From NCBI GenBank assembly GCA_037043015.1, contig CM073322.1:10675601-10739600 (forward strand): DNA of 64,000 bases, written 5' to 3'. This stretch comes from Bryum argenteum. Its lineage: Eukaryota > Streptophyta > Bryopsida > Bryales > Bryaceae. This document shows, in pieces, positions 1 through 64,000 of the stretch. Within the stretch, counting starts at the first letter, position 1, and each line of letters starts with the position of its first letter. A model generated the notes under the pieces. The model did not search any database. It had not been told where the DNA came from and saw only the letters and a program-made list of their open reading frames with translations. A program made the position numbers and the translations under genes.

Positions 1-207
1 CAATCTATCAGCTCCACAGCTCATTCAACCGCAATTTGTGGATTAATCACTTATGAGTTGCATATTATCCTCATAAAGCAGCTATATCATACACGAAACA
101 CTTATGACTAAGTCAAACATACACTTGAAAAATCAAATTTTCACTGCTCTGGAGAAGCTACAGAGTTCTATAACAAGTTCACTTGAGAGCAGCATAAAGT
201 GTCCTAC

Positions 208-491
208 CGGAGCTGAATGGAGAACTCCCGGACAGGCTGTTCCGACACGACTTTGAAATCCTCCTGATATATTGCAGACCTGAAAAAAGATTGCTACACA
301 ATGAATGATCCTGAAGGCATTATATTTACCATAAACTTGAAAAACAGCTAGAATGTCACTCACATAACTGTAATCTCATTGTCGACCTCGTCGGAAGAGT
401 CAGAGAAATCAATAGCACGCTCCTTCCACGATTGCCGAGCTTTATGCTTTGCCGGACGTTTATTACGTCGATTAGATTTACTAGAAGGCAT
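208..491 (-). CDS. GCN2: eIF2alpha kinase GCN2, N-terminal exons only (partial)
   Basis: Two exons are visible on the minus strand, 491-364 and 279-208, joined across an 84-bp intron with a GTGAGT donor at 363-358 and an AG acceptor preceded by a T-run. The spliced peptide begins with a basic stretch (MPSSKSNRRNKRPAKHK), passes through an acidic linker (DFSDSSDEVDNE), and enters an RWD domain with EITVMSAIYQEDFKVVSEQ and FSIQLR. This matches the start of plant GCN2, where the same SAI-(F/Y)-QEDxKVVS and ISIQLRPYS segments occur. The RWD domain binds the activator GCN1; the full kinase, activated by uncharged tRNA, phosphorylates eIF2alpha during amino-acid starvation. The frame is 2 bases into an Arg codon at the GTAGGA donor (207-202). 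The next exon is not found in bases 1-200, so the rest of the gene lies outside the window. The ATG at 491 is the first in frame and lies just before the basic leader. The RWD identity rests on about 30 residues, so another RWD protein is a remote alternative. Confidence 0.85.
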
Positions 492-840
492 GGTGACCAA
501 AAGTAATGGTCACCATGAAAGTGCCATCGTGGAGGACCTGGAGCTGCAGTAATCCACGGCTTACAAATACCTGCACAAGGCATCAACTCGATCAACTTCG
601 ACGACTGTTCAAACATCAAAGTTCTCATTGTACGAGAAAGGCAAAGGTCAACATCACTACTTTAACTGAATCTCATTATAGTAGATTTACCTGCTACCAC
701 CATTTTGAGAAAAAAAAGCTAAACAATCCACAGAAACTTTCGAACGCACTCCAGAAAGTCTTTCAAGTCCTCCACCTCCACTACTTCCAATTTAACATCC
801 ACAGAGAAATTCCTATAAAATTAAGCTCCACCGACAACTA

Positions 841-1224
841 GATTATATTGGACTCATTATTAAGTTTCATTCCATCATTTGTAGTGCCTTCCAACGAAAC
901 GATGTGACCAATCCAACTGTAGGAGGAAAAAGTGTTTGTATAACAACAGTATGAACCGCAACCGCAATTTCGAGAGTGCAATTCATTGCCATCGGACCGA
1001 AAGGTCAAGGATATGTTAACTCTACATCGAGGAAGTGAATGCCTGGCGTTCTTAATTGTACGGCAGTTGACAACAGCACAATTACAGATATCGTCTTTCT
1101 GCTTCTGGTTGCATAGAATAAGAGGAACAGCATTATAGTGATACAGGACTCTGATGTCCTTCCAGAACTCTAGTATCTCATCAGCTTTTTCATTTCGGCC
1201 ACATTGAGTACGTGATGTCCACTT
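841..1224 (-). other. Unassigned 128-codon open frame without an ATG near its start
   Basis: The minus strand is open from just after a TAG at about 1225 to a TAG at 840-838. The peptide looks protein-like rather than repetitive and is rich in cysteine: CNCAVVNC, then a CGCGSYCCY cluster near its end. The only methionine is close to the C terminus, so it cannot be a simple intact gene. It could be an internal exon entered through the TCCTAG acceptor at its upstream edge, a chance open frame, or a relic. It lies between the GCN2 start codon and a possible GTGAGT donor at 1428-1423, so it would fall inside a GCN2 5' UTR intron if that donor is used. I do not recognise the family. Confidence 0.25.
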
Positions 1225-1428
1225 CTAGGATACCGACAAAGTCGACGTCCACAAAAATTCCAACCGAAAGAGAATCACTATCCAAAAGCTCAAAAATCAA
1301 AATCACAGTAACCTCGGAATCAAAATTTCAAGAGATTTAGGGTTTAAAAAAGCTCGCAACACTCCAATTCAAGTAAAAAAGCGAGGAATCCGCCACACTG
1401 CACCAGATTCCGCAGGAAAAAAACTCAC

Positions 1429-1970
1429 CGGAAGAGAAAAGCGTGCTGGAAAAGCTTCACGCCATCCTCCACTACTCCGATCCAGTCCTCATCGAAAAAT
1501 CAGTGATCGATGTCGGCCTCGCACCACCACTTCGAGTCGCAACTGGAGTACTTCTGCCATCGCCAAAGCACCACCAGGAGGCACTTGTCCTACGTGGACC
1601 TCTGATTATCTGACGTGGACGCGTAAAAATGCGGATCTGGCCGTGTCCAGTCAACATCATTCTCCCCCACGAATGAAATCTGTCAAATTGGATGAATTCT
1701 GGGGGGATCAATGAATAGTTCATGCTGAGGGTTTAGAAAGGCTAGTAGCTCGCCATTTCCGTAGTGTGATGCAGGGTTGCGTCACTGGCGTGACGCCCAC
1801 GGATTTTATGTTGTGAATTTATGATCAATTACCTCTGGAGGTGATTCCTTGCATCTGAAGGAACGTTTCTAGCTATTATTATCCTACTTTCGTGGAGTAT
1901 TTTAGGAGATTGTTTGGTGTTTCAAGCCTCGCATTCCAGCGCTTTTTGTTGTTTGAAAGAGAATTTGGCA
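1429..1970. promoter_or_regulatory. Shared divergent promoter region of GCN2 and BCAT
   Basis: The two start codons (GCN2 at 491 minus, BCAT at 1971 plus) are 1,479 bp apart and point away from each other, with no other recognisable gene between them. The interval holds two ACGTGG cores (1592-1597 and 1613-1618), the second within TGACGTGG, which are typical bZIP binding sequences in plants. On the minus strand a CCG/GTGAGT at 1428 could be the donor of a GCN2 5' UTR intron, with AG acceptors close to the ATG (for example CTGCAG near 540). Transcription start sites cannot be placed from sequence alone. Confidence 0.45.
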
Positions 1971-4749
1971 ATGGCGATGGCGATGGCATCTTCTTTGCTG
2001 CAGGAGAAATTGACGAGCACGGCCTTTTGCGGCACTGGACGAAACGTCTCCTCTTCGTCGTCACAGATTCGTCAGGGAGCTAGTCTTTTGAGGAAGGCAT
2101 GTCGAGTGCCTGCATTGTCCGGGGTGCGTCTACATTGTCTCATTTGATTCTGGTGCTGATATAGTAATTTTCATGGAGAGATTTCGAATTGGTGATAATG
2201 CCAGGGGTTAAGCTACAGTAGAGATTGCATTCTGGAGTGAGCAGATTTAGCATTATCATTAGTCAGACCTCTCTTCTTGTGAACTCTAGGACTTCCTTCT
2301 GCGATTTGTGACACTATATGACATTGATTGGGAATTCGTGGCAGGACGAGTTTAGGTTGTCGGCTTCTAAGAATGTCACTTGCAGTGTACGAGAGTCTAA
2401 AGTGCAGCATTTGAACGCAGTAGCGGATGCCGTCAGTCAAACCAGGTACGCATTTATCTTTTCTTGTGTGTTGATTGGCCATGAATACTCACTCGCTATT
2501 CTCCGTAGAATAGTCTTTGAAATAATGAACTTTGAACCAAGAGTGGCATGCACTATACTGATGTGGTTGGGATTGCATTGCAGTGACTTGGACTTACAGG
2601 ACGGGATCGACTGGGACAACCTTGGATTCGGCCTGCGTCCAACTGACTTCATGTATGTCATGAAGGGTGATCTTCAGGGCAATTGGACAGAAGGAGAACT
2701 TCAACCATACGGAAATATGCAAATCAGTCCATCGGCTGGAGTGTTGAATTATGGACAGGTGAGCTGACTATGTGGAGGGCTGGATTTTAATGATCACAAG
2801 CCTTCGTATGAAAATTGAAGATTCTTTCTCGCACTGAGCCACATACTTTGCTTGATTTAGAAACATAGAACTCCTTGTCGGGACCTTTATACATTTTTCG
2901 TCAATATACTAGTGTAGTTCTATTAGCACTGATGCGTGAATGTCTGGACATTGAACGAGTACGGTTTAGGATGTAATGATTGACCGCAAGACTACTGGTT
3001 CTCATTCTCAGTGTTCAATGGAAGCAGGGTATATTCGAAGGTTTAAAGGCTTACAGGACAGCTGATGATCGCATTCTAATGTTTCGTCCAGAGGAGAATG
3101 CTCTGCGAATGCTTGAAGGATCTGAGCGAATGAGTATGCCTGCCCCAGATGCTGACATGTTTGTCAACGCTGTTAAACAAACTGTTTTGGCGAACAAACG
3201 TTGGGTCAGTTCCCGGCAGATTTTTATATTCAGCTGTCAGTTAATCCTGCACTACGTGATTGGGAAATATCAAGGCTCCTGATGTGAAAGATTAAAGTTT
3301 AGAATGTTCACTGAGTTTGAACTGTTTGGACAGATTCCCCCAGCTGGTAAAGGGTCGCTCTACATCCGACCCTTGCTCATTGGCACGGGCGCAATTCTGG
3401 GATTAGCACCCGCACCGGAGTACACCTTCTTGATCTACGTGTCTCCCGTTGGAGCTTACTTCAAGGTTAATAATTCCGACTCTTCTGCTTCCTTATCATT
3501 TGGTTGATTGCAAAGTTTGAAATAGATCACATCTCGCAATGTCACACGAAAGTCTTTAAGCTTGAAACAACAATGATTAAGCTTGCTGCGTTCACAGCTC
3601 CTATACGTTTGTTCTTTTGTTTTTCTGCTATTATTTTGGTTCCGGTGATTCTGAGTTCATAGACCAAGGTGAATTTTTTTCTGACAAGCGGCAATTCGTT
3701 TGTGTGGCAGGGGGGACTACTTCCAATTGATCTGAAAGTGGAGACTCATTTTCATCGTGCTGCTCCTGGTGGGACTGGAGGAGTGAAGACTATCTCCAAC
3801 TATGCACCTGTATGACGACGGACCGGACTTTTCCGTTTTCATGTGATGTTTATTTCTGGGGAAAGCTGGTTGATTACAAATCACAATGTAGAGTTGGAAC
3901 TTATCCACAGTGATCACAGGTGCTCAAGACTCAATTGACAGCGAAAGGCAAAGGCTACTCTGATGTCATATACCTAGACGCAGTGGAGAACAAGTACGTT
4001 GAGGAAGTCTCATCGTGCAATATTTTCATGGTCAAGGTTCGTGAATGTACCAATTTTCATCCTGCCACTCTCCAGATATAACATAGTAGGAGGTTATCTG
4101 ACGCACTTAGATAATCACGATTGTGGTAGTTTACATCATGGAAAGTTCTTGACTCCATGCACTATTTATGCTTCCCAGGACAAAGTGATCTCCACTCCTG
4201 AACTTATCGGAACAATCCTGCCTGGAATCACAAGAAAGAGCGTGATTCAACTAGCACGTAGCCGTGGTTATGAGGTAAAGGCTTGGCCACTTTTTGAAGT
4301 TCATCACTTCCTGGTCCATCACCTACATCTCGTGATAGTGGATGCATCGTCACGAAGGTGGAAAACTCTCTCCTTCCATCGAACTAATTGAGAGTGCTAC
4401 AGGTGAACGAGAGACCCGTGGCTGTGGACGAGCTGCTATCCGCCGATGAGGTCTTCTGCACAGGAACGGCGGTGGTCTTGAATCCCGTAGGCACTATTAC
4501 GCATGGCGAAAGCAGGTAACATCATTATTTTGTGGGATCCAATATCGTCACGTAACCTTTGTCTTACTTGAAACGTTTTGTTGCTACTACCAATCTAACG
4601 TATGTCGGTCATCTGAATCGTTATCTTCCAGGGTGCAATATAATGGCGGAGGTGTCGGAGCAGTGTCTCAGGAGCTATACGAAGCGCTAACATCCATACA
4701 AATGGGTGTATCTCATGATAAGTTTGACTGGGTAGTAGAAGTGGCGTAA
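1971..4749 (+). CDS. BCAT: Branched-chain amino-acid aminotransferase, probably plastidial
   Basis: Ten exons (1971-2123, 2345-2445, 2584-2758, 3028-3204, 3334-3465, 3711-3809, 3920-4036, 4179-4274, 4403-4515, 4632-4749), all with GT-AG junctions and consistent phases, give 426 residues. The enzyme is a fold-type IV PLP transaminase that interconverts leucine, isoleucine and valine with their 2-oxo acids, using glutamate/2-oxoglutarate. Visible family blocks are [17 protein letters not shown] (from about residue 94), [37 protein letters not shown], the [10 protein letters not shown] motif whose Lys272 should be the PLP lysine, [20 protein letters not shown] and [16 protein letters not shown]. 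Length matches plant BCATs. The first 51 codons (exon 1) are rich in Ser, Ala, Gln and Arg with almost no acidic residues, as in a chloroplast transit peptide. The start at 1971 (GGCAATGGCG) has a good context; an in-frame ATG at 1914 would add 19 residues. No break or missing residue was seen. Confidence 0.95.
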
Positions 4750-5449
4750 GATGCACACTTCCTCCTCCACACGTGTGCAGGAGTTTAGGTTGCCAGATTT
4801 TGTGTACTCCGTGAACGCAACATGAATCCTAATACTCACTTGTTCTTGATACCTAGCCACAACTTCCCTCGCGTGTACTGGTTAACTTATGACAGTATCC
4901 TCACACATCTGACCCATCCTTTTGTCAGCTCTCTGTCTTTCGTTAACAAGCTCTACAGGGACTCAGGTTAGTCAGCTTCTATTGGACCATAAGAAGCGCA
5001 GGTATGGTCCTATTTCGTCTACTGTAAGTCATCGCTTTTTTGCTATTTTGAATCTAATATAATTGGTTGGAATCCTGTTGCTGATGATTGGCACAAGGTT
5101 TAAATAAATAATCGCACATGACAATGGATGAATATAGGAGGCGATCTACAAAAGAATGGTTTGGCTTTTAGTAAGTGTTTTTTACTCCTTCACGTTTATC
5201 TGTCTGACAGAATCTGCTTCTATGAGAATCTGGAGGACCAAATCTCCGTCTGTGTATCTTTTTAATATTCTTCAATATTACACGCCAAGTCATTTTGCCC
5301 CATTTTCTGATTCTTCATGCTAGTAATGTGAGGTAACCACTGGGTGCTCACCAAGCACATTGCTGGTCATGTGTATGAGCTCCAGATTTGATCTATTTGA
5401 AAATATTATTACCTTGCTCTGTCTATCTACTTTGTATTTGACTCGATTT
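4750..5449. other. BCAT 3' flank, no gene
   Basis: This is the 3' UTR and downstream DNA of the aminotransferase. It is AT-rich, with no open frame of interest and no single clear polyadenylation signal; an AATAAATAAT stretch near 5103 is one candidate region. It runs into the first degenerate satellite units at about 5450. Confidence 0.4.
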
Positions 5450-8400
5450 GACTTGAACCTTATTGTGTGTATTAGTGTTGCAAAATTAACCTTATTGTGC
5501 CTATTGCAAGTATTATATTGACAAACTAAACCTTATCTTGATGTAAAACTCACTATGGCGAATAAACTTTACCTTGCTACAAATTGAACGTTACTCCAAA
5601 ACTTGCGGTGCACATTAGATCCTTATCTTGTGCATTGTTACTATGTCAATTTAAACTCAACAAAGACGCATATCTTCATTCCAAAATACATTCTTATCTT
5701 GTGTGTTGTTACTATGTCAAGTATACATTGACGCAAAAATCCAGATTCCAAAACCAGATCCTTATCTTCTGCGTTGCTACTATATCAATTTGAACTATAC
5801 ATTGACGCAGAAAACTGATTCCAAGACAAATCTATATCTTTTGCGTTGCTACTATGTGAACTTGAATTGTACATTGATGCAAAATCCAAATTCCAAAACG
5901 AATCCTTATCTTATGCGTTGTTATTATGGCAATTTGAATTGAACCTTACTCCAAAACTCGCGGTTCAAAATAGAACCTTATCTTGTGTCTAGTCAGTATG
6001 GCAATTTGAATTGTACATTGACGCAAAATCTATATTCCAAAACTGATCCTTATCTTGTGCGTTGGTACCATGTCAACTTGAACTATACATTCATGCAAAA
6101 TCCAGATTTGAAAACACATCTTTATCTTCAGCGTTGCTACTCTGTCAATTTGAATTGCACATTGACGCAAAATCCAGATTCCAAAACAAATCTTTATCTT
6201 GTGCGTTGTTACTCTGTCAATTTGAACTATACATTGAAGTAAAATCCAGTCTCGAAAAAAGATCCTTATCTTGTGCGTTGCTACTATATTAATTTGAATT
6301 GCACATTGATCCAAAATTCGGATTCCAAACACATCCTTATCTTGTGCATTGCTACTATGTTGATTTGAATTGCACCTTAATCTAAACCTCACAGTGCTAA
6401 ACAAAACTTGGTCTTGTGTCTAGTCACTATGGCAATTTGAATTCTACATTGACGCAAAATCCTGATCCCAAAGCAAATCCTTATCTTGTGCGAGGCTACC
6501 GTGTTAATTTCAATTGTACATAGAGACAAAAACCTAATTCCAAAACAAATCCTTATCTTTATGCGTTGCTACTCTGTCAATTTGAATTGTACATTGATCA
6601 AAATCCAAAATCCAAAGCAGATATTTATCTTGTGCGTCGCTACTATGTCAATTTGAATAAAACCTTACTCTTAAGTCTTAACCTCGCGGTGCAAAAGAGA
6701 ACCCGATCTTGGATCTAGTGAGTATGCCAATTTGAATTATACATTGACGGAAAATCCTGATTCGAAAACAGATCCTCATCTTCTCCGTTGCTACTATGTC
6801 AATTTGAATTTAACCTTATTTCAAAACTCGCAGTTCAAAATAGGACCTTAAGTTGCATCTAGTCAGTCTAGCAATTTGAATTGTACATTGACGCAATATC
6901 CTGATTCCAAAAGAGATCCTTATCTTGCGAGTTGCTACCATGGCAATTTGAATTGAACCTTACTCCAAAACTCGCGGTGCAAAACAGAACCTTATCTTAT
7001 ATCTAGTCAGTATAGCAATTTGAATTGTACATAGTGCAAATTCGACATTCCAAAACAACTTGCTTATCTTGTGCATTGCTACTATGTCAATTTTAATTGA
7101 ATCTTACTCCAAAACTCACTGTTCAAAACACAACCTTATCTTGTCTCTAGTGAGTATGACAATTTGAATTGTACATTGATGCAAAATCTTGATTCCAAGA
7201 TAGGTCCTTACCTTGTGCGTTGTTACTATGTCAATTTGAACTGTACCTTGATACAAAGTCCAGATTCCATTACAAATCCTTATCTTGTGCGTTGCTACTA
7301 TGTCAATATGAATTGAACCTCACTCCAAACCGCGCCATGCAAAACAGAACCTTATCTTTTGTCTAGTTAGTATGGCAATTTTAATTGTGCGTTGACGCAA
7401 AATTCAGATTCTAAAACAAATCCTTATGTGCAGCGTTGCTACTCTGTCAATTTGAATGGTACATTAACGCAAAATCCAGGTTCCAAGACAAATCCTTAAC
7501 TTGGGCGTTGCTTCTATGTGAATTTGAATTTAACCTTACTCCAAAACTTGCGGTGCAAAACACAACCTTATCTTGTGTCTAGTCAGTATGGCAATTTGAA
7601 TTGTACATTGATGCGAAATTCTCATTTCAAAACATATCCTTATCTTGTACATTGTTACAGTCTCTATTTGGATTGTACATTGACGCAAAATCCTAATCCC
7701 GAAACAGATCATTATCTTGTGCGTTACTTCTATGTGAATTTGAATTGAACCTTACTCAAAAACTTGGGGTGCAAAATAGAACCTGATCTTGTGTCTAGTT
7801 AGTATGGCAATTTCAGTTGTACATGAACGCAAAATCCAGATTCCAAAACAGTTCCTTATCTCGTGTGTTGCTACCATGTTGATTTGAATTGTACATTGAC
7901 GCAAAATCCAGATTCCAAAGCAGATCTTTATCTTGTGCGTTGCTACTATGTCAATTTGAATTGAACCTTACTCAAAAACTCGCGGTGCAAAAGAGAACCT
8001 TATCTTGTGTATAATGAGTATGGCAATTTGAATTGTACATTGACGCAAAATCAAGATTCCAAATGTGATCCATATCTTGTGCTTGCTACTATGACAATTT
8101 CAATTGTATACTGACGCAAAATCCAGATTCTTAACAAATCCGTATCTTGTGCGTTTCTACTATGTGAATTTGAACTATACATTGATGCAAAATCATGATT
8201 TCAAAACACACTCTTCTATTGTGCATTGTTACATTGTCTATTTGGATTGTACATTCATGCAAAATCCATATTTCAAAACAGATCGTATCTTGTGCATTAC
8301 TACTATGTGAATTTGAGTTGTACTTTACTTGAAACTCGCGGTGCAATACAGAACCTTATCTTGTGTCTAGTCATTATGGCAATTAGAATTGTACATTAAC

Positions 8401-9975
8401 GCAAAATTGACATTCCATAATAGATCCTTAGCTTGTGCATTGTTACTATGTCAATTTGAACTATACATTGATGCAAAATCCAGATTGGAAAACATATCCT
8501 TATCTTCAGTGTTGCTACTATGGCAATTGAATTGCACCTTACTCCAAAACGCGCGGTGCAAAATAGAACCTTATCTTATGTCTAGTCAGTATAGCAATTT
8601 GAATTGTCCATTGATGCAAAATTGTGATTCCAAAACGGATCCTTATCTTGTGCGTTGCTACTATGTCAATTTGAATTGAACCTTACTGCAAAACTCGCGG
8701 TGCAAAATAGGACCTTATCTTGTGTCTAGTCAGTATGGCAATTTGAATTGTACATTGACGCAAAATCCCGATTCCAAAACAGATCTTTATCTTGTGAGTT
8801 GTTATAGTGTATATTTGGATTGTACATTCAAGCAACATCCAAATTTCAAAACAGATCGGTATCTTGTGTGTTACTACTATGTGAATTTGAGTTGAACTTT
8901 ACTTCAAACTCGCGGTGCAATACAAAACCTTATCTTGTGTCTACTTTGTATGGCAATTTGAATAGTACATTGAAGCAAAATTGAGATTCCAAAATAGATC
9001 TTTAACTTGTGCGATGCTACCATGTTCATTTCAATTTTTCATTGACGCAAAATCTAAATTCTAAAGCAGATTCTTATCTGAACGTTGTCACTATGTCAAT
9101 TTGAATTATACATTGATGCAAAATCCAGACTCCAAAACAGGTTATTATCTTGTGCGTTGCTTCTATGTCAATTTGAACTAAACCTTACTCGAGAACTCGC
9201 GGTGCAAAACACAACCTTATCTTGTGTCTAGTCAGTATGGCAATTCAAATTGTACATTGACTCAAAATCCTGCTTCTAGATTATATACGTAACATGTTTT
9301 GGATATCTTGTGCGTTGTTATGGTATCTATACGCAAAATACAGATTCCAAAGCAAATTCATATCTTGTGCGTTGCTACTATGTCAATTTGAATTGACCCT
9401 TACTCCAAAACTAGCGGTGCAAAATAGGACCTTATTTTGTGTCTACTGAGTATGGCAATTTGAAATGTACATTGACGCACAATCTTGATTCCGATACAGT
9501 TCCTCATCTTTTGCGTTGCTTCTATGTGAATTTGAACTGAACCTTACTCCAAAACTTCCAGTGCAAAAAAAATACTTATCTTGTGAATTGTTATTATGTC
9601 TTTTTGAATTGTACATTGACGCAAAATCTAGATTGCAATCAGAATCTTATCTTGTGGGAAGTTAAATTGTACATTGATACATATATCTTGTGTTGCCCAA
9701 ATATCTAATGTTTAGAAGGTGTATGTAATATTGCTAACTGAACCTTATCTTGCATAGTGCGAATGTCATACTCCATGTAGAATCTTATCATGCATACCAC
9801 AAAAGTAATATTCTATAACACAAACTAAACCTTCTCTTGTCTCTTACATACTATTAAATGTCATATTCTAAATCAAACCTTATTTTGCGTACTACAAAAA
9901 ACTCCATGTATGTTGAAACTCTATATGTCAAGCCTAAAACCAAAACAGAACCTTATCTTATGCACCACTATTAGT
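5450..9975 (+). repeat. 72-bp satellite array, two unit types interspersed
   Basis: About 55-60 tandem units of 72 bp fill this stretch, most regular from 5600 to 9640 and decaying at both ends. All units share a TATCTTGTG core and CAATTTGAATTG. Type A continues TACATTGACGCAAAATCC then AGATTCCAAAACA; type B continues AACCTTACTCCAAAACTCGCGG and is followed by CTAGTCAGTATGGCAATTTG in place of CGTTGCTACTATGTCAATTTG. Type B recurs among runs of type A, giving a rough higher-order pattern. Because 72 is divisible by 3, the array yields repetitive open frames (YLVRCYYVNLNCTLTQNP and variants), which I treat as by-products and not genes. Homologous shorter arrays lie at 10846-11510 (same strand) and at 17880-18640 and 25745-26250 (opposite strand). 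Confidence 0.93.
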
Positions 9976-10545
9976 TTACTAACACAACATTCGTATTTTA
10001 TAAGAATGCTCTCTATCAAATATCATTCACAATTTACACCAGGTGTGAACCAACTCCTAGAGTAGTGAATACCACAACAATTTATGGGCTAAAGCTTATA
10101 ACATATTCAACTACCATGCACTATTAGTGATGCCTCTAAGGGTTTGATGTGAACAATTTGTGGTTGAATATGAGCATGCATTAGTGTTGATGTGCCAAAG
10201 ATTACTGTAGCCACTATAATTGTAAGAGACATTGTATTAGAATTGTTCTTCATCCTAAAAAATCAATCATTAAAAATAAAATAAAAAATGCGACTACATA
10301 AAAATAGTTTGAGAGCAAGATGTTACTTTGAATCTAAAAGTGATAACAAATTTTTTGAGTGTTCAAAATGTAGCCTTTGTATATTTTTAGTGAACATGTG
10401 CCATATATATTCTAAAAGTCAGGTCGATTATGGAAGTGGTTGTTGTTACCGAAATTGGCATCTTGTAGCAAAAGTCTTTCATATGTTGCGTATTCTTGTA
10501 CCAATTACTCACACTGAGTGAACTAATAGATTGTGTTCTATGTAC
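9976..10545 (+). repeat. Third, truncated copy of the inverted-duplication sequence
   Basis: From about 9976 to 10460 the sequence matches 11540-12290 and, on the opposite strand, 17400-17880. Shared landmarks are ACACCAGGTGTGAACCAACT, CAACTACCATGCACTA and ACATTGTATTAGAATTGTTC. It lacks the TTAA-bounded MITE present in the 11.5-12.3 kb copy. Bases 10546-10845 hold nothing recognisable. Confidence 0.8.
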
Positions 10546-10845
10546 TTTGGTATTTCATATTTATGTTCATGGAGAGCTTATGATAAATTTGGGATGACAT
10601 TAGTACCTATATACTTCTTTCAAGGTAGAGATGTGTACCATTGTTAAATGTTTTGTGACTACCCATTTTGGGCGGTTAAGTTACTTGTACTTTGTGGATA
10701 TTGAACAATAAGATTTTGAATTTGTCTGCGCTTGTGATACAAATTAGAGCTAGTCTTTAAATAGCCATTGCAAGCTTCTCAACCAATATTACTTTAGATT
10801 TTGGTACTTATAGTACAAGTGTTATTTGATAATAACTTGAACCTT

Positions 10846-11510
10846 ATCATGTGTATTAGAATGCAAAATTAACCTTATCATGCCTTATGCAAATACCATA
10901 TTGACAAACTAAACTTTATCTTGATGCAAAAGTCACTATGGCCAATGAACCTTACCTTGCTGCAAATTCAACCTCACTCCAAAACTCACGTTGCAATTGG
11001 AACCTTATCTTGTGTGTTGTCACTATGGCAATTTGAATTGTACATTGATTCAAAAGCAGGATTGCAAAACATATCTTTTTTGTGTGTTGTCACTGTGGCA
11101 TATTGAATTGTACATTGATGCAAAAGTCAGGGCAGACTGAAGTGTACGTTGATGCAAAAGTCACAGCAGATTGAAGTGTACATTGATGCAAAAGTCACAC
11201 TGCGAAACAATCTTTATCTTGCTTGTTGTAACCATGTCAATTTGAATTGTAGATTGACGCAAAATCCAAATTGCAAAAGAGATCCTTTTTTGTGTGTTGT
11301 CACTGTGATAGATTGAATTGTACATTCATGCAAAAGTCACCGCAGATTGAATTGTACATTGATACAAAAGTCACATTGCAAAACAATCTTATCTTGTCTG
11401 TTGTTACTATGTCAATTAGAATTGTATGCTGATGCAAAATCACGATTGCAAAACAGATCCATTTTTGTATGTTGCCACTTTGGCCCATTGAATTGCTACA
11501 CTAATAGTAG
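10846..11510 (+). repeat. 72-bp satellite, short array in the left arm
   Basis: This is the same satellite as at 5450-9975 and it starts with nearly the same degenerate leader (AACTTGAACCTTATCATGTG here, GACTTGAACCTTATTGTGTG near 5452). Several units are shortened to about 35 bp (GATGCAAAAGTCA then CAGATTGAA), as also seen at 18380-18600. Confidence 0.85.
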
Positions 11511-11711
11511 TGCTTTAGCCCATAAATTATTGTAGTATTCACTACTATTAGTTTACAAATACAACTCTCATAATTTATAAGAATGCTCTCTGTCAAATAT
11601 CATTCAAGATTTACACCAGGTGTGAACCAACTCCTAGAGTACTGAATACCACAACAATTTACAAGCTAAAGCTTGTAACATATTCAACTACCATGCACTA
11701 ATAGTGATGCA

Positions 11712-11974
11712 TTAACCCCTAACTTTCCTTGAAACCCGAAATGGGTTTTGGAGGTTCCATCATGAGAAAAACTTAGCCAACTTTGTCCATTATATTCTCA
11801 CAAATGAGGAAGAATGAACGGTTCAAAGTTGGTGTGTAAGAAGAATGTCAAAGTGAAATTTGAGATCTTAAATCTTTTAAAAAATGCTCAGATGAAGATT
11901 TATTGAGCTTAATCTAAAGGAAGGTCAAATTTTGTGACTTAGACCATTTTGAAACATGGAAATTTAGGGGTTAA
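11712..11974. mobile_element. piggyBac-type MITE, about 260-bp family, copy 1
   Basis: The element is TTAA-CCCCTAACTTTCC...AATTTAGGGG-TTAA, with TTAA at both edges and CCC-starting inverted ends, which is the piggyBac pattern. It sits inside the duplicated block whose other copies (10120-10150 and, inverted, 17695-17725) read straight through with CTAA at the corresponding place, so it was inserted after that duplication. Its interior (AACTTTG, CTCACAAATGAGGAAGAATGA, TTAATCTAAAGGAAGGTCAAA) is shared with the copies at 23872, 27182, 39591 and 47809. It has no coding capacity. Confidence 0.8.
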
Positions 11975-13053
11975 AGGTCTCATGTGAAAAAATTGTGGTT
12001 GAATTTGAGCATGCATCAAAGCTAATGTGCTAAAGATTAGCCACTATTCTAAGGAACATTGTATTAGAATTGTTCACCATCCTAAAAAAATCAATCATCA
12101 AAAAAATATATGCAACTTCATAAAAATATTTTGAGAGCAAGATGTTACTTTGAATCCACAAGTGATAACAAAGTTTAGGAGTACACGTGCAAGATGTTGT
12201 CTTTGTATATTTTAGTGAAAATTAGTTCAATATATGATATAAACATTCTAAAAACTAGGTCGATTATGAAAGTGGTTGGTGTTACCAAAAATTGACATTT
12301 AAACTACTTTTTTCTAGTGCCTTTTTTACTTTCAATTAAGAAAGATGATTTAATAAGCATAAGAATCAATAAGGTCTAGTAATACTATAACATCACTTAT
12401 CAATATCGAGCATGTTGGCCAAATATATCAAGTGCGTATTATACCAAATCAATAAAAGTATCTAAATATGCCATTTGAACATTCTCTAATTTCTTGGTTT
12501 CGTACAATCTTCTCAGTATTGGAAATAACTTTGTAAAGTACATTGTTGGAATAAATTCTAGATCATTCAGAGTCTTGGTTATTACAATGTAATAGGTTGC
12601 CCTTTACAGAATTACAACCCCAAAAAAATTCACATCTTTGAAAAGTAGGTTCTTTCAAATGCCCATAAGTTTAGAATATTTTTATTTTTTGGCCATTGAG
12701 GTAAAGACATTACGAACAGACGCTGTATTCACGCCAATCTCTTATTGGAGATTGGAGTTCTTATCTATCTTTAGAACATTTGACCATTATGAATAACAAG
12801 GTTGAGGATACCCCAAGTAGCAATTCACACCCAAGCTTTTGCCACTTGGAATATACTCATACCACCTACGTACTAGTGTTTTCACCAAGTCAAATTCCAA
12901 ATATTAGTATATTACTGATGCTAAAAATTATATTCTACATTTTGCAATGTTGACCACCTTTGTACAATTTTTTAAACACAACATCTTTTGTTTTCAAGAA
13001 CTGCAAATCCAAAAGATGTACAACATGGTGTGTATTTTGACCAAAGAAACTAA

Positions 13054-13209
13054 GGGCGGATTTACACTACGATGGAGAAGGCTACCAATCTGTCAAGGAT
13101 CCCATTTTCAACCAACACATTTCAAGAGCTTCAATTTCAACCAATCACATTTGAGATTTTTCCTAAATTTCTTCACCAGTGGACTTCTTAACAGTAGAGT
13201 AAACCAACC
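13054..13209. mobile_element. Harbinger/Tourist-like MITE, left-arm copy
   Basis: This 156-bp element starts GGGCGGATTTACACTACGAT, ends in an imperfect inverted copy (CAGTAGAGTAAACCAACCC), and is flanked by TAA on both sides (13051-13053 and 13210-13212). A 3-bp TAA/TTA duplication and a GG-starting terminal repeat fit PIF/Harbinger. Homologous copies are 15648-15805 and 23808-24189. Confidence 0.7.
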
Positions 13210-13311
13210 CTAAAGTTTGTCTGTCTTAGAGCCAATTTCTATAAGACATGTGATTTTTATGAAAATGAGGACAATTTCTTGTTTACAAGATAAAAATTAT
13301 CTTAAATTAAA

Positions 13312-13316
<5 letters not shown>

Positions 13317-13348
<32 letters not shown>
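13317..13348 (+). repeat. Poly-A run of about 32 bases
   Basis: This is an uninterrupted A homopolymer next to the inner end of the left arm. No retroelement body is recognisable upstream, so a retroposed tail cannot be claimed. Confidence 0.9.
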
Positions 13349-13349
<1 letters not shown>

Positions 13350-13425
13350 GTGTGTATAGAGAAGATTTGAGAATTGTCATCGCTTCTCTAGAGAGGAATG
13401 ATGCTCTTTCACTAGGTAAGGAGAG

Positions 13426-13638
13426 TAAGGTAGGAGTGGCTAAAACCGTCCGAATTTCAGCTTTGCATACTTGGAATAGTGATGTAAAATATTAATTTTT
13501 TTCGATAGTATGCAAAGCTAGTGCAAATCCATCCCAAAAAAAAAGACATTTTTTTGAGTAATCCTATAATTTCCTATGAATATTTGAACCTTGCTGTGCG
13601 GTTTTTGGGGCTGGACGGTTTTAGCCACTCCTACCTTA
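13426..13638. mobile_element. Short MITE with 26-bp inverted ends
   Basis: The left end begins TAAGGTAGGAGTGGCTAAAA and continues CCGTCC; the right end, 13613-13638, is its perfect reverse complement. The 213-bp element could carry a TA or TAA/TTA target duplication, since the flanking bases are ambiguous, so mariner-like and Harbinger-like origins are both possible. The interior holds GCAAAGCT-type inverted motifs and no open frame. Confidence 0.7.
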
Positions 13639-13639
13639 A

Positions 13640-15644
13640 AGTGCTCTTGGTCCCATTTGGCTTTACACTACCTTGATAAAACTAGAATGACCACTAACTT
13701 TGAGGTCCGCACAGTATGCTAAATTTTTTCATAATGGATAATGCTTTCACAATCTCCTTGATTATAGTTGAGTTGAAGCTAATGCCTCGACTCAACTACA
13801 ATCAACGAGACCATGAGGCTCAAACATCATTGATTGGCTCAGGTTCAATTATTCAAATGAGAAATGAGGAAAAAGGGGAGGGTAAAAGTTGGGGATTTAT
13901 ACTAAAGAATTGAGCTTAAACTTGTCCCTGTCCAAATCCACTTTACACTACAAGAATGACCAAGCCACTCAAAAGTCCATTCTTGATTTATCATGGTCAA
14001 TACGCTTGACCAAAACCCATGACCATAAAAATGATATTAATTTTCTTGGTCATGGCTCTTGGTCCATAGTGTAAAAGTACCCCTATGATGATCTCATGCT
14101 CGCATATAAAAAGAGAGCCAGCTCCCACCCTCGAGAAACATGGTACGCAGAACCCTATTTTCCTTTTTTTTTTTTTAAACCTGCCAAAAACACATAACAG
14201 CATTTCAAAAAATTCTATTGTGAAATTTTTTTTTTTAAAAAAACCCCAATTTATTTGAATGTGATCAAGGTGTAGTACTATTATTCCATAGTACAACTTT
14301 TGGTGGCAAGATCACTCATGTAAACAAATAATGGAATAGTGGTTTCGTACGTGCCTTCGTCCTTACATGTGGTACCGGTGAGATTAGTACCAAACCCTTG
14401 GTGGTATATGACATACATATCATTAAGAATAGGTGAAACAAATAATTCATATGAGGTTCAAAACAAGGTCTTGAGAGTGTTTTTTTTTTTTTTTTTTTTT
14501 TTTTTGGGTGCATAAGGTTAATTGGATTTGGAGTTTTTTTTCAAACATGGTAACTTACACCTTTGTAAACATAGAGTGTGAAAATATTACTTCTTTGGAC
14601 ATAGAGTTTGAACTCGGGGGTTTGACTCCATATGAGGTTTGGTATATCACGTGGGACAGAGGGGTACTACAATAAGTGTGACAAACTGTAAGTGGTTCAT
14701 ATCGACGAACTTCAAATTGACATGTTTTGTAGTGCTCTATATGTTCAACCGTGTAACGTGTTAAGGGAGCCCTTAAGTGGTGGCTTTTAGCAAATGCCGG
14801 ACACTAAATGCAATCCGGGTTCTCCCCTAGAATTTTCAAATATGGAAGGGGGCTATATTTTTTTTTCGCATGTAAGCCCCTAAAATTCCATGGGGAGGTT
14901 CCTAGGGTTAAATGGGGGCGTGGACCCCAATTTCTCTTAAAAAAAAAAAAAAAACCCTTAAGGGGGTCAAAAATTTAAAAACAAAAAACTGGGGTCCCAC
15001 CCCTCCTAGAGGACCCAGATTGGAATTAGTGAGCGGCTTTGTGAACAAGGATGGGGTTTGAGGTGCGCGCAATAGCCAATGATGGGTACCCCATGGCCAC
15101 GCGCTCAGCTTCAATGAAAGTGCAGCTCTGACTCGGTCCTCGCACTACTCATGATGAGAGCATGTCTTTGACCACATGTTGCCCTAATTTATTCCAACAT
15201 GCATACATCGCATTTCTACGAGCATGCCCAGCCGCGGTGCTTTAGGCCGGGCTGCATGAAAATCTCGGAGGCTCTCCTCGGTCGGACGTAGGAATCCCAC
15301 CCGAGGGTGGAAGACACGGCAGAGGAAAAGGTCGCTCACCAATCACATTTTCTCACAAGTCGGTTATAGTAGAAACTATTATCTGCGAATAAAATCTCTC
15401 CCACGTGGCAATCTTTCATTGGTTAATGGGGACGCTAATATGTGATTGAAGGCACATGGTAACTTAAAGTTATGGTGTGCTAGAATGTAAGAGACTTCAA
15501 CCCTCTTGACCTCAAACCCGTGTTGAGTTTTTGGAAAATATAAAATTAATGATGACTCAGAGATCATCTTGTGAACATGGAAATGACTTAATTTCCATAA
15601 GAAACTACCTATCTCATAGAAATTGGCTCTAAGACATAGAAACT
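13640..15644. other. Spacer of the inverted duplication, no recognisable gene
   Basis: This holds AT-rich DNA with a 26-base T-run (about 14480-14505) and A-runs near 14940. A small inverted pair, TTTACACTA near 13945 and TAGTGTAAA near 14069, may mark another decayed MITE. The stretch 15000-15350 is richer in G+C (CCGAGGGTGGAAGACACGGC and similar) and could be a gene or transposon relic, but no family is recognisable. Confidence 0.4.
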
Positions 15645-15647
15645 TTA

Positions 15648-15805
15648 GGGCTGGTTTACACTACGGTGGAGAAGTCTTCGGGTGTAGAAATTTATGAAAA
15701 ATCTCAAATGTGATTGGTTGAAATTGAAGCTCTTGAAATGTGGTTGGTTGAGAATGAGATCCTTGACCGACTCCTAGCCTTTTCCACTGAAGTGTCAATT
15801 GGCCC
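15648..15805. mobile_element. Harbinger/Tourist-like MITE, right-arm copy
   Basis: This is a 158-bp copy of the element at 13054 in the opposite orientation. It starts GGGCTGGTTTACACTACGGT and is flanked by TTA at 15645-15647 and 15806-15808. It was probably copied with the arm and did not insert here independently. Confidence 0.7.
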
Positions 15806-16312
15806 TTAGCATGTACCTTTGGATTTGTAGTTCTTGTAAACAAAAGACGTTGTGTTTCAAATGATTATACAAAGGTGATCTACAGTGAAAAATGTAGAAT
15901 ATTTGGAATTTGACTTGGTGAAAATACTGGTACAAAGGTGGTGTGAGTATATACCAAGTGCAAAGTCGTACTTGGTATGAGTATATCCCAAGTGGCAAAA
16001 GCTTGGGGTAAACTCAACCCTATAATTCATAATGGTCAAGTATTCTAAACTTTTGAGCATTTGTAAGAAGCTACAAAGATGTGAATATTTTTTGGGTTGT
16101 AATCTTGAAAAGGGCAACATATTATGTAACTTTTTGGATGATCTAGAATTCATTCTAATTATGTAATTATGAAGTTATTTCCAATACGGAGAAGATTGTA
16201 CGAAACCAGGAAATTAGAGAGTGTTCAAATGACATATTTAGATACTTTTGTTGATTTGGTATACTACACACTTGATATATTTGGGCAACATAACATCTCA
16301 TGCCCAATAATA

Positions 16313-17291
16313 TTAACCCCTAAACGTCCCTAGTGTCGAAAAACGACATTTTGGATGAAGGGCATAAACTTTAAAGAGCCATAACTTCTTCATGCAAACT
16401 CCGTTTTTGACGAAATCACTTGGGTTAGGTCACAAATCAAGTTTAGTTTATGTGGTAAAACTTGCAGACTCATAAAGTAAAGTATGAATAAATGACATGG
16501 ATTTTAGTGAAGGCAGCTTTTGTTTTTGGGTTTTCAAACATTTGGCATGTTTTACCATTGCAAGCCAATTATGTGAAATCTAAAATAGTTTTTCATGAAT
16601 TTTTTTCATAGGTTTGATATTTAGATGCATCCCAACAACTTTGTAGTTGGAAGTTTTTTGATCTAGATAACTTTGGTATTGACTTTGCAATGATGTTTCT
16701 ACGATGAAAAAAGTGAAAAAATGGGTGATTTTTGAATTGCTAGATCTCCTACATCCACCGTTAGATTTTGACTTTATTGTTTGGGATGGATTCTAATTAT
16801 AGTCTATTTTTAGTGGTAGAAACCTTGACCCAATCAAGGATATATTGAAGTAAAGGCATGGATTTGAGTGCGAGGGGTCTAGTTTTGGACTATTTTTCCT
16901 TTGTAAAATTTTTGGCAGTTTTCAAGACTACAAGGCTACTATTTGAGCCAAGATTTTTTTTTGATGAATTTTTTTGGTACAAGAGTGTTTTTGAGATGAA
17001 GATGAACAACTTTCTAGTTGCTGATTTTCTGATTGCAAATTTCATGTTGGTAGTATTTTCACTTCAAAGTGGAAATGATGGTATTTTGTAGCTTGTTTTG
17101 CGCACTAATATGTTATGATCTCGCAATCTATGAGGACCCATGAGTCAAGTTTTGGTCCACATGACCTACTACAAGTCTATTAGAAGTTTGTACGGTTGAG
17201 ATCTGAATAGCTTATCTTTATTTTCATCTATATCACTTTTTTTGAAAATGAGTTTTTGGCTAAAAATACCCCAAGGACGTTTAGGGGTTAA
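16313..17291. mobile_element. piggyBac-type MITE, long (about 950-bp) family, copy 1
   Basis: The ends are TTAA-CCCCTAAACGTCC and GGACGTTTAGGGG-TTAA, a 13-bp perfect inverted repeat bounded by TTAA. The left subterminal region has a small hairpin (TGTCG-AAAAA-CGACA). The matching place in the left arm (about 12395-12405, opposite strand) reads TTGATAAGTGATG without the element, a near-empty site. A 234-bp open frame inside (16858-17091) resembles no transposase and I treat it as chance. The sister copy is 63010-63952, and partial copies are at 41690-42234 and about 61310-61520. Confidence 0.8.
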
Positions 17292-17879
17292 TAAGTGATG
17301 TTATAGTATTATCAGTCCTTATAGATTCCTATGCTCATCAAATCATTATTTTTCTAAATTGAAACTAAAAAAAGGCACTAGGAGAAAGTATTTTAGATGT
17401 CAATTTCGCTAACACCAACCACTTTCATTATTGACATAGCTTTTAGAATATATATGGCACATGTTCACTAAAATATACAAAGGGTACATCTTGAACACTC
17501 AAAAAAATTTGTTATCACTTGTAGATTCAAAGTAACATCTTGCTCTCAAACTATTTTTATGAAGTTGCATTTGTTTTTTTAAAGATTGATTTTTGGGATG
17601 GTGAACAATTCTAATACAATGTCTCTTACAATTATAGTGGCTACAGTAATCTTTGGCACATCAACTTTAATGCATGCTCATATTCAACCACAAATTTTTC
17701 ACATCAAACCCTTAGAGGCATCACTATTAGTGCATGGTAGTTGAATATGTTATAAGCTTTAGCCCATAAATTGTTGTGGTATCCACTACTCTAGGAGTTG
17801 GTTCACACCTGGTGTAAATCGTGAATGATATTCGACAGTGAGCATTCTTATAAAATATGAGAGTTGTATTTGTTAACTA

Positions 17880-18640
17880 ATAGTAGTGCATAAGATAAGG
17901 TTCTGTTTTGGTTTTAGGCTTGACGTATAGAGTTTCAACATATATGGAGTTTGTGTGTAGTACGTAAAATAAGGTTTGATTTAGAATATGGCATTTAATA
18001 GTATGTAAGAGACAAGAGAAGGTTTAGTTTATGTTATAGAATATTACCTTTGTGGTATGCATGATAAGATTCTACATGGAATATGACATTGGCACTATGC
18101 AAGGTAAGGTTCAATTTTGCAAATTACATACACCTTCTAAACATTAGATGTTTGGGCAACACAAGATATCTTCATAATTTGACAATTTGACTTGCCATAA
18201 TGAAAACACACAAGATAAGGATCTATATTGCAATCTAGATTTTGCGACTATGTACACTTCAAATTGACATAGTAACAATTGTTTTGCAATCTGGAATTTG
18301 CATTAATGTACAATTCAAATTGACATGGTAAGCGCAGACAAGATAAAGATTGTTTTGCAATGTGACTTTTGCATCAATATACACTTCAATCTGCCATGAC
18401 TTTTGCATCAATGTACACTTGAATCTGCCAGAGTGACAACACACAAAAAGGATTTGTTTTACAATCCTCATTTTGCATCAATGTACAATTCAAATTGACA
18501 TAGTAACAATAAACAAGATAAAGATTGTCTTGCAATGTGACTTTTGCATCAATGTACACTTCAATCTGTCGTGACTTTTGCATCAATGTACAATTCAATC
18601 TAGGACAGTGACAACACACAAAAAAGGATAAATATAAATG
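17880..18640 (-). repeat. 72-bp satellite, opposite orientation
   Basis: Satellite units in reverse complement (ATAGTAACAA, TTTGCATCAATGTACA) close the outer end of the right arm. The first part (17880-18170) matches the degenerate border seen at 9700-9970. Confidence 0.85.
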
Positions 18641-19299
18641 AGGAATTTCCAACTATATAAGATATCCACTTTAGATTTAAGTCTGGTTTCTATAGTTTCT
18701 ATAGTTTCTAACTTACTTGCATTAAATGCAACAAAATTATTATGTATTAGAGTTCAAAAAAATTATTATATATCCAATATTTAAATTAGAATCTAAGTAC
18801 CACCAAAATGATATTCATGGTAGAACTTCAAATCAAAAAGTAAAGTTGAAAACCAATGACAAATGAAGGAAATAGAGCTCCTCAAGAATTATGTAATGTT
18901 TTAGTTTTTTGGTATAAATACATTTGTAAAAATTCAAAGCATACTATTATTAGAATAAATAATCACTTCCAAAAGCTAAACATTGTTGGAACTTCTGTTA
19001 TGATCATACTTAAGAAGGAAATACATACAAATTTACTTTTGATTTCACATGATTGGCTTGCAATGGTAAAACATGACGCATTCTGAAGTCCAATTATAAT
19101 CCATGCCAAAATATTTGACATCAAGACAATCTTTACAAATTGACAACCTAAAATTGTCGTTGATTTGAATCAAATAGTTTATTACAATTTATTTATTACA
19201 ATATTGGCCAACTTATTTAAGTCATATAAATACTTACTAACTAAGGTAATCTTCTTTTAATATTCAATTCTTTTACAATTAACACCAACATGTTTAGAT
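18641..19299. other. AT-rich intergenic DNA
   Basis: Nothing recognisable is present apart from very high A+T. A 76-codon open frame at 18856-19086 has no family features. Confidence 0.4.
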
Positions 19300-20000
19300 C
19301 ATATCAATCTTCACCACATAACCACTTGTCATGGACTTGGTTGGCTACAAGTTTCTTGCATTTTAACCAACAGTTTTGGAGCGACATCAAGATCTTTACC
19401 AACTAATGTTGATCTTGCTTTTACGATTGGGTCTGGCTCCAATCTAAGCTAGTATGCTAGCATATTCAACACAAAACAAACTTCACAACTTGACCCACTT
19501 GATGTTACAATTGTTCCAATCCAGAAGTTGCTTGCATCTTCAAATGATATATTTTACGTCAAATCAAGGTCCTATTAGCTGATGCCAATCTTGTTCTTGT
19601 ACTTCATCCACCTCCAATTTACGCTAGTATGCTAGCATATTCAACACAAAACAATCTTCACTACCTAACCCACTTGATGTTACAATTGTTCCAATGCAAG
19701 TTGCGTGCATCTTCAAGAGATATATTTGACGTCATATCAAGGTCCTACCAACTGATGTTAATCTATTCCTTATACTAGATTCCAACTCTAGTCTAAGCTA
19801 TGCTAGCATAGTTAACACAACAATTTTCACAACCTGACTCACTTGATGTTCCAATTGTTCCAATCCAAATTTGCTTGCATCTTCAAGCGATTTATTGGAC
19901 GTCTTATCAAGGTTCTACCATCTCATGCTAATCTTGTTCTTACACTTGAATTTGATGACTTTCTTGAATGTACCTTGTTGGATGCTAAATCCATACTTGG
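19300..20000. repeat. Degenerate tandem repeat, period about 171-175 bp
   Basis: Four diverged units carry CTAGCATATTCAACACAA (near 19458 and 19633, with a weaker one at 19803), then CACTTGATGTTACAATTGTT and a TCAAGGTCCTA segment. Related DNA recurs at 43240-43620 (CATCAAGATTTTTACC and neighbours). The 92-codon open frame at 19843-20121 overlaps the last unit and is not convincing as a gene. Confidence 0.6.
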
Positions 20001-20481
20001 AATATTTTTCTCATCTTACTTGACTTGGTACATAGAGCAAGTCCATATGCGCAAAGTTGTTCATTGGGATCTTGAAGTAAGATGTGCAAATGAGAACGGA
20101 TATGAGAACGTCCCAAATTGAAAAATTCCCAATCATTTTTAAGATGAGAAAACAAGGACAAACTATTAGCAAGGTTTGAAAACGTTTGCAATTATGTGTT
20201 ACGACTATTTTCCAGGTTATAGTAGAAACACATCGTAAAACGTTTAAGTGGTGAACCAAAAGGTTAAACGGTTGGCAAGGATTGAAAACATTTGCAATTG
20301 TATGTAATGACCATTTTCTATGCTACATCATGGAACGTTCAAGTTGAAGAACATGAGTTTGGAACGTGAACTAGCTATGTTTCCCGTAATCTTTGTGAAG
20401 AGGCCTTTTAGCATCTTTTCTACAATCACTAAAATGCACCTCCATACTCTACTTTCCAAAGAGTGAATACTCACCCCCCCC

Positions 20482-20519
<38 letters not shown>

Positions 20520-20810
20520 AACATTCAACCAATTGTATCACAAGATTGAAATCACAATCATATTCAAAGTTGTGCTTTTAAAAAAAAAATGAAATAAATA
20601 CAACGCTTGACAATGGCCTTCTCCACCGTAATGTAAACTCGCCTTAAACCTTAAGTACGTCAAAGATCTTATAGTTGAAAGCACAAGAAAAAAATCAAAA
20701 AAATAAAACAATAAAAATAGACCATATGTAAATTCCAAGAGGTGGTAAAGAATCACAAATTTTTGGTTTTGGAGGTCCAAAAAACGCTTGGATAATTAGG
20801 GGTACGTATG
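20001..20810. other. Intergenic DNA with a long A-run
   Basis: A C8 tract followed by about 36 A residues lies at 20475-20518. The segment CTTCTCCACCGTAATGTAAA at 20618-20637 is one end of another Harbinger-like MITE copy, and the rest of that copy is not visible. No gene is seen. Confidence 0.5.
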
Positions 20811-21558
20811 TTAACCCTAGAACGTCGGAGCCCATAACCGTGGCCTGAACTTTGATGTGTCTTACTCTGAATCCTCCATTTCGCCACTTTACCTGAAAGT
20901 AAAATATTTTATTTTATTTTTCGTAGATGTGATCACATGCTTTTCATATGCTGTAAAAATTTCAGATTTTTTTGGGAAGATTTGAAATTCAAGTGAATTT
21001 TCAAAGAAAAACCAAAAATAATTCATATCAAATACAAATCACTTTCAAAAAATCTGAAATTTTTAGAATAAGGGGACATTGTAGTGAAGAATAGCATGGT
21101 GTAATCCATGGTCTCGTGTCATGCTATATTTGAAAATTGAGAAAGAGACCCTATAGGCATGTAAACTTAAGGTGTCAGTAAATCACTAGATATTAGGAAT
21201 TTCTTGAAATTCTAACTTGGAGTAGAAACAAGACTTGGTAAGATTCATTTTATGAATTGAGCTTGAACTCAAAAGAGATCATTTAGTTGCCTAAATTTGA
21301 GACTTAATAAAAGTAGGAAAAAGTTGCAGAAATGCACTGTGTGGTGATTTGTTTTTAACCATTCTTTCAACTTTCATACCACATGTGATCTTAGGAAATA
21401 CCTTAAATGACCTCAAATGAATTCCATGATATGCTATTATCATTCATAAATCCAATTACAAAAATCATGAATGAAATTCATCCCGCAATAATATAGGTTA
21501 CAATGAAAATGTTCTGTTCATCGGACATAAAATGGCCGCTCCGACGTTCCAGGGTTAA
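20811..21558. mobile_element. piggyBac-type MITE, 748 bp, separate family
   Basis: The ends are TTAA-CCCTAGAACGTCGGAG and CTCCGACGTTCCAGGG-TTAA, an inverted repeat of 16 bp with one mismatch bounded by TTAA. The interior is AT-rich and non-coding, with an inverted pair TCAGATTTTTT/AAAAAATCTGA near 20965 and 21045. Its first ten element bases (CCCTAGAACG) closely resemble the ends of classical piggyBac elements. Confidence 0.75.
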
Positions 21559-23807
21559 TATGAACATTGCCGTCATCCAATGTTTAACTTAGAAGTGATT
21601 CCTTCTACTGCAAAACCAGAACAGTATGAACAGATGTTATATTTTAAGAATACTTTTTGAACCTGAAACTGGGTGAATGGAATTTCGAAATGATTTGATT
21701 ACACCTGACATCATTGAGCTGTTCAGTACCTTTCCACTGAAACCCATAATGCTCCAAAACTTCAACTCTACTCACTGCAGAGCTAGTCTGCAAAATATCC
21801 AGATTTTGAACCATTTCAGGAAAAAAAGAAAAAAAGAAAGAAAATAATAATAAGAAAATAATAAGAAAATCATAATTGTTAATATTAAAGGAGACGATGT
21901 ATTGAAGGTTTGAAGAATACATCACGAACCGAGGCTATTTCTTGCCCGCCGGAAGTTAGTAATATCTATATGGTAAAGTGTCCCTAAACAAGTCACTTAG
22001 CCTATATTCAAATTGACAACAAGTGCACGTTTAGGGACCTTGTAGAGTAAAACACCTTGCCATGGCGGCGACCGAGGCAGAATAGCTCAAAAGTTGGGGA
22101 TAGAAGTTGGGGTCGTCGTTTGGTCGAAACAAGTTGCACCTCATGTCTTGTAACAAATCTCTTGGTTGGTAGTCAGTTCTTGTCAATTCTATTTAGGAAG
22201 CGGCCTTGGTAATTAGAATCATTTAGACACATGTATATGAATGGACTTAGTAATATAATCAAGATGGGTACTACTTAGTGAAGACTGATGTGACTTAAGA
22301 TATATTGGTTGAGGTTGGCAATAATTTATAGGTACAAGTGATCATGTAATGAAGATTGATACGTCGGATATGTAGGTTTAAATCTTAAGTGAGCTTAGAG
22401 GTACCTCAATTTATGAAAAAAAAATTATAAATTGATGTTGATTGCATAAAATCGAAGTGATTTCAAGTATGCCGATGAATCTTGTAAATTCAAACAAGGT
22501 TGACTTTTGTTTATGAAAATTGTTCCAACTTTGAATATAGTGGTGTAAATTGTAAGCACAATTAAACGTACAATCAAACACTAGTTTGAGACAACCATTG
22601 TAGCTCCGAAGATGTCGGCAAACACCAAATTCTGAGTAAGCTTGGAGATACAATTAATTCCAATGTTAGTTTTGTTGAAGTCCTTCTAAATTGGAATGCC
22701 GTAGCCTAGACTGTAGGTGAACTTGGAGGTACATTCAACTAAATCATCAAGTAGTCAAAATCATTCCAACTCAAAATATTCTTTCACGAATTATAAGAGA
22801 ATCTAGAGGTATAGATAATAGTTGGTGAAATTGAGTTTGACTTTGAGTATGGTGGTGTAAATGACAAGGGAACTTGAAACTACAATGAAATTGAACGTCA
22901 CTTTTAAAAATAAAATAAAAAACAAAAACACTATGAGCATGCAGTTAGAAAAACACCAACTTCTACAAACAACTTGGTACGAAGAGTGTCAAAAACAACA
23001 ATTTCATTCATCGAGGCAAACTTTGAAGCTCATATATAAACTCTTCTCAAAATGTACACATATCACATTCTTTATCGTAATCCCAAAACCACATTCGAAT
23101 CTTGCCTATCCTTACAACATTCTTGGGTTTTGAAAATTCCAAACATATCTCTTCCAAAAAGTGCTCAAAATACATAAATCAAAAGGGGGAAGAAATACAA
23201 ATCAAACAAAAATGTCCAAGTGTTGAATGAGTGCTTTTAGAGCACTTTATGTTATTACTCTTATTAGCGTAAACCACAAAAAGGAACAGCTTAGCCAAGC
23301 TGGCAAACTTTAAAATGAAATAAACATTAAAGTCTTCTAAGCTTTTGTGCACTATTCTTTTTTTCAAAATTCAAAAAAGAATAAATGTAGGAGGAGTTGG
23401 AGCACCTATGAATGTTGGGTGAATTAATGGCTATCCTATCTGACATACTTGGTGTCTGGACTATGGGAGCATGGAACCAATGGAATTAAATCTGAGCTCA
23501 GGATTTTCTGATATTGCTTGCTTGCTAATAAATAAAACATTACTCATGTGTCAGAAATAACCGACCATCCTTCAGCTTTACCCTAGTTTTGTGGAAAAGT
23601 TTTCAAAAATCTCACTCAATTTTGCACTTTTTTCTTTCAAATTACCCCAAAAAAGTATTCTTTAAAGATTACCCAAAATTTCTATACATTACTTAGGGTA
23701 CTTGTAAACACCCATCAATATTTTAGAGACATAAAAATGACACTTTTTAAAGAAATATTCCTTAAATAAGTATGGAATATTCCTTGTACTTTGGTAACCT
23801 TGTCTTA
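21559..23807. other. AT-rich intergenic DNA with weak repeats
   Basis: Between about 22390 and 22880 a degenerate motif (GAGCTTAGAGGTAC, AAGCTTGGAGATAC, GAACTTGGAGGTAC and similar) recurs every 70-250 bp, which suggests an old tandem array. The stretch 22060-22130 is locally richer in G+C. No open frame shows family features. Confidence 0.4.
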
Positions 23808-24189
23808 GGGTCGGTTTATACTACTATGGAAAAGGCCACTGAGTAGTCAAGAATTTCACTCTTAACCCCTAAAGGTCCTTGATACAAAATTGTTTAAATT
23901 ATCAAAAAGAACCTTCTTCTACTTCAGGTGCAAAGAAATTCAATCTAAGCATTGATTAGAAGATCCAACCGTAGGGTCTTGAAGTTAACTTGACCCTTTT
24001 CTCGAATGTCAAATTTGAACCGTTAATTATTCTCCAATTTTGAGATTATAATGGTCAAAGTTTGCTGAATTTTCTCCCTGCGGAAATTCCAAAAAGCGAT
24101 TTCCGCTTTCTTGGACCTTTAGGGGTTAAACAATCACATTTGCCAACTTTCTTGACTAGTGGACATCTCCACCATTGTGTAAACGGGCC
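23808..24189. mobile_element. Harbinger/Tourist-like MITE interrupted by a piggyBac-type MITE
   Basis: The outer element starts GGGTCGGTTTATACTACTAT and ends CCATTGTGTAAACGGGCC, flanked by TTA (23805-23807 and 24190-24192). It is a homologue of the elements at 13054 and 15648. The TTAA-bounded element at 23872-24129 sits inside it, so the Harbinger-like insertion is the older event. Confidence 0.7.
23872..24129. mobile_element. piggyBac-type MITE, 260-bp family, nested copy
   Basis: This is TTAA-CCCCTAAAGGTCC...GGACCTTTAGGGG-TTAA, 258 bp, with a perfect 13-bp inverted repeat. It is in the opposite orientation to the copy at 11712 and the same orientation as that at 39591. Confidence 0.8.
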
Positions 24190-25744
24190 TTATACCTACG
24201 TTGTCGTCACTTTTCAAAGTTAGAATTGGAGTTTACCTCTAGTACGGTTCATGTTAAGAATAGGATGTTGGACCTTGTATTTGTACATGCAATACTTACG
24301 TTTATAATTTCCTTATACTTTCAAAGTTCTAAGAGTCAAAATAGGGCATGCTCAAAGTTGTCCAACATCGCACAAGGTTCCTGTATAATGTCATAATCTT
24401 TCCAAAACAATTAGCTCCGAGAGACTTTTATAATTCATCAAAGTTTGAAATTTTACTTGTTTTTGTCAAGCTTCGTTTTTCTATACATGTAATTTAAGGG
24501 ATATTGAGGCATGTTTCTAAATCTATGTGATGTTTAGTTTATCATGGTGTCATTTGTAAGTTTATAGTGTTATTCTCCATAAAAGACAAAAGTCTCAAAC
24601 CCTCGTAGGTGACGTTGTATAGTTTTTCTTGATATCATTTGTAAAATCAATAAAAGAAAAGACGTCAAATCTTGGTAGCTCATGTCGTTTCTTTGTGTGT
24701 TGTAAGTTGTTTAGTTATTTCATAGTGTCGTTTGTAAGTTCAATAAAAAGAAGGGTGTCAAACCTTGGTAAGTAAAGTTTTATTGTGTATGTTTTTTAGT
24801 TTCTTTCTTAGTGTCACTTGTAAATTTAATAAAAGAAGAGGTCTCAAACCTTGTTTTTAATGCTTTTCAACCGCAACATTTGCATGAAAATGCCACGGTG
24901 TGAACTTGCTTACCACTTTAGGGCAATGAATAGAATTGGAGTTTTTATTGACTTTAGTATTAGAATCTTTTAAAATTCATGTTGTTCCATTCAATTTTTG
25001 AGTATGAAGTTGTTTTATAGATCGTTGCTTGGAAAGGTCTAAATTTCTTGTTAAAATGATTATTAAAATCTTACTCGATCAAATCTGTGAATAATTTCTA
25101 AATAACTTGTAGGCAAAAAGGCATGGCGAAAACTTCATGCGTAGCTCTCTCACGGATTTTTATCTTTGCAATTTGTGAATAAGGGGGTTTGCAAACATTT
25201 TCTTACAACGTATTCTTATAGTGATGCAACGTTTACAACCTTAAATTTAGGAAAGTATATATAATGTTGTTTATTATATTAACATCGTTAAAACAAGTAC
25301 TAGGACGTTGCTTCACTTCAACAATGTTTAGAAGGAACGTTGCATAAATCCCACCTTCTAATCATATGGCCGCACGTTTGTCTTGCAATTTTATGGGTTT
25401 TCATTTAATCCGTGTGTATGTTTTCATTTGATCTGTGTGTATGTTTTCATTTGATCCGTGTGTATGTTTTCATTTCACTACTTTTGTCACGAAGGAGTAA
25501 ACACATTTTAAGTAATTAGGGGTACTCATAGGAGAAAATGAATTTTCTTGCTTACACAATATTTAAAAATTATGTAGCTTTTTGTTTCCTCTTTTTTTGA
25601 AATGCAATGTATTGCTCAATTTTCATTTAAAAGTTTTGGTATCGTATATATTCATATAGATTTGTTAGGGTTTCATATTTGTTGAGAAATTGTTTTCATA
25701 AAAGGGACGTGTGTCTTTTATTGCATGATGTAGAAGGACTTGCA
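24190..25744. repeat. AT-rich DNA with two minor tandem repeats
   Basis: At about 24535-24860 a degenerate unit of about 100 bp (AGTGTCATTTGTAAGTTTA, then AAAAGA and GTCAAACCTTG) occurs four times. At about 25390-25475 a 23-bp unit (TTTCATTTGATCTGTGTGTA with its continuation) occurs roughly four times. No gene is recognised. Confidence 0.5.
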
Positions 25745-26250
25745 AATGATGAGGATCTGTTTTGCAATCTGGATTTTGCCTCAATGTACAATTCAAATTG
25801 ACATAGTAAGAGCGTACAAGATAAGGATATGATTTGGAATCTAGATTTTGCGTCTATGTTCAATTCAAATTGACATAGTAACAACGCACAAGATTAGGAT
25901 ATGTTTTGCAATCTCGATATTGCGTCAATTTTCAATTGAAATTTACATAGTAACAACGAAGATCTGTTTTGCAATCTAGATTTTGCATCAATGTATTATT
26001 CAAATTGTCATATAACAATGCACAAGATAAGGATCTCATTTGCAATTGGGATATTGCGTGAACGTATAATTCAACTTGATATAATAACAATGCAGAAGAT
26101 AAGGATCTGTTTTGGAATCTGGAATTTGCGTCAATGTACAATTCAAATTGCCATAGTAACAATGCATAAGATAAGGATTCTTTTTGGAGTCTTGGATTTT
26201 GTACACTTGAATTTGCCATAGTGACAATACACAAGATAAGGTTCTGTTTT
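25745..26250 (-). repeat. 72-bp satellite, distal array in reverse orientation
   Basis: About seven units of the 72-bp satellite (AAGATAAGGATCTGTTTTG, AATTCAAATTGACATAGTAA) lie on the minus strand and end against the TMEM131-derived fragments. Confidence 0.85.
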
Positions 26251-26339
26251 GCAAAGAAGATATTGCTACCATTAAATCCTCATGCTTTCACTTTATCATG
26301 GTCATATTTTGTAAGTATGTTTCTTTTATTTTTTATTTT

Positions 26340-28046
26340 TTTATTTTACAACTTGTTAGGGTCTGAAGCATATTTTTTGGCCAATGATTTGTAAAAGTGC
26401 ATGCAACACGTACTTTCTTGACAAGATTTCAATGGTTTTTGCAATGTGTTTCCATAAATTAAAACAAGTGGGGATATTGTGCCAAAAACGGTGGACACGC
26501 CATGTTTCCACGTAAATGTACGAGACTGAGGCACTCACTAACATGCAATATCACAATGTGCCATTAAATTTCGTGAAATGAATTTTGACTTCTTGAACCT
26601 CTATGCACGTGAACATTTTTTTAGACAAACGTGCAAATATGACGTGCATTTCGTGCATTTTTTGTTAGACAATCTCGATCAAATGACCAATTGTGTAGTT
26701 GGTTCGCACAATGATTCCATCCTCTTAAACATGTGCTACTCATATGGCGCACATTTGAACGTTATGTTCGCAACTTCTATCTCTCGCACGCCCTTGTCGT
26801 AGAATTCGCCCCTTCTCCTAGCCTATTGCAATTCGTGTATCCCTTCAAACTCATATATGTCTTCCACATGCACATGAAAGAAGTCCAACTCCTTCATGTG
26901 CAAAACAATCGGCGATCCAAGTGTTCTCAATCGACACAAGAGTACTAGGGTAGATTTAAGCATCTTTCATGTCTGTCTGAAGTACCAGTCAAGTGAATAG
27001 TACTTGAAAGGATAAGGGTGTGAGTGTATGAGAAATAGAGTGGCGTTAACCGTGAGCAATTGCGAAACTCTTAAACATTCCAAGACGAGAACGTTTCACC
27101 TGACTACGAGAAGCGAAAAACCTCAATCATTCACGTAGACACAATCCACTTGCCTACAAGAAAGCAAAAAACCTCGCCCTATTAACCCCTAACTCTCCTT
27201 AAAATCCGAAACGGGTTTTGGAGGTTCCCGCAGGAGAAAAACTCAGCTAACTTTGATCATTATAATCTCACAAACGAGGAAGAATGAACGGTTCAAATTT
27301 GGTATGTGGGAAGAATGTCAAGTGAACTTTGAGATCTTACGGTTGAATCTTTTAAATAATTCTTGGATTGAGATTTTTTGAGCTTAATCTAAAGGAAGGT
27401 CAAATATTGTGACTTAGACCGTTTTGCAACAAGGAGATTTAGGGGTTAAGAAAATACGTTACACGTTGATCCAAGCAACGTTCTCAACGAACAAACTTTC
27501 TTTCAATTGTACAAGTACACAACCAATGTCATAAAATAGATTTAAAACACAAATTTTAAAAGTTATAAAAGGACATTAAATATCATAATTATGAAACAAA
27601 GAACATACTGGAAATGGAGGGTGGAATATGATAAAAATGATAGGGTGACCGTATAAACGTATGAATATATAGAACGTAGTCTTTTCAAGAAGATATGTTA
27701 CACGTTGGTTTAAGCAACGTTCTCAACAAACAAACGTTCTTTCTTTTGTACAAGTACACAACCAATATCATAAAAATAAATCTAAAACACAACTTAAAAT
27801 CTTCATACAAGGACATCAAATATTTCAAAACAACAAACATAGTAAAAATGGAGAGTTGAATACGATAAAACCGATAGGATAAACGTAAAAATAAAACGTT
27901 AGAATGTGATCATAGAACATGATGGAATTTTCGTTCAAAAAGGGGTAACTTAAAGTGACATGGAAGCAACCCATAGACACATAAGACCAAACTTTTAAAA
28001 AATATATATATACAATGGCCATCACCCCCATAGAAATTGGCAACAT
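26340..28046 (-). pseudogene. Decayed TMEM131-like gene fragment, copy 1
   Basis: Read on the minus strand, this stretch follows part of the gene at 54849-59297 from late exon 2, through intron 2, into exon 3 (roughly parent positions 56200-57550). The clearest block is 26660-26930 against 57000-57260: TTGCGAACATAACGTTCAAA against TTGCTAACATAACGTTTAAA, and TGTGCGAACCAAC against AGTGCGAACCAAC. Intron sequence is retained: GGATCGCCGATTGTTTTGC (minus strand, 26901-26919) against GGATCGCCGATTGTTTGC at 57005-57022. The peptide VSYIYVETWRVHRFWHNIPT at the left end echoes the parent transmembrane segment VSLLVYFQVVVAEPDLPT. The frame is broken in many places and the intron acceptor AG is lost. A MITE splits it at 27182-27449, and 27450-27660 is repeated at 27670-27900. 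Weaker similarity towards 28046 is judged by eye. Confidence 0.75.
27182..27449. mobile_element. piggyBac-type MITE, 260-bp family, copy inside the pseudogene
   Basis: This is TTAA-CCCCTAACTCTCC...AGATTTAGGGG-TTAA, 268 bp. The second pseudogene copy lacks it: CTCGCCCTTTCATGAAG near 29921-29937 is uninterrupted, whereas this copy reads CTCGCCCTA-element-GAAAATACG. The insertion is therefore younger than the segmental duplication. Confidence 0.8.
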
Positions 28047-28980
28047 GTCATCTCATGGGGATGGGCGGGAGGAGGAACCCACCCGCTAGAAGGGGCCCGG
28101 GGACCAGCGCGAGGTCTTTAAAATCAGGACCATGGCAATTGAATATCCTACATGAGACTTTTTGACCTCCCCGGTCTCCCCGAGGTCAAAATCTAAAATA
28201 AGACTTGCCATTATCTGCCCATGGAGTTGATATTGATTTTTGAAAGGATATCCTTATTATATCAGTTTTAGGATTGTTTTCTCAATCACATCTCATTTAC
28301 TTTGTTTCAAAGAAATTTCAATCACCCAACAAAGTTAGGATAGTATAGAGTGTTGAGCTTCTCCTTAAGGGGTTGAAGGTGAGACCATCTATGAAGTATT
28401 GAGTTCAGAGGTCTCTACTCTAAGGCGGTTGCATATCCATGTCGAGTGTATCTTGAGCTAGTCAGAAGGTTTCTAAAGTAAGACCTGACCATGGGGTTGA
28501 TGCTCATTTTTGTGAATATATCCTCTTCCTATCATTTTTAGGATTGTTTTCTCAAACACATCTCATTCGCTTAGTTTCAAAAAATTTGAAATTACCCGAC
28601 AAAGTTAGGGTAGTGTTAGTAGAGTTTTACACGTAACCCAATTGTCAACGTACTTTTTCCCCGTCGTATTGAGAGTGATCTCTGAAACCATGAACTCGTC
28701 AAACTTTGTGTAATCTATCGACCTTAAAAAACTCCATTATAGGTACTTCAAATACCATAATAGTTTGAGAACCCCTGTAAGCATTTCAATAAATCTTACA
28801 TAGGTGAAACTTCTAAGTTGCTAAAGAGATTGTTTAACATTCAAAAAAGAACTTGCAACACATTCTTGTTTATATGTTTGATCACGCATTGACAAAATCA
28901 ATTCTCATACACATTACAAACACACTATTCTAGATACTCATTATAATTCAAATGAACCTAGTATGAACCTAAACCTTCTC
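28047..28980. repeat. GC-rich duplicated segment and about 300-bp repeated blocks
   Basis: Bases 28050-28195 (GGGCGGGAGGAGGAACCCAC, GGGGCCCGGGGACCAGCGCG) are nearly identical to 30410-30545 and close both pseudogene copies. From 28198 to 28620 a unit beginning near AAAATAAGACTTGCCAT and containing GAGCTTCTCCTTAAGG is present about one and a half times; it returns at 31430-31930. I do not recognise these as a known gene or transposon. Confidence 0.65.
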
Positions 28981-29029
28981 ATGTATTTTTATTTTATTTT
29001 TAATTATTATTAATTTACAAGTGTTATGG

Positions 29030-30405
29030 TCTGAAGCATATATTCAGGCTAGTGATTTGTAAAAGTGCATGCAACATAAACTTTCTTGACCAGATTTTTA
29101 TTGTTCTTGCAAACAAACGTTGTGTAAATAATACTAAGTTACCACATATTTGAAGACGCACCGGTACCTACTTTATGTATTTAGTGTGAAGTGTGAAACG
29201 GTTGAGACGATGTGTTTCTATGCAAAAAAGGTGGACACGTTGTGTTCCCACAAAGATGTACGAGACTGAGGGACTCATCACCATGCATTATCAAAATGTT
29301 CCATTAAATTTGGTGAAATGGATTTTGACTCTTTGAACTTCTACACACGAGAACGTTTTTTTAGACAAACGTGCAAATATGACGTGCATTTCGTGCATTT
29401 TTTGTTAGGCAATCTCGATCAAATGACCGATTGTGTTGTTGGTTCGCACAATTATCATATCCACTTACCCACATGCCACTCATATGGCTCACATTTGAAC
29501 GTTATGTTAGCCACTTTTGTCTCTAGGTATTCCTTGTCGTAGAATTTGCCCCTTTCCATAGTCTATTGCAATTCATGTATCTCTTCAAACTCATATATGT
29601 CTTCCACCTGCATAGGAAAGCACTCCAACTCCTTCATGTGAAAAACAATCGGTGATCCAAGCGACCTCAATTGACATAGGGGTGTTTCGCACACACACAC
29701 ACCAAGAGTACTATGGTAGATTTGAGCATCTTTCATGTCTGTCTGAAGTACTAATGAGATGAAGAGTACTTGAAAGGATAAGGGTGCGAGTGGCCTTACA
29801 TGAAGAGATTGCAAAACACTTCAACATTCCAAGAGGAATACATTACCTTGACTACAAGAAGCGAAACCCCGCAATCATTCACGTGGATACAATCCACGTA
29901 CCTACGACAAAGAAAAACACCTCGCCCTTTCATGAAGAAACGTCACACGTTGATCCAAGTAACGTTCTCAACGAAAAAAGGCGCTTCCATTTGTACAAGT
30001 ACACAATCAACGTCTTAACAATAAACTTAAAAAGCATGAATTAAAATCTTCATACAAGGACATTGAATATTGTAAAACAACAAACATAGTGATAATGGAG
30101 GGTTGAATATGATAAAAATGATAGGATGAATGTATGAACGAATAGAACATGATAGAATGTTTAATATTGTAAAACAACAAATATAGTGGAAATGGAGGGT
30201 TGAATACGATAAAAATGATAGGATTAACTAATAAACGTATAAACGTATAGAACGTGATAGAACGTGATGGAACGTGATGGAATTTTCATTCAAAAAGGGG
30301 TAACTGAAAGTGGCATGGAAGCAACCCATAGACACATAAGACCAAGCTTTAAAAAAAAAAATATACAATGGCCATCACCCCCATAGAAATTGGCAACATG
30401 TCATC
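29030..30405 (-). pseudogene. Decayed TMEM131-like gene fragment, copy 2
   Basis: This is the tandem sister of 26340-28046 without the inserted MITE. On the minus strand it keeps the parent acceptor context (GCAG/GTGGAAGACATATATG near 29600) and the exon 3 start VEDIYE, identical to the parent at 57051. Upstream of it are the parent-like ACTTCAGACAGAC (about 29738) and CACCCTTATCC (about 29780). Further left in parental terms, TATTCAACCCTCCATTATCA (about 30090-30110) matches the parent FNPYNETMF region near 56360. Frameshifts and stops are frequent, so it should not encode a protein. Plus-strand open frames in both copies (29318-29542 and 26578-26802) are antisense shadows. Confidence 0.75.
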
Positions 30406-30967
30406 TCATGGGGGTGGGCGGGAGGAGGAACCCACCAGCCAGAAGGGGCCCGGGGACCAGCGCGAGGTCTTTAAAATCACGACCATGGCAATTGAATTTC
30501 CTACATGAGACTTTTTGACCTCCCCGGTCTCCCCGAGGTCAACTTCGGTGGAAAGCCCGTATGTTTTTTAACCCCGGATTTTATTGGGCCCTGCCATGGC
30601 AGGTGAATCATGTCAATTGTACCGCACTCCAATTTGGTCTCCATTCTCAACTGCGTGGAAAATTCGTTGGTTAGATCGGAAAATAAAGATTAAAAAGTTT
30701 GTGATAAAAAACGGTAAAGTATCCGAGCTTTTAGGAGAATGTTTGTGCGGAATTAGGTTGGACACTCATTCTTTGAGGAATTTTCCTTATGTCAAGATTA
30801 ACATTTTTTAAGTGATTAAGTGCCTTATGGGATATTATTGTAACATTACCATTGCGTGTAGAGCAAGAATTTTGGTTTTCACAACGTTGATCGACATCAT
30901 TTTATTTTTTTTTATTTATTTTTTTGACTACTTTTATCTCATCATTTAGAAAATGAAGACCATGAGC
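30406..30967. other. GC-rich duplicate and unassigned DNA
   Basis: Bases 30410-30545 repeat 28050-28195. A 75-codon open frame at 30584-30811 (starting MGPAMAGESCQLYRTPIW) follows; it has no recognisable family and a lysine-rich middle, and I do not call it a gene. Confidence 0.45.
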
Positions 30968-31451
30968 TTAACCCCTAAAGGAGAGAGAAGCCTCAAACGG
31001 GTTGATAAGAAAATATCTTATTAAAAAAATAAATAAATAAAAACTCAAACTTGAACTGAATATATCTCAAGATCTATACACTCAAATTCATACACTCAAA
31101 TTCATTATGAAATGAAAGTGAGTCCCTTTTGTGTAAGTTAACAAAATTGAAGTTCACACTTAGATCTTAGGCTGAAAAATAAATACTCTTGGATATTTTG
31201 AGCCCTAAAAGGAGAACAGAGAGAGAGAGGGGCCCAAATTCGGTCGATTTCCTAGAAAAAAATGTTGTTAGAAACTTCGACTTAGTGTATCTCAAGATCG
31301 GCTAACGAAAATTTTATATAAATTTGTGGAAAAGACTAATTAGAGAGTTATAAACAAGATCTTACTGTTGAGTTTCCAAAAATAATTGTCCACAAATTTC
31401 ACATATGACCTGTTTGGGAGGTCACTGTTGAGCTTCCCCTTTAGGGGTTAA
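30968..31451. mobile_element. piggyBac-type MITE, 484 bp
   Basis: TTAA-CCCCTAAAGG at the left and CCTTTAGGGG-TTAA at the right give a perfect 10-bp inverted repeat bounded by TTAA. The interior repeats a related motif (GAGCCCTAAAAGGAGAACAG near 31200) and is AT-rich without coding potential. Confidence 0.7.
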
Positions 31452-31974
31452 ATTTGAGACCATTGATGAAGGATCGAGTTTAGAAGTCTCTGCTATAAGG
31501 TGGTTGCATGTCCATGTCGAGTGTGTCTTGAGCTAGTTAAAAAGTTGCTGAAGTAAGACTTGCCATGATCTGCCCATGGGGTTGATGTTGATATTTAGAA
31601 GGATACCCTTATCATGTTTGTTATGAGATTGTTTTCACAGTTACATCTCATACACTTTGTTTTAAAGAAAATTCAATCACCCGACAAAGTTAGGGTAGTG
31701 TAGAGTATTGAGCTTCTCCTTAAGGAGTTAAAACTGAAACCATCTATGAAGTATTGAGTTCAGAGGTCTCAGCTCGAAGGCGGTTACATGTCCGTGTCGA
31801 GTGTATCTTGAGCTAGTCAGAAAGTTTCTAAAATAAGACTTGCCATGATTTTCCCATGGGGTTGATGTTGATTTTTGGAAGGATATCCTCATCCTATCGA
31901 TTTTAGGATCGTTTTATAGGGTTCATATGCAAATTTATATAGCAAATTCTTTTCACTTATTTTTTAACCAAACA
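31452..31974. repeat. About 300-bp repeated block, second location
   Basis: This matches 28198-28620 (for example GTTGATGTTGAT, CAGAGGTCTC, CATGTCGAGTGT-like segments). The unit occurs about one and a half times here as well. Confidence 0.65.
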
Positions 31975-34900
31975 ATGCATTTGAGGAATACATCAGGAAC
32001 CAAGACAAATGCCTAGGGGGTTAGTATTGTTTACAAATTAAGAACAAATACTAGAAGTACCTCTTTAATTATACTTCTACAGGTAGCAATCTCAATTATC
32101 AACTCCAAACTATTAGAGCCAACAACAAAGTAGCCACCCTTATGATTATCTCTATGAACTCAAGTAACTAAGGCCAACCAACAAATTTTTAAAGCTCTAG
32201 AACCTAATCGGTTGGCCAAGTAGTTAAGTAGCCAAAGAACATAATAGCTCAAAATCTCAAGCACGGTCACCAAAGACAAGAACAAGAGCCAATTGAAAAT
32301 AACTAAAAGCTCACATCACAAGTTGAGTTCTAACCAACCGCAATCCCTTTCTCTTAACCAAAGCATTTGATGGTAGGCACTACTTATCTATATAGCATAT
32401 TCAGCATTCTGGAAAAGGCCTTCCTCAACTAGTCACAGTGTGTCAATAACCTATACATGAAAGCCAATATGAACAAGAAATTGAGCCCACATTTGATTTA
32501 CACAACTTGCAATTGTACATGTATGAGATATTATGCAATTGAGCATCTTATAAAGCATTGATTTGACTACGAGTCACCTTCTATTAGTGATTGGTACATA
32601 TAACCATAGGATATGGCCCACATTTGCCCAACGCACTCTTGCAGTTGTACATATATGACATAATCCTCAATTCACCATCTTACAAAATATTGATTAGATT
32701 ACAAGTAGCCTTCTATTCATGATCAATACATGGAGGATATTATGAAAAAGAGATTGAGCCCATAATGGCTTAAGATTTAGAATCTTAAAACTCAAATCTA
32801 ACATTTTTTAATCCAAATTTTTACAAGTGTTGCAATTTTTGTTTCTAATATCTTCAATAACGAAGACTTAAGTTTTAGAAATATTCTTTTTGGACTTCAT
32901 GAAATGAACGATACAAATCTTAGTAGTATATTCAGAATTTTAACACAAATTTTGAATTCTTAAATTTACATAGTATAAAGTCCCTTGAATCTACATTAGA
33001 AATGTACAATTGAGCAAGATATGTACATTGTTATGTACTTGTTCAGCTAATTATTCCATTTTTTAAAATTTTATATCATTCTAGCTTTTTTATTATACCC
33101 ATTATTAACAAGTAAAATTTATCAATTACCAAGTGCGCAACTTCATAAAATACTGACAATAAGTATATTTGTATGGACTATTCCCAAATAAATTACTACT
33201 ATTGGTATAACAACTTTTATTCATGGTTCTTCCTCGTGTCTTCTTCAACTTCTTAATTTGAGAGAAAATCAAAATGATTCTTATGGATGTCACAAAGTAT
33301 ACTAAGTCTAGCGATTTCAAAACAATGCACTAAACTGAACTTTGAGGAATAATAGATATGAATAAATAGGTAAAAAAAGATGAAGATGACAACCCTAGCA
33401 ATGTATTGTGACTTAGTACTTCCAATTTGTATATTTAATTTTTTCTTTTTTCTTTTTTTCTTTTTCTTTCTTAAATATCAACAGTATAGGAGTCATATTG
33501 CTTTCATACGAGGTTGAAAGCGCCGACTCAAAATCAACCATGTTGAAAGGACAAGTCACCTCCAACAAACTGAACAGTTTAAAAGAGAGTATGAAGTTGT
33601 ATTTTTTTAAGTCAACGTTGAAAAATCAACTCAAAAGCATTGACAGGCCGCACGACGAGTCGCCTTGTGTAAAGTATTTCAATGTACAAATATTGTTGCG
33701 TGTTCCGACTTCAAAGTCGTATTGCCTTCATACGAGGTGGAAAGCGCCGACTCAAAACCAACAAAGTTGACAGGTCGAGTCACCTCCAACCGACTAACAA
33801 ATTCATTTGAAGAAGGGAGTATCGAGTTGTATATATCTTTTCATACAAGGTTGAAAAATGACTCAAAAGCATTCGCCTACCGAACGATGAGTCACCTCGT
33901 GTATCTCAATCGACAAAAATATTTGTGTTTAGAATCCCATTGCTTTTATACGAGGTTGAAAGCGTCAATTCAAAACCAAGGATGGCACGACGAGTCGCCT
34001 CCAACCGACTCAAGGAATTCAATTGATCAAGGGAGTATCAAGTTGTATTTTCATATAATGTTGAAAAACGACTCAAAAACATTGACCAAGTGCACGACGA
34101 GTCGCCTCGTGCGGACTATTTCAGTTTATAAAAATTGTTGCGATTTTGGAGTCGTATTGCTTTCATAGAAGGTTAAAAGTGCCGACTCAAAACCAACGAT
34201 GATGACAAGACGAGTCGCCTCCAACCAACTCAACAAATTGAATTGGATGAGGTTACTCTAACTTTGGGGTCTACGCCCCCATTTAGAGTAACCTTACTAG
34301 GAGTACCTCTTAGATTATACTTCTAGAGCTAGGAGTATCAATTATCAACTCCAAACTTTAGAGCTAAGAACAAAGAGGCCACCTTTATCACAATTTGTAT
34401 AAACTCATGTAACCAAAGGCCAACAAACCAATTTTTAGAGCTCCAGAAAATGATCAGGTGGCGATATATAATCAAGTAGTTAAACAACCTCTTAGCTCAA
34501 AATCTCAAGAATAGTTACCAAACACAACAACAAGTGCCAATTGAAATAAGTAAAGGTTCATGTCACAAGTTGAGTTCCAAACCAAGAGCAATCTCTTTCT
34601 CTCAACCAAAAGCATTTGATGGGAGCCATTACTTTTCTGTATAGCATATAGAGCATTCAAGAAAAGGTCTTCCTCAACTAGTCATAGGTTGTGTTGGTAA
34701 CCTATACATGGAAGCCAATACAGACAAGAGATTCAGCCCACAATTGATTTTCACAACTTGCAATTGTACATATATGAGATATTATGCAATTCAACATCTT
34801 ATAAAGCATTGATTCGATTACGAGTCACCTTCTGTTAGTGATTGGTACATTCAAACATAACATTAGGCCCACATTTGCCTAGCACACCCTTGCACTTGTA

Positions 34901-35560
34901 CATATATGACATATTGCGCAATTAAGCATCTTACAAAACATTGGTTAAATAACAAGTCGCCTTCTATTTATGGTCAATACATGGAGGATAATATAAATAA
35001 GATATTGAGCCTTAATGGCTTAACACAACCCCATAAAAAGTTTTGATTTTTTTACGCATCACCTCCTATTGGTGATTAGTACATGGAACCCAGCATGAGC
35101 AAGAGATGAAGTCAGATTGGCCAAACACAACCTTGTCATTGTATATGTATGGGATATTCCGCAATTCACAATTTTGCACGTTTTTTTCATAATGAAGGTC
35201 ATGTAAAACGCAATTTGGATAGTTTGTCACAAGAAAGACTATTGAGACAACGGACATGGACATTGTTTTTACAATTGCTCTTACGTTTGCTCATGCTTAA
35301 TGAGAAGGGCCTTGAAATCTACTCATGCAAAAAAAAAAGGAAAAAAAGAAGAAGAATCGTTTCATTCGTTTCAACCCTCTCCTCAAATTGAATCGCAACT
35401 AAGGTGCTTGATTCAAGTTTAGGTTGTTGTTGATATCCTTACAATTTCAGCTTACAAAAGTCATAAGTTATTCAATCTTTACCCAAAATAATTTTTTCTA
35501 GCACTTAACTTTTCATTAACATTTCCACCTTCGCTTCAACTTAAACCTAGAGGAGAAGCT
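31975..35560 (+). repeat. Segmental duplication, copies A' and A
   Basis: A block starting at GCATTTGAGGAATACATC (31978) and continuing CTAGGGGGTTAGTATTG runs to about 32760. Most of it is repeated at 34290-35000 and again at 37275-38060, marked by AACTCCAAACT, CCCACATTTG and TGGAGGA(C/T)A. Bases 32766-32930 match 36180-36310, and 35060-35560 match 38280-38760. The region contains no recognisable gene; open frames of 60-90 codons are scattered and inconsistent between copies. Confidence 0.75.
33490..34250 (+). repeat. About 220-bp satellite, array 1
   Basis: Four units start at 33501, 33725, 33943 and 34160, spaced 224, 218 and 217 bp apart. Each holds CTTTCATACGAGGTTGAAAG or a close variant, then CGACTCAAAACCAACGA, GACGAGTCGCCTCCAACCGA, and a second half with GTTGAAAAATGACTCAAAAG. 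The opening motif can fold as GCTTTCA-8 nt-TGAAAGC in well-preserved units. The 167-codon open frame at 33665-34168 is an artefact of the repeat. Confidence 0.88.
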
Positions 35561-36179
35561 CCACACTGACATCCAAAACAGCCATATCTATACATTCGAT
35601 TTTTCCTTTGGCAATACTCTCCTCCAAGCCGATCTGCCCTTCCATGTTCTTCCTTGTTTTGACTCTTGCCCTTCCATGTTCTTCCTTGTTTTGACTGCTG
35701 CCCTTCCATGTTCTTCCTAGTATCGTGGTGGGTCTACCCACCACTCCCAAAAACCTCAAGAACTCCAAAAGCAGATTTGTAGGGAAGTTGGTTAGCAATT
35801 TGCACATTTAAAAATGATTTTTTTAGTTCATGTTTATATTACATTCAAAACTTCAATACAACCATTAATTACCTTCACTTTTTACAAAATGAATCTACAC
35901 TCAAAGTATAATAATTTTGAATTTACATAATTGCAGAATTCTACAGATGATGTTGTGAAGTAAGTTGGGGAAGTAAACATAATTTCTCTAAAAACTTGTT
36001 CAATGGAACAAAAAGCAAGGAAAATCTTATCTTTGAAGATTGAATTTCACATTAGGGACGTTTGGGAATTAAACACTTCTATGTCGTTATAGACTTATCG
36101 TTCTAGACATTGCTTCGTTTTGGTAAAAAATTGATTTTACGTATTCTGTTGTGTGAAATACATGTTGACATGTATTATT
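35561..36179. other. Short CT-rich tandem repeat and intergenic DNA
   Basis: Three tandem 32-bp units (GCCCTTCCATGTTCTTCCTT as the first 20 bases) start at 35636, 35668 and 35700. The rest is AT-rich with no recognisable feature. Confidence 0.7.
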
Positions 36180-36599
36180 TTTTAGAATCTTGAAACTCAA
36201 ATCTAGCATTTTGTAGTCCAAATTTTTACAAGTTTTGCAATGTTTGTTTCTAATATCTTCAATAATGAAGACGTAAGGTTTAGAAATCTTCATCTTGGAC
36301 TTTAAAAAAGTGAAGTAAATAAATACTACTACTTGTGAAACAAGCTTTTATACATGGTTCTTCCTCGTGTCTTTTTCAACTTCTTAATACAATCAAAATA
36401 ATTCTTATAATGTCACAAAGTAAACTAATATACAGAGTTTAACAATTTTTAACACAATGCACTAAAATGAACTTTGAGGGATAATAGAGTTGAATAAATT
36501 GGTCAAAAAAGAATGAAGATGACAACACTAGCAATATATTAGTGACTTCCAAAGTACTAAAATGCGACTTAGTACTTCTGAAGTTTTTTTTTGACTTTT

Positions 36600-37240
36600 T
36601 TTTTAAGGTTGAAAATAGACTTAAAAGCATTGACCTACCACACGACGCGCCACCTTGTGTAGCCTATTTCAATTGAAAAATATTGTTGCGTGTTCAAAGT
36701 TGTATTGCTTTAATAGGAGGTTGAAAGTGCCGACTCAGAACCAACGAACACACAGGACAAGTGGCCTCTGACCGGCCCAACGAATTCAATAGGTAGTATA
36801 AAGTTGAACGTTTTCATACAAGGTTGAATAATGGCTCAAAAGCAATTCCCTACCGCACGACGAGTCACGCCGTCAAGACTATTTCAATTGAAAAGTTGCG
36901 TGTTCAGAATCGTATTGCTTCTCTAGGTGGTTGAAAGTACATACTGAAAACCAACGATAAGTGGACAAGTCGCCTCCAACGGGCTCAACAAATTCCCACG
37001 AATTAGATAGTATTGAGTTGTATTTCTTCATGAACCGTTGAAAAATGACTCAAAAGCATTGCCTTCCGCACGACGAGTCGCCTCGGGCGGACTCAGTATT
37101 TCATTTGACAAATATTGTCGCGAGTTCGGAGTCGTATTGCTTCATAAGAGGGTGAAAGTGCCGACTCAAAACCTACGATGATGACAGGTCAACGAGTCGC
37201 CTCCAACGAGCTCACAAATTTAGTTCAATGACATAGTATT
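36600..37240 (+). repeat. About 220-bp satellite, array 2
   Basis: Roughly three units of the 33.5 kb satellite occur here (AGGTTGAAAGTGCCGACTCA, CGCACGACGAGTC), more diverged than in array 1. Confidence 0.8.
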
Positions 37241-38109
37241 ATATAGTATTAAATTCTTTTCACTTATTTTTCAATCAATCGATGCATTTGAAGAATACAT
37301 CCAGAACTAAGGCAAAGGCCTAGGGGGTTCGTATTTTTCACAATCAAAGAAGAGACCTTACTAGAAGTACCTCTTAGATCATACTTCGATAGCAATATCA
37401 GTTTTCAACTCCAAACTTTAAAGCCAAGAACAAAGTAGCCACCCTTATGACAATCTCTATGAACTCATGTAACCAAGGCTAACTAACTAAAGTTTAGAGC
37501 TCTAGAAAATGATCCATTGGCCAAGTAATTAAGTTGCCGAACAACCTAATAGCTCAAAATCTTAAGGATGGTTACCTAACACAAGAGAAACTGCCAATTG
37601 AAATAACTAAATGTTCATGTCACAAGTTGAGTTCCAAACCAACGGCAATCCCTTTCTCTCAAGGAAAGCATCTGATAGCACCCATTACTTTTCTATATAG
37701 CATATTCAAAATACAAGCAAAGGTCTCGCTCAACTAGTCACAATGTGTGTTGGTAACCTATACATGAAAGCCAATACGAACAAGAGATTAAGCCAACATG
37801 TGATTTTTACAACTTGCAATTGTACATGTATGTGCGTACATGTATGAGATATTTTGCATTTCATCATCTTGCAAAGCATATTCGACTACAAGACACCATT
37901 TGTGATTGGTACATATGAACATAAGATATGGCCCACATTTGCGTAACATACCCTGCAGTTGTACATATATGACATATTTCGCAGTTAAGCATCTTATAAA
38001 ACATTGATTAAATTACAATTTGCCTTCTATTCATGATCAATACATGGAGGACAATATGAACAAGAGATTGAGCCATAAATGCTCAACACAACCCCATAGT
38101 TGTATACAT

Positions 38110-38238
38110 CAGTGTTTTTTCTAAAGACATGTGGCCCCAAGCCTGTCATCCCTTGATTGTTACATTTTTGGAGGGATACAAGACGATTTGCTCCGGGTTG
38201 TCAAATCTGGCGAAATTTCGCCAGTAAAAGAAACACTG
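38110..38238. mobile_element. hAT-type MITE, 129 bp
   Basis: The ends are CAGTGTTTTTTCTAAAG and GTAAAAGAAACACTG, short inverted repeats of the hAT type, flanked by a perfect 8-bp duplication GTATACAT (38102-38109 and 38239-38246). The homologous place in copy A (about 35030) has no such sequence. Inside, CTGGCGAAATTTCGCCAG at 38207-38224 is a perfect 18-bp palindrome. A 71-codon open frame starting in it is not a transposase. Confidence 0.85.
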
Positions 38239-38553
38239 GTATACATATATATTTTTTTGCAATTTGACGTCTTACAAAGTTTTGACTTTTTTGCGCATCA
38301 CCTCCTATTGGTGATTAGTGCATGGAACCCTATGAGCAAGAGATGAAGCCACATTGGCCAAACACAACCTTGTCATCGTAAATGTATGGAATATTCCACA
38401 ATTCCCAATTATGCAAGATTATTTTTCATAACAAATGTCACGTAAAACGTATTTTGGATACTTTATCACAAGAAAGACTATCGAGACAACGCACATGGAC
38501 ATTGTTTTTACAATTGCTCATGCCTCATGGGAAGGGCATTGAAATCTACTCAT

Positions 38554-38591
<38 letters not shown>

Positions 38592-38790
38592 ATGAATCGC
38601 AACTAAGGTGCTTGATTCAAATTTAGGTTGTTGTTGATATCTTTACATTTTTAGTTTCGAAAAGTCATAAGTAATACAATCTCTACCCAAAATAGTTCTC
38701 TCTAGCACTTAAATTTTCACTAACATTGCCAACAGTCGCTTCAACTTAACCCTAAAGCAGAAACTCTACGCTGACCTCCAAGACAACCAT

Positions 38791-39590
38791 ATCTAAAATC
38801 CAAGTTTTGTTTCTTTCCCCTTTTTTCGCAATTTTGGGAAATCCAACTCTAGGATCTTTGTTAAAGCTCTCTAATTAGTCTACCCACCAGATTTTACCAA
38901 ATTCTGCAGAAATAATCTATTTAGTCAAAAGTTTCCATATTTGCAAAAATAGCTAATCTACCACAATATGGTCAGTTCCGACTTCACGGGTTAAGGAGCT
39001 AAAATTGGAGCAATATTTGAAACCCTTAGCATGATACTTGTCATACATGTACTTCTTACCAGACAAACTGACACTCTATTCGCGCCGCTTTGAAGGAGGA
39101 ATGGAGTTCATATCTATTTACTTCTTACCTTAGAAAATATTCCACGGAATGCAAAGACAAAAAAATACCTTGAATGTGGCAATGCTTCCAAAGCAGTTCC
39201 AACAAATACGGTGGGAATACATGAATACAAAAGAGGGTTCAAGTTCCGAATCTTCTCTATACAGTGAAAGCCCATATCAGGGTATTGAATAAAAGAGTAT
39301 ACAATTGCCGATTCTCTTTGTACAAGTACAGTATCATAATACATTTGATATATACTGCATACAGATTCAAAGGGTCACCCAATGATGGAACACCATTGTA
39401 AGGGTATCTATGAAACTTTCTAAAAAGCAACATTAGATCCCTTCTTCTAAAGATTTTCTACAGTAAAGTTCTGAATTTAGGTTTGACCAGGTAAGGTAGC
39501 ACCAGGTCTTTTACTGGAAGCACCCATGTGAATAACAACACCAAAATAAGTGAAAATAAGATTGGTTGAAATATCAGATTTTAACCCCTA
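38791..39590. other. Intergenic DNA, nothing recognised
   Basis: This is mixed AT-rich DNA without family-bearing open frames or clear repeats. A 76-codon minus-strand frame at 39114-39344 has no recognisable features. Confidence 0.35.
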
Positions 39591-39848
39591 AAGTTCCTTG
39601 TTGCAAAATTGTCTAAGTCACAGAATTTGACCTTCCTTTAGATTAAGCTCAAAAAATCTCAATCTAAGAATTATTTAGAAGATTTAACCGTAAGATCTCA
39701 AAGTGAACTTGACATTCTTCTCACATACCAAATTTGAACCGTTGATTCTTCCTCGTTTGTGAGATTATAATGATCAAAGTTGGTTGAGTTTTTCTCGTGC
39801 GGGAACCTCCAAAACCCACTTTGGGTTTTAAGGAAAGTTAGGGGTTAA
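39591..39848. mobile_element. piggyBac-type MITE, 260-bp family
   Basis: This is TTAA-CCCCTAAAGTTCC...GGAAAGTTAGGGG-TTAA, 258 bp. Its interior matches the nested copy at 23872 in the same orientation and the copies at 11712 and 27182 in reverse. Confidence 0.8.
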
Positions 39849-40349
39849 ATGATTTTAGGAAGATGATATTATGTTTTTTTGTTGATGTTTTGCAAAGGGT
39901 ATTGGAACACTAGTACTAGATAATTATTGTTGCTTGATTCGCATTTAGATGGTCAAAGAGATGGAGAGAGTTTAGTATGATTAGATTGCGACCTTTAGAA
40001 TGGCTCAGTTTTTTTCAGATGGTAATTAGTGTGGTGATTTTTAACAATATAAGCAATTTTTGTGCAAGGATAAAGTGAGAGGAAAGATAGTCTAAGTGGA
40101 CTCCTCATTTTTTTGACTTCTCTACAATTTGTTAATGAGTTACTAATGACACTTTTACTTTGGAATGCCTACCTCTTACTTTCTTTTACTTTCCGAGGTT
40201 TATAATTTAAATATAATTCCATATTACTCATCAACCGTAAACCTTCACTTTTTTCTTTTTAAAAAAAAAAAAGAAAAACATTATCATCAGTAAGTATTGT
40301 CTCAAATATTTGAGATTCATCATATATTACCTTGGTTCAAGAGATTATT

Positions 40350-41505
40350 CAAGGCAAATGGAGGGTCATCTCGGCAAGTTCTTTGAAAGGTGTACGGACA
40401 TGTTTGGAGATTCACTTGAACGTGGTTGGAAAGTAGAAGACAACCAGAATAAAGCTACTATTTGAGTTCATTGAATGGCAATTGGGATGACCACGAAGGG
40501 CGTTATCGTTTTCACCCTCATGAGATTGTAGGTGGTTATCGTGCTTTGGCGTCACATGGAAGTGGCGTATTTTCAACTGTGGTCCGTCCACAAGATTTAA
40601 AAGAAAACGGGGATTTAAAAGAAAACGGGGATGATAATAATGAAGTTGCGATCAAAATTATTTGCAACAATGATTTCAAGCATAAATGCGGGTTCAAAGA
40701 AGTCGAGATATTGAACATATTAAATGGAGCCGATCTTAACAACACGAGCCATTGTGTACAACTTTTCAACATCGCCATTATTTGTGCTTGGTGTTTGAGT
40801 CCTTGCACACAAACCTCCCTAGTATTTAGAAGAAACTTAGCTACAATATTAAAATAGTCCAAGGATACGCAAAACAACTGTTCATTGCACTCATGCACTT
40901 GCAAAAGTGCGAGGTTTTGCATTGTGATATCAAACCCGACAATAGTTTGATACATGATGCAAAGACAACACTGAAGTTGTGTGCGTTTGGATCTGCAATG
41001 CAGATTGGACCTCAAATCAGGACCCAACCATACCTTGTTAGTCGATACTATCGAGGATGTGAAATGATTCTAGGCTTACCTTTCAACCATGCCATAGATA
41101 TGTGGCCGGTAGCGTGTTGTTTGTACGAGCTGATGTGCTATTCAAGGAGATAACTAATACCCACATGTTATAATTACATATGGAATCAAAAGGTTTCCTT
41201 TCAAAAAAATTGTTGAACAAGGCGGTGTTGAAAAGCCACTACTTTGATATGAAAGATTTCAATCTATGTAGCATGGAACAGGATCCCATCACAAAACAGA
41301 TGGTGAAGAGGAGTATTGAAAACAACCATACCGAAAGGTATTGGACATTTCATCATTAGCAGGGGGTCTTAAGATAAAATGACAACATTGTTTAGAGATC
41401 TATTAGAGAGAATGCTTGTTTTAGATCCAACAAAGCGATTGACTGTAGTGGAGGCATTGAACCACCGGTTTATTTCAGAGCACTCGTTAAAAAATAAATA
41501 AAATT
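40350..41505 (+). pseudogene. Processed pseudogene of a PRP4-type (DYRK/CLK-related) splicing kinase
   Basis: An intronless, frame-broken copy of a PRPF4B/PRP4 kinase domain. Recognisable blocks in order are DMFGDSL (about 40400), NGNWDDHEGRYRF, SGVFSTVVRPQDL (glycine-loop region), EVAIKII with the ATP lysine, KEVEILNILNGAD, HCVQLF, LMHLQKCEVLHCDIKPDN (intact catalytic loop), TLKLCAFGSA, PYLVSRYYRGCEMILGLPF, AIDMWPVACCLYEL, then DLLERMLVLDPTKRLT near the end. The DFG aspartate is replaced by alanine, the APE motif reads GCEM, frames shift near 40775 and after 41150, and stops interrupt. An 18-bp segment (GATTTAAAAGAAAACGGG) is duplicated in tandem at about 40595-40630. Such kinases phosphorylate spliceosome proteins; this copy cannot make an active kinase. 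Lack of introns points to a retroposed origin, although no poly-A tail is evident. The parent gene is not in the window. Confidence 0.85.
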
Positions 41506-41689
41506 AAGGAAAATCATTCAAAAAATTTGCAAACAATAAGGTAATATGTTTAACCCCGGAAAATAAACATATTTACAAGTTAATGGCAAAGCCCACTTTC
41601 TCAATAATGTCACAGGGGGAAGAACCAGCAACGTCATAAACCTTAAAATGCTCTTAAGCAAGAGGTTGCCTAAAGAAATCAAAGCGTCT

Positions 41690-42234
41690 CCACTACATGG
41701 CTAAAAATCTTTGCACTCTAACCGCGGCTTTATTTTTTGGGATGGATTTCAATCATAGTCTCGTTTTATTGGTAGAAAAACTTAACCTCATAAAAACAGT
41801 GTTGAAGATAAGCGATGGATATGATTGCAAAGGGTGTTGTTTTGGATTATTTTTCCTTTGTATCTTTTGGGTATGTTTTCACCTTTGGATGGCTATTGTT
41901 TGAGCCAAGATATTTTTTGATGATTTTTTTGGTACAAGATTAAGATGAACAAACTTCGTGGTTTGAATTTTTTTTTATTACGGTGGTAATATTTCCACCT
42001 TATAAGTGAAAATAATGAGTTCTTTAGTGTGTGTTGTGTACGAATACGTAATGATTTTGTAATCTATGAGGCATCATGGTTCAATTTTTGGTACACCTGA
42101 CCCACAACAAGTTTACTACAAGTTTGTATGGTTGAGATATAAATTTCTTGCTTTTATTTTCATCTATGACACATTTTTGAAAATAAATCTTTGGCTTAAA
42201 TACTCGAAGGACATATAGGGGTTGAGATTTCTAA
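41690..42234 (+). mobile_element. Truncated copy of the long piggyBac-type MITE
   Basis: From about 41735 to 42234 the sequence follows 16780-17291 (GGGATGGATT, TTGGATTATTTTTCCTTTGTA against TTGGACTATTTTTCCTTTGTA, AAGGACATATAGGGG against AAGGACGTTTAGGGG). The right end reads GGGG-TTGA, a one-base change from TTAA, and the left end is missing or unrecognisable. Confidence 0.65.
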
Positions 42235-43239
42235 AAAATGGCTTCGGAAACTTAGATGGAGAATCAAACTAATACTATTTTAACCCCTAAATCCCCAAGA
42301 GTTTTTTCGGAAGTCGAGCACCACATAGTTTTATTTTAACCACCTTTGTGGAGTTTAAGGTAGGGGTGAAATATTTACTCTATTTCAAAACATTTGATTG
42401 TAAAATTTGAAACTAACTACACTCATAATCACCATGTCAAAGTTCAACAATTGGATGTGCACCATGTGTGAGATCATGTTGTTCAAAGTTTATGCAAGAC
42501 TATTTTGGGGCATCCGTTAAAAGACATAAAATTCTTCATGCAAAGGAGAACTTGATGATTGTTACCCTAAACATTCTGCTCATATAATTTTTCATGTAGA
42601 TATCTAACTTGAGAACACCCATGCAAAATCATAGAGACTCGTCACATTTTTTTGACCTTCATCCAAATAATTTTCTCGAAGAAGGTAAAATAAATAAATA
42701 CATGGTAGAATTTGAATAAGGTTTTATTTGCTTAGTTTAGAATAGGAGTGAAAAAATAAAATTTATCTCTATGAGTTTGTGAAGTCTAAAAGAGAAAATT
42801 AATTTTATAAATTCTAAATCTCAAAATTTGGCAATTTTCCAAAGAAACGTTTGAACAAAAACATAAAACTTGGAAGTTTGATGTTTTAAAATTTGAAGGC
42901 CATCAACTGTTTTAAAATGATTAATAGTTTCAACATGGGATTCCAAGAATAATCACATTTATACCACATATAGCCTAACATATCAATAGTAGACCCTCCA
43001 ATTGAGCTACCTAGAAATGCAAAAAGCAAGAAGGAGTTTTAGCCACGGTATGGCATGGGTGTGGTAATACATACAAGGTTGTATATGGTAAATTTTGTAA
43101 ATACACATTCCAAAAAATTGTTTTCGAGCCTACTTTAGGGAACTTGTTATTTATGTATGTATATATATATATTAGTAATGTATTATTGTTCTTAGTATTG
43201 AGTTGAATTATAATGGACATCAACATAATCCAAAGCAAT
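42235..43239. other. AT-rich intergenic DNA with one isolated MITE end
   Basis: TTAA-CCCCTAAATCCCC at 42280 looks like a left end of the TTAA-bounded elements, but no partner end is found in the following 4 kb. Nothing else is recognised. Confidence 0.4.
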
Positions 43240-44215
43240 CTTCACCACATGATGACTTGGTGTTGCACTTGCTAAATTCCACAAGTATCTTGCATTGTTT
43301 ATTAGCCAACATTTTTGAAGTCACATCAAGATTTTTACCTATTGATGTCAATCTTCTTTTATAAAATGGCTTTCAAATACAATTCACACTACCATGCAAG
43401 CACATCTCACAGTAACAAAATGATCTTCATCACCTCTCCACTTCAGTTACAATTTACGCCACCATGCCAACATATTCAAGATAACAAAACGATCTTCATC
43501 ACCTCTTCACTTGACACTGTACTTGGTTCAGTCCACAAGTTGCTTGCATATCTACAAACATATTTGAAGTTTTATCAAGATTTTTATCAAATGATGTTGA
43601 TATTGATTTTACAATTGAGTTGAATTGCAATTTACTCTAAATATTCTGCCACACCACTTAATTCTGAGTTTGAATGAACCCTTGAAGTTGACCAGCTAAC
43701 ATCAAAATTGTGAGAACTCTCAAACCTGCCCCCTTTCAACGCAAATCTGCCCCCTTTTAACGCCCCCTCTCCACTTCAGGTACAAGTCACATTTGAAGTT
43801 CTATCAAGATCCTTATCAAATGATGTTGATATTGATTTCACAATTGAGTTGAATTGCAATCTACTCTAAATATACTGCCACACTTCCTTATTTTGGGTTT
43901 GATTGAACGCTTGAAGTTGACTAGCTAACAACAGAAAAACACTCAAACTTGCCCCCTTTCCACGCAAATCTGCCCCCTTCTAACACAAATCTGCCCCCTT
44001 TTAACGCCCCCTCTTCACTTTAGTTACAATTCACATTTGAAGTTCTATCAAGATTTTTATCAAATGATGTTGATATTGATTTTACAATTGAGTTGAATTG
44101 CAATCTACTCTAAATATATGCCACACCACCTACCTGATTTTGGGTTTGATTGAACCCTTGGAGTTGACTAGCTAACATCAAAATTGTGAAAACCCTCAAA
44201 ACTACCCCCTTTTAA
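43240..44215. repeat. Tandem repeat of about 230-245 bp
   Basis: Three units, marked by GAGTTGAATTGCAAT near 43617, 43846 and 44092, each carry a C-rich segment (AAATCTGCCCCCTT, TTAACGCCCC) and CAAATGATGTTGATATTGAT. The first 300 bp are related to the 19.3-20.0 kb repeat. Open frames here are repeat artefacts. Confidence 0.75.
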
Positions 44216-46363
44216 CGCAAAATGAATTTTTTTCAATGTTGAAGTATATATCCCAAGGATCTAGTATATAACTTATATATGTATCAAATCTAAGGTTCAG
44301 ATTCCTTACCAATTGTAAGATCAAAACGTTCAAAATTATAATAATAATATCCCTTTTTGTATAGCAAATAAGCACGACCAAAAAGACCAAATGAAGAAGT
44401 TTAAATGAGCTAAGGCTCTCCACATTTGTATGCCTCGGTTACTTAGAAACACATCTATGCAATTTTTACCCTCACAGGACCAATAACAAATCTAAAGTAA
44501 TGTTTGATTATTCACAGAGAGGTATGTTAAAATTCATGTTCAGAGACCCATTTTTCACAATAAAGCAAACATGTAAAAAAATAAATAAAATTAAAATTAA
44601 AATTAAAATGACGTAATCATGGCTTGGTACCTCTTCTACATATACAAAAAATAAAACATAATAAAAAGTAAATTCTCAATTTTATTTTTAAAAAAATTTA
44701 TGAAATCGATTGATTTTGGGCATGTTCACAAAAAGCCAAAAAGTTAATAAATCAAAACTCTAATAAATTTTCACATAAATTGGACAACATGATTTTACTA
44801 GGCCAGTCAACCAATCAGAGTAGCCAAAATAATAACACATAATTCAAATTTATACCGTTAAGTTACCGGGGGAAGAAACAAACCGGTACTGTACCGTGTA
44901 CGATAGCGGTTACCAGAGTACTGTACAAGGCCACCCCCCGGTACAGTAAAGGAGAATTTGGGAAATTCCATTGGGCTCGTAAAGGGGCCTAAAAGAGCGC
45001 AAATAAAGTGCCCTCCAGGGGATAACTGTGCGCCCGCTATATTTGCCCTTTTGTTTGGTTAATTCAGGTAGTGCAGGTCATCCTTTCCATAAAAAGCTCC
45101 GCCATTGTCTTCTGTCCTCATTCATGAAACCGAGCCGCCTCGCACTTTGCTCTCATTTCTCTCTTTTAAGATAGAGCTACCCTTGGGAACATCTAATTAT
45201 AGTATTTAGTGTCGCCACACTAATTGGTCTTTTCACTTTCAAAGTGGAGGCATTTTACTTGTCTTTGTATACAAGATTGCCCTCATGAGAAATTTAAAGC
45301 CATAACAAAACCTTTACCACTTTAATTTGCAACCAAGTAAACCCTTTTGCTTGTGCATTCAAGAGATGTAAAAACAACTATATTAGAGTGAATATTTCAG
45401 TTATTATTTTTTTGGATTTTATGTATTTGATGTGAGAAAGACTACTCTTGATTTTACAACAATATAAAACAACTTTCTCTATCGGTGACATGAGTAAAGG
45501 GATGTCTTATGTTTGAGTTTCTAAAAATACTATGCTTTTAGACTTCATTGTATTATTCATTTGGGTGTAGGTGTGATTATGAGTTTGATGGTTAGTTACT
45601 AGAATCAATAGGCTTTTGGTACTGCCAAGCTTTCATGTAGAGTAATCACTTTATTTCCTTGCGTAATGGAATTACTAAAAAACTTGACTATTTGTAACTC
45701 ACTTTCTATTGGACCAACCATCTTTACTACATAAACTCAATCTGCATCAACCACATGGATGCACATCTACTTAGTGAGTGACTGTTAGTTTATGATTTGG
45801 CTTGTGGAAACTACAGTTGGAGTAACTTGTTTTTTACCTTGAATTTGTAGAGCTAATGACACTTAATTGTTTGCAATTGAATGCACGACTAAAACTTTCT
45901 ATATGAACAACAAACTTGTATATTATAACTCAATGTGCACCACTGACATAGGTGTTAATGTACAAACTAAGCAACTTTGCCTTTGAATCTCTTTGATTAA
46001 TCATTGTTAGTGTTCTTGTAGTTAGTACAACCATAAATACATGACTAATTACAAGAAGTTTAAGTGAAAGTTAAAGTTCCTAGTGATCTAGCTATCAACT
46101 TTTTAAATATCATGGAGTTTACAAAAAATCTCATAAGTCTGGAATGTTTTTCACATTAAGACCACAGTAACACCATTCTCATAAAGTTCTTTTAGTTAAT
46201 CATTTATGATTGTAATGAATAAGAATTGAATTCTAGGTGACACTTGATCTCACTAAAATAATAGTAAGAGTAATTGTTACCAACTAGAGCCTATTGTTAT
46301 ACTAAATATCTATGTAGATCTATGTAGTACCAACCATGATAATGGCTATTTCTAATATGATTA

Positions 46364-46365
<2 letters not shown>
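44216..46365. other. Intergenic DNA with a GC-richer island
   Basis: Most of the stretch is very AT-rich and featureless. From 44860 to 45200 base composition shifts (TACCGGGGGAAGAAACAAAC, CGAGCCGCCTCGCACTT) and a TATA-like CCATAAAAAGC is followed by CT-rich DNA. This resembles a plant promoter and leader, but no coding sequence follows, so it may be a displaced or decayed gene start. Confidence 0.35.

Positions 46366-46446
<81 letters not shown>
46366..46446. repeat. TA microsatellite, about 40 repeats
   Basis: An uninterrupted alternating AT tract of about 80 bp is followed by an A-run. It is self-complementary and could extrude as a cruciform. Confidence 0.97.
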
Positions 46447-46451
<5 letters not shown>

Positions 46452-46814
46452 AAATTACTAAATTCTTTCTAACGCATTGCTACTTGAAATGTTATCAAAA
46501 TTATATAGCACAAATATGATTTGATTTACATGAACATAAACAAGACTAGAACCTCAATTCCATTGAAATGGTATTATTTCATGAGTCATTATTTGGCACT
46601 AGAGTGTCATTTTGTTAGACTAAATGTAACATGTCGTCCCATGTGTTATTTTAGAAGCACATTTAAACATGTATTAAAATGGCATGTCATCCTAATATCA
46701 CCCCTCTAACCTCTGATATCTCATTTATTTTGTAATATCATTCAGTATGTGTGATTATATTTGAATAGTCTCTAATATCACACTTTTTGATTGGTGTTGA
46801 GCTTCAAATATTCT
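46447..46814. other. AT-rich intergenic DNA
   Basis: No gene, repeat or element end is recognised in this stretch. Confidence 0.35.
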
Positions 46815-47247
46815 TTAACCCTTAAGCGCCCACAGTGTCGTTTTTCGACATTCTGGATGTGAGGCTCCATCTTTGGTGCACAACGCCGCTTTCATCCCAT
46901 CGATTTTCCATCCGCCATTTTTTTTGCTCAACTCCTCGGTGGGTTTACTCTACTCCCTCCTTGGATAAATAGTAAAAACCTTGATCCTCAATTTGTGAGA
47001 GTGGGCGAAAGAGATTTTTCATGAAAGTTTTGGTGGTGTGATTTCACCCCTTTTTTGCATGGATCTTGAAATCCATAGCTCCGAATGACATGCAACTTGG
47101 CAATCATTCTAATTGCCATGCTCCAAAGAAGATCCTACGGTTGGATTTTCCATTTTCATCTTTTATTTGTTTTTACGCAGTTTTGAAAAAATCAGCATTA
47201 TTATCAATTGTTAGGAGCTTTACCCCCCTTGGGCATTTAGGGGTTAA
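46815..47247. mobile_element. piggyBac-type MITE, 433 bp
   Basis: TTAA-CCCTTAAGCGCCC at the left and GGGCATTTAGGGG-TTAA at the right give imperfect inverted ends bounded by TTAA. Near the left end it has the hairpin TGTCG-TTTTT-CGACA, also present in the long family at 16313 and 63010. No coding capacity. Confidence 0.7.
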
Positions 47248-47808
47248 GGACCATTCAAGAACATGAAAGAGCAATGTTTTTGAACAACCATTCATGAATA
47301 TTAAAGAGCAATGGTCTTGAAGGGCGTTTATAAACATGAGAAGCAATGATTTCGTCTGGCCATTAATGTATAATAAAGTAGCAATGGTTTTGAAGGACGT
47401 TCATGAACATTAGAAGCAATGATTTCGTAGGGCCAATCTTAAACATCATATAGAGATGTTTTTGAACAACTGTTCATAAACCCTAAGAGTAATATTTTTG
47501 AGCGTGGGTTGAGGGAAAATTGTGGTTCATAAACATGAGGCTCAAATATAGTGAAAACATGAGATTTTTGTGATGTTTGGACACCCAAAAACGTGCCATT
47601 TTTGTGAACTACCACCATTTCAACGGAATGGAGGTTCTTCATATATTCAAAGTCATTGGAAATTTCTAAATCACTATAGCTAATTCAAATCAAATTCAAG
47701 CAAGGGACGCTATACATGGGGAGTCAAGGCTAAAAAATCTCCTTGTCAATTCACTCAAATCATAAGTCCGATTGGCTCAATGGACCACTTGAAGAATTTA
47801 TCGGAAAA
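47248..47808. repeat. Degenerate repeat around AGCAATG
   Basis: Between 47250 and about 47500 a unit of about 45-50 bp (GAACATGAAAGAGCAATG, TTTTTGAACAACC and variants with GATTTCGT) recurs about five times with strong divergence. The remainder is unremarkable. Confidence 0.55.
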
Positions 47809-48076
47809 TAAACCCCTACATGTGCAAGAAAGCCAAAATGACTTATTGGGCCTCCAACACGAACAAAATTCAGCCAACTTTGACTACTAAAATCTCACAA
47901 ATGAGAAAGAATCAACAATTAGATTTGGTATGTAAGTCAAAGGCTGAGTCAACTTTAAGATCCTAGAATTCGAACCTCCCAAATAATGCTTAAATTGAGT
48001 TTTTTCAGACCTTAACTAGAGGAAGGTCTATTTTCATCATTCAAACAATTTCGCATCAAGAATCTTCACGGGTTAA
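47809..48076. mobile_element. piggyBac-type MITE, 260-bp family, degraded
   Basis: The interior (CAGCCAACTTTGACTACTAA, CTCACAAATGAGAAAGAATC) belongs to the 260-bp family. The left boundary reads TAAA-CCCCTA and the right CGGG-TTAA, so one TTAA is mutated and the ends have decayed. Confidence 0.65.
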
Positions 48077-48549
48077 TAAAGTGTGTACCGACGACCAATA
48101 TGTAAAACCCTCATACCACTATATAAAAGAATAAAAACAAACTTGGTTGTGTTTGTAAAAGTCATTTTTTGCCCTACAAACACTAAATTGATTGTGTGCA
48201 TCCTTTTGATAAAAAACCCCACAATACCTGAAAGTGCAACTAGACCTTTCAAGCTACAAAATTTTCATGATTCTTCAAGGGGTCAACAGACATGACCACA
48301 GAGTCAAAACTCTTGGTTGTGTATGGTCCTTGAGCAGGTAGCTTGTGATGATGTTTGAATTTTGGGATTGAGGGCATGATTTTAAACAGAGATCATAGCA
48401 ACATACCACAATTTCAGGAGAAAAAGAAGCAGCCAGATTCTTTTGTCATGATATGGCCACATTGGTCTTTGCACCATTGGAGTGGCAAGTGGAAACATGG
48501 ATAGATAAATCATAGATTAGTTGTACAACATGATAAACATCGTTCTTTA
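48077..48549. other. Intergenic DNA, nothing recognised
   Basis: A 70-codon open frame at 48083-48295 shows no family features. Confidence 0.35.
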
Positions 48550-48715
48550 CTTATAACTTTTCTTAAAACCCGAAATGGGTTGGGAAGGTTACCGGAGGAG
48601 AAGAATTTAACCAACTTTGACTACTATGATCATCACGAATGAAGAAGAATTAACGATTGAAATTTGATATGTGAGTAGGATGTCAAGATGATTTTCATAT
48701 CCTACGGTTTAAAAT
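48550..48715 (+). mobile_element. Truncated piggyBac-type MITE, 260-bp family
   Basis: AACTTTTCTTAAAACCCGAA and AACCAACTTTGACTACTATG match the left half of the family; the right half and its TTAA are missing. It runs directly into the purine-rich stretch that follows. Confidence 0.6.
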
Positions 48716-49324
48716 CAAGAGGGGGAGTTGGAGGATGCAAAACTTGGAACCGGGAATAAAAGGAGGGGAACCGGGAACGGGCGTTTAGAGATAGGGAACC
48801 ATTAATAGGAAACCAGAACAAAGTACGGAGAATTGGGAACAAGGGATCCATGGAACGAAGGATATGCTATAATCATAAAGAGCACATGGAACCGAGAGGA
48901 AGGGAGCGGAGGATATGTTATAAATCTTATAATGCATGGGGACCGTTAACGAGGGAACCTGAGATAGGGGGTAGTTCTTGAAGAGCACCAAATAAAGAGC
49001 TCACCTATCAGGATGAGGGGGACCTTACTCAAAAATTAATCAAATACATGCATGGTCGTGGTCATGACCATATCATTTGGTAATGTATACATGGCATGAA
49101 GAGTTTCCATAAGTGGTGTTTGATTTTTATGAAGGGTTTATTAGATGCCAATGATAAAACAAGGAGTCAAAGAAGCAAGGAATTTGGAACATGAAAATGG
49201 AAGCAAGGAAGAAGTGGACAAGAGATGAGTGAAGTAGGAACCGAGAACAAATGATAAGAACTATGAAAGACGATGGAACCACAAATAAATAATGAGAACA
49301 TGGAACAAATAATGGAACATTTTA
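48716..49324 (+). repeat. Purine-rich GGAAC-type degenerate repeat
   Basis: The plus strand is strongly purine-rich with many copies of GGAACC, GGGAAC and GGGAACA at irregular spacing (for example GGAACCGGGAATAAAAGGAG near 48748). No coding sense is evident. Confidence 0.6.
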
Positions 49325-52300
49325 TACGAGGTTGAAAGCGCTGACTCACAACCAACAATCACAGTTGAATTTTAGACTTCGATGTTTTAAAGTTGACCAT
49401 TGTGGTTTTTCAAATATATCCTTTTATACGAGGTTGAACACATTCAGTCAAGAACAACTACCACCAACAAGACAAGTTGCCTCGAGCATACTCAAAGAAT
49501 TCAAGTAAGGAAGGTAGTATCGAGTTGTATCTTTTCTAGGATGGGAAAAATTGACTGAAAAGCCTTCGCAAACCGCACGACAAGTCGCCTCGTACAAAAC
49601 TATGTGTATATTAGTTGGCTATCATGGTTCTCAATCCCATCCTATCATAGTTTTTAATCATATCCTATCAATTCCATTCTATCGTGATTTTTAATCATAT
49701 TCTATCATGGTTTTTAATCATATCCTATCATGGTTTTTAATCATACCCTATCGTGGTTGAACGCAATCGCTCAAAAACCATTACGACCGAGACGACAAGT
49801 CGCCTTGAGGGGACTCAAAGAATCCAGTTGAACAAGGAGGCAGTCATGTTTTCGGAGTCGTATTACTTTCATACGAGGTTGAAAGCGGCTTCAAACCAAG
49901 TGATCATTCAATTTTGGACTAATGTGTTTTTTAGTTGGCTATTATAGTTTGCAATTGTATCCTTTTATAGGAGCTCAAACACATTTACTCAATAACATCT
50001 ACCACCACACGAGGCTGAACACACTCTCTCAGAAACACGACAGGTCGCCCTAAGCCGACTGAAAGAATTCAGTTGACAAAGTTAGTTCGCGGTTGGATCT
50101 TTTCATTCAAGGTTGGAATACAACTCAATAGTATTGGTCAACCGCTCTCGTGTTGAGCAATCGCACGCGTATCGACCAAGCGCATGGCTCTCGTGCGGGG
50201 TATTTTAGTTAACAAATATATATCGTTGGGAGTTCGGAGTCGTAATGCTTTCATACGAGGTTGAAAGCATCGAGTCATAACCAACGACCACATTTCAATT
50301 TTGGAACTATGTGTTTTTTAGCTGGCTATCGTGGTTGAACACAATCACTCCAAAATCATCACAACCGACACAACAAGTCGCCTTCAACGGATTCAAAGAA
50401 TTCAGTTGAACAAGGTAGCAATTGCTAGTTTGGAGTCGTATTGCCTTCATACGAGGTTGAAAGCACCGACTCATATCGTATTCTATCGTGGTTGAACAAT
50501 TACTGAGAAACCATTACATTCGACACGACAAGTTGCCTTGAGCTGACTCGAAGAAATCAGTTGAAGAAGTTAGTTTGGCGTTGGATCTTTTTACTGAAGG
50601 TTGGAATACAACTCAATAGTATTGGTCAACCGCTCTTGTGTTGAGCAATCGCACGCGTATCGACCAAGCGCACGACTCGTGCAGAGTATTTTAGTTGAGA
50701 AAGACCGTTGGGAGTTCGGAGTCGTTATGCTTTCATACGAGGTTGAAAGCACCGACACAAGACCAACGACCACACCACGGTTCAATTTTGGACTTCAATG
50801 CCTTACACTTTTCAAACCAACATGTGATTGTTGGCTCTCGTATAGAGCAATCGCACGCGTATCGACCAAGCGCTCGACTCGTGCAAAGTATTTTAGTTGA
50901 GAAAAACCGTTGGGAGTTCGGAGTCGTTATACTTTCATACGAGGTTGAAAGCACCGACTCAAGACCAGCGACCATACCACGGTTCAATGTTGGACTTTAG
51001 TGTCTTACACTTTGAAACCAATGTGTGATTGTTGGCCTCAATGGGAAAGAGAAAGAGAGGAAGTAACTCTTGGAAAGGGGGACGAAAAGAGTAAAAGGAA
51101 TTTGGGAGCGGCTGCGGCTTCCGGAGAAGAAGAACGGAGTGGGGTGGGTTCAGTGGTGCGGCTGGGAGGGGATGATGTGGGACCCTATCGTGGTTGAACA
51201 CAATCACTAAAAAATCATCACAACCGACACAACACGTGGCCTTGAGCGGATTCAAAGAATTTAGTTGAACAAGGTAGCAGTTGCTAGTTTAGAGTTGTAT
51301 TGCATTCTTACGAGGTTGAAAGCGCCGACTCAAATCATATTCTATCGTGGTTGAAGACATTTACTCAAAAACCATTACATTCGACACGACAAAGTCGCCT
51401 TGAGCCGACTCGAAGAAATCAGTTGAAGAAGTTAGTTTGGCGTTGGATCTTTTTATTCAATGTCGAAATACAACTGGATTGTATTAGTCAACCGCTCTCG
51501 TATTGAGCAATCGCACGCAACCAAGCGCACATCTTGTGGGGAGTATTTTGGTTAACAAATACTGTTGAGAGTTCGGAGTCGTAACGCTTTCATACGAGGT
51601 TGAAGCACCGACTCAAAACCAACGATAATAACGACCACACCACGGTACAATTTTGGACTTCAATGTCCTACACTTTCAAACCAATGTGTGATTGTTAGCC
51701 TCAAAGGAAAAAGGAAAGAAAGAGATGAAGTAACTTTTGGACAGAGGGCGAAAAGAGTAAAAGAAATTCGGGAGCTTCCGGAGAAGAAGAATGGAGTGGG
51801 GGTGCGTTCAATGCTGCCGCTGGGAAGGGCTGTTGCGGGACCCTATTGTGGTTGAACACAATAACTCAATAATCATCACAACCGTCACAACAAGTCGACT
51901 TGAGCAGATTCAAAGAACAAGGTAGCAGTTTTTAGTCTGGAGTCGTATTGCATTCATACGAGGTTGAAAGCGCTGGCTTATATTGAATTCTATCGTGGTT
52001 GAATACAGTTACTCAGAAACCATTACGTTCGACACAACAAGTCGCCTTGAACCGACTCGAAGAAATCAATTGAAGAAGTTAATTTGGGGTTGGATCTATT
52101 TATTCAAGGTTGGAATACAACTCAATAGTATTGACCAACCGCTCTCGTGTTGAGCAATCAACCAAGCGCACGACTCGTGCGGAGTGTTTTAGTTAACAAA
52201 TACCGTTGGAGTTCGGTAATGCTTTCATACGAGGTTGAAAGCACCGACACGAAATCAACAAATACCGTTGAAGTTCGGTAATGCTTTCATACGAGGTTGA

Positions 52301-52496
52301 AAGCACTGACACGAAACCAACAAATACCGTTGGAGTTTGGTAATGCTTTCATACGAGGTTGAAAGCACTGACACAAAACCAACAAATACCGTTGGAGTTC
52401 GGCAATGCTTTCATATGAGGTTGAAAGCACCGACACGAAACCAACTACCACAATTTGATTCTGGTTAACAATGCCTTACACTTTGAAACCAAGGTA
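49325..52496 (+). repeat. About 220-bp satellite, large array 3 with higher-order variants
   Basis: The satellite of 33.5 kb occupies over 3 kb, with CTTTCATACGAGGTTGAAAG repeated about every 220-300 bp. Added segments include TCAACCGCTCTCGTGTTGAG and CAATCGCACGCGTATCGACC. A 25-bp subrepeat (ATCATGGTTTTTAATCATAT start) lies at 49630-49760 and a 62-bp subrepeat at 52201-52448 (units at 52201, 52263, 52325 and 52387). At 51035-51187 and 51695-51846 the array contains GC-rich DNA otherwise found only at 52497-52656, next to the TMEM131-like gene. Open frames here are repeat artefacts. Confidence 0.85.
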
Positions 52497-54848
52497 TGAT
52501 TGTTGGCCTCAAAGGGAAAGAGGGAGAGGAAGTAACTCTTGGAAAGGGGGGCGAAAAGGGTAAAAGAAATTGGGGAGCTGCCGCGGCTTCCGGAGAAGAA
52601 GAACGGAGTGGGGGTGCGTTCAGTGCTGCCGCTGGGAGGGGCTGCTGCGGGACCCAGAAGAGCGCTCGCCTCCCACCCGCCCATCCTCCCCATCGTTGTA
52701 GGCTGCAAAGCAGTAGCCGAGGGACAGACAGGGCAAGGCAAAACAATGCTATGATCATCGGCAGCAGCAGCAAAAGGCCCTCAACTCCCTGAAGCAGCAG
52801 CTATGCTACACTAAGAGCTAACCCAGGCAGCACCACCACCAGGCAGGCAGGCAGCCAGTCCAAACGGCCGCCATAGCTTCCCTCTCCTCTCTCTCCCCCC
52901 CCCCCCTTCCATTCCTCCTTCTGCTCCAACTTCTGCACAAAATCGCCAAGTGGGCGTCGTTTTGTGCATTCACCTCTCGCGCTCTTCTTTCCCTTTTCTC
53001 TCCTACTAGGGCGGAACACCCAGTTCTCTCTTCTCTCTGACTCTTACTCTCCTCATCATCGTCAGCAGCGCCGCTTCCGAGGTGCGGATTTTCGTCTCTT
53101 GTGGCTTGGATTCTGTGGAATGGCTCGCATTTGCGTTCTTTCCTTACCCTTCAGGCTCAGTAGCAGCACCACCCGAAGAAGATTCTCGCTAGGTTTCGTG
53201 TCCCGATTGAGAATCTCTTTGCTCTCGTGCCCTTTGCTGCCCATTTTCAGCTTCGTAGGGTGCCGTCATTGAGAGGACGACTGAGCCTTTGTTGTCGGAG
53301 AAAGAGTAGTGGCGGTCGTTCTCTTCCGTAGGAGTTTTGTCTGTGTGGTAGTTTCATGACTACTTTTCTTCCAGTCTTTGAGAGAAAAGGAGCACGTAAG
53401 GAGGAATTAGTGGTAGTAGTAGTAGTAGTAGTAGTAGGACGAAACCTTTTTTCTGCTGACAGAAAATTTAAAAATTCTGCTGTTTTTTCGAAGTGCAATG
53501 TATCCTCTGAATTTTCATGACAAAGCTCCGGTATCGTACTGTTCTGGTGTAGAATTGTTAGAGTTCCAATTGTTAGCTTTCCGGGAGATGGTTTCATCAC
53601 TGGGCATGTGTCTTTCGTACTGCAGGCTACGAAAGGACGTGCTTCTCATGCTTTCTCCTTCGCATGGTGAAGGCTTTGTAAGTAGCTTTCTCCACTGTTT
53701 TTCTGCTCACTGTTTTTCTTCTCACTGCTTTCTCCAATTTGTGCAATTGTTAGGGTTTTGTGGGGAATTCTTAGGCTGATGATATGTGGTGTTTGGGGTT
53801 TTGTTGTGTAGGGGTGACAAGATGACCAGTTGAGGGATGGAGGAAGTTAGTCCAGTTTTGGTAATTACGAAAGAGGAGGAGCTTCAGTCTCTTTTCGGAG
53901 GGTGATGGTAGCAATATACATATGGCAGTGTCGGCTCCATTGGTTGTGATCTTGGCAGTGCAGGCAGTGCCGACACTCGTTTTCACTTCAGCTGTCTCGT
54001 CCGTATTGTTAGTCTTCTATCTTGCGGCCTTCGCGCTCATCGGCCTCTACTACTTGGGTTCCTGGTGCTGGAGTCATCTGGACGCATTCTCCAATGACGC
54101 CGCAACAAAGTGCAGCCTTCACAGCATCATCACGTCGAAGCTGAGTAACCGGTACTGCTCAATTCCTGTCTTCCTCCTCACAACAACCCTGTAAGCATGA
54201 GACATTCTATAATGAGCCGCCGCGCAAGGTTTACCGTAAGTTTGTAGTGCACCCTTTCCGTCGAATTGTATTGCACCCGTTTCATGTCATGAACTGAGTC
54301 TCGTCTCTGCAGTTTTGTAACCAGACTCTACTAGTTATTGCAGTTCTCTGGGCAGGTGTTGGACTGGTAAGAGGTTTAGCGTGAAATAGATTGCAGTGAG
54401 GCTTTGCGTGGGGGTTTACCATTCAGCATAGTTTCGATTCAGCCGTTAACTTGGGGTGCACTTTATAGTATCTACATGCAGTGCGGGAAAATTGACTTAA
54501 GATCGTAACGTGAGATCGGTTCGAAGGCCACGCGTTCCCGTTTCTGTTTCGAATCTAGTGCAAACTGTGCGATCAGGTTGTCTGTTGTCTGTCCGGAGGA
54601 GGCCACGCGTAGTTGTATAGATCTCGAATGAAGTGCGGGTATGACTGGGGTGTCTAGAAACTGGTGGTAGCGTGAAGAGCAAGTCTAAGTGTGAATGGGT
54701 CCTCAGTCGTCGTCTGTTACCTCCAGTTGTTGGTCCCGACGTAGAATTGTCAATAGTCTTGTCTGATGTGGTTGATTGTTGGTTTGGTTTCAGGTCATGG
54801 TGGTCCGGCGGTGAAGGTGGACTTCCTCCTCGCGGCGTGCAATTGGCG
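52497..54848 (+). promoter_or_regulatory. Promoter and probable 5' UTR exons and introns of the TMEM131-like gene
   Basis: Base composition changes sharply here. The stretch 52860-53060 is CT-rich with a C13 tract near 52897-52909, as in many plant core promoters and leaders, and a TAG trinucleotide run of about eight copies lies near 53410-53437. Several GT/AG sites could splice the leader; the clearest is the TTTGGTTTCAG acceptor at about 54783-54793 upstream of the start codon. A 90-codon hydrophobic frame at 53922-54194 could be a separate exon, an upstream frame or chance. I cannot choose between these. Confidence 0.45.
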
Positions 54849-57800
54849 ATGCTCTTCCTCACGTGGGCGATTCTGTTCCTGGGCATGCTGTCCCTGCCGC
54901 CTATGCTTGGCGTGAACGCTGACAGCATCAACACTGAGCGTCTGAGCGTACCCCTCGGTGATGGACCAGATTCCTCTTCCTTCAGCGGAGCCATTCGCGA
55001 AGTTACTTCCAAAGGTTTGTATCTTCTTGCAATCAAAACTTGCGACAACAAAAATACAAACATTTCAAAGATTATTTTGTTATTCCAGAAACGTCGTTCA
55101 GGTCACTTCGAATTTTAATCAAACATTAGTAAAACAAACGAAATAGAATCAACAACGGTATAGAACTACATGCTAAGCTTTTCTCCCTTCTCTAACGTCG
55201 TTTTGGTTACCATCAATGAAATTGGTCATTCGTCATTTGCCCAAAAAAAAAGAAAAAACAAACTAAAACGTTATAATACTCTAAAATTCTTGTAACGTTT
55301 TCTTTGCCCTTTCATAAACGTCGATCATGTCACCATTAATGACATTAATGTAATCAGTTATTGTGATGGTTTCTACAGCCAGTCAAAACTTTTGTTGAGT
55401 AAGGTAGCTTATAGTGCTCCAGACACGAAGTTTTATCTTTTTCTTTTAAACGTTATTACAATCACATTACTTCCTGATGAAACGTTTTGAAGAAAATGAT
55501 TTTCAGTGGCTCCTATGCAATTTTGATGAGCAGTATGTTCGGTTCTACACGTTGCAGTCATGGTATGTAAACGACGAGCAGTAAGCCCAGTTGTAAACGT
55601 TTCAGTCATGTATTTAAATGCAGAAACGTTACAAGCAGAAACTTCATCTTTCGGTTCTATCGATACGTTCAGTATTAACAGGAAGTTATGATTGTGAATG
55701 CAGGGACGTATGAAGGAGAGACAGGTTCTGAGAGGAGGCAAGACGAAGTTATCAACAACGTTCCGATTCCAACGAGCGGTTTTGACTCCTCGGGCAGCAG
55801 CGCCGAAGTCCAGATTCCTGTTGAGCAAGAATCCTGTCGAGCTTTGGTACGAGCAGCAGGGACAAGGCAAGTAACGTGTGCGGGAGGGTCTTCGGCAGCT
55901 GAGGTGGGGGGTTCTTCATCATCCTCCTCCGAAGTCCGTGATTGTTCGAAAGACGAAACCATCATAGTGGACAAATTAAGTTCAGTGTCGGCGGCGGAGG
56001 CTTTATTTTCCCCTTCACAGCTCCAGTTTGGGATGCAGCCATTGTATCAACGGCAGGTGGCATTTCTGACCATCATGAACTCTTGCAATGGCTCGAGATT
56101 ATCACTCTTAGCTGCTAAAAGTGATAATGGGCAGTTTCTTGTCACTGGCTTCTCTGAAAATCTTGCGCCTGGCGGGACACTTACATTCCCTGTGTGTTAC
56201 TTACCTCAGTACATCGGAGCAGCTAAAGGAAGTATAACTATAGAAACCGGTAGAGACAAGCTTGTAGTGCAGTTACAAGGGGAAGGCGTGGAATCGCTCT
56301 TCAAGATAAACGTTCGTGTGCAACCTGGGAAGTCGCACCATTACGTCCTTTCCCTTTTCAACCCTTATAACGAAACCATGTTCGTGGAGCAGGTTGTTAT
56401 CTTGCCCGAAAACAACAACAACGTTGGGATAAAAACAAAAGTTAGTAATGATTTAGATGGTATTGTTATTGAAGCTGGAGAAAGTACTAGTACTTTTAAA
56501 GAGCGTGGGCTGCATATGCGTGCCGGGAAGACCTGGGACCTCCCCGCTCAAACCATGACGGATATAGTAGATTTTAATATTTTGCTCGGCACCGAGGAAA
56601 CGTTACAAGGAGCCTTCCAGATTCGTGTTGCTAGGCCAGCTCCTGAGGAGAGAGGCGTCACTCTTGTGTACCCTTTTAGCTCTCGAGTCTCGCGCCCCTC
56701 TCCTGTCATGTCCATTCCTGATACGTTGGACTTTGGAAGGGTGGTTGGTGATCAGGCTAGCTCGCAGCCTTTAATTCTGCAAAACTCCGGCCAGCAGTCA
56801 CTCAAGGTTAATTCTCACAGCCTTATCCCTTCTACTACTGTTCACTTGATTGGAACTTCAGACAGACAGACAGGAGAGATGCTTTAATCCATTTGGGCTG
56901 CATTGTCGGGACTTAAGCTTTAAAATTTCCGCACGGGTTGGGTCTACCATGACGTGACACTGATCTTTTGCTTGTTTTAAGCAACCCAGTATGTTGCTCA
57001 ATTGGATCGCCGATTGTTTGCTGATGGAGGTGTTGTTGCTTATTGCGCAGGTAGAGGACATTTATGAGGTGCAGGGGGATCCAAGGATCGCTATAGACTA
57101 CGAGAAGGGCCGGATTCTGCGACCAGGGCTGGAGACAGAAGTTGCTAACATAACGTTTAAAGGCGAGTACCAGCCGCACGAGTCGAGTGCGGGTAGGAGG
57201 GTGCAGAGAATCGTAGTGCGAACCAACAGCACAATTGGACACCTGATCGAGATTGCCTACCGTGCAATGGTGCTCCAATGTTCACCCTCTCCTGCGATAG
57301 CGTTCGTGACAGGTAGCACGGGAGGATCAGTGAGGGAGTTGGGAGGTCAGGACATCACTGACCTCCTGATGGACTATAAATTGCTCATGGTTTTGATGTT
57401 TTGTGGAGTCGTAGTGAGCCTGCTAGTGTATTTCCAAGTAGTGGTCGCAGAACCCGATTTGCCGACTATCTCTGGCGACCTGGGCAAGGGCCGGAGTACC
57501 TGTGTAACTCCCTTCATCAAGCGGAGGGACCGAATTATCAAGATGTGGGGTTGGGGCGCGTTGGCGACGGTAGTCGATGGCATTTGGGCGGCGGCCGGCT
57601 CCGCTTTGTGGCGGAAAGACTGCAGCACGTCGAGCAATCTTGACTTCGATCTGCCGCGTTCGTTGGCACCTGCTGATGCTGCGCCGCCTGCACAGACAGA
57701 AGCGCAGACACCGCCGCCGAAGCCTGCGACGACTCCGCAGGTGGGGAAGGGGAGGTCAGAGAAGAAGGGCAGTGGTGCTGCAAAGGCAGACCACAAGCTG

Positions 57801-59297
57801 CCTGTGACCACGCGAGACTCGACTCACCACCCAACATCCGTGAAGCAACCCAAAGCTTCGAAGTTTCTGAGGCCAGACCACTCGAAGCATTCTACTTCCA
57901 TCGAAACGAGCTCTGTTGATGCAGTTGACGCTCCTGTTGTGAAACAAGCACCAGTCGTAGCAGAACCCGCACCAGAGATCGAAGCGCCGGCAGTGGCAGT
58001 TCCGCCACCGAAAGAGTCGTCGTCCCCGGCGAAGGACACCACGATTTCGAGTGTAGCTGCGCCTCAGAAGACGCAGCAGCAGCAGCCGGCGGCACCACCT
58101 CCAGTGGTGGAACGTGAGCGGCGGAGGAGGAAGAAGAAAAGCTCCCACGTTGCGACCACGACTTCCCCAGCGTCACCTGCCTCTCCTGTCACCCCTTCTG
58201 CTGCTGTCGCTTGGCCCACTAGTCCGAAGAAGTCCGACCCTTCGTTGAGTCCCCGAAGCTCGGGATCTGTGGACCTTGTGGATGTCCCTGCTCCGCTCCC
58301 GAAGCTGAAGTTTTGTGTGAAAGTTCTGAACGCGCCGAGGGCACCGATTGTTGCTCCTGCCTCGTCCACGCCAGTGCAGCAGCAGCAGCAGCGAGGTAAG
58401 GCTGTACCAGACAATCGCAAGCAGCAGCCATTGGGTGTGAACAAACGGAGCAACTTCAACGAGTGGCCGGCCGTAGCGCGCAAGAAGGCACCGGATGGAA
58501 GCCAGTCGTATCGACGATCTCGTGAAGCTCACGTTGCAGCTGAAGATGTCGGAGCTTGTTTCACAACGTCTGCGTCTTTTCCACGCTTGAATGCTCGCCA
58601 GGGTTGGGTTAACCCTGTGCATGACTCGTCTGTGGTTCCGCCGCCTGCCATCGCACCAGCGCTGCGAGCCCCGGGGGCCAAGATCACCAAGGCGGCGAGT
58701 GAGACAGGGTGGACAAGTTTGGGGTTTACGTCGAACCCAGAGTTTCAAGCTGCTCCATGGCATGCAAGCTCCTCGCTTTCTGGGCAGAGCTCTGGGGAGC
58801 AAGTTTATGATATTTGGGGCAATCATTTCGGGAACTTCGGGAGCCAGTGCAGTGAGGAGAGCAAGGAGGTGGCCGGGCTTCACAAGCTGCTGGTGCCAGA
58901 GCACGTGACACACCATGAATCTGATCAGGGTATGAGTCCGCACGGTACCGAGATTTACAGGGCGCCATTCTCAGGGTTTTTCAGCGAGGGTGTTGATAGT
59001 CGGCCTGGTTCTCCAGCTCTGCCGGATCAGCTGTATCCCGTTTTTGGCACGGCGCAGGTGCCAGTGCGGCCCCGGGTTAGGGTGCCTTACTCCCCTCCCA
59101 TGCCATACTCCCCCCCGATGGGCTCATGCGTTGCAACCACGGTTTTTTCGACCTCGGCCTTCAACAGCCCCTTGTCAACTCCGACTCCAACGAACTCCAC
59201 CTCCAGCAGCAGCAACTGCTCCTCATTGTGGGCGCACGACAACAACAGCAAGAACTTTCCGGAGCGAGTGGTTTCTCCCACTCTGTCTTTGACTTGA
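54849..59297 (+). CDS. TMEM131-like membrane protein
   Basis: Three coding exons (54849-55014, 55704-56806, 57051-59297), joined at GTTTGT and GTTAAT donors with CAG acceptors, give 1,171 residues. The start MLFLTWAILFLGMLSLPPML is a signal peptide ending near GVNA (residue 24). Residues about 158-251 form a PapD-like immunoglobulin-fold domain typical of TMEM131 (SPSQLQFGMQPLYQRQVAFL, then NLAPGGTLTFPVCY), and a second similar segment starts near SIPDTLDFGRVVG (about 390). One transmembrane helix follows at about 534-556 (LLMVLMFCGVVVSLLVYFQV). The remaining 615 residues would be cytosolic: Pro/Ser/Ala-rich with QQQQ runs and basic patches. Animal TMEM131 acts in ER-to-Golgi export of secreted cargo such as collagen; a similar trafficking or wall-related role in plants is inference. 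Pieces of exons 2-3 are duplicated as pseudogenes at 26.3-30.4 kb. Confidence 0.85.
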
Positions 59298-60451
59298 TGT
59301 CTTCGATACTAGTCTTTGTGTATTGATCAACTTTCAGCCCATGACTTGTTGGTGGCTGAGCCATTGGTATTGAGGTTCTACTCTTTGCCAAATTGTTCAT
59401 ATACAGACTCCTTGGAAAACCTTCTTGTGTGTTGGAACAATCTGTGCTAGTATAAACGGAATTCCTCGGGCTGACATATAATCGCCCGAGGAATTCTCTT
59501 TCACTCACCTGTTGTTCACCTGCTCTTCCTCTTGTTGTATGCCTTGTACTGATTTTGTGTGCTTGTTGCCGTTTTCGTTCTGAGACTCAATCATGCTTAT
59601 GCTTGTTGTGTATGCCTTGTCTGCTTGTTGTATGCCTTATTTTGATTTCGTTTCTGAGTAGTTGATACACTTCTTATTAGAAGTGGGTGTGATTGGGAGC
59701 ACAGTCTAGTGTTCTGTGCAGGTGAGGAGTTTTGACATCCAGGAGTTTTGAAATTGTACCTGTTCTGGTCTTTGTACTGGGTCACTTTCAGTGCAGTACA
59801 AAGTACAGTGTGAAGAGTAAGTTTTAATCGCAAACTTGCAATGTAATGAAAGAATATTCCATAATATGAAAGATGTACACAAGCGAAAGGTCTCTCCTTG
59901 GTATTATTTGCATGACTATTCAAAACGAGTTTCTTTTTCTTTTTTAACCTGAAAACGAGTTAACTCTCATGAAGAGTTACTCTCCCTTTGAGACCTTTCA
60001 GTTGTTGGTGTTCAACTTGGTGTTTGAGGCCTTCAATGTTGCTGTAAAAGCGAAGATCTCACTTAGAAGTAGGCCACGCTGGTGGTAGCTTTTGAGTTAA
60101 TTATTCGAACCTCGTATGGAGGTATACACTTTCGTGTGCAATGTGGGACTATGTTTTACATCCAATTTTTTTCGAATTAGTTTGAGGCAAAAGAATTTCT
60201 AACTTGGTATGGAAGCACACAGTCAAGTAAGAAGATGATGTTTCCTTACTGAAACTTCCTTGAGTCTATACAAGGGGGTAGGTTATGCACGTGGTACATA
60301 CCAAGTGGTGCTTTCAATCTAGTATGAAAGCATGCACTTGGAAGTATGCTGTCGAACCACGTTACTTACCGAGGAATGTTGTAGACAATTAAAGCTTGGG
60401 AGTATGATGTGAAACCATTTCACTAACCAAAATTGTTGAAAACACTTTAGA
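59298..60451. other. 3' UTR and downstream flank of the TMEM131-like gene
   Basis: The likely 3' UTR includes the hairpin at 59459-59496. Further on, 60060-60400 has several short relatives of the 220-bp satellite hairpin (GCTTTCAATCTAGTATGAAAGC near 60312). No gene is seen. Confidence 0.45.
59459..59496 (+). other. Perfect 13-bp hairpin in the presumed 3' UTR
   Basis: GAATTCCTCGGGC and GCCCGAGGAATTC are exact reverse complements separated by 12 bases (59472-59483). The position, about 160 bp after the stop codon, places it in the presumed 3' UTR. Function is unknown. Confidence 0.8.
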
Positions 60452-60836
60452 GAACTGAGGGGACAAGTCATAGATCCTCTTGGCTACCGGTCAGTCCGTA
60501 GCTTCAACTTTTGAGAAACTGAGGTGACAGGTGATAGATCCTCTTGGCCGTCGGCGAGTCGGTAGCTTCAACTTTTGAGAAACTGAGGTGATTGGTGATA
60601 GATCCTCTTGGCCGTTGGCGAGTCGGTAGCTTCAACTTTTGAGAAACTGAGGTGATTGGTGATAGATCCTCTTGGCCGTTGGCGAGTCGGTAGCTTCAAC
60701 TTTTGAGAAACTGAGGTGACAGGTGATAGATCCTCTTGATCTTCGGCGAGTCCGTAGCTTTAACTTTTGAGAAATTGAGGTGACAGGTGATAAATCCTCT
60801 TGGGTGTCGAACAGTTGCTAGCTTCAACTTTTGAGT
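60452..60836 (+). repeat. 64-bp tandem repeat, six units
   Basis: The GAGG of successive units falls at 60457, 60521, 60585, 60649, 60713 and 60777, exactly 64 bp apart. Units share ATAGATCCTCTTGG, GAGTCGGTAGCTTCAACTTT and TGAGAAACTGAGGTGA. The third and fourth are almost identical, which suggests recent expansion. Confidence 0.95.
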
Positions 60837-62029
60837 AGGTATACACTGAGGATTAGAATGTGAGACCGCACCGCATGCTTGAAACTCCTTGAGTTGACAT
60901 TTGGCCAAAGGTCATGCCACTAGTATATATAAAGTCAACGCTTTCAATCTCGTACAAGATCATGTGTCGGTATTGCCATTAGGTAATTAATCCACAACAA
61001 TTCAGAAAAGGTGAATTAGCTTTTAAGGATTCTTGTTATGCTTAGACAAGAAATAAGAAAAATCCAGGGTTGATTTTTACTTTATTTATTTATTTACTTA
61101 ATTTTTTTTTGTCGTTAATGTCGAGGTTGAGAACCTTATGATCTACATGTAGAAAAAATTGCAAGGCTAGATTCCCTTTTTTGATTTGTGTAGAGCATTT
61201 TCTTCTCTTGACGCGGAAGTGGAGCAAATTGGGATGCCTTCTAAGCCAAAGAGATTTGTCGGCAAATACAAGGCGGTTTTGGGGGTTAGCAAAGAAAGTT
61301 AGCATGGGGCACGGGGTTTAAAGAAGGTTTACTACTAACTCATGTTTAAAAACCGAGAAACAAGAGTTGCCTTCATGAAAATGAATGCCATTAATTTAAA
61401 CTTTCTTAAATGGGTTAAAAAATTTTGCCAAGAAAAGTAGACTTGATTTGTGACCCCATTCAAGTGATTTTGTCTAAAAGAGACTGAGGATGAAGAATTT
61501 ATGGTTCTTCAAAGTTTAAGCTTGTCATCTAAACTGTCGCTTCTCTCCATTCAGCACGTTCAGGGATTACTTGGGCAAAAAACTTCTAAGTTGCAAAACT
61601 TTTCTGAGTTCTTTCTTCAATCAAAATTCCTAGTCAAATCTCTTGGTGATTCAAAGTTAAAATTTATAATGAATTGCAAAGGGAAGGCTTCAGATTGAAA
61701 TTGAAGAAATTTCATTAGGCCAACCTCAGAGCTTTCTGATTCTAACAAATATAATGTTGCAACAATCAAGTTCAACATTTAATAATTTTTACTTTCAAGT
61801 AGAGAAGTTAGAATTATTCCAATCGATCTTAAGATTTCTTAATTCTAGCTTCAAGAATTTTTTTTCCTTAATGAACTTATTATCTATGGTGATTACGGAT
61901 AGTACAAGCCATATGATGACTAGTGTAACTCAAGGCTTTTTTGTGACTATGATAATTTCGGGGCATGTTATATGGAGACTATCATAATTTGAGGTCATCT
62001 ATCAAAAGACTGTCTAGTAATCATTTCGA
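60837..62029. other. Intergenic DNA with a MITE remnant
   Basis: About 61310-61520 resembles one end region of the long TTAA-bounded MITE (AAAGTAGACTTGATTTGTGACC here, AAGTAGACTCGATTTGTGACC near 63818), without ends. Small open frames (61501-61698, 61754-61987) show no family features. Confidence 0.45.
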
Positions 62030-62990
62030 CAAGAATATTGATAACCAAAAACCAATTATTTTATTGAAGGGTGGCCATCTATCTCAAGACTAATTGGTCA
62101 TTTAAGGCTATTGACTGAAGATCAACCATTTAATTTATTGAGCCAACATTTGATTGATTGTAGCCTCAACTTGTTATTAAAAAAAAGGCCATTATGATTG
62201 ACTCCAGTGCAAGTGGTGACATAATTCAGTGTCTTAACGCCAACTAATTGGTGACTCAAAGCACTTACTAAAGGTCAACCAATCAAGGCCTCAAGGACAA
62301 TCAAGTCGTGCCTGAAGGCAATTACGTAGGGCCAACTCATTGATGACTGAAGGTCAACCAACTGGTTCTGAAGATAATGACTCAAGGTCTATCAACTTGT
62401 GCTGGTTCTCAAGATAGTGACTCAAGGTCTATCAACTTGTGCATGTAGGGAGTGACTTAGGGCCAGCCGGTCGGTCACTTATGGTAGTGACTCACGGCCA
62501 ATCAACTCGACCTTAAAGGCATGATTCAAGGCCAACCAACTGGTGACTTGAATTAGTGACTGAAGGGCAACAAACTAGAGCATGAAGGTAATAGCCCTGG
62601 GCCAACCAACTCAAGGCCAACTAAGTGCTGCATGAAGGTAATAATTTACAATCAACCAACTCGTGCATTAAGGTACTGACGCAAGGCCAACCAACTGGTG
62701 CATTAGGGTAATAATTCACGGTCAACGAATTAGTAGGTTAAGGTAGTGAGGCAAAGCCAATCAGTTGGTGCGTTGGTGCGTTAAGGTGGTGATGCAAGAC
62801 CAAATGGCTAGTGTTTCAAAGTAGTGACTCAAGGCCAACCATTTGATGTCTCAAGGCCAATCATATAATTTCATGGCCAACTTGTGATATGCTTAAGGTT
62901 GAACTTGTGATGGACTCAAGGCTAACTTGTTATTGGTCAACTAGTGATTGGGTACTTACCATTAAACTCAAGAGCCAACTTGTGATTAAC
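62030..62990 (+). repeat. Degenerate minisatellite, about 35-40 bp
   Basis: The motif CAAGGCCAACCAACTGGTGC, followed by a variable ATTAAGGTAGTGACT-like part, recurs some 20 times with strong divergence. It is clearest between 62460 and 62850. Confidence 0.75.
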
Positions 62991-63009
62991 TCAAAAGAAA
63001 TCATGTGAT

Positions 63010-63952
63010 TTAACCCCTACACGTCTTTTAGCCAAAAATTCACTTTTGAGAAAATTGACATAAATGAAAATAAAAATAAGCTATTCAAATCTCAAACGTA
63101 CGATTTTTTAAAAAAAAACTTGTTTTTTGAATTGGGACCAAAACTGACTCATGAGACCTCATATATATCATCAAATATTAGTGCGCAAAACATGCTACAA
63201 AATTCTATTATTTTCACTTTGAAGTGAAAATACTACCAACAAGAAATTTGCAATCAAAAACCACCAACGAGAATGTTGTTCATCTTCATCTCAAAGACTC
63301 TATCGTACTGAAAAAATTCATCAAAAATAAAATAAAATCTTGGCTCAAATAGTAGCCTTGCAATGGTGAAAAGTAGTCCAAAACTAGACTCCTTGCACTC
63401 AAATGCATGAATTATCTTCAATACATCTTTAACTAGGGTAGTAATTTTTTCACTAAAACTAGACTATAATTTGAATCCATCCCAAAAAATAGAGTCAAAT
63501 CTATTGGTGGATGAAGGAGATCTGGCTTTCCAAAAATCATCCGTTTTTCACTTTTTTCATTGTAGAAACATCATTGCAAATCCAATACCAAAGTTATCCG
63601 GATCAAAAACCCTCCAACTACAAAGCATTTGGAATGCATCTAAAGATCATATTTGTGTAAGAAAATTCATGAACAACTATCATTGATCTCACATAATTGG
63701 CTTGCAATGGTAAAACATGCCAAATGTTTGAAAACCCGAAAACAAAAGCTGCCTTTACTAAAATGCATGTCAATTGCTCATACTTTATAGTATGGGTCTG
63801 AAACTTTTACCTAAAAAAGTAGACTCGATTTGTGACCCAACCAGAGTGACATCGTTCAAAACCGAGTCCGGATAAAGAAGTTATGGCTCTCCAAAGTTTC
63901 TGCCCTTGATCCAAAATGTCGTTTTTCGACACCAGGGACATCTAGGGGTTTA
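63010..63952. mobile_element. piggyBac-type MITE, long family, copy 2
   Basis: This is about 943 bp, in the opposite orientation to the copy at 16313. The left end is TTAA-CCCCTACACGTC and the right end GGGACATCTAGGGG-TTTA, so one TTAA has a substitution. The subterminal hairpin TGTCG-TTTTT-CGACA lies near the right end (about 63918-63932). The 71-codon frame at 63471-63686 is not a transposase. Confidence 0.75.
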
Positions 63953-64000
63953 GAGCCAATTGGTGATTACCGTTACTAATTCAATACCAAATGATTCAAG

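Follow-up and report, generated by a model that had tools for sequence, protein, structure and literature searches.

The window, the whole stretch of 64,000 nucleotides that was analysed, contains eight complete MITEs, one degraded copy and three fragments (Table 1), belonging to four families of 268 (the 260-bp family), 979 (the 950-bp family), 748 and 433 bp. All four are short, non-coding as judged from the open reading frame lists of the window, and present in many copies of defined length. Pfam comparison of six window ORFs gave one TMEM131-like gene, one other match that was weak, and no transposase; scanning the window against Rfam and for tRNAs gave 0 matches. That the genome is a plant's, as a preliminary description had it, is borne out by the presence of LEAFY and many chlorophyll a/b-binding genes.

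Table 1. MITEs and MITE fragments of the window, with the comparison on which each assignment is based
Feature	Description	Position	Strand	Basis
E1	260-bp family MITE, 263 bp including both TTAA	11712..11974	-	86% to full-length E7
E2	950-bp family MITE, 979 bp	16313..17291	+	genomic copies
E3	748-bp family MITE, ends CCCTAGAACGTCGGAG	20811..21558	+	genomic copies; L011 ends
E4	divergent 260-bp family MITE	23862..24129	+	73% to E7
E5	260-bp family MITE	27182..27449	-	92% to E7
E7	260-bp family MITE	39581..39848	+	genomic copies
E8	433-bp family MITE	46815..47247	+	genomic copies
E9	older copy of 950-bp family MITE	63010..63952	-	80% to E2 bases 3-979
E10	degraded 260-bp family MITE	47809..48076	-	72% to E7, 266/268 bases
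	950-bp family fragment (E2 bases 460-977)	41728..42223	+	74%
	260-bp family fragment (E7 bases 103-260)	48554..48712	-	79%
	950-bp family fragment (E2 bases 2-229)	61342..61569	-	74%

The preliminary description had counted at least nine near-complete elements, of which eight stand, together with one degraded and a few truncated copies; the degraded one is E10, and three fragments are recognized by homology. Two of its starts, 23872 and 39591, were each 10 bases late, as the true starts of E4 and E7 are at TTAACCCCTA. Its size classes of about 260 and 950 bp hold, and its class of 430-750 bp comprises two families, those of E8 and E3, that differ in their ends; the first 45 bases of E8 are common to the 950-bp family at 76%. 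The ninth candidate, E6 (30968-31451), is not an element, since its right end sits within a longer tandem repeat, also found at 28351-28616 and 31708-31893, and none of the 42 matches that it has elsewhere in the genome, with 40 scored of 191 candidates, covers its first 145 bases. In this it is unlike the four real families, for each of which about 40 matches are listed among the 40 scored candidates, mostly spanning both ends.

The window MITEs carry CCC(C/T) ends at TTAA, as originally described. The sequence TTAACCCCTA occurs 8 times in the window where 0.05 occurrences are expected from a dinucleotide model, and TAGGGGTTAA 7 times where 0.06 are expected. Searching at spacings of 100-3000 bp, with 20 Markov-1 random sequences as control, gave 7 TTAA-anchored inverted pairs (one of them poly-A) with at least 13 of 16 end bases matching, against a random mean of 0.05, and 7 pairs that have CCC on either end and match in 12 or more of the 16 bases (one of them E6), against 0 in the random sequences. 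Over the first 16 bases, 11-15 match in E1-E5 and E7-E9 and 8 in E10; E8 and E9 (11/16 each) and E10 are below the pair threshold and their status rests on homology to other copies. Both ends begin CCCC in E1, E2, E4, E5, E7 and E9, and CCCT is found at both ends of E3, at both ends of a transposase-bearing element elsewhere in the genome, L011, and at the left end of E8. Terminal inverted repeats of the piggyBac superfamily, as outlined in PMC10175614, are about 12-19 bp and begin CCYT; the mostly CCCC start of these MITE ends may count against a piggyBac assignment.

The earlier statement that the elements are bounded by TTAA is correct on both sides for 7 of 9, with one side reading TTTA in E9 and TAAA in E10. 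Among 37 further copies, taken from the best-scoring matches to queries that themselves included TTAA, 35 have TTAA on both sides (18 of 20 of the 260-bp family, 10 of 10 E2 copies and 7 of 7 E3 copies), one has TTAA and TTTA, and in one, L040 of the 260-bp family, CTAA stands on either side. Paralogous empty sites were found for E1 (9959-10461, 17892-17288), for E2 (near 12399-12412) and for E5 (within 29223-30160); the three in the window, none of them now TTAA, read CTAA, TTGA and TCAT and are too diverged to separate never-occupied from repaired sites.

PiggyBac transposase genes occur elsewhere in the genome. The piggyBac transposase domain, PF13843, has at least 116 matches in its 258.8 Mb (116 scored of 775 candidates, best E 7.4e-82), with none of those scored falling within the window, and 0 matches in 14 control genomes. 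The matched stretch is free of stops in 93 of the 116 and contains stops in 23. At 23 loci read (L009-L028 and L054-L056, with end pairs picked by eye), the gene is enclosed by both CCC-type ends with TTAA in 18, has one such end in 3 and none in 2. L054, read because six of the PF13843 matches share its score, shows no TTAACC[CT] end in 9.9 kb of sequence and lacks a good TTAA pair. When seven pairs of related elements were compared, homology halted at TTAA, or at most 2 bases off, at both ends in five (L014/L022, L009/L010, L019/L020, L055/L056 and L017/L021), inside the element in L016/L023, and reached one end only in L010/L013.

All eight frames scanned match PF13843, and the L025 frame matches piggyBat (9c0f, E 2.6e-25) and piggyBac (6x67, E 2.3e-24). 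The piggyBac catalytic residues D268, D346 and D447, as given in PMC7351741, align with D531, D627 and D745, residues that all 16 frames retain; D450 aligns with D748, which 15 of the 16 retain and which is replaced by A in L011, the partner of E3. The C-terminal cysteine pattern of the piggyBac superfamily is visible by eye in 12 of the 16 printed frame tails, is unclear in L011 and is not seen in the tails of L025, L054 and L022. The preliminary description proposed to look in this genome for a piggyBac transposase gene with these ends on either side; such genes are present, with catalytic residues in place, and the original assignment, made from TTAA and CCC ends, gains transposase-bearing elements with like ends.

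Other superfamilies with similar targets have to be weighed. Kolobok also duplicates TTAA, and its termini, according to the account in PMC9587614, are 5′-RR...YY-3′, a rule that fails here where 5′-CCC adjoins TTAA, and the transposase encoded in the longer elements that share these ends is of piggyBac type. Kolobok membership has a negligible probability. TTAA includes both TA and TAA, and a palindromic target alone cannot separate a 2-bp from a 4-bp duplication, so mariner (TA) or Harbinger (TWA) MITEs could by chance sit in TTAA. However, the CTAA on both sides of L040, on which these superfamilies were set aside, would require two matching mutations after a 2-bp duplication, TTA...TAA is no direct repeat, and the transposase genes found between these ends are of piggyBac type, all of which makes mariner or Harbinger origin very improbable. 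L040 is the one clear copy pointing to duplication of four bases, not two, at the target. The window elements are almost certainly piggyBac superfamily MITEs; their host is a land plant and, judging by its LEAFY protein, most likely a moss.

With regard to mechanism, the MITEs would be acted on in trans: piggyBac transposases from genes elsewhere in the genome would recognize their ends, excise them and insert them at TTAA targets, with a 4-bp duplication of TTAA as the result. The relationship of each family to particular transposase-bearing elements is uneven. The last 42 bases of E3 are 100% identical to the end of the 8.4-kb element in L011, and its first 34 bases are 91% like the other end. 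The 260-bp family resembles a different lineage along most of its length. Within it, bases 56-263 and 1-45 of E1 match the two ends of L019, the first 38 bases of E5 are 89% like one end of the L025 element, and bases 1-212 of E4 are 65% identical to the terminal 221 bases of that in L028. Over bases 1-111, E8 has 74% identity to the L056 element's left end, which belongs to a third lineage, and the 950-bp family resembles its proposed lineage over some 46-48 left-end bases only (73-74%, E 0.005-0.017). At the right ends of that family and of E8 the resemblance to other lineages is equal or greater, E2 being best matched by L025 (30/50) and E8 by L016 (33/50), and E9 and E10 have no terminal match to 18 transposase elements under the filter used. 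There is good reason to infer that the 260-bp family MITEs are internal-deletion derivatives; E3 and E8 likely are as well, and the same origin is suggested more weakly for the 950-bp family, which is also less firmly tied to a transposase lineage. On the transposase tree there are 7 changes of end type where the minimum is 6, the mean with shuffled end types being 13.0 and 0 of 200 shuffles as low, and in this comparison of sequences end type is shown to follow transposase lineage. The proposal that several non-autonomous lineages used one transposase is rejected, because the end types indicate at least three transposase lineages, within one superfamily.

Whether movement continues is a separate question, and the families differ in what they contribute to it. 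E7 has 41 genomic matches including itself (40 scored of 3030 candidates), and among the 20 best-scoring copies of its 260-bp family mean pairwise identity is 0.943, with none identical in 190 pairs. That divergence of about 6%, the stops in a fifth of the transposase matches, and the lack in the L025 frame of the C-terminal cysteine pattern seen in its relatives would fit a piggyBac-derived population that is extinct, its movement long over and its transposases relics. Against this are 40 full-length matches to E3 including itself at 99-100% (40 scored of 266 candidates), one copy, read along its whole length, that differs at 7 of the 748 columns aligned, a 100% identical copy of E2 at an unrelated site among its 49 matches, some partial (40 scored of 7297 candidates), and the transposase elements of L014 and L022, which lie at different sites and are about 95-99% identical segment by segment. 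E8 has 41 matches including itself at 95-100% (40 scored of 499 candidates). Extinction is a minority possibility that we consider unlikely; near-identical copies at unrelated sites suggest that MITE movement has been recent, and it may be ongoing. There is perhaps an even chance of a fuller picture, a living piggyBac radiation in a land plant with at least six transposase lineages having their own end types in one genome, at least three of them having founded and now driving separate MITE families, and the E3 family spread so recently that it is probably still moving.

Trichoplusia ni piggyBac and bat piggyBat share with these elements the TTAA target, CCC ends and a DDD transposase with the same aspartates. 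Their solved chains are 594 and 578 residues, whereas the eight frames scanned here, which run from stop to stop and are not gene models, are 831-1226 aa, and the host here is a land plant. Short non-coding TTAA-flanked piggyBac derivatives are known in mammals as MITEs of the MER75/MER85 type, which are alike by description and differ in host. Angiosperm MITE families have been filed as ‘PiggyBac’ in PMC10004981, where they are grouped by interior, end and target sequence; in contrast to such grouping, the genome of the present families also contains transposase-bearing elements whose ends are like theirs.

According to PMC10175614 piggyBac is widely distributed in eukaryotes, especially metazoans, and in the plant work described in PMC5505980 it is a tool taken from animals, applied in rice and, as of 2017, reported to be untried in Physcomitrella. 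The elements described here are of a known kind, most familiar from animals, in a poorly documented host; a single plant genome combines transposase genes, the ends that belong to them and MITEs bearing such ends. This assemblage offers a natural test of joint change in transposase and end sequence, and plant-native candidates for piggyBac-type tools. If the fuller picture of a living radiation is true, a land plant would have its own native, possibly active, piggyBac system.

The window contains inverted pairs that start with TTAACCC and finish with GGGTTAA, and TTAACCCCTA occurs eight times where 0.05 are expected and TAGGGGTTAA seven times where 0.06 are expected. A blind pair rule (TTAA-anchored, 100-3000 bp spacing, at least 12 of 16 matching end bases) gave 10 pairs, seven of them with CCC at both ends, and no pair with CCC at both ends in 20 Markov-1 random windows. 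Of the candidate MITEs (E1-E10, see table) it recovered E1 to E5 and E7, plus E6; E8, E9 and E10 fall under its threshold and were assessed through homology instead. The starts of E4 and E7 lie 10 bases earlier than in the preliminary description. Its listing of E6 as near-complete is contradicted, as the right end runs on into a tandem repeat and bases 1-145 are covered by the query alone among the 43 genomic matches listed.

Features in the window and at loci elsewhere in the genome (G000); families are from window self-comparison
Feature	Position	Remark
E1	11712-11974	260-bp family
E2	16313-17291	950-bp family
E3	20811-21558	748 bp; ends unlike other window families
E4	23862-24129	260-bp family
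E5	27182-27449	260-bp family
E6	30968-31451	discarded
E7	39581-39848	260-bp family
E8	46815-47247	433 bp; first 45 bases 76% to E2
E9	63010-63952	950-bp family
E10	47809-48076	260-bp family, degraded
Further tracts of tandem repeat at E6 right end	28351-28616, 31708-31893	
Tandem array	5619-9656	about 56 copies of 72-bp unit
Short arrays akin to it	near 10965-11500, 18182-18629, 25740-26270	
Inverted duplication	9452-13291 / 15566-18629	about 72-93% identical piecewise; arms carry different MITEs (E1, E2)
TMEM131-like gene	55688-59297	high-GC frames
TMEM131-like fragments	26666-27024, 29406-29660	strand opposite to the gene
Open frame	2980-3279	presumably branched-chain aminotransferase exon
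Open frame	40830-41150	presumably protein kinase fragment
Transposase locus L054	G000:C8:13519200-13529100	831-aa piggyBac frame, one of six equal-score PF13843 rows
Weak chlorophyll-binding-domain matches, big clusters	G000:C5:8161886-8412977, C5:14730833-14760859, C2:25064562-25094660	

Self-comparison also assigns one fragment to the 260-bp family and two to the 950-bp family. The genome contains many full-length copies of every real family. With 40 candidates scored per family, the matches listed, query included, are lower bounds, and candidates are not confirmed copies: at least 41 for the 260-bp family (3030 first-look candidates), at least 49, some partial, for the 950-bp family (7297), at least 40, at 99-100%, for E3 (266) and at least 41 for E8 (499). 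Among the listed E3 matches one score is common to 23 rows and another to 16, which suggests that rows of equal score are near-identical to each other. Another E3 copy, sequenced over its whole length in the assembly, departs from the one in the window at 7 of 748 aligned columns. One genomic E2 copy is 100% identical, with unrelated flanks. There are signs of recent activity of these piggyBac elements.

The piggyBac transposase domain, PF13843, has at least 116 scored matches among 775 candidates in this genome and none in 14 control genomes; a stop codon lies inside the match in 23 of the 116 rows (counted by hand). It is the sole Pfam match in all eight frames scanned. The frame of locus L025 aligns with piggyBat and piggyBac, placing piggyBac D268, D346, D447 and D450 at its D531, D627, D745 and D748. 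As in piggyBac, where the role of D268, D346 and D447 is described in PMC7351741, these three catalytic aspartates are kept in 16 of 16 frames, and the fourth in 15, L011 having A at that position. Transposase genes flanked by MITE-type ends, which the preliminary description proposed to look for, are indeed present: among 23 loci read, of which 20 are the best-scoring, and with end pairs chosen by eye, 18 have CCC-type ends on both sides, L013, L023 and L026 have one, and L015 and L054 none, CCC/TTAA ends not being recognised in the 9.9 kb read at the latter. In five of seven pairs of related loci examined for homology boundaries, collinear homology ends within 2 bases of TTAA at both ends; for L010/L013 it extends to one end, and for L016/L023 it breaks off within the element. 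Some pairs have additional non-collinear repeats in common outside the element.

On a tree of the 23 transposase domains, with end type assigned by eye (21 labelled, three from a single end, and 'none' treated as an additional label), end type changes 7 times against a minimum of 6 and a shuffled mean of 13.0, none of 200 shuffles being as low, keeping in mind that near-copies among the domains inflate this clustering. Branches with 100/100 support set apart each of the CCCTTAAACG, CCCCTCAAGG, CCCCAAAG and CCCTTAAGCG end groups. Only L054, which has no known ends, interrupts the CCCCTAAA group, and the CCCTAGAACG type is that of L011 only, on a long branch. End type thus tracks the branches, and so ends and transposases largely descended together.

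The MITE families in the window point to at least three transposase lineages. With the ends of the 8.4-kb L011 element, E3 shares its last 42 bases at 100% identity and its first 34 at 91%. Bases 1-212 of E4 match the last 221 of L028 at 65%. For E1 the matches are to the two ends of L019, one at 61% over 232 columns and one at 80% over 45, so that the 260-bp family resembles an element reduced to roughly 220 bases from one end plus 45 from the other. The first 111 bases of E8 are 74% identical to L056, and the E2 left end is closest to L055 and L056 (35 of 50 bases, against 29 for the next closest; 73-74% over 46-48 bases). As the right ends of E2 and E8 are closest to L025 (30 of 50) and L016 (33 of 50), these two families are linked to the L055/L056 lineage via one end only. 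E9 and E10 gave no terminal matches to transposase elements under the filter used.

Flanks were read for copies from best-scoring rows with queries containing TTAA, which biases toward intact ends: TTAA is on both sides in 18 of 20 further 260-bp copies, 10 of 10 for E2 and 7 of 7 for E3. The other two 260-bp copies have TTAA/TTTA and, at L040, CTAA on both sides. Mariner (TA) or Harbinger (TWA) MITEs whose targets happen to fall in TTAA are a very improbable alternative; since CTAA is non-palindromic, L040 points to a duplication of four bases rather than two. That 4-bp evidence comes from a single copy, and for two MITE families the link to a lineage is through one end, which is why slight doubt attaches to the piggyBac reading. 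Paralogous empty sites from window repeats for E1, E2 and E5, each without the element and without one four-base copy, are no clean confirmation of the TTAA target: none of the three has TTAA, the bases today being CTAA (a one-base gap adjoining), TTGA (a 13-base gap nearby) and TCAT, and as the aligned repeat pieces are about 78-93% identical, altered bases are not unlikely. Among E2-family copies on G000:C2 (L061/L062, L057), the right TTAA of one is shared with an E8-like end, and the left TTAA of another is preceded by ...TTTAGGGG, as if an element had inserted into the terminal TTAA of its neighbour.

With TTAA flanks, CCC ends and transposase elements with like ends, the piggyBac identity first proposed holds, its details corrected, and the window elements are almost certainly piggyBac-superfamily MITEs of a land plant that is most likely a moss. 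The anatomy of ends, target and catalytic residues fits piggyBac biochemistry, in which, according to PMC7351741, transposase cleaves at the element ends, TTAA hairpins form and insertion at TTAA gives 4-bp duplications; the piggyBac transposases of this genome would act on the window MITEs.

In the genome (258.8 Mb, 25 contigs) the chlorophyll a/b-binding domain, which is also found in one control, a cyanobacterium, gives 90 matches, and there are LEAFY-domain matches. A LEAFY exon scores 242.9 bits against PDB 4bhk (LEAFY homolog 1), the next being 172.3; we take 4bhk to be LEAFY of the moss Physcomitrella, and the aspartate within KPKMRDYVHCYALH is presumably a typical moss LEAFY residue. 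On these grounds the host is placed among land plants, most probably mosses. The clusters of weak chlorophyll-binding-domain matches are presumably early light-induced proteins, which are linked to desiccation tolerance.

Among the titles and abstract openings listed from the open literature, none described piggyBac elements native to moss. A text search of one moss genome paper hits only 'piggybacking' (PMC10619864), the main text of another (PMC9247546) and of a moss review (PMC13120521) lacks piggyBac, and elsewhere it appears as an animal-derived tool (PMC5505980) or solely in the title of a reference (PMC5253467). As PiggyBac is listed as one of seven angiosperm MITE superfamilies (PMC10004981), is counted among plant superfamilies (PMC10794571) and is the label of 1230 repeats in a fern, amounting to 0.00% of its assembly (PMC6890710), piggyBac in plants is not wholly new. 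The addition made here is a set of transposase partners, and the diversity among them, in a moss-like and under-documented host.
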